Source: an uncultured Demequina sp.
Lineage (GTDB): Bacteria; Actinomycetota; Actinomycetes; Actinomycetales; Demequinaceae
Length of the DNA: 22,769 nucleotides
Direction: 5' to 3'
Assembly (NCBI GenBank): GCA_937925595.1
Contig: CALALQ010000073.1
Location: forward strand, 1 to 22,769
The translations under genes and the position numbers were made by a program. The notes beneath the pieces were generated by a model that made no database searches, was not told the origin of the DNA, and saw only the letters and a program-made list of their open reading frames with translations. The first letter of the stretch is position 1, and each line of letters starts with the position of its first letter. This document shows, in pieces, positions 1 to 22,769 of the stretch.

Positions 1-130
1 TCTCAAGCAGCGTGAACTGAAAGCGGCTCACTCCGGTGACGGAGCGCATGCGCTCATCGATCATTCCGGGGACCGCGGTGAGAAGCGCGTTATAGCGGTG
101 CCACAGCACTCGTTCGCGATCCGTCGCCAC
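1..130 (-). CDS. MarR-family transcriptional regulator, N-terminal fragment
   Basis: The window edge cuts this gene, so only about 43 N-terminal residues are visible. Reading from a GTG at 130, the protein begins with a helix rich in charged and aromatic residues (LWHRYNALL), then a helix ending in a VTGVSRFQFTLLE stretch. This resembles the first helices of MarR regulators, where the dimerisation helix leads into 'GLS..qf.vL..L'. The predicted start sits six bases after a TACGAT -10 element and has no Shine-Dalgarno sequence, so a leaderless transcript is likely. It is divergent from a DoxX-like gene, a common arrangement in which the MarR protein represses its neighbour. The wing and recognition helix are off the edge, so the family call rests on the N-terminus alone. 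Confidence 0.55.
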   Translation of the reverse strand, partial: MATDRERVLWHRYNALLTAVPGMIDERMRSVTGVSRFQFTLLE

Positions 131-138
131 AACTCCCG

Positions 139-167
139 ATCGTAACGGAGTGGGACCGCGCAGTCAG
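139..167 (-). promoter_or_regulatory. Promoter for the MarR-like gene
   Basis: On the minus strand a -35-like CTGACT (167-162) is followed after 17 bp by TACGAT (144-139). Transcription would begin within a base or two of the GTG at 130, giving a leaderless mRNA. The match is by eye only. Confidence 0.4.
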
Positions 168-187
168 CACCCATCGAAGGAGGAAGT

Positions 188-553
188 GTGGAGATCGTCT
201 ACTGGATTCTGGCGGGGCTGCTGGCGGCAGTGTTCCTGCTCACGGGCCTGTTCAAGGTGACCCAGACGAAGGAGCAGCTCAGGGCCAAGGGCATGAACTG
301 GACGGATCTGTACTCGGAGCGTGCCGTGAAGGGCATCGGCGTCGCGGAGGTGCTCGGCTCCATTGGACTCATCTCTCCGCCGATCGCCGACACCGCCCCG
401 TGGCTGGCTCCCGTCGCGGCGGTAGGGCTGGCGATCATCATGGCGGGTGCTGCGCGTGCCCACTCCAAACTCAAGGAGCCGATCATCCCGAACGTGGTGC
501 TCGGCGTGCTCGCCGCAGCCACCGCCGTGGTGGGCTTCTTCGTCTGGGTCTAG
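188..553 (+). CDS. DoxX-like membrane protein
   Basis: This is a 121-residue integral membrane protein with four hydrophobic segments, at about residues 3-20, 50-68, 73-90 and 98-119. The first helix carries the pattern AGLLAAVFLLTGLFKVTQ, and the layout fits small DoxX-like (DoxX_2) proteins. Their biochemical role is poorly defined; some members are linked to thiol and redox stress. The GTG start is chosen because a strong Shine-Dalgarno, GAAGGAGGA (176-184), lies three bases before it. The gene is divergent from the MarR-type regulator, which probably controls it. Its TAG stop overlaps the TAG stop of the converging DUF218 gene on a shared CTAG, and no terminator hairpin separates the two. 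Confidence 0.75.
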   Translation: MEIVYWILAGLLAAVFLLTGLFKVTQTKEQLRAKGMNWTDLYSERAVKGIGVAEVLGSIGLISPPIADTAPWLAPVAAVGLAIIMAGAARAHSKLKEPIIPNVVLGVLAAATAVVGFFVWV

Positions 554-1164
554 CCCTGGGGGTCTCGCCCTCGCGCGAGGTCGAGCATCGCCTTTCCTGT
601 GGCCCCCAGTTCGCGGATGTGACCGCGAAGGGTGTGCTCACCGAGGATGGGTGGCGGGTACGCTCCCTGCGCCTCGAGCCCCAGCCGCTCGCACAGCCAC
701 ACCGCGCGGGGCAGATGGAACTCCTGCGTCGCGACGATCACCGAGCGCATGCCGTACTCATCCCGCGCCCTGATGCAGCTCGAGTAGGTGTCCACGCCCA
801 GCGGGTCCTCGATGATCGCCTCTGGCGGCACCCCGGCCTGCTCCGCGACGCGCCGCATCACCTTGGGCTCGCCGTGGCCAGAGGAGTCCTCGCCCGCGCC
901 GGACATGATGATGACGTCCACCAGGCCCTGCCGGTACAGCCGCACGCCGGTGACGATGCGTTCGCGCAGGAACCTGCTGGCCCGTCCGTCCGGCCACACG
1001 CGCGCACCCAAGACCAGCGCAGCGTCGGCCTTCGTGAAATTGCCCGACGCTATGGGATGGCGGGCACCAACGGTCGCCAATCGCGCGGTGAGAGCGGGCG
1101 TGGCGACGGCGAGCGCTGCGCCAGCAGTGGCGGCGGCGAAGATGGCGAGCGGTCGCGAACTCAC
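550..1164 (-). CDS. SanA/YdcF-like DUF218 protein, downstream copy
   Basis: This 204-residue protein has one N-terminal membrane anchor (about residues 5-26) and a DUF218 domain. The domain shows ADAALVLGARV near residue 46, VDVIIMSGAGED near 82, the segment EDPLGVDTYSSC near 118, and SVIVATQEFHLPRA near 138. The pattern matches SanA (a vancomycin-exclusion protein) and YdcF, which act in or near the envelope with no firmly established reaction. It is a close paralog of the gene just upstream; both share GVPPEAI.EDPLGVDT and the same order of motifs. The GTG start lies 22 bases after that gene's stop and has only a weak ribosome site, so coupling is likely but the exact start is uncertain. 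Confidence 0.75.
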   Translation of the reverse strand: MSSRPLAIFAAATAGAALAVATPALTARLATVGARHPIASGNFTKADAALVLGARVWPDGRASRFLRERIVTGVRLYRQGLVDVIIMSGAGEDSSGHGEPKVMRRVAEQAGVPPEAIIEDPLGVDTYSSCIRARDEYGMRSVIVATQEFHLPRAVWLCERLGLEAQGAYPPPILGEHTLRGHIRELGATGKAMLDLARGRDPQG

Positions 1165-1186
1165 CCCATGACTTTACGTCGGGCGA

Positions 1187-1813
1187 CTAGCCGCGCAGGA
1201 CGTCGAGCCAGGCTTTGACGGCGGCGGGGATCTCGCGCCAGTTGCCCGCGATGGTCGCCTTGCGGAAGCGCTCGGGAGGATAGGCGCCCTGGACGTCGAG
1301 GCCGGAGCGCTGGCACAGCCAGGTGGCGCGCGGGGCATGGAACTTCTGAGTGGTGACGATGACCGACTCCACGTCGAAGATGTCGTGGGCCCGCACACAG
1401 CTCGTGAAGGTGTCCACGCCGAGCGGGTCCTCGAAAATCGCCTCCGGTGGGACGCCCATTTCCTCGGCGACCTTGCGCATGATGGTGGGTTCGCCATACC
1501 CGCTTGAGTCGTTGCCGTCTCCGCTCATGATGAGGACGTCGACCACGCCCGCCTGGTACAGCGCCACGCCCGCGGCAACGCGCTCTCGCAGGAAGGGAGA
1601 GGCATAGCCGCCGGGATAGACGCGCGCTCCGGGAACCAGGGCGGCGTCCGCGTGCTGGAGATCGCCCTCGACGGGACCCACGTCGCCCGTGGTCTGCACG
1701 CGAATCGTCAGCCACGGCACAATCGGCACGGACAGCGCCACAACGAGGATCGCGGTGACCCAGCGCCGACGCGTGCGCGTGCGAGGTGGCGCTACCTCAG
1801 CGAGTGCCGCCAC
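1187..1813 (-). CDS. SanA/YdcF-like DUF218 protein, upstream copy
   Basis: This 208-residue protein has an arginine-rich N-terminus (TRTRRRW), one membrane helix at about residues 19-37 (inside-positive, so the domain is probably outside the membrane), and a DUF218 domain. Visible motifs are ADAALVPGARVYPGGYASPFLRER, VDVLIMSGDGND, EDPLGVDTFTSC and SVIVTTQKFHAPRATWLCQRSGL. The GTG start is supported by a GGGGGGA run (about 1821-1826) seven bases before it. It overlaps the 3' end of accE by 22 bp, so it is probably translated from the carboxylase mRNA. The tandem copy downstream suggests a local duplication. Function is unknown beyond the envelope-associated SanA/YdcF family. Confidence 0.75.
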   Translation of the reverse strand: MAALAEVAPPRTRTRRRWVTAILVVALSVPIVPWLTIRVQTTGDVGPVEGDLQHADAALVPGARVYPGGYASPFLRERVAAGVALYQAGVVDVLIMSGDGNDSSGYGEPTIMRKVAEEMGVPPEAIFEDPLGVDTFTSCVRAHDIFDVESVIVTTQKFHAPRATWLCQRSGLDVQGAYPPERFRKATIAGNWREIPAAVKAWLDVLRG

Positions 1814-2037
1814 GCCATGTCCCCCCGGCCAAGCGGCAGCATGATGCGGCGGCCGCGCATGGTGCGAGTCCGGTCCATCCAGGCGGAGGTCGGCGCTCCG
1901 GCGGTCTCGTCATCGGACCCAGCCGTTGCCACGGCCACCATGCCCGCAACGAGCGCGGCAAGTTCTTCCTCGTCGACGGAACCGCGCACCACCTTGAGCG
2001 ATGCGGCGGCGGCGAGCGCAGCGTCGGGCCGTGTCAC
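1792..2037 (-). CDS. accE: Acyl-CoA carboxylase epsilon subunit
   Basis: This small 81-residue protein has the features of the actinomycete acyl-CoA carboxylase epsilon subunit: an early [18 protein letters not shown] segment (residues 14-31), a variable middle, and a C-terminal tail with SAWMDRTR and [10 protein letters not shown]. In actinomycetes this subunit binds the carboxyltransferase beta subunit and stimulates holoenzyme activity. The GTG start overlaps the accD TGA stop as GTGA, the classic layout for coupled translation with the beta subunit directly upstream. The biotinylated alpha subunit is not in this window. Sequence conservation in the family is low, but size, motif order and position make the call fairly secure. 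Confidence 0.8.
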
Positions 2038-3617
2038 AGCGGGATGTTTCCGTGCTTCTTGGGAGGCAGGGCAGCGCGCTTGGTGCGAAGGGCGCGCAGG
2101 GCGCGGACCACCTGGGCGCGGGTCTCCGAGGGCTCGATGACGGCGTCGACGTAACCGCGGTCGGCCGCGTCGTAGGGGTTGACGATCGCGTCCTCATACT
2201 CGGCGACCAATTCGGCGCGGCGCGCCTCGACGTCACCGCCTGCCTCTGCCACGGCGGCGAGCTCGCGGCGCTGCAGGATGTTCACCGCTCCGCCGGCACC
2301 CATGACCGCGATCTGCGCGGTGGGCCACGCGAGGTTGACGTCCGCGCCCAGCTGCTTGGACGCCATGACAATGTATGCGCCGCCGTACGCCTTGCGGGTG
2401 ATCACGGTGACGAGCGGGACGGTGGCCTCCGCGTAGGCGAAGATCAGCTTGGCGCCGCGGCGGATGATGCCCTGGTATTCCTGGTCCGTGCCGGGGAGGA
2501 AGCCGGGGACGTCCACGAATGTCAGCACGGGGATGTTGAACGCGTCGCACGTGCGCACAAAGCGCGCCGCCTTCTCCGCGGCGTTGATGTCGAGCGTGCC
2601 TGCCATCGACAGCGGCTGATTCGCGACGATGCCAACGGAGTGGCCCTCGACGTGGCCGAAGCCCACCACCACATTGGGGGCGAACAGCGGCTGGATCTCG
2701 AAGAACTCGCCTTCGTCGAGCACCGTCTCGATGACGGTCTTCATGTCGTAGGGCTGGTTGTCGGAGTCCGGGATGAGGGTATTGAGCGCCTCGTCGTCCG
2801 CGGTGAGCTCGAGGTCCGCGGGCGCGTCCCACGTGGGAGCGTCGGACAGGTTGTTCTGCGGCAGGAACTGGAGCAGGTGCTGGACGTACTCGATCGCGTC
2901 GTCCTCATCGCTCGCGAGGTAGTGGGCCACGCCGGACTTCACGTTGTGGGTGGCGCCGCCGCCCAGCTCTTCGAACGTGACCTCCTCGCCGGTCACGGCC
3001 TTGATGACGTCGGGGCCGGTGATGAACATCTGCGAGGTGCCGTCCGCCATGACGATGAAGTCGGTGAGGGCGGGGGAGTACACGGCGCCGCCGGCGCTGG
3101 GGCCAAGGATGATCGAGATCTGCGGAATCACGCCGGAAGAGGCCACATTGCGACGGAAGATCTCCGCGAACTGCGTGAGAGCCGCCACGCCTTCCTGAAT
3201 GCGCGCGCCGCCGCCGTCGCTGATGCCAATGAGCGGAACGCCCGTGCGCAGCGCGAAGTCCTGGATCTTGGCGATCTTCTGGCCGTGCACTTCGCCCAGT
3301 GAGCCGCCAAAGACGGTGAAGTCCTGCGAGTACACCGCCACCTGGCGGCCGTCGATGGTGCCGTAGCCCGTGACGACTCCGTCGCCATAGGGGCGGTTCT
3401 TCTCAAGGCCAAAGTTCTGCGAGCGGTGACGCGTCAGCCGGTCGAGCTCGACGAACGAACCCTCATCCAGCAGCGCGTCGATGCGCTCGCGAGCGGTCTT
3501 CTTTCCGCGAGCGTGCTGCTTGCCCTTGGCGACGGCCTCCGGAGAGGTGACTGCGGCGTCGGTCTTTGCGCGCAGCTGCTCAAGCGCAGAGGCGGTTGAC
3601 TTGCTCGATTCGGACAC
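2034..3617 (-). CDS. accD: Acyl-CoA (propionyl-CoA) carboxylase beta subunit, carboxyltransferase
   Basis: This 527-residue carboxyltransferase moves CO2 from biotin to an acyl-CoA, supplying malonyl- or methylmalonyl-CoA in the cytoplasm. The N-terminal crotonase-like half contains [46 protein letters not shown] (acyl-CoA pocket) and [16 protein letters not shown]. The C-terminal half contains [25 protein letters not shown] and the [15 protein letters not shown] loop that binds biotin. Length and motifs match PccB/AccD5-type subunits rather than the zinc-containing E. coli AccD. The GTG start has an AAGGGAG ribosome site (about 3621-3627). The gene heads an operon with accE and two DUF218 genes, and lies opposite the biotin ligase that biotinylates its partner subunit. 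Acyl-CoA preference cannot be read from sequence alone. Confidence 0.92.
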
Positions 3618-3643
3618 GGCACTCCCTTGCGTGGACTGCCAGA

Positions 3644-3650
3644 TAGCCTA
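3644..3650. promoter_or_regulatory. Symmetric -10 element shared by accD and birA
   Basis: The seven bases TAGCCTA give a TANNNT -10 hexamer on each strand: TAGCCT (3644-3649) reading toward birA and TAGGCT (3650-3645) reading toward accD. The predicted birA transcript would start at or next to its GTG (3656), so it would be leaderless. The accD transcript would start near 3638 and leave room for its AAGGGAG ribosome site. No good -35 hexamer is visible for either direction. Confidence 0.4.
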
Positions 3651-3655
3651 GCCGG

Positions 3656-4501
3656 GTGACCCAGCCCACGCCCGCATCGATCGCCGCTTCTCGCGAGCCT
3701 CTCGTGGCTGATTCGTTCGTGGACATGGTGGGTCCCGGCAGGCCGCTGAGCAGGCTCGATGTGGTCCCCAGTTCCGCGTCAACCAACACCGCCGTCTTGG
3801 CCGCGGTTTCTCAGTCGCCCGACGCTTGGGGCCACTTCAGCGCAATGGTCGCCGATCATCAGACGGCGGGGCGCGGAAGGGCTGGCCGTGAGTGGCGCAC
3901 GCCGCCCCGAGCGGCGCTCACAGTGTCGTTTGTGGTGCGTCCATCGGTGGCCCGGTTCGAATACGGCTGGGCTCCGCTCGTGGTGGGGCTTGCAACGGTG
4001 CGCGCGCTGCGTCGCCAGGGCGTTGGCGCGTTCCTCAAGTGGCCCAACGACGTGGTAGTTGAGCACGGTGCTCGCGACATCCCCGAGTGGGGGCGCTGGC
4101 GAAAGTGCGTGGGCATCCTGTGCGAAGCGGTGCCGGGGCAGGACGCGTTCGTAGCCGGAATCGGCATCAACGTGTCGCAGTCCTCTGCGGAGTTGCCTGT
4201 GCCCCATGCCGCGTCACTCGCCACCTTGGGCGCCTCGTCGCTTGACCGGGTGGCGCTGCTGCGCGCGCTCGCGGCGGAGTTGCGCGATGCGGTGCGCGAG
4301 TGGGAGGACGGCGCTCCCATCGCCGACGCCGTGGTCGCCGCGTGCGCAACCATCGGCTGGGACATTGTCGTGGACGCTCCCGGCGGTGAGGTGATCACCG
4401 GAAAGGCGATGGGCATCGCGGCGAGCGGAGGGCTGGTGGTTCGCACGGCGTCCGGTGATCGTGAAGTGCTCGCTGGCGACATCCGCGTCAGGCGCGCTTA
4501 G
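3656..4501 (+). CDS. birA: Biotin-[acetyl-CoA-carboxylase] ligase
   Basis: This 281-residue enzyme activates biotin with ATP and attaches it to the lysine of the biotin carboxyl carrier domain. Clear family motifs are GRGRAGREW (residues 72-80, biotinyl-AMP binding loop), KWPND (128-132) and KCVGILCE (150-157), followed by GIGINV and a C-terminal cap of about 50 residues ending in LAGDIRVRRA. There is no N-terminal winged-helix DNA-binding domain, so it is a group I ligase and not a BirA repressor. The GTG start has no Shine-Dalgarno and lies six bases after a TAGCCT -10 element, which fits leaderless translation. Its divergent neighbour accD is a subunit of a biotin-dependent carboxylase, so the pairing makes functional sense. 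Confidence 0.92.
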   Translation: MTQPTPASIAASREPLVADSFVDMVGPGRPLSRLDVVPSSASTNTAVLAAVSQSPDAWGHFSAMVADHQTAGRGRAGREWRTPPRAALTVSFVVRPSVARFEYGWAPLVVGLATVRALRRQGVGAFLKWPNDVVVEHGARDIPEWGRWRKCVGILCEAVPGQDAFVAGIGINVSQSSAELPVPHAASLATLGASSLDRVALLRALAAELRDAVREWEDGAPIADAVVAACATIGWDIVVDAPGGEVITGKAMGIAASGGLVVRTASGDREVLAGDIRVRRA

Positions 4502-4589
4502 GTATCTCGGCGGCGACGCCGCAACCCAATGTCCTTGACACGGGCCGGGAGTCCGCGCGCGTACAGCTTGCAGGTGGGATGCTCGTCCT

Positions 4590-5162
4590 GTGCACAACAG
4601 CCCTTCTCGCGATGACCGGAACTCGGCGCCAAAGCCTGGCCTGAACCCTGCGGTGCCAGGGAGCGCTGCCCGGGCGTTCCTTGGCTGGCGGACCACAGCG
4701 TCGGCCCTGCTGTTTGTGTGGGGTGTGGTGCCCTTTGGCTGGCGCTTCATCCTGAGGGATCCGGAGGGCTTTGAGGACCTCGCGTTTGTGCTGCTTGCGG
4801 TGTTCGCTTACGGGGCCGCGCTGTTCGTGGTGATTCCGGCGTTCGCGTTCACGCTGGGGCGCTGGATTGACCGACGCACCACTCCCCGTGGTCTTGGGCG
4901 CTCGCTGATCTCGTTTGGGCTGTGGGGATTTGGCTTTGGCCTGGTGATGGTGCTGCTGGTGGGTATTGCAGCGTTGACGCCGGTGGGGATCGTGGTGCTG
5001 CTGGCCGCGCCCACACTTGCGGCGGTTATTGGCCGAGTCCTTGTGGAGCTGCGTGGACGTGGCTGGGCGATCACCTTCTGGGTGACGTTCACGCTTGCGG
5101 TGCTTGCGGCGATCACGCTCGTTGGCACGGTGGTGCTGTCAGCGTTCTTCCAGCAGGGTTAG
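4590..5162 (+). CDS. Hypothetical multi-pass membrane protein
   Basis: I do not recognise this 190-residue protein. A polar, proline-rich N-terminus of about 30 residues is followed by hydrophobic segments near residues 35-53, 64-85, 105-125, 128-146 and 157-183, suggesting four or five membrane spans. An arginine-rich loop (RWIDRRTTPRGLGR) between the second and third spans probably faces the cytoplasm. The GTG start is preceded at about 11 bases by AGGTGGGA. The last codons converge on the SRAP gene, and the two stops overlap by four bases. A perfect TTGACA lies at 4535-4540, but no convincing -10 follows at normal spacing. The gene follows birA by 88 bp and could also be co-transcribed with it. 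Confidence 0.6.
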   Translation: MHNSPSRDDRNSAPKPGLNPAVPGSAARAFLGWRTTASALLFVWGVVPFGWRFILRDPEGFEDLAFVLLAVFAYGAALFVVIPAFAFTLGRWIDRRTTPRGLGRSLISFGLWGFGFGLVMVLLVGIAALTPVGIVVLLAAPTLAAVIGRVLVELRGRGWAITFWVTFTLAVLAAITLVGTVVLSAFFQQG

Positions 5163-5836
5163 CCCTCGACGGGCTCGATGAGCCCGGGGTCGTTGTTGCG
5201 CACGTTGCCCACGCGCTTGTCGACCGCGTGCCAGGTGAGTTCGGGGCCGGGGGAGCGGATCGCGGCAAAGAGGTCGTCTTGGGGTGAGGTGGGGTCCAGC
5301 CACACGTCAACGTCTGCTTGGGTGAGCATGACGGGTTCGCGGTCGTGGATCTGCGTCATGACGCCACGGGCGGCGGTGGTGACGATGGAGAAGGTCACGA
5401 GCCAGGGGTCGTCTTTCGAGGGGCGCCAGACCTCGGTGAGGCCCGCGAAGGCGAGTGGGGAGCCGTCAGCGGGGGCGATGAACTGCGGGACTTTGCCGTC
5501 TTCCGTCACTTGCCACTCGAAGTAGCCGTTCGCGGGGACTATGCAGCGGCGCTTGGCGAAGGCAGTGCGGAAGCTGGGCTTTTCCGCGATGGTCTCTTCG
5601 CGGGCGTTGAACATCTTGGCGCCAATGCCCGGGTCTTTAGCCCAGCCGGGGACCAGGCCCCACTTGGCGACCTCGGCGACCCTAGCGTCGTCCCGTGCCC
5701 GGATGACGACGCCCTCCTGCATGGGGCCAAGGTTGAAGTTGGGAGGCAGCAGGCGAACCTCGTCCGCGATCGTGGCGATGGCGAAGGAGTCGATGAGTTC
5801 CTGCTCGGTGAGGAAGTTCGCGTAGCGGCCGCACAT
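5159..5836 (-). CDS. yedK: SRAP/YedK (HMCES-type) abasic-site processing protein
   Basis: This 225-residue SOS-response-associated peptidase-family protein shields abasic sites in single-stranded DNA by forming a thiazolidine crosslink through its N-terminal cysteine. The start is set at the ATG directly followed by Cys2 (MCGRY), because the cysteine must be exposed after methionine removal. An open frame continues 22 codons upstream but would bury the active site. Other expected residues are present: Asn77 in FNARE, Glu107 in PANGYFEW and His164 in IHDREP, matching Asn75, Glu105 and His160 of E. coli YedK. The usual HxRMP motif reads HDREP here. There is no Shine-Dalgarno before the ATG, so translation may be leaderless. 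No clear LexA box was found upstream. Confidence 0.92.
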   Translation of the reverse strand: MCGRYANFLTEQELIDSFAIATIADEVRLLPPNFNLGPMQEGVVIRARDDARVAEVAKWGLVPGWAKDPGIGAKMFNAREETIAEKPSFRTAFAKRRCIVPANGYFEWQVTEDGKVPQFIAPADGSPLAFAGLTEVWRPSKDDPWLVTFSIVTTAARGVMTQIHDREPVMLTQADVDVWLDPTSPQDDLFAAIRSPGPELTWHAVDKRVGNVRNNDPGLIEPVEG

Positions 5837-5870
5837 GCGTCCATCGTGGCATGGGGGTGTGACACGGCGC

Positions 5871-5942
5871 TGGGCGCTGGTGCCCGCGTTTCTGACGCCC
5901 ACCAGGAGTCGGCGAGACCCAAGAACCCGACACCAGCGCCCA
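5871..5942. repeat. 12-bp perfect inverted repeat between yedK and tadA
   Basis: TGGGCGCTGGTG (5871-5882) and its exact complement CACCAGCGCCCA (5931-5942) are separated by 48 bases. The yedK gene starts 35 bp to the left and the tad promoter lies to the right. It could form a cruciform or mark a pair of regulator half-sites. It is not a terminator for any gene seen here, since both flanking genes point away. Confidence 0.5.
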
Positions 5943-5959
5943 CTTCACGGGCCGTGAAG
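5943..5959. promoter_or_regulatory. 17-bp palindrome, candidate operator
   Basis: CTTCACGG-G-CCGTGAAG is a perfect palindrome with one central base. It abuts the right arm of the 12-bp inverted repeat and lies about 50 bp upstream of the tad -35 box. Its size and symmetry fit a dimeric regulator site. The cognate regulator is unknown. Confidence 0.4.
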
Positions 5960-5990
5960 GTGGTGCCGCTTGACAAGGCGACGGGCAGCC

Positions 5991-5999
5991 TTATCCACA
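5991..5999 (+). promoter_or_regulatory. Consensus DnaA box
   Basis: TTATCCACA matches the strict DnaA-box consensus TTATNCACA at every position. It lies immediately upstream of the tad operon -35 element. A perfect TTGACA (5970-5975) with a 16-bp gap to TATCCA (5992-5997) could be a second, weaker promoter that the box would overlap. With only one box there is no case for an origin. Confidence 0.4.
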
Positions 6000-6006
6000 G
6001 CAACGG

Positions 6007-6035
6007 TTGCCAAGATTGGGGGTCGCCACTACCTT
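6007..6035 (+). promoter_or_regulatory. Promoter of the tad operon
   Basis: TTGCCA (6007-6012), a 17-bp spacer and TACCTT (6030-6035) form a good sigma-70-type promoter. The ATG at 6042 follows the -10 by six bases, so the tadA mRNA should be leaderless. This supports 6042 over the earlier in-frame start at 5970. Confidence 0.6.
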
Positions 6036-6041
6036 CGGCGC

Positions 6042-7268
6042 ATGGGGGGAGACCCGATCATTACGGTCGAATCCCGCGTGCGCGAAGAGATCCGGCGCCG
6101 CGGGGTAGATCCCGTGCGCGACGCGGAGGTGGTGCGCGGGCTCATTGAAGAGGTGCTCACCGAGTGGGAAGAGCGCGCGCTCGCCGGTGCCGTCGTGCCG
6201 GTGGGCAACCGGGCCGACGCTGCGCGCACCGTGCTCTCGAACGTCGCCGGGCTGGGGCCGCTTCAGCAGTATCTCGACGATCCCGAGGTCGAGGAGATCT
6301 GGATCAACCGGCCGTCGCAGGTGTTCATAGCGAGGCGCGGAGTGAGCGAGCTGACGCCAACGATCCTCACGGATGAGCAGGTGCGCGACCTCGTGGAGCA
6401 CATGCTCAAGCTGAGCGGTCGGCGGTTGGATCTCAGTTCGCCGTTCGTGGACGCCTCACTTCCCGGCGGCGAGCGGCTGCACGCGGTGATCCCGGATGTC
6501 ACGCGCGAGCACTGGAGCGTCAACATCCGCAAGTACGTGGCAAGGGCGCAGTCCGTTGGCGACCTGGTGGCGCTGGGGACGCTCACCGAACCGGCCGCGA
6601 GGTTCCTGGATGCCGCGGTGGTGTGCGGACTGAACATCCTGGTCGCGGGCGGCACACAAGCCGGAAAGACCACCACCCTTGGCGCGCTAGCGGGATCGAT
6701 TCCCGCACGCGAACGCATCATCACGTGCGAGGAGGTGTTTGAGCTCAGCCTCTCCCATCGCGATGTGGTGGGGTTGCAGTGCCGCCAGCCGTCACTCGAG
6801 GGCACCGGCGAGATCGACCTGCGACGCCTGGTGAAGGAGGCGCTGCGCATGCGTCCCAGCCGCATCATCATCGGCGAGGTGCGTGAGGCTGAAAGCCTCG
6901 ACATGCTCATCGCATTGAACGCCGGCATTCCTGGCATGTGCACGGTGCACGCGAACTCCGCGCGGGATGCGGTGGTGAAGATGTGCACCCTGCCGCTGCT
7001 CGCGGGCGAGAACGTGTCCGACCGCTTCGTTGTGCCAACCGTCGCATCTGCGATTGACCTTGTGGTGCACCTTGCCGTCGATGCGCGCGGCCGGCGCCGC
7101 GCCACCGAGATCGTGGCAATCCCGGGCCGCGTCGAGGGGGGCGTGGTGGAGCTCGAGCCGCTCTACGTGAACCGCGGCAACGGTTTGGTCCGTGCCGAGG
7201 GCTTCCCTCCGCACGAGGATCGCTTCGCCCGCAATGGCTACCGTCTCGCGGAACTGCTGGCGGCCTGA
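6042..7268 (+). CDS. tadA: Tad pilus assembly ATPase (TadA/CpaF family)
   Basis: This 408-residue secretion ATPase powers assembly of Flp/Tad pili at the inner face of the membrane. The Walker A loop GGTQAGKT has its lysine at residue 209. The Walker B region RIIIGEVREAE has its glutamate at about 279, and an HAN motif follows (VHANSARDA). The N-terminal part carries the CpaF signature GLGPLQQYLDDPEVEEIWINRPSQVF. The Gln-Ala in the P-loop, in place of Gly-Ser, is common in actinobacterial TadA proteins. The ATG at 6042 is preferred over an earlier frame opening because a TTGCCA/TACCTT promoter ends six bases before it. It leads an operon with tadB one base after its stop. No TadZ/CpaE-type localisation gene precedes it. 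Confidence 0.92.
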   Translation: MGGDPIITVESRVREEIRRRGVDPVRDAEVVRGLIEEVLTEWEERALAGAVVPVGNRADAARTVLSNVAGLGPLQQYLDDPEVEEIWINRPSQVFIARRGVSELTPTILTDEQVRDLVEHMLKLSGRRLDLSSPFVDASLPGGERLHAVIPDVTREHWSVNIRKYVARAQSVGDLVALGTLTEPAARFLDAAVVCGLNILVAGGTQAGKTTTLGALAGSIPARERIITCEEVFELSLSHRDVVGLQCRQPSLEGTGEIDLRRLVKEALRMRPSRIIIGEVREAESLDMLIALNAGIPGMCTVHANSARDAVVKMCTLPLLAGENVSDRFVVPTVASAIDLVVHLAVDARGRRRATEIVAIPGRVEGGVVELEPLYVNRGNGLVRAEGFPPHEDRFARNGYRLAELLAA

Positions 7269-7269
7269 C

Positions 7270-8130
7270 ATGACGCTGCTGCTGGGACTGACCCTGGGCC
7301 TCGGTCTGTTCTTGGTGTGGACATCGTTCTGGGCGCCAACGGTCGCCGCGCGGCCTGCTCGCGATGGCTGGTCAGCGCGGCTGCAGGATCGGCTCACGCG
7401 CGCCGGCGCCCCCGGCGTCACGCCCGCAGCGCTCGTGACCGTCGCCGCAGTGGGTGCGGCACTGGTCTTCCTGCTCGTCGCGGGCACCAGCCGGTCGCCG
7501 GTAGTCGCGCTGTGCTTCGCGATCATGGCCGCTCGCGCTCCCTTCGCATTGGTGAGCTACCGCTCGCGGGTGCGGGTTCGCGCCACGCGCGCCGCCTGGC
7601 CCGACGCTGTGGACCACTTGGCCTCCGGGATTCGGGCGGGCATGGCCTTGCCGCAAGCCGTGGCTCAGTTGGGCTCACGAGGTCCGGAAGATCTGCGCCC
7701 GGCCTTTGCTGCGTTTGCCGAGGACTTCAGAGCTACGGGGCGCTTCAGTGAGTCGCTGGATGCGCTCAAGGATCGGCTCGCGGATCCTGTCGCCGATCGC
7801 ATCGTTGAGGCCCTGCGGGTCACCCGTGAAGTGGGTGGCACGGATGTGGGGACGATGCTGCGCACCTTGGGCGAGTTTCTCCGTGACGATGCGCGCACCC
7901 GCGGCGAACTCGAGGCCCGTCAGTCGTGGACCGTCAATGCCGCCCGGCTCGCGGTGGCGGCACCGTGGGTGGTTCTCGCACTGCTGGCCACGCGTCCGGG
8001 AGGTGTTGAGGCGTACAACTCGGCCGCCGGAGCGACCGTGCTTGCCGTAGGCGCTGCTGCAACGGTGGTGGCGTATCGCTTGATGGTGACCATTGGCCGC
8101 CTTCCCGAGGAAGCCCGCGTGCTGCGATGA
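7270..8130 (+). CDS. tadB: Tad pilus inner-membrane platform protein TadB
   Basis: This 286-residue protein of the type II secretion F (T2SSF) family forms, with TadC, the membrane platform on which the ATPase acts. Two hydrophobic spans occur near the N-terminus (residues 1-20 and 55-90), then the cytoplasmic T2SSF core with AWPDAVDHLASGIRAGMALPQAVAQLG and the REVGGTDVGTMLRTLGEFLRDDARTRGELEARQSW segment, then two C-terminal spans. The ATG at 7270 lies one base after the tadA stop, so translation is coupled. An upstream extension of 26 codons overlaps tadA in another frame and lacks the hydrophobic start, so it was not used. The gene ends in an ATGA overlap with tadC. Confidence 0.88.
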   Translation: MTLLLGLTLGLGLFLVWTSFWAPTVAARPARDGWSARLQDRLTRAGAPGVTPAALVTVAAVGAALVFLLVAGTSRSPVVALCFAIMAARAPFALVSYRSRVRVRATRAAWPDAVDHLASGIRAGMALPQAVAQLGSRGPEDLRPAFAAFAEDFRATGRFSESLDALKDRLADPVADRIVEALRVTREVGGTDVGTMLRTLGEFLRDDARTRGELEARQSWTVNAARLAVAAPWVVLALLATRPGGVEAYNSAAGATVLAVGAAATVVAYRLMVTIGRLPEEARVLR

Positions 8131-9044
8131 CTCTGGCGATGTGGGGAGCGGTCCTGTGCCTCGTTGTGGGGGCGGGCCTCGTGATGTCGTGGATCCTTGC
8201 GCGCCGCCCCACCCTCGACGCGCGGCTCGCCCCGTACGTGCGGCCGGTCGACGGTCGCACCTGGGTGGACCACACGTCGGGCTCGCGCTTCGTCGTGACA
8301 CGGCTGGTCGCTCCCGTGGTTCGCGACGCGGGCAAGATGCTCGAGCGATGGGGGTCGTCCTCCGCCGATGTCAGCGCTCGGCTGCGCAGGGCGGGATCGG
8401 GGCTGAGCGTCGAGCAGTTCAGGGCCCAACAGGTCGCGTGGGGCGCGGCCGGTCTCGCCTGCGGCGTTGCGCCCGCCACGCTGCTGCGCGTTGCGCGCGG
8501 GGCCCCTCTCCTCGTACTGCTGATTCTCGTGGTGATTGCCGCCATCGTTGGTGCGCTCGGACGAGACGCCGCTCTGACCCGCTCGGCCCAGGTTCGTACC
8601 AACCGCATCGTCGCCGAACTGCCGACGATCGCGGACCTGCTGGCCCTCGCCGTCGCCGCCGGTGAGGGCGCCCGGGCGGCGCTCGAGCGGGTGGCGACCA
8701 CAACGTCGGGCGCTCTGAGTGAGGAGCTGCGACTCGCGCTCGCCGATGCCCGCGCGGGCGAGCCGCTCACACGGGCCTTGTCAGATATGGCTGCCCGCAC
8801 TGGTGCGCAGCCGCTGCGTCGCTTCGTCGACGGCATCGTCGCGGCAATCGACTTGGGCACGCCTCTTGCCGCGGTGCTTCGCGCGCAGGCTCATGACGCG
8901 AGGGTGGCCAGCAGGGAGCAGCTGATGGAGCAGGGTGGCAAGCGCGAGATCGCGATGCTCGTGCCCGTCGTGTTCCTGATCCTGCCCGTGACGATTGTGT
9001 TCGCGATCTACCCAGGTCTGATTGCGATTCGCTTGACCGGATAG
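8127..9044 (+). CDS. tadC: Tad pilus inner-membrane platform protein TadC
   Basis: This 305-residue T2SSF-family protein is the second platform component. It has an N-terminal membrane span (MWGAVLCLVVGAGLVMSWIL), a pair of central spans near residues 108-148, a cytoplasmic domain with RIVAELPTIADLLALAVAAGEGARAALERVA and TPLAAVLRAQAHDAR, and a final span (LVPVVFLILPVTIVFAIYPGLIAI). Its ATG overlaps the tadB TGA as ATGA. A 19-bp gap with a strong ribosome site separates it from the pilin-like gene. Order and size match other actinobacterial tad loci. Confidence 0.88.
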   Translation: MTLAMWGAVLCLVVGAGLVMSWILARRPTLDARLAPYVRPVDGRTWVDHTSGSRFVVTRLVAPVVRDAGKMLERWGSSSADVSARLRRAGSGLSVEQFRAQQVAWGAAGLACGVAPATLLRVARGAPLLVLLILVVIAAIVGALGRDAALTRSAQVRTNRIVAELPTIADLLALAVAAGEGARAALERVATTTSGALSEELRLALADARAGEPLTRALSDMAARTGAQPLRRFVDGIVAAIDLGTPLAAVLRAQAHDARVASREQLMEQGGKREIAMLVPVVFLILPVTIVFAIYPGLIAIRLTG

Positions 9045-9063
9045 ACCAGTTCAAGGAGGGGAA

Positions 9064-9222
9064 ATGAGACAGATCAACTGGCGCGACGACCGCGGTGACG
9101 TACCCGGCTGGGTGCTCATCACGCTCATGACGGCGGGACTCGTGGCCGCCATCTGGGCGCTCGCGGGTCCGGCACTCAGCGATGTCTTCCGCACGGCGAT
9201 CGATTCCGTCACCGGCGGATGA
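9064..9222 (+). CDS. Flp-like pilin candidate (52 aa)
   Basis: This very small gene encodes 52 residues: a charged head (MRQINWRDDRGD), a single hydrophobic helix from about VPGWVLITLMTAGLVAAIWALAG, and a short amphipathic tail (PALSDVFRTAIDSVTGG). A strong Shine-Dalgarno, AAGGAGGG (9053-9060), precedes the ATG by three bases. Position after tadC, size and single-helix design match the major Flp pilin slot in actinobacterial tad operons. The processing region is not canonical, however: Flp prepilins are cut after Gly before a residue run with Glu5-Tyr6, and here the run after RG is DVPGWV with no Glu-Tyr. The 3' end overlaps the next gene by 41 bp. It is called a pilin from context more than motif. 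Confidence 0.7.
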   Translation: MRQINWRDDRGDVPGWVLITLMTAGLVAAIWALAGPALSDVFRTAIDSVTGG

Positions 9223-9583
9223 CCAGGGGAGTGCTGTCGTCGAGTTCGTTCTCGTCGGCGCGCTCATCGTGGTGCTCGCCACCGGGCTGCTCCAGCTCGC
9301 GGTGACCCTGCACGTGAGGAACATCCTTGTCTCGTGTGCGTCCGAGGGTGCCCACACCGCGGCCCTGGCGGACCTCGACTTGGCCGACGGCGCAAGCAGG
9401 GCCACGGAGCTCGCGGAAGCGGCTCTCGGGGGACGTGAGGTCGAGGCGACCGCGCGACATGTGATGGAGGGGGACGCCACGCTGGTCGAGGTCACCCTGA
9501 CGACTGCCGTGCCGGTGCTTGGGCTGTGGGGCGCAGGCTCCATGAGCGTCCCTGCGCACGCAATTGAGGAGGGCGGCCCATGA
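9182..9583 (+). CDS. tadE: TadE-like pseudopilin
   Basis: This 133-residue protein has the TadE signature just after a short polar head: DDQGSAVVEFVLVGALIVVLATGLLQLAVTLHVRNI. The glycine before SAVVEF is the likely prepilin peptidase site, with Glu at the fifth position after it. A single N-terminal helix is followed by a mixed extracytoplasmic domain of about 90 residues. The ATG at 9182 is the only start that keeps the whole signature. It overlaps the upstream pilin gene by 41 bp and has no separate ribosome site, so it probably depends on coupled translation. The end overlaps the next gene as ATGA. Confidence 0.82.
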   Translation: MSSARRSIPSPADDQGSAVVEFVLVGALIVVLATGLLQLAVTLHVRNILVSCASEGAHTAALADLDLADGASRATELAEAALGGREVEATARHVMEGDATLVEVTLTTAVPVLGLWGAGSMSVPAHAIEEGGP

Positions 9584-10047
9584 CCCTGTCCCGACTGCGC
9601 GTTGCCGACGACGGCGCGGCGCTCGTGGAGTTCGTGTTCCTTGCGATCGTGCTGATGATCCCCGTGGTGTACCTGGTGCTGACTCTGGCTCAGGTGCAGG
9701 CGCGCACTTTCGCGGCGGAGGCCGTCACGCGCGATGTGTCACGAGCAGCAGTGGTGGGTGGCGTCAATGCGTTGCAGGGTGGTGCCACGTACACGGCTGC
9801 TGAGCGTGCAGCGAGGGACCACGCACAGTCCGCGCTCGAGCGGACGCTTGCCGACTTCAGCGTGTCAGCGCGCGATGCGGATGTCGTCCTGACATGTTCC
9901 GCCTCGCCGTGCCTCGCGCCGGGCTCGGAGATGCAGGTAGCCGTCACGATTGACGTGAGGCTGCCAGGGGTGGGGGCACTGATACCGGGAGCGCTCGTCA
10001 GTGTGAGCTCTTCAGGCTCCTCGCCCGTAGATGGGTACGCGCCATGA
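9580..10047 (+). CDS. TadE-like pilus assembly protein (second copy)
   Basis: This 155-residue protein has a clear TadE-type head, DDGAALVEFVFLAIVLMIPVVYLVLTLAQVQA (about residues 10-41), then an extracytoplasmic domain. A cysteine pair in VLTCSASPCLAPG (about residues 107-116) could form a disulphide; the preceding TadE protein does not have this pattern. The ATG overlaps the previous TGA as ATGA, and the stop overlaps the next ATG in the same way, so three TadE/TadG-type genes are tightly coupled. It is the slot usually called TadF or a second TadE in actinobacterial loci. Confidence 0.78.
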   Translation: MTLSRLRVADDGAALVEFVFLAIVLMIPVVYLVLTLAQVQARTFAAEAVTRDVSRAAVVGGVNALQGGATYTAAERAARDHAQSALERTLADFSVSARDADVVLTCSASPCLAPGSEMQVAVTIDVRLPGVGALIPGALVSVSSSGSSPVDGYAP

Positions 10048-10511
10048 TCCGCCGACGCTTCGACGCCGAAGACGATGAAGGCACCATCATGCTCCTCACC
10101 CTGGGCTTCACAGTGCTCGCGCTGCTGCTTGTGCTGGTGGTGTCCGCGGCCACCCACGTGCACCTCCAGCGGATGAGGCTGGTCCACGTGGCCGATGAGC
10201 TGGCTCTCGACGCCGCCGATGCTCTCGACATTGCCGCGTACTATCGCGGCGAAGTGGACCTTCCTGAGGGCGAAGCCGTGGTGCCCTTGGCCCAGGCAGC
10301 CGTTCGCTCCACGGCGGAGGATCGCGTTGCGGCTGCAGCATCGCGCGCGAACCTGCCGGCGACCCAGGTCGTGAGCGCCACAACGGAGGACGGCTTCAGC
10401 GCGACTGTCACTGTGACAACGACCGTGCACCCGCTATTCGGGCTGGAAGCGCTGCTGCCCTTTGCCGAGGGCGTGACGCTTACGGCGACGTCGAGCGCCC
10501 GAGCCTACTGA
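10044..10511 (+). CDS. TadG-like pilus assembly protein (short form)
   Basis: This 155-residue protein begins with RRRFDAEDDEGTIMLLTLGFTVLALLLVLVVSAATHVHL, a charged head ending in DEG followed by one long hydrophobic helix. The segment RLVHVADELALDAADALD (about residues 47-64) is typical of the N-terminal region of TadG (Tad_N) and related proteins. True TadG proteins often carry a large C-terminal domain that is absent here, so this is the short actinobacterial form. It is the last gene of the operon. The stop TGA (10509-10511) overlaps a copy of the recurrent 10-mer AGCGTCGGGC (10511-10520). Confidence 0.7.
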   Translation: MIRRRFDAEDDEGTIMLLTLGFTVLALLLVLVVSAATHVHLQRMRLVHVADELALDAADALDIAAYYRGEVDLPEGEAVVPLAQAAVRSTAEDRVAAAASRANLPATQVVSATTEDGFSATVTVTTTVHPLFGLEALLPFAEGVTLTATSSARAY

Positions 10512-10535
10512 GCGTCGGGCCAGAGGGGAGTTCGG

Positions 10536-10597
10536 CGGACCTCATGTCCCATTACAACGCAGAGATCTGCGAAACCCGGACCTCATGTCCCATTACA
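10536..10597. repeat. Two identical 21-nt direct repeats flanking a small palindrome
   Basis: Copies at 10536-10556 and 10577-10597 are identical over 21 bases (core ACCTCATGTCCCATTACA) and start 41 bp apart. Between them lies CGCAGA-GA-TCTGCG (10558-10571), a palindrome with 6-bp arms. The complement of each repeat begins with TGTAATGGGACATGAGGT, resembling in style the TG-starting ends of some insertion sequences, but no transposase is nearby. The remaining intergenic DNA (10512-10748) otherwise holds only the terminator described separately. Confidence 0.7.
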
Positions 10598-10698
10598 GCG
10601 CTCGGGGTGGGTGTGAGCGCTTGAGAGGTGCTCGGGCGGGAGCGGCGCGCCCGGGCGAGGTGGAGCTACGGGGGGAGGCAGACCTGCAGGCAAAGCAA

Positions 10699-10728
10699 AG
10701 GGGCGGCCCACCTGGGTGGACCGCCCCT
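10699..10728 (-). terminator. Rho-independent terminator of the sugar ABC operon
   Basis: The stem pairs AGGGGCGG-c-CCACC (10699-10712) with GGTGG-a-CCGCCCCT (10715-10728), 14 positions with one mismatch and a 2-base gap at the tip. On the minus strand it lies 20 bp after the permease stop and is followed by TTTGCTTTG. It may also end tad transcripts arriving from the other side, but there is no U-tract in that direction. Confidence 0.8.
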
Positions 10729-10748
10729 GATGCTTGGGGTAGGACGGG

Positions 10749-11678
10749 TTACGCCTTGACGGCGCCGTCCATGATGCCTCGCACAATCTGACGACCTGCC
10801 ACGAACAGGAGCAGGATCAACGGGATCGTCGCGATGAACGAGCCCGTCAGAATGATCGAGTACTTGGGCGTGGAGCCCGCACGGAGGTTGTGCAGGGCGG
10901 GGCCGATGGTCTGCCACGAGGAGCCACCAACCGCGACCAGTGCCCAGATGTACTCGTTCCACGCACCAACCGCCGCGATCAGACCAAGCACGCCCATTGC
11001 GGGGCGCAACGTGGGGAGCACGATGTTGGTGTAGACGCGGAACGTGGAAGCACCGTCAACGCGAGCGGATTCGATGATCTCGTCCGGAATCGCGTCCTCG
11101 ATGAACTGACGCATATAGAACACACCGAATGCTGACACCAGACCTGGAACGGTCACCGCAAAGATCGTATTGATCCATCCGATGCGGTCCATGATCTGGT
11201 ACGAACCGACGATGCCCAGCTGAGCGGGGATCGTCAGGGTCAGCACCACGAAGTAGAACAGCGCGTCACGGCCCTTGAAGCGCAGCTTGGCGAACGCGAA
11301 GCCGGCCAGCGAGCAGAAGAACAGCGTGCCCGCCACGACGATCGCGACGACGAGCAGCGAGTTCATGAAGGACCGCATGAACATCACCGAGTCGTACGAC
11401 GGGTACGAAGGTGCCACGCCGCCATTGATGATGTCCCAGTTGAAGGAGAAGTACGGTCCCGGCGTCCACGTGGGGAAGCCGTCGACGTAGACCTTGTCTT
11501 CCTTCCACGTCGAGATGATGCCCGCCCAGTAGATGGGCCAGAAGCCGATCAGCAGAACGATGGACAGGAGGATGTAGTTGATCCAGCCTGCCGGGGTGTC
11601 CTGCGGGGAGCGACCAAGGAGGGCCGGGTTGTTCTTGACAGGAGCCTCTGCGGGGCGCTCAAGCGTGTCCGCGGTCAC
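10749..11678 (-). CDS. Sugar ABC transporter permease, MalG/MsmG type
   Basis: This 309-residue inner-membrane permease is the second half of a carbohydrate (CUT1) importer. After a polar N-terminus with DTPAGWINY, six hydrophobic spans are visible. The EAA loop that contacts the ATPase reads DEIIESARVDGASTFRVYTNIVLPTLRPA. The GTG start overlaps the TGA of the upstream permease as GTGA, which indicates coupled translation. The frame stays open about 50 codons further upstream, but that part overlaps the other permease and was rejected. No ATPase gene is present in the cluster; such importers often share one MsmK-like ATPase encoded elsewhere. A strong terminator follows its stop. The neighbouring beta-mannosidase suggests manno-oligosaccharides as substrate. 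Confidence 0.88.
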   Translation of the reverse strand: MTADTLERPAEAPVKNNPALLGRSPQDTPAGWINYILLSIVLLIGFWPIYWAGIISTWKEDKVYVDGFPTWTPGPYFSFNWDIINGGVAPSYPSYDSVMFMRSFMNSLLVVAIVVAGTLFFCSLAGFAFAKLRFKGRDALFYFVVLTLTIPAQLGIVGSYQIMDRIGWINTIFAVTVPGLVSAFGVFYMRQFIEDAIPDEIIESARVDGASTFRVYTNIVLPTLRPAMGVLGLIAAVGAWNEYIWALVAVGGSSWQTIGPALHNLRAGSTPKYSIILTGSFIATIPLILLLFVAGRQIVRGIMDGAVKA

Positions 11679-12727
11679 TTGCGGCCTCCAATCTTGTTCG
11701 ACAGCCAGCCGTTGAAGGCGGCCACGACCACGACGACTACGAACAGCACCCAGGACATGGCGCCAGCCCAACCGAAGTTCTGCTGGTTCCAACCGGTGTG
11801 CCAGATGAGCTGTGCGACGGTGCGCCACAGGTGCCTGTTACCGCCACCAGATCCAGACGCCGGATTGTCGTCGAACTGGACGGGCTCAGCGAACAGCTGG
11901 AGCGATCCGATTGTCGACAGGACCACGGTGAAGATCACCATGGGGCGGATCATGGGAACGGTGATGGACCACAGCTGACGCCACGCGCCAGCACCGTCAA
12001 GTGCAGCTGCCTCGTAGACGTCCTTGGGGATGGACTGCATCGCTGCGAGGTAGAGCAGGGCGTTGTAGCCCGTCCACTTCCAGTCGATCATGATGATCAG
12101 AGCAAGCCATGCGGACCAGCGCTCCTGGCGCCAGTCGAGGCCCTCAATCACGCGGTTGCCGTAGGTGTTCTCCACGCCGAAGAGGCTGAGGATCCAGTTG
12201 GCCTGGCCACCGTCGCGGGCGAAGAACGCCGAGAACACGATGGACGAGGCGACGATGGGCGTGATGTAGGGAACCAGAATGCCCACGCGGAACAGCGACT
12301 GGGCACGAAGGCGGCGGTTCAGCAGCGAGGCGAGAATCAGCGCCAGCACCAGCTGAGGCACAGCAGAGAGAACGAACAGGCCGAACGTGTTGATCAGCGC
12401 CTGCCAGAAGTCCCAGCTTGTCAGCGTCCGCTCGAAGTTCTCAAAACCCACCCAGCGCTTGGTGAACAGGTTCATCGACGTGCCGTCACGGCCGCGGGGG
12501 TACTCGTAGCGGTACGACTGGAAGGAGATCAGCGCGCTGTAGACGATCGGGAAGATGCCAAAAGCGACGAAGAGAATGAAGAAGGGAGAAATCAAGATGT
12601 AGGGCACGACCGCGTGGTCGAATCGAGCCCAGATGGACGACTTGGGTCCGCGCGGTGCGCGCGGAGAAACGGCGTCGTCCGTGCCAGCGGCTTCGGCCTC
12701 AGCGGCCTCCACGCTCTTGGCGGACAT
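11675..12727 (-). CDS. Sugar ABC transporter permease, MalF/MsmF type
   Basis: This 350-residue permease is the partner subunit of the MalG-type gene downstream. It has an acidic, disordered-looking N-terminus of about 35 residues rich in Ala and Glu, then six spans beginning VVPYILISPFFILFVAFGIFPIVYSALISFQ. The EAA loop reads PKDVYEAAALDGAGAWRQLWSITVPMIRPM. A periplasmic stretch between the first two spans (SYRYEYPRGRDGTSMN) and the later DNPASGSGGGNRHLW insertion are typical of MalF-like proteins. The ATG has a good GGAGGT ribosome site. The 111 bp separating it from the binding-protein gene contain a terminator-like hairpin, so permease mRNA may be less abundant than binding-protein mRNA. 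Confidence 0.88.
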   Translation of the reverse strand: MSAKSVEAAEAEAAGTDDAVSPRAPRGPKSSIWARFDHAVVPYILISPFFILFVAFGIFPIVYSALISFQSYRYEYPRGRDGTSMNLFTKRWVGFENFERTLTSWDFWQALINTFGLFVLSAVPQLVLALILASLLNRRLRAQSLFRVGILVPYITPIVASSIVFSAFFARDGGQANWILSLFGVENTYGNRVIEGLDWRQERWSAWLALIIMIDWKWTGYNALLYLAAMQSIPKDVYEAAALDGAGAWRQLWSITVPMIRPMVIFTVVLSTIGSLQLFAEPVQFDDNPASGSGGGNRHLWRTVAQLIWHTGWNQQNFGWAGAMSWVLFVVVVVVAAFNGWLSNKIGGRK

Positions 12728-12785
12728 TAGTACCTCCGTTGGTATGAAACGCTGGTGAAACCGATGCTATATCCCGCCAAGCGAA

Positions 12786-12815
12786 ACGGGGGCAGGTCGT
12801 GAGACCCGCCCCCGT
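12786..12815 (-). terminator. Terminator or attenuator between binding protein and permeases
   Basis: ACGGGGGC-a-GGTC pairs with GACC-c-GCCCCCGT around a GTGA loop, giving 13 positions with one mismatch. On the minus strand it follows the binding-protein stop by 23 bp and is trailed by TTTCGCTT. Partial read-through would give more binding protein than permease, as is usual for such importers. Confidence 0.7.
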
Positions 12816-12838
12816 CCACTTGTCAGACAGAGCCGGAC

Positions 12839-14167
12839 TTACGCAGCGGCGTCCGCGTCCTGGGCAGCCTTGACTGCAGCGTCCCAAGCGTCCGCAAGCT
12901 TGACGTTGCCAGCCTGGATGTCGTTCAGGACACCCTGGACAGCGGTCGAAACTGCGGCGTTCTTGGGGGCGTAGTAGATCGCGCCCGGGATGTCCTTCGC
13001 GGTCTTCGTGAAGATCTGTCCAACGGGAGCGTTGTTGAAGAACTCGTTGGTGAAGTCCACGATGGCCGGGTTGTCGTACAGCGCGTCCTGCGAAGGCAGG
13101 TTGCCGACCTCCTGGAAGATAGCGATCTGCTGGTCAGCCTGGATGAGCCACTCGATGAGGTTGTAGGCCTCCTGCGTGGTGTGCTCGTCGAACTGGTCCG
13201 GAATGGTCCAGAACGAGCCACCCCAGTTACCACCGGGACCAGGGATGTCAGCGATGTCCCACGCGCCAGCGGTGTCGGGAGCCTGACCCTGGATGTAGCC
13301 CATCATCCACGCCGGGCAGGCGAGGACGGCGAACGAACCGTTCGCGAAGCCGGTGTTCCAGTCGTCGGACCACAGCGTGATGCCAGCGGAAAGACCCGCG
13401 TCGATCACAGCAACGGCCTGGTCGAACGCAGGCTTGTTGGCCTCGAGGTCAAGCTCGTTGTTCTTGTTGTACCAGGCGTAGCCCGTGCCGAGCTGGGTCT
13501 GGACAGGGTTCAGGATGTTCGTGGCGTTGTCCACCCAGAACTTACCCTTGCCAGCCTTCTCCTGGTACTCCTTGCCGAGCTCGATGAAGCCCGCCCAGGT
13601 GTCGCCGATGGCGGCGTCAACGTCAGCGCGCTCGGACGGAATGCCGGCGGCCTCGAAGAGGTCCTTGCGGTAGCACAGAGCGAGACCACCGACGTCGGTG
13701 CCAAGGCCGATGACGACAGAGCCGTCAGCGTTGGAGGCCTGGGCCCACTTCCACGGCAGGTAGTTCTCCTGGTACTGGCCAGCACCAAGGTCGAGCAGGT
13801 TGACGAACGCGTCAGACTGCGCGACGAAGCCGGTCATGTAGCCCTCGTCGATGGCGACAACCTCGTTTGCGCCAGAACCGGCGATGATGGCCTGCTGAAG
13901 AGCGTCGTGCTGTGCAGCGAAGTCACCGGAGTTGAGCTTGATGGTCACCCACGGGTGATCGGCCGTGTACTTGTCAACCAGCGACTCCAGGCCAAAGTTG
14001 CCCCAGTACTGAACGTTCAGCGTGACGGGGGTCTTGTCCTGGGACGCCGAGGGCTCGGGAGCCGAGGACGTAGGCGTTTCAGTGTCGGTGGAGCAAGCGG
14101 AGAGCAGGAGGGCCGAGGCCGTACCAACAGCGAGCACCGTCGCCGTACGGGATCGAGTCCACTTCAT
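12839..14167 (-). CDS. Sugar-binding lipoprotein of an ABC importer
   Basis: This 442-residue extracellular solute-binding protein (family 1) captures a carbohydrate for the MalF/MalG-type permeases encoded downstream. A lipoprotein signal is clear: positive start (MKWTRSR), hydrophobic core, and lipobox LSAC with the lipidated cysteine at 25, followed by a Ser/Pro/Glu-rich linker. The mature part shows the SBP pattern VTLNVQYWGNFGLESLVDKYTADHPWVTIKL near its start and GTDVGGLALCYRKDLFEAAGI in the middle. The ATG has an AAAGGGG ribosome site. Upstream are a TACAGT -10 and an overlapping LacI-type palindrome, pointing to substrate-induced expression. The exact ligand is not visible; the adjacent beta-mannosidase suggests beta-mannosides. 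Confidence 0.9.
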   Translation of the reverse strand: MKWTRSRTATVLAVGTASALLLSACSTDTETPTSSAPEPSASQDKTPVTLNVQYWGNFGLESLVDKYTADHPWVTIKLNSGDFAAQHDALQQAIIAGSGANEVVAIDEGYMTGFVAQSDAFVNLLDLGAGQYQENYLPWKWAQASNADGSVVIGLGTDVGGLALCYRKDLFEAAGIPSERADVDAAIGDTWAGFIELGKEYQEKAGKGKFWVDNATNILNPVQTQLGTGYAWYNKNNELDLEANKPAFDQAVAVIDAGLSAGITLWSDDWNTGFANGSFAVLACPAWMMGYIQGQAPDTAGAWDIADIPGPGGNWGGSFWTIPDQFDEHTTQEAYNLIEWLIQADQQIAIFQEVGNLPSQDALYDNPAIVDFTNEFFNNAPVGQIFTKTAKDIPGAIYYAPKNAAVSTAVQGVLNDIQAGNVKLADAWDAAVKAAQDADAAA

Positions 14168-14219
14168 TGTTGAATCCCCTTTGGTTCATGCGGCGCCCCC
14201 TCGTTGGGACGCAATTGCC

Positions 14220-14247
14220 ACTGTAGCGCCAGACAAAACGTTTCGAA
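14220..14247 (-). promoter_or_regulatory. Promoter with LacI-type operator for the sugar-uptake operon
   Basis: On the minus strand TTCGAA (14247-14242), a 16-bp spacer and TACAGT (14225-14220) form a plausible promoter. The palindromic CGAAACGTTTTG (14245-14234), centred on a CG step as LacI/GalR operators are, falls across the -35 and spacer, where a bound repressor would block RNA polymerase. A near-identical site lies upstream of the beta-mannosidase gene. Confidence 0.55.
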
Positions 14248-14305
14248 CGCCTTGTGTGTCACGGATTGATTACGATCCGGACGCCAGTTGGCGACACTAA
14301 ACACG

Positions 14306-14341
14306 GGCCCGGGAACCTACCAGTTGGAAGGTTCCCGGGCC
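14306..14341 (-). terminator. Rho-independent terminator after the beta-mannosidase
   Basis: GGCCCGGGAACCT (14306-14318) pairs perfectly with AGGTTCCCGGGCC (14329-14341) around a 10-base loop. It lies 28 bp past the beta-mannosidase stop, and on the minus strand is followed by CGTGTTTAGTG, a weak U-rich tail. It insulates the mannosidase gene from the sugar-uptake operon downstream. Confidence 0.75.
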
Positions 14342-14369
14342 TGCGAGAAACAGTGGTGCTGGATGCGCT

Positions 14370-16964
14370 CTAGGCACCCGCCACGAGGGAGTTCACGGAC
14401 ACCAGAACGCGCTCGGCGAGGAACGCCTCAGGGTCAACCGCAGCCTCGGACGCGATGGTGATGACCACCGTGTCATCCGGCACAAGAGTGATGAGCGCCT
14501 TGTCTGCCACGGCGCCCGGATCCACCTTGTCAGCGAGGATCGTGAGATCCCGGACAAAGCCCTCGGCCTCGATCGTCACCTCGTAGCCTCCGTCCACTGC
14601 GCGGGCCGTTGCCGTAAACGGCGCGGCCTCGTAAGCGATGTCCTTGTCCTCCGCGAAGGTCCACACCGCGCGAACGTGATCGTCGTCGCCCGGGTAGCCA
14701 GCGTCGGCCACCAGCACCTCGCCCACAGCGTCACCGGCCTCGAGCACATGCGCGGGGACGTCGAGCGTGACGGTCTCGCGCGGGCCGGCGCTCAGGTGTG
14801 CCGTGGCCACCGCGAGCTCGGTGCCGTCGAGCGCCATGCGCGTGAAGGTGAGCGTCTCGCTCCACGCCTGATCAGTGTCGTTGACCGCCACCAGATGCGC
14901 CGCGCCATCGACGTCGAGAGAACCGTCTTCAGCGCGCGGCTGGAAGGTGAGCAGTCGCGGCGCGAACACCTTCTGCAGCGCGTAGTACAGCGGCTTGGGT
15001 CGCTCTTCGCCATCGATCGCCGCCCACGAGGTCACGGGCCAGCAGTCGTTGAGCTGCCACACGATCGCGCCGGCGGTGTGCGGCCACCACGAACGGTAAT
15101 GAGAGATGCCGAACTCAATGGCGCGCGCCTGATTCAGCGACGTGATCCAGTGCCACGTCTCGAAGTCGTCGCTGTCCGGAAGGTGCGGGACGTAGCCGGC
15201 GAGGAGCTTGTCATTGCCGCGGTCGGCCTTCTGGTGAGCGAGCCACACCTCAGAGGTCTTGTCGAAGCCCTCCGGCGGCAGGTTGCGCTGCATGGTCGCC
15301 CACGTCGCCGGCCCCTGGAAGCCGAACTCCGAGCAGAACCGCGGCGCGTAGTCCGCGTAGTGGGTGTAATCGATCTGGTTCCAGACCTTCCACTCATGCA
15401 CCGTGCCCACCGTGGGGTCGTTGGGGTAGACGCTGGCGTCATACGGGTGCGTAGAGAAAGGAGAGGACGGCGTGTAGGGACGCGTGGGGTCGAGCTCCTT
15501 GAGGATGGCGGGCAGGATCTCCTCGTAGTACTTCTGACCCCAGCCCTCGAGACCGGCGGCTGCCATGGCCTCCTTCCAGCCCCAGTCCCACCAGCCCCAC
15601 ACGTTCTCATTGGAGCCGTTCCACAGCGCGAGCGATGCGTGCGGTGCGAGGCGAGTGATGTTCTCGCGCGCCTCCGCCTCGACCTCAGCAATGGTCTCGG
15701 CATCCTCCGCGTACGCCGCGCACGCGAACAGGAAGTCCTGCCACACCATGACGCCGCGCTCATCGCACACGTCATAGAAGTCGTCGGTCTCGTAGATGCC
15801 CCCGCCCCAGATGCGAATCATGTTGATGTTGGCGGACGTGGCCTGGTCGATGCGACGCTCCAGGCGCTCCCGAGTGATGCGCGTGAGGAAGTGGTCGTCA
15901 GGAATCCAGTTGGCGCCCTTGATGAACACCGGCTTGCCGTTCACCACGAACGTGAACGCGCCACCGTCCTGATTCACCTCAATGCTGCGGAAGCCCACAC
16001 GGCGCGCGTAGGCGTCAAGGTGCTCATCCTGACTGTGAAGCTCCACCGTGAGGTCATACAGCGTGGGGTCGCCATAGCCGTTGGGCCACCACAGGTCGGG
16101 TTCCGGCACGGTCACCGTGACAATGCCCGACGCTGCGCCCGGCTCGATCTCAACACTCGCCTCACGCCCGGCGACGGTCGCGAACACCTTGAGCGGAGCG
16201 TCGGCCGCGCGCTCAATCTCGAAGTGCACGTCCACAACGCCCGTGCCGTTCTGTACCGTGACCAGCGGGCGCACCGAGGCGAAGCGGGCGATGCGCCAGC
16301 GCTCGATGCGCACCGGCTTCCAGATGCCGGCGGTCTGCAGGTCCGGGCCCCAGTCCCAGCCGAACGAGCAGGCCATCTTGCGAATCGCATTGAACGGCTG
16401 GGGGTAGACGCGGCCTCGCTGCAGGATCTCCTCAGGGTCGCCCTCGATGAGTCCGCGGCGCGCCGCCTCCGCCATGAGCTTCTCGCTGGGCTGGGGGCGG
16501 GGCCTGTCACCCAGCTGCTCCTCGCGCTCAAGCGCGTACTCAAGCGCGCTGCGGAAGTCCACCTCGAGGCGGTTGTTGCCGGCAGCTAGGGCCTCGCGAA
16601 TGTCGAAGCGGTAGGAGCGGTGCATGTTGGCGGTGGAGCCCAGCACCTTGCCGTTGAGCGAGATGGTCGCGACGGTGTCGAGGCCGTCAAAGACCAGGTC
16701 CACGCGCTCGCCTTCCGTGACCTCGGTGGCCGCGAACTCGGTCGCGTAGCGCCACGAGCAGCGCCACATCCACTGCAGTTCCTTCTCATTGGTGCCATAG
16801 AAGGGGTCAGGGATGAGACCCGCCGCCAGCAGGTCAACGTGAGTAGAGCCAGGAACCACCGCATCCACGGTGACTCCGGCGATCTCAGCAGGTGCCTCCC
16901 CACCTGTGTGGGTGAGGGTCCAGCCCTCGCGAAGCGGGTTGGCGACAAGCGTCACAGCGGTCAT
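14370..16964 (-). CDS. Beta-mannosidase, glycoside hydrolase family 2
   Basis: This 864-residue exo-hydrolase releases mannose from the non-reducing end of beta-mannosides. No signal peptide is seen, so it is probably cytoplasmic and acts on imported oligosaccharides. The N-terminal sugar-binding domain opens with REGWTLTHTGG and contains VPGSTHVDLLAAGLIPDPFYGTNEKELQWMW, a stretch characteristic of beta-mannosidases rather than beta-galactosidases. The TIM barrel carries the acid/base glutamate at 453 in WNGSNENVWGWW and the nucleophile at 546 in CSEFGFQGP. Length is normal for the family. The start is placed at the ATG with an AAGGA ribosome site (MTAVTLVANP); an in-frame ATG 12 codons earlier has none. 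A LacI-type palindrome lies about 60 bp upstream. Confidence 0.92.
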   Translation of the reverse strand: MTAVTLVANPLREGWTLTHTGGEAPAEIAGVTVDAVVPGSTHVDLLAAGLIPDPFYGTNEKELQWMWRCSWRYATEFAATEVTEGERVDLVFDGLDTVATISLNGKVLGSTANMHRSYRFDIREALAAGNNRLEVDFRSALEYALEREEQLGDRPRPQPSEKLMAEAARRGLIEGDPEEILQRGRVYPQPFNAIRKMACSFGWDWGPDLQTAGIWKPVRIERWRIARFASVRPLVTVQNGTGVVDVHFEIERAADAPLKVFATVAGREASVEIEPGAASGIVTVTVPEPDLWWPNGYGDPTLYDLTVELHSQDEHLDAYARRVGFRSIEVNQDGGAFTFVVNGKPVFIKGANWIPDDHFLTRITRERLERRIDQATSANINMIRIWGGGIYETDDFYDVCDERGVMVWQDFLFACAAYAEDAETIAEVEAEARENITRLAPHASLALWNGSNENVWGWWDWGWKEAMAAAGLEGWGQKYYEEILPAILKELDPTRPYTPSSPFSTHPYDASVYPNDPTVGTVHEWKVWNQIDYTHYADYAPRFCSEFGFQGPATWATMQRNLPPEGFDKTSEVWLAHQKADRGNDKLLAGYVPHLPDSDDFETWHWITSLNQARAIEFGISHYRSWWPHTAGAIVWQLNDCWPVTSWAAIDGEERPKPLYYALQKVFAPRLLTFQPRAEDGSLDVDGAAHLVAVNDTDQAWSETLTFTRMALDGTELAVATAHLSAGPRETVTLDVPAHVLEAGDAVGEVLVADAGYPGDDDHVRAVWTFAEDKDIAYEAAPFTATARAVDGGYEVTIEAEGFVRDLTILADKVDPGAVADKALITLVPDDTVVITIASEAAVDPEAFLAERVLVSVNSLVAGA

Positions 16965-17021
16965 TGATCGTCCTTGAAAAGTGCGGTGGGGCAACCGCAT
17001 CAGTCTGCCACGAGCCAGGGG

Positions 17022-17033
17022 CGAAACCTTTCG
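17022..17033 (-). promoter_or_regulatory. LacI-type operator upstream of beta-mannosidase
   Basis: CGAAA-CC-TTTCG is an inverted repeat with 5-bp arms. It matches the site at 14234-14245 (CAAAACGTTTCG on the plus strand) at 10 of 12 positions. It lies 58-69 bp before the mannosidase ATG. The regulator gene is not in the window. No convincing -35/-10 pair was identified here. Confidence 0.5.
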
Positions 17034-17054
17034 GGTACTTAGGTCCCAAGGTTC

Positions 17055-17090
17055 GGCTCAAACGCGAGCCTACGGTTGACGTATCGGTCA
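17055..17090. promoter_or_regulatory. Two short inverted repeats upstream of pflB
   Basis: GGCTC-N6-GAGCC (17055-17070) and TGAC-N6-GTCA (17077-17090) sit in the gap between beta-mannosidase and pflB. The second has the arm and spacer geometry of CRP/FNR-superfamily sites, although not their consensus bases, and it overlaps a TTGACG -35-like hexamer (17076-17081). No good -10 is found at 17 bp. Anaerobic control is plausible but unproven. Confidence 0.3.
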
Positions 17091-17149
17091 GCGCGGACCA
17101 CTCACACCGCGAACCGAGCGCCCCACAAGGGCCATAACAGGGAGGCAGC

Positions 17150-19432
17150 ATGACCACCGAAGCCGTCAACACCAACGCCATCAAGGATGACGCGCAGGAC
17201 CCGCGCGCCCACGCATGGCGGGGCTTTACGCCCGGAACGTGGTGCGACGCGATCGACGTACGCGGATTCATCCAGTCGAACTACACCCCCTACGAGGGCG
17301 ACGACTCGTTCCTGGCAGGACCCACCGAGCGCACCAAGGCGGTGTGGGACAAGCTCACCGCGATGTTCCCCGAGGAGCGCGCCAAGGGCGTCTACGACGT
17401 CGACTGGAAAACCCCAGCGTCGATCACCGCGCACGAGCCCGGCTACATCGACAAGGACCAGGAGGTCATCGTCGGCCTCCAGACCGACGCTCCCCTCAAG
17501 CGCGCGATCATGCCGTTCGGCGGATGGCGCATGGTGGTCAAGGAGCTCGAGACCTACGGCTACCCGGTTGACCCCGAACTCGAGAAGATCTTCACGCAGT
17601 ACCGCAAGACCCACAACGACGGCGTCTTCGACGTGTACCCGCCCAATGTGCGTGCGGCTCGCTCGTCGCACGTGATCACCGGCCTTCCCGACGCCTACGG
17701 CCGTGGCCGCATCATCGGCGACTACCGCCGTGTCCCGCTCTACGGCGTCGACGCCCTCATCGAGGCCAAGAAGGTCGAGCGCATGGAGCTCGACATGGAG
17801 CGCTCCACCGAGGACGTCATTCGCGACCGCGAAGAGAACTCTGAGCAGATCAAGGCGCTCAAGGAGCTCAAGGCGATGGCAGCGTCGTACGGCTACGACA
17901 TCTCCAAGCCGGCGACCAACGCGAAGGAGGCGGTGCAGTGGCTGTACTTCGCCTACCTGGGTGCCGTGAAGGAGCAGAACGGTGCCGCGATGTCCCTTGG
18001 CCGCACCTCGACCTTCATCGACATCTTCATTGAGCGCGACATCGCCGGCGGTGTGCTCACCGAATCCGAGGCGCAGGAGATCATCGACGACTTCGTCATC
18101 AAGCTCCGCATCGTGCGGTTCCTGCGCACCCCCGAATACGACAACCTGTTCTCCGGCGACCCCACGTGGGTCACCGAGACGATTGGCGGCATCGGTGAGG
18201 ACGGTCGCCCGCTCGTCACGCGCACCTCGTTCCGCTACCTGCAGACCCTGTACAACCTGGGGCCCGCGCCGGAGCCGAACCTCACGGTGTTCTGGTCCGA
18301 CCGCCTGCCGCAGGGCTTCAAGGAGTTCTGCGCCAAGGTCTCGATTGACACGTCCGCGCTTCAGTACGAGTCCGACGAGCTGATTCGCCCCGCCTGGGGT
18401 GACGACGCGGCGATCGCGTGCTGCGTGTCCGCGATGGCCGTCGGCAAGCAGATGCAGTTCTTTGGAGCGCGAGTGAACCTCGCCAAGGCGCTGCTGTACG
18501 CGATCAACGGCGGCCGCGACGAGGTCACCGGCAAGCAGGTCGCACCGGTCTCCGCGCCCGTAGGTGGCGACGTCCTCAAGTATGAGGAGGTCGACGCCGC
18601 CTTCGACAAGCTCATGGACTGGCTCGCGGAGACCTACGTCGACGCGCTCAACTGCATCCACTACATGCACGACAAGTACGCGTACGAGCGCCTCGAGATG
18701 GCCCTCCACGACAAGACCATCCTGCGCACCATGGCATGCGGCATCGCCGGCCTGTCCGTGGCCGCCGACTCGCTCAGCGCCATCAAGTACGCGACGGTTC
18801 GCCCGGTGCGTGACGAGTCTGGCCTGGCAGTCGACTACAAGGTGGAGGGCGAGTTCCCCACCTACGGCAATGACGACGACCGCGCCGACGAGATCGCCGT
18901 GGACCTGGTCAAGCGCTTCATGGCGAAGATCCGCAGGCAGCCCACCTATCGCAACTCGCTGCATACGCAGTCGGTGCTGACCATCACGTCGAACGTCGTC
19001 TACGGAAAGGCCACCGGAAACACCCCTGATGGTCGACGCGCAGGCGAGCCCTTTGCCCCAGGTGCCAACCCGATGAATGGACGCGACAACCACGGTGTCC
19101 TAGCGTCGGCCCTCTCTGTGGCGAAGCTGCCTTACGACGACGCCCAGGACGGCATCTCGCTGACCACCACGATCACGCCCTCCGGCCTTGGCCGCACCAA
19201 GGACGAGCAGGTCAAGAACCTGGTGGGCATCCTCGACGCCTACAACGTCTCTCACGGCTTCCACGTGAACATCAACGTGCTGAACCGCGAGACGCTTGAA
19301 GACGCCATGGAGCACCCGGAGAAGTATCCGCAGCTCACGATTCGCGTGTCGGGATTCGCCGTGAACTTTGTGCGCCTCACTCGCGAGCAGCAGCTCGACG
19401 TGCTGAGCCGCACCTTCCACGCAGGCCTCTAG
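17150..19432 (+). CDS. pflB: Pyruvate formate-lyase
   Basis: This 760-residue glycyl-radical enzyme converts pyruvate and CoA to acetyl-CoA and formate under anoxic conditions in the cytoplasm. The catalytic pair Cys424-Cys425 sits in IACCVSAM (E. coli Cys418-Cys419). The radical glycine is residue 735 in RVSGFAVNF near the C-terminus (E. coli Gly734). The N-terminal part contains [10 protein letters not shown] and the substrate-pocket stretch [16 protein letters not shown]. Full length and both motifs make it a genuine pyruvate formate-lyase rather than a diol dehydratase relative. The ATG has an AGGGAGG ribosome site (17139-17145). The activase gene follows after 39 bp, and the oxygen-sensitive pair implies fermentative growth. 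Confidence 0.97.
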
Positions 19433-19471
19433 GCCGGCGCCCACCCAGCGTCCTTTCCCCGGAGGAGTGCA

Positions 19472-20278
19472 ATGACAACGGCAGACCTGCCGACCCCGTA
19501 CATGGTGGTCGCGGATGAGGAGCTCGCTCACAGCGAGGCCATCCGCGATCACCTGACGGGATCGGTCCACTCATGGGATCTGTCCACTGGAGTCGACGGC
19601 CCCGGGACGCGGATGACGCTGTTCATGGCCGGCTGCGGAATGCGCTGCCAGTTCTGCCAGAACCCGGACACGTGGCGCATGCGCGACGGCGTGCGCCACA
19701 CGGTGGACGAAGTCATCGAGCGCGTCTCCCGCTACACGACCATCATGAAGATGACCGGTGGCGGGCTGACGGTGAGTGGTGGCGAGCCGCTACTGCAGGC
19801 GAAGTTCGTGATGAACGTGTTCCGACGCGCCAAGGACCTGGGCATTCACACCGCGCTGGATACCGCGGGGCTGCTTGGCGCGCGGCTATCCGATGATGAC
19901 CTGAACTATGTGGATCTCACTCTGCTCGACATCAAGTCCGGGCTGCCGGAGACGCATCAGCGCGTGACGGGCAGGCCGTTGCAGCCCACGCTGGATTTCG
20001 CCGAGCGGCTGTCACGGCTGGGCAAGACCATGTGGATTCGGTTTGTGCTGGTGCCGGACCTGACCGACGCGCCGGAGAACGTGGAAGCGATCGCCTCGTT
20101 TGTCTCGCGGCTCGACGCGGTGGAGCGCCTTGAGGTGCTGCCCTTCCACCAGTTGGGCCGCGAGAAGTGGGCGGCGACGGGGGAGCCGTACCTGCTCGAG
20201 AACACCCGGTCGCCTTCGCCCGAGTTGATCGAGCGCGTGAAGGGTCAGTTCGCGGAGTACGGCATCAACGTGATGTAG
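19472..20278 (+). CDS. pflA: Pyruvate formate-lyase activating enzyme (radical SAM)
   Basis: This 268-residue radical SAM enzyme generates the glycyl radical on PflB using S-adenosylmethionine and a [4Fe-4S] cluster. The cluster ligands are Cys55, Cys59 and Cys62 in CGMRCQFCQNP, the CX3CX2C motif. Upstream of it is the family marker GVDGPGTRMTLFMAGC, and after it MTGGGLTVSGGEPLLQ, the SAM-binding GGE region. An N-terminal extension of about 30 polar residues precedes the conserved core SVHSWDLSTG. The ATG has a GGAGGAG ribosome site (19461-19467). It is very likely co-transcribed with pflB. Downstream lie 347 bp without genes, occupied by repeats. Confidence 0.95.
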   Translation: MTTADLPTPYMVVADEELAHSEAIRDHLTGSVHSWDLSTGVDGPGTRMTLFMAGCGMRCQFCQNPDTWRMRDGVRHTVDEVIERVSRYTTIMKMTGGGLTVSGGEPLLQAKFVMNVFRRAKDLGIHTALDTAGLLGARLSDDDLNYVDLTLLDIKSGLPETHQRVTGRPLQPTLDFAERLSRLGKTMWIRFVLVPDLTDAPENVEAIASFVSRLDAVERLEVLPFHQLGREKWAATGEPYLLENTRSPSPELIERVKGQFAEYGINVM

Positions 20279-20289
20279 GCCGGCCGCGG

Positions 20290-20376
20290 GTGCAGGGTCT
20301 CCAGGCTCCTGGCCCTTCATTCGTGTTCAGGAGACCACCACTGCAGGGGGTTCAGGCCCAGGGCCCTGCGAGCGCG
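20290..20376. repeat. 87-bp imperfect direct repeat, copy 1
   Basis: This block aligns without gaps to 20454-20540, with 14 mismatches that I counted by hand (about 84% identity). Conserved stretches include CTCCAGGCTCCTGGCCCT and GCGAGCGCG at the end. Copy 1 also has internal complementarity (GGTCTCC with GGAGACC, and GCAGGG with CCCTGC). It encodes no obvious protein and lies just after pflA. Confidence 0.8.
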
Positions 20377-20391
20377 GCTTTGGGGAAGTCG

Positions 20392-20440
20392 GCCCGACGC
20401 TGGGGCACGTTCCGTACGCAACCTGGCCCCAGCGTCGGGC
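20392..20440 (+). repeat. 15-bp perfect inverted repeat between the 87-bp copies
   Basis: GCCCGACGCTGGGGC (20392-20406) and its exact complement (20426-20440) enclose a 19-base loop. It could terminate pflBA transcripts, though no T-tract follows on the plus strand. Each arm contains the recurrent 10-mer GCCCGACGCT. Confidence 0.75.
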
Positions 20441-20453
20441 TGGCCTGGGACTG

Positions 20454-20540
20454 GTGCAGGTTCTCCAGGCTCCTGGCCCTGCATCGGTGTTCAGAAGTCC
20501 ACGCCTGCAGGGTCCTCAGCCCCAGGACCCGGCGAGCGCG
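20454..20540. repeat. 87-bp imperfect direct repeat, copy 2
   Basis: This is the second copy of the 20290-20376 block, offset by 164 bp and of identical length. Unlike copy 1 it contains GGGTCCT paired with AGGACCC, so the potential secondary structures differ between copies. Its end lies 13 bp from the T-run of the aminotransferase terminator. Confidence 0.8.
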
Positions 20541-20553
20541 CCCGCTCACGGGC

Positions 20554-20600
20554 AAAAAAAAGCGAGCGCCGGGCCGACTCCTCAGTTGTCGGCCCGACGC
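20554..20600 (-). terminator. Rho-independent terminator of the aminotransferase gene
   Basis: On the minus strand GCGTCGGGCCGAC (20600-20588) pairs with GTCGGCCCGGCGC (20578-20566) at 12 of 13 positions around a 9-base loop. It is followed after four bases by eight T residues (20561-20554). It begins 25 bp beyond the stop codon. The stem contains a 9/10 match to the recurrent 10-mer. Confidence 0.92.
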
Positions 20601-20625
20601 CCACGGGAGTGCGGGAAGCGCTCCG

Positions 20626-21999
20626 CTACGCGGTCAGCGCCGCCGCAAGCTCGTCGAAGACGCGGACGTACTCGTCGACCGCCTCGAAGGTGTGAACCAC
20701 GGACAGCGTCCACTCCTCTTCACGGCCAGGAGTCATAAAGATTCCGTGGTTCATGTTCCACAGCCATGCGAGGTCGCACAGCGGAACGTCCTGGTTCTCC
20801 TTGAAGGTTTCGTAGTCCACGATCTTCGCGGTGGAGAAGGTCACGCAACCCTTGGAGCCGATGCCCACGGCATAGCCGGGGAGGTCGTACTTGTCGATGA
20901 CCGCCTGGCAGCCGCTCACGATGCGGTCGTTGAGCGCGGCGAGGTGGTCGTAGGCCTCAGGGGTGAGGATCTCAAGCAGCGACGCGCGCGCGGCAACCAT
21001 CGACAGCGGGTTTCCGTTGTAGGTGCCAACCTGATAGACCGAGTGGTCCTCGACAACGGACATGACCTCTTCGGTGCCACCAATCGCGCCGGACGGCAGA
21101 CCACCACCAAGCACCTTGGCGAGCGTCACCATGTCCGGCTTCACGCCGAACTTCTCGGTGGCGCCACCGGCAGCAATCGCGAGACCGGTCTTGACCTCAT
21201 CGAAGATCAGCACGATCCCGTGCTTCTTGGTGATCTCGCGCACTGCCTCAAGGTAGCCGGGCTCAGGGAGCACAACGCCAAGGTTCATCATGGCGGCTTC
21301 CATGATCACGCACGCGGGAAGGCGGCCCTCCGCGGCGAGGCGCTCGATGCGACGCTCCATCGCGGGAGCGTCGTTGAACGGCACCGCGATGGTCATGTCG
21401 ACTGTTGCCTGCGGGATGCCGGCTCCGTAGGGGAGCGAGGCGAGGTTGTCACGGTCGCCGATCTTGTCGTACTCAACTCCAATCGACACCATGACCGTGT
21501 CGTGGTGACCGTGGTAGGAGCCGAAGATCTTCATCACCGTGTCGCGGCCGGTGTAGGCGCGGGCGATGCGGATCGCGTCCATCGTGGACTCGGAGCCGGA
21601 GTTGGTGAAACGCCACTTGGGAAGACCCCAGCGGCGGGCGAGCTCGTCAGCGACGAGTACGGAGTCCTCGGTCGCCACACCAAAATGCGTGCCAAGCGGG
21701 AAGCGCTTCGCGATGGCCTCGCCGATCGCGGGGTGCGCGTGACCCTGCACCATTGAGCCGAAGCCGTTGTGGAAGTCGTAGTACTCGTTGCCATCGACGT
21801 CGGTGATGCGGTCGCCGGCTCCGGATGCGATGTAGATGGGCCACGGGTCGCGGCTCTGGTAGGACGACGCGACGCCACCGCTGAGGTGCTGCGACGCGTG
21901 CTCGTACATTTCGCGCGACTTCTGAGTGCGCGCGTTGAGGAGATCGGTCTGCTCGGCGATGAGCTGATTGATGCGATCCCGGTCAAGGGTGATGGCCAT
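20626..21999 (-). CDS. Class III aminotransferase, glutamate-1-semialdehyde aminomutase-like
   Basis: This 457-residue PLP-dependent fold-type I enzyme resembles the glutamate-1-semialdehyde 2,1-aminomutase branch of class III aminotransferases. Visible landmarks are HLSGGVASSYQ near the start, FTNSGSESTMDAIRIARAYTGRD (phosphate-binding region), GSYHGHHD, IFDEVKTG with the pyridine-contacting Asp, and LAKVLGGGLPSGAIGG with the PLP-linking Lys295. The ATG has a GGAGG ribosome site. It is about 20-30 residues longer than typical HemL and lacks heme-pathway neighbours. Divergent pairing with an FAD amine/amino-acid oxidase suggests a role in amino-acid, omega-amine or polyamine catabolism. Substrate cannot be fixed from sequence. 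A strong terminator follows it. Confidence 0.85.
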   Translation of the reverse strand: MAITLDRDRINQLIAEQTDLLNARTQKSREMYEHASQHLSGGVASSYQSRDPWPIYIASGAGDRITDVDGNEYYDFHNGFGSMVQGHAHPAIGEAIAKRFPLGTHFGVATEDSVLVADELARRWGLPKWRFTNSGSESTMDAIRIARAYTGRDTVMKIFGSYHGHHDTVMVSIGVEYDKIGDRDNLASLPYGAGIPQATVDMTIAVPFNDAPAMERRIERLAAEGRLPACVIMEAAMMNLGVVLPEPGYLEAVREITKKHGIVLIFDEVKTGLAIAAGGATEKFGVKPDMVTLAKVLGGGLPSGAIGGTEEVMSVVEDHSVYQVGTYNGNPLSMVAARASLLEILTPEAYDHLAALNDRIVSGCQAVIDKYDLPGYAVGIGSKGCVTFSTAKIVDYETFKENQDVPLCDLAWLWNMNHGIFMTPGREEEWTLSVVHTFEAVDEYVRVFDELAAALTA

Positions 22000-22111
22000 G
22001 ATGCCTCCGCCCGCCCGGCCTGGCGACGGGCTTCAGTGCGTCGTACTGGCCCCGCCGCCGGCCTGGCGCTGGAGGGGCATAGCAACTGTGCCGCTGCCAG
22101 TGTAATCAGAC

Positions 22112-22158
22112 GCCCGACGCTCCCGCCAAGCGAGCAGGGACAGCCGCCCCAGCGTCGG
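22112..22158. repeat. Inverted pair of the recurrent 10-mer
   Basis: GCCCGACGCT (22112-22121) and AGCGTCGGCC (22151-22160, one base different) are in opposite orientation and share an 8-bp complementary core, CCGACGCT (22114-22121) with AGCGTCGG (22151-22158). They lie upstream of the aminotransferase, where a terminator is not expected. Confidence 0.6.
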
Positions 22159-22165
22159 CCCGGCA

Positions 22166-22270
22166 GAACGCTCCGCACGGACGATGTGACGGAAGTGAAT
22201 GGTGGGACGAGCCAAGCCCCGCTCGCGACCACACCAGTCTCACCAGTCACACGGTCCGTGCGGAGCGTTC
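22166..22270. repeat. Long imperfect hairpin element between divergent genes
   Basis: GAACGCTCCGCACGGAC (22166-22182) is exactly complementary to 22254-22270. After a 2x2 internal loop, TGTGAC (22185-22190) pairs with GTCACA (22246-22251). Further inward, GTGA/TCAC, TGGTG/CACCA and CGAGC/GCTCG can also pair, so nearly the entire 105 bases can fold into one rod around a short CAAGCCCC loop. Both neighbouring genes point away, so it is not an ordinary terminator. It could be a structured 5' leader for the FAD oxidoreductase, a small RNA, or a MITE-like palindrome. The rest of the 22009-22366 gap shows only the inverted 10-mer pair and no clear promoter. Confidence 0.7.
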
Positions 22271-22366
22271 CGGACGCGAGCATTTGCCAAGGTGGGCTGG
22301 CGTCAGGTTGGATTCTCCTTGGGTGCTCCGCCAATGCGTGGGCCCCCCGACAGGGAGTGATAACCC

Positions 22367-22769
22367 GTGGGTGCCACGGTCTTTGAACGCCAGGCTCCGG
22401 ATCCTGCGCTGGTGCAGGCCGCGCTCGCGGATTCTCGCCTCACGCCCTTCTGGCTTGACGACGTCGAGCGTCCCTCCTATCCGCGCCTCGACACTGACGC
22501 CTCCGCTGACCTGGTGATCGTCGGCGGCGGCTATTCCGGCCTGTGGACCGCGATCCTCGCGAAGGAGCGCAATCCCAGCCGTTCGGTGATCCTGCTGGAG
22601 GCTCGGCGCGTGGGCTGGGCAGCGTCGGGCAGGAATGGCGGCTTCTGCGAGGCGAGCCTCACGCACGGCGATGAGAACGGCGAGCGGCGCTGGCCGGAGG
22701 AGATGGAGACGCTCCCCCGCCTCGGCCTCGAGAACCTCGACGAGATCCAGGCGACGGTCAAGCGCTACG
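22367..22769 (+). CDS. FAD-dependent amine/amino-acid oxidoreductase, N-terminal part
   Basis: The window edge cuts this gene after 134 codons. The N-terminal region includes TPFWLDDVERPSYPRL, then the dinucleotide-binding motif DLVIVGGGYSGLWTAILAKE with glycines from residue 53, an acidic strand end (ILLEARRVGWAASGRNGGF), and the flavin-contacting ASGRNGG motif. This is the DAO-fold pattern of gamma-glutamylputrescine oxidase (PuuB/OrdL) and related enzymes that oxidise amines or N-alkyl amino acids. The GTG start is preceded by GGGAG (22353-22357) nine bases away. It is divergent from the class III aminotransferase, and such pairs commonly act in one amine or amino-acid degradation route. 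The catalytic domain is off the edge. Confidence 0.85.
   Translation, partial: MGATVFERQAPDPALVQAALADSRLTPFWLDDVERPSYPRLDTDASADLVIVGGGYSGLWTAILAKERNPSRSVILLEARRVGWAASGRNGGFCEASLTHGDENGERRWPEEMETLPRLGLENLDEIQATVKRY

Follow-up and report, generated by a model that had tools for sequence, protein, structure and literature searches.

A dispersed word in Demequinaceae genomes, with dialects in related genomes, as a candidate DNA uptake sequence

The window (the whole stretch of 22,769 nucleotides analysed, from an uncultured Demequina sp.) contains a run of tad pilus genes, all on the forward strand. A TadA/CpaF-type pilus ATPase (5970–7268), with 90% identity to that of the Demequinaceae genome G052, is followed by a TadB-type protein (T2SSF, 7192–8130, given as the longest ORF with a provisional start), a TadC-type protein (T2SSF, 8127–9044), a TadE-like protein (9182–9583), and a Tad TadE/G-like protein (PF13400, 10044–10511). 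Genes were called with a home-made program, which overlooked some real genes, tadB for example. At gathering scores Rfam matched nothing in the window, ARAGORN found no tRNA, and a promoter and terminator scan of positions 10000–22769 gave no more than was seen in shuffled sequence.

Ten copies of GCCCGACGCT (both strands counted) and seven of GGCCGACGCT are found in the window, 17 in all, where about 0.2 copies of each are expected. The ten exact copies reported in the first-pass annotation are all present at the starts it gave, and its estimate of about 0.2 expected copies agrees with 100 dinucleotide shuffles of the window, which contain GCCCGACGCT with a mean of 0.18 and a maximum of 2. 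GCCCGACGCT ranks first for over-representation among the 10-mers of the window, and the commonest 8-mer, CCGACGCT, occurs 20 times against about 2.4 expected. The shuffles and the expected counts rule out chance or base composition as the source of the excess.

GCCCGACGCT is located on the forward strand at 1042–1051, 3817–3826 (in birA), 7599–7608 (in tadB), 16125–16134 (in a glycoside hydrolase 2 gene), and 22112–22121, and on the reverse strand at 2020–2029 (in the acyl-CoA carboxylase epsilon gene), 10511–10520 (where the run of tad genes ends), and 22621–22630; the two remaining copies form a pair at 20392–20440. Four exact copies had been described as intergenic, which fits those at 10511, 20392, 20431, and 22112, the first sharing the last base of the gene ending there. 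The copy at 22621 is inside an ORF without Pfam support (22247–22666). GGCCGACGCT is on the forward strand at 6212–6221 (in tadA) and on the reverse strand at 1021–1030, 4697–4706, 14700–14709 and 16197–16206 (both in the glycoside hydrolase 2 gene), 19102–19111 (in a pyruvate formate lyase gene), and 22151–22160. All seven of these sites had been noted, one of them as starting at 19105 rather than 19102. Similarly, the near-copy in a terminator stem, GCCCGACGCC, which differs by one base, exists at 20592–20601 and not at 20591–20600.

G052 is collinear with the window over about 21 kb at 79% DNA identity. Six of 14 window sites (1042, 6212, 7599, 10511, 16125, and 19102) are identical in G052, compared with 15.8% for random 10-mers (P 0.015). 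The site at 2020 has the G variant there, and mismatches number one (at 1021 and 16197), two (at 3817 and 14700), or six (at 4697).

The genome-wide test was run in G052, standing in for the window's own genome. The word GSCCGACGCT occurs there 599 times on the forward and 602 times on the reverse strand, while the reversed-pattern control occurs 13 and 11 times, giving totals of 1201 and 24 and a density of about one word per 2.1 kb. Within 500 kb, 179 copies are in coding sequence, and codon-preserving shuffles (n = 200) average 11.2 and never exceed 19, so the coding excess is 16-fold. The first-pass annotation had made its proposal depend on such an excess over codon-preserving shuffles, and it is present in G052. 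The coding copies comprise 107 in sense and 72 in antisense orientation, with shuffle means of 7.5 and 3.8. Since genic copies are above the null in either orientation, a signal read solely on RNA is ruled out. The earlier observation that copies keep to one phase per orientation is correct for the nine window copies inside called genes; it fails in G052, where the main phase is used by 81 of the 107 sense and 49 of the 72 antisense copies, and the rest are in the other two phases. Thus, with all three phases in use in both orientations, the enrichment is not confined to two codon runs. The density is 0.62 per kb outside called genes, some real genes being missed by the caller, and 0.46 per kb inside. 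Each of ten 50-kb blocks of G052 has the word on both strands, ranging from 17/9 to 8/15, and the spacing in the G052 stretches is random-like (CV 0.98; random 95% range, 0.86–1.14). Nine genomes from outside the family have the word at about control level, with 42 to 119 copies against 43 to 126.

Relatives instead have variants that are one or two letters off, GGCCGATGCT, GGCCGATGCG, and GGACGATGCG, with up to 1564 copies against 5 for the control. Among cultured species, D. activiva has GGCCGATGCG and D. gelatinilytica GGACGATGCG as a strong dialect. By the analyst's own threshold, 35 of the 47 family genomes qualify for one of the four spellings and 12 are weak-motif genomes. The 35 genomes, each counted with its own dialect, contain 14,927 forward and 14,904 reverse copies. 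The other three dialects exceed every codon shuffle (n = 100) in all stretches tested, with 21 copies against a shuffle maximum of 8, 18 against 7, and 21 against 2, and in further stretches 27 against 8 and 22 against 7. A de novo search gave dialect variants as the leading 10-mers in G052, G022, G006, G002, G025, G035, and G046, weak dialects only in G051 and G044, and no standout dialect in G024 (100 kb), G031 (63 kb), G001 (44 kb), and G050 (64 kb). The dialects cluster on a TadA tree, a single-gene rather than a core-genome tree of 30 of the 47 genomes, the window, and two outgroups, with 9 changes against a shuffled mean of 19.3 and none of 200 shuffles as low. The dialects are therefore distributed in line with phylogeny, with the exception of G046, which has dialect A and yet a TadA from another clade.

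Words of this kind are also seen in a second Micrococcales family, where, of 119 genomes, SCGGCATACS is strong in 54 and GCGAAGGGGG in 7; the two are unrelated and mutually exclusive. A candidate from Cellulomonas edaphi, GTGGTTGTCC, was rejected. It is striking in one 21-kb locus, but in 100 kb of that genome it does not rank with the leading words, and it is therefore probably local.

ComEC (PF03772) is found in 46 of the 47 family genomes, a ComEA-type HHH_3 domain (PF12836) is above the cut-off in 45, and a TadA-type match is present in all 47, with 37 intact orthologues by hand scoring. The ComEC of G052 is matched in two frames, which is either an assembly error or a broken gene. ComEC is present in 11 of the 12 weak-motif genomes, HHH_3 passes the cut-off in 10, and tadA is intact (hand-scored) in 8. 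Since most weak-motif genomes have com and tad genes, their presence does not discriminate, and the machinery does not predict the motif. The first-pass annotation had also speculatively linked the word to the tad operon. The tad genes are indeed in the window, but no statistical tie of tadA loss to motif density was found (median 118 per Mb with tadA broken or lost against 295 otherwise; P 0.22, not significant), and two genomes with a split tadA, G029 and G039, rank with the densest. The link between the word and Tad is thus circumstantial. Transformation of the actinobacterium Micrococcus luteus is described as requiring tad genes and comEC (PMC4322843, PMC8467076).

Four mobile inserts in tadA contain one copy of the word against 10.3 expected (P 0.0004), in a small sample that leaves the G036 insert uncounted. 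Scarcity in recent mobile DNA would be expected of any slowly built word.

What is the function of this word? We suggest that GSCCGACGCT is probably this lineage's dialect of a DNA uptake sequence, spread by biased uptake. The competence machinery would have a receptor, with the Tad/Flp pilus or ComEA as its most likely location, that prefers double-stranded DNA with the word, and word-bearing DNA of the same kind would preferentially enter through ComEC. Recombination of the imported DNA would then multiply the word along the chromosome by molecular drive, in both orientations and wherever the sequence tolerates it. A shift in receptor preference would lead to slow rewriting of the genome and could give the series GSCCGACGCT, GGCCGATGCT, GGCCGATGCG, and GGACGATGCG. 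The genome-wide excess in G052, the kin-clustered dialects, and the scarcity in the four mobile inserts support the dispersed, uptake-type signal first proposed for the window, and strand balance, codon independence, and the presence of com and tad genes belong to the same basis. From these sequence features, we infer binding, uptake bias, the receptor, and drive.

The alternative that survives best, although we regard it as unlikely, is that the word is bound by an abundant chromosome protein, for nucleoid structure or repair, and is maintained by selection site by site and not by uptake. This would fit a dispersed, strand-balanced word that is moderately conserved between relatives, and the insert scarcity is neutral between this and the uptake reading. 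However, random-like spacing and in-gene copies in all phases are hard to obtain by site-by-site selection, as is the respelling of about a thousand sites between related genomes.

That a DNA methyltransferase or a restriction system maintains the word, as might be the case for HIP1, is very improbable. HIP1, in cyanobacteria, is likewise a short word over-represented genome-wide, and it is linked to methylation. However, HIP1 is a palindromic octamer, going by the title of a reference, and the word here is not palindromic; it also varies by single letters between related genomes and yet stays abundant.

Slightly less probable again is a spread transcription-terminator arm. The convergent pair GCCCGACGCT ... 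AGCGTCGGGC at 20392–20440, in the gap between two converging genes, folds into a hairpin that is strong (−43.5 kcal/mol, z −6.3), and G052 has a pair with the same spacing in the same gap. However, the G052 pair folds no better than shuffles (z −1.0), nor does the second convergent pair of the window, 22112/22151 (z +0.3), so the idea that the inverted pairs double as terminators applies to the first pair and not to the second. Moreover, among 402 core sites in the window and the G052 stretches, pairs within 80 bases are few (15 convergent, 11 divergent), and the majority of copies are single.

Still fainter is the prospect that the word guides recombination or replication as Chi or KOPS do. 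A short word at the density seen in G052 would suit such a role, but Chi and KOPS words are strand-biased along each replichore, and no such polarity was seen in 500 kb of the 2.54-Mb G052, its origin unplaced, where the strands are even (95 and 92 copies in the first 400 kb, 29 and 29 at 1.9–2.0 Mb). Finally, codon usage or repeated Pro-Asp-Ala and Ala-Ser-Gly stretches, which would account for most G052 coding copies being in one phase per orientation, are refuted by the protein- and codon-preserving shuffles (mean 11 against 179 observed), by the higher density outside called genes, and by the use of other phases.

The uptake-sequence reading can be compared with known systems. The USS of Pasteurellaceae has a weak flanking preference. 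It is described as a short word with an apparently random genome distribution (PMC2346458), and its build-up has been treated with a molecular-drive model (PMC1939737); the word here is unrelated and its host high in GC, and one family here has four close spellings, against the two types given for Pasteurellaceae (PMC12616744). The DUS of Neisseriaceae is described as a word of 10–12 letters with hundreds to thousands of genic and intergenic copies, some in inverted repeats, and with related dialects in line with phylogeny (PMC3630211, PMC2346458). Here the phylum and the word are different, the function is read from sequence, and Tad/Flp pilus genes stand where Neisseriaceae have a type IV pilus with ComP. 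A further comparison is with M. luteus, an actinobacterium in which comEA, comEC, and tad genes serve transformation (PMC4322843, PMC8467076); the main text of PMC4322843 does not contain the terms 'uptake sequence' and 'DUS'. According to a 2025 paper (PMC12616744), uptake specificity is known from two families only, Neisseriaceae and Pasteurellaceae. In the open-licence literature, no paper on uptake sequences in Actinobacteria was among the matches listed, going by titles and the beginnings of abstracts, and none was found that combines 'Demequina' and 'DNA uptake'.

High-GC Actinomycetota may well represent at least a third evolutionary origin of self-specific uptake, here by way of a Tad pilus and with dialects that serve as species barriers, and such uptake could be common in Micrococcales because the second family has two further exclusive words. 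If so, a third group, in another phylum and with a different pilus, would indicate that uptake specificity evolves repeatedly, and the family would provide a system for studying how a receptor changes jointly with a thousand sites in the genome. It would also point to natural competence in Demequina and suggest which tag could make such strains transformable.

All ten copies of GCCCGACGCT reported in the first-pass annotation were found at their starts in the window, together with its seven copies of GGCCGACGCT, one of which lies three bases off the position given for it. The earlier estimate of roughly 0.2 copies by chance agrees with shuffles of the window, which give about 0.2 each for GCCCGACGCT and GGCCGACGCT. 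No 10-mer of the window is more over-represented than GCCCGACGCT, and when the two spellings are taken as a single word, GSCCGACGCT (S = C or G), there are 17 copies in 22.8 kb. When the genome collection was searched with the window TadA, the nearest matches came from Demequinaceae metagenome-assembled genomes, and the best match among the 47 Demequinaceae genomes, as the collection groups them, is 90% identical and comes from genome G052. Window and G052 are collinear over the 21 kb that align, with 79% DNA identity there, and the G052 genome, which includes one contig of 2,538,242 bases, was used as a proxy for that of the window. At 17150–20278, the window also carries a pyruvate formate lyase gene with the gene of its activating enzyme after it.

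G052 has 599 forward and 602 reverse copies of GSCCGACGCT, compared with 13 and 11 of the reversed pattern used as control; in nine genomes from outside the family, word and control are about equal. A de novo count in 400 kb of G052 ranks GCCCGACGCT first among 10-mers, with 138 copies where a fourth-order model expects 4.4. Codon usage was controlled with 200 codon-preserving shuffles of 500 kb of G052 (379 genes from a home-made caller, coding fraction 0.79). The genome-wide excess envisaged in the first-pass annotation is borne out in this proxy, with 107 sense copies versus a shuffle mean of 7.5 and 72 antisense copies versus 3.8, the largest shuffled total being 19. The word is denser outside called genes (0.62 versus 0.46 per kb, with a caller that misses some genes). 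The single reading phase per orientation described earlier is only a tendency, because the G052 copies use all three phases in both orientations. The word is preferentially extended to GSCCGACGCTG, and a weak GCC follows downstream.

A Chi- or KOPS-like guide is a rival explanation that the strand mixture in the 500 kb of G052 examined speaks against. The first 400 kb of G052 holds 95 forward and 92 reverse copies, the stretch at 1.9–2.0 Mb has 29 of each, and strands are mixed inside every 50-kb block (blocks set without a located origin), the split in ten blocks ranging from 17/9 to 8/15. Summed over the 35 dialect-carrying genomes, there are 14,927 forward and 14,904 reverse copies. The distances between copies are compatible with random placement (CV 0.98; random 95% range, 0.86–1.14).

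The 402 core sites in the window and stretches of G052 form 15 convergent and 11 divergent pairs with members no more than 80 bases apart. Six convergent pairs have a core spacing of 36 or 37, versus about 0.14 expected, for values picked after the fact; two of the six are one gap, seen in the window and in G052. The idea that inverted pairs double as terminators holds for 20392/20431, which folds strongly, but not for 22112/22151, which folds no better than shuffles. Folding of the counterpart pair in G052 does not stand out from shuffles either.

The reading under study is a DNA uptake sequence (DUS)-like word with dialects in the Demequinaceae. Other Demequina loci have different leading words that can be aligned with GSCCGACGCT. 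In the 47 genomes counted, GGCCGATGCG reaches 1203 copies versus 21 for its control (G035), GGACGATGCG 1564 versus 5 (G029), and GGCCGATGCT 736 versus 15 (G025). GGCCGATGCT, GGCCGATGCG, and GGACGATGCG follow one another by a single-letter change per step, and GGCCGATGCT differs from GSCCGACGCT at one or two letters. With genome sizes rounded to 0.1 Mb and a threshold that we set at ≥80 per Mb and 6 times control, a dialect is present in 35 of the 47 genomes: GGACGATGCG in 16, GGCCGATGCG in 12, GGCCGATGCT in 5, and GSCCGACGCT in 2. The other 12 are weak, including G056 of only 1.1 Mb. At the edge, G051 is narrowly in (255 versus 25), and G044 is out despite 308 versus 51; both are slightly above codon shuffles (11 versus 8 and 9 versus 6). 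Each strong dialect tested exceeds all of 100 codon shuffles. In 100 kb of G024, which lacks a strong word, GSCCGACGCT is not above codon shuffles, and GGACGATGCG is barely so (5 versus a maximum of 4). A further word, GAACGGTACGG, occurs in G044 (L133–L135, L155–L160) at 9 copies in 180 kb, with 0.07 expected; this genome is without a close tadA orthologue.

On a TadA tree of 30 of the 47 family proteins, the window, and two outgroups, the dialect labels (six groups, including weak and outgroup) require 9 changes, compared with 19.3 when shuffled, and none of 200 shuffles gave as few. The GGACGATGCG and GGCCGATGCG groups account for the clustering (as low in 0 of 500 shuffles each); it is weaker for GSCCGACGCT (29 of 500), and the GGCCGATGCT and weak labels show none among these 30 proteins. 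The two outgroups nest inside the tree, the deep branches are left open, and the TadA of G046, a GGACGATGCG genome, falls outside the clade of that group. Within the alignment to G052, 6 of 14 window sites are identical in that genome, compared with 15.8% of random 10-mers (P = 0.015), and one more differs at the S position only. The remaining sites differ by at least one letter, as gain and loss of copies would predict.

A second family was sampled with words from loci of Knoellia, Humibacillus, and Marihabitans (Intrasporangiaceae), counted in 119 genomes of that family as delimited by the collection (an even sample of a larger group). SCGGCATACS has ≥300 copies and 5 times control in 54 of these and ≤50 copies in 43. 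GCGAAGGGGG is strong in seven (566 to 1318 copies versus 2 to 11), with at most 28 copies in the others, and these seven have only 3 to 19 copies of SCGGCATACS each. Both words are genome-wide and mutually exclusive (G019, G093, G094, G128, G129, G154, and G170; G020, G063, G149, G152, and others), and for each, a single genome was tested and showed an excess over codon shuffles. The palindrome TCACCGGTGA is also over-represented, in L062 (Marihabitans; 8 versus 0.2) and L272–L274 (G152; 8 versus 0.5).

Two reports state that transformation of Micrococcus luteus requires tad genes and comEC (PMC4322843, PMC8467076). Of the 47 family genomes, 46 have ComEC (PF03772), 45 have HHH_3, a ComEA-type domain, over cut-off, and all have a TadA-type match of some kind. 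Machinery presence fails to separate strong from weak genomes, since most of the 12 weak ones also have ComEC (11), HHH_3 over cut-off (10), and intact tadA (8, hand-scored). The ComEC match is in two pieces in G052, G030, and G041; in G052, the strongest GSCCGACGCT genome, it lies in two frames (C1:2039413–2040200), an assembly error or a recent break. Loss of tadA was the one functional correlate examined. Scoring of tadA orthologues gave 9 genomes broken or lost and 37 intact, with G056 set aside; the median motif density is lower in the former, 118 versus 295 per Mb, but not significantly (P = 0.22).

Inserts of 7.6 to 9.0 kb split tadA in four genomes at about three different places: near codon 155 in G043 (L249) and G039 (L250), near codon 320 in G040 (L251), and near codon 109 in G029 (L252). 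In each, a large serine recombinase adjoins a tadA junction. Together, these inserts contain just 1 host-dialect copy, compared with 10.3 predicted from genome density (P = 0.0004). Competence genes elsewhere are favoured integration sites, and the pilus ATPase gene tadA looks like one too. G036 has a fifth insert, which is longer and was kept out of the mobile-insert count; its main stretch has 0 copies of the host word versus one or two predicted by density. There (L247–L248), about 16 kb separates the tadA halves, and the genes in between look phage-like by eye; for three proteins scanned, no Pfam family scored over cut-off. Partial copies of tadA, covering roughly its first 118 codons, occur as three consecutive ones ahead of the full gene in L245 (G046), three past the split gene in L248, singly beside the full gene in L253 (G024) and L254 (G022), and alone in L255 (G030); they may be left over from successive insertions. 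In Neisseriaceae, DUS distribution has served to find integrative and conjugative elements, according to one report (PMC7371117).

The testable sequence-level hallmarks, dialects included, mostly fit DNA uptake sequences. We suggest that the word is probably a DUS-like system, a candidate rather than a proven member.
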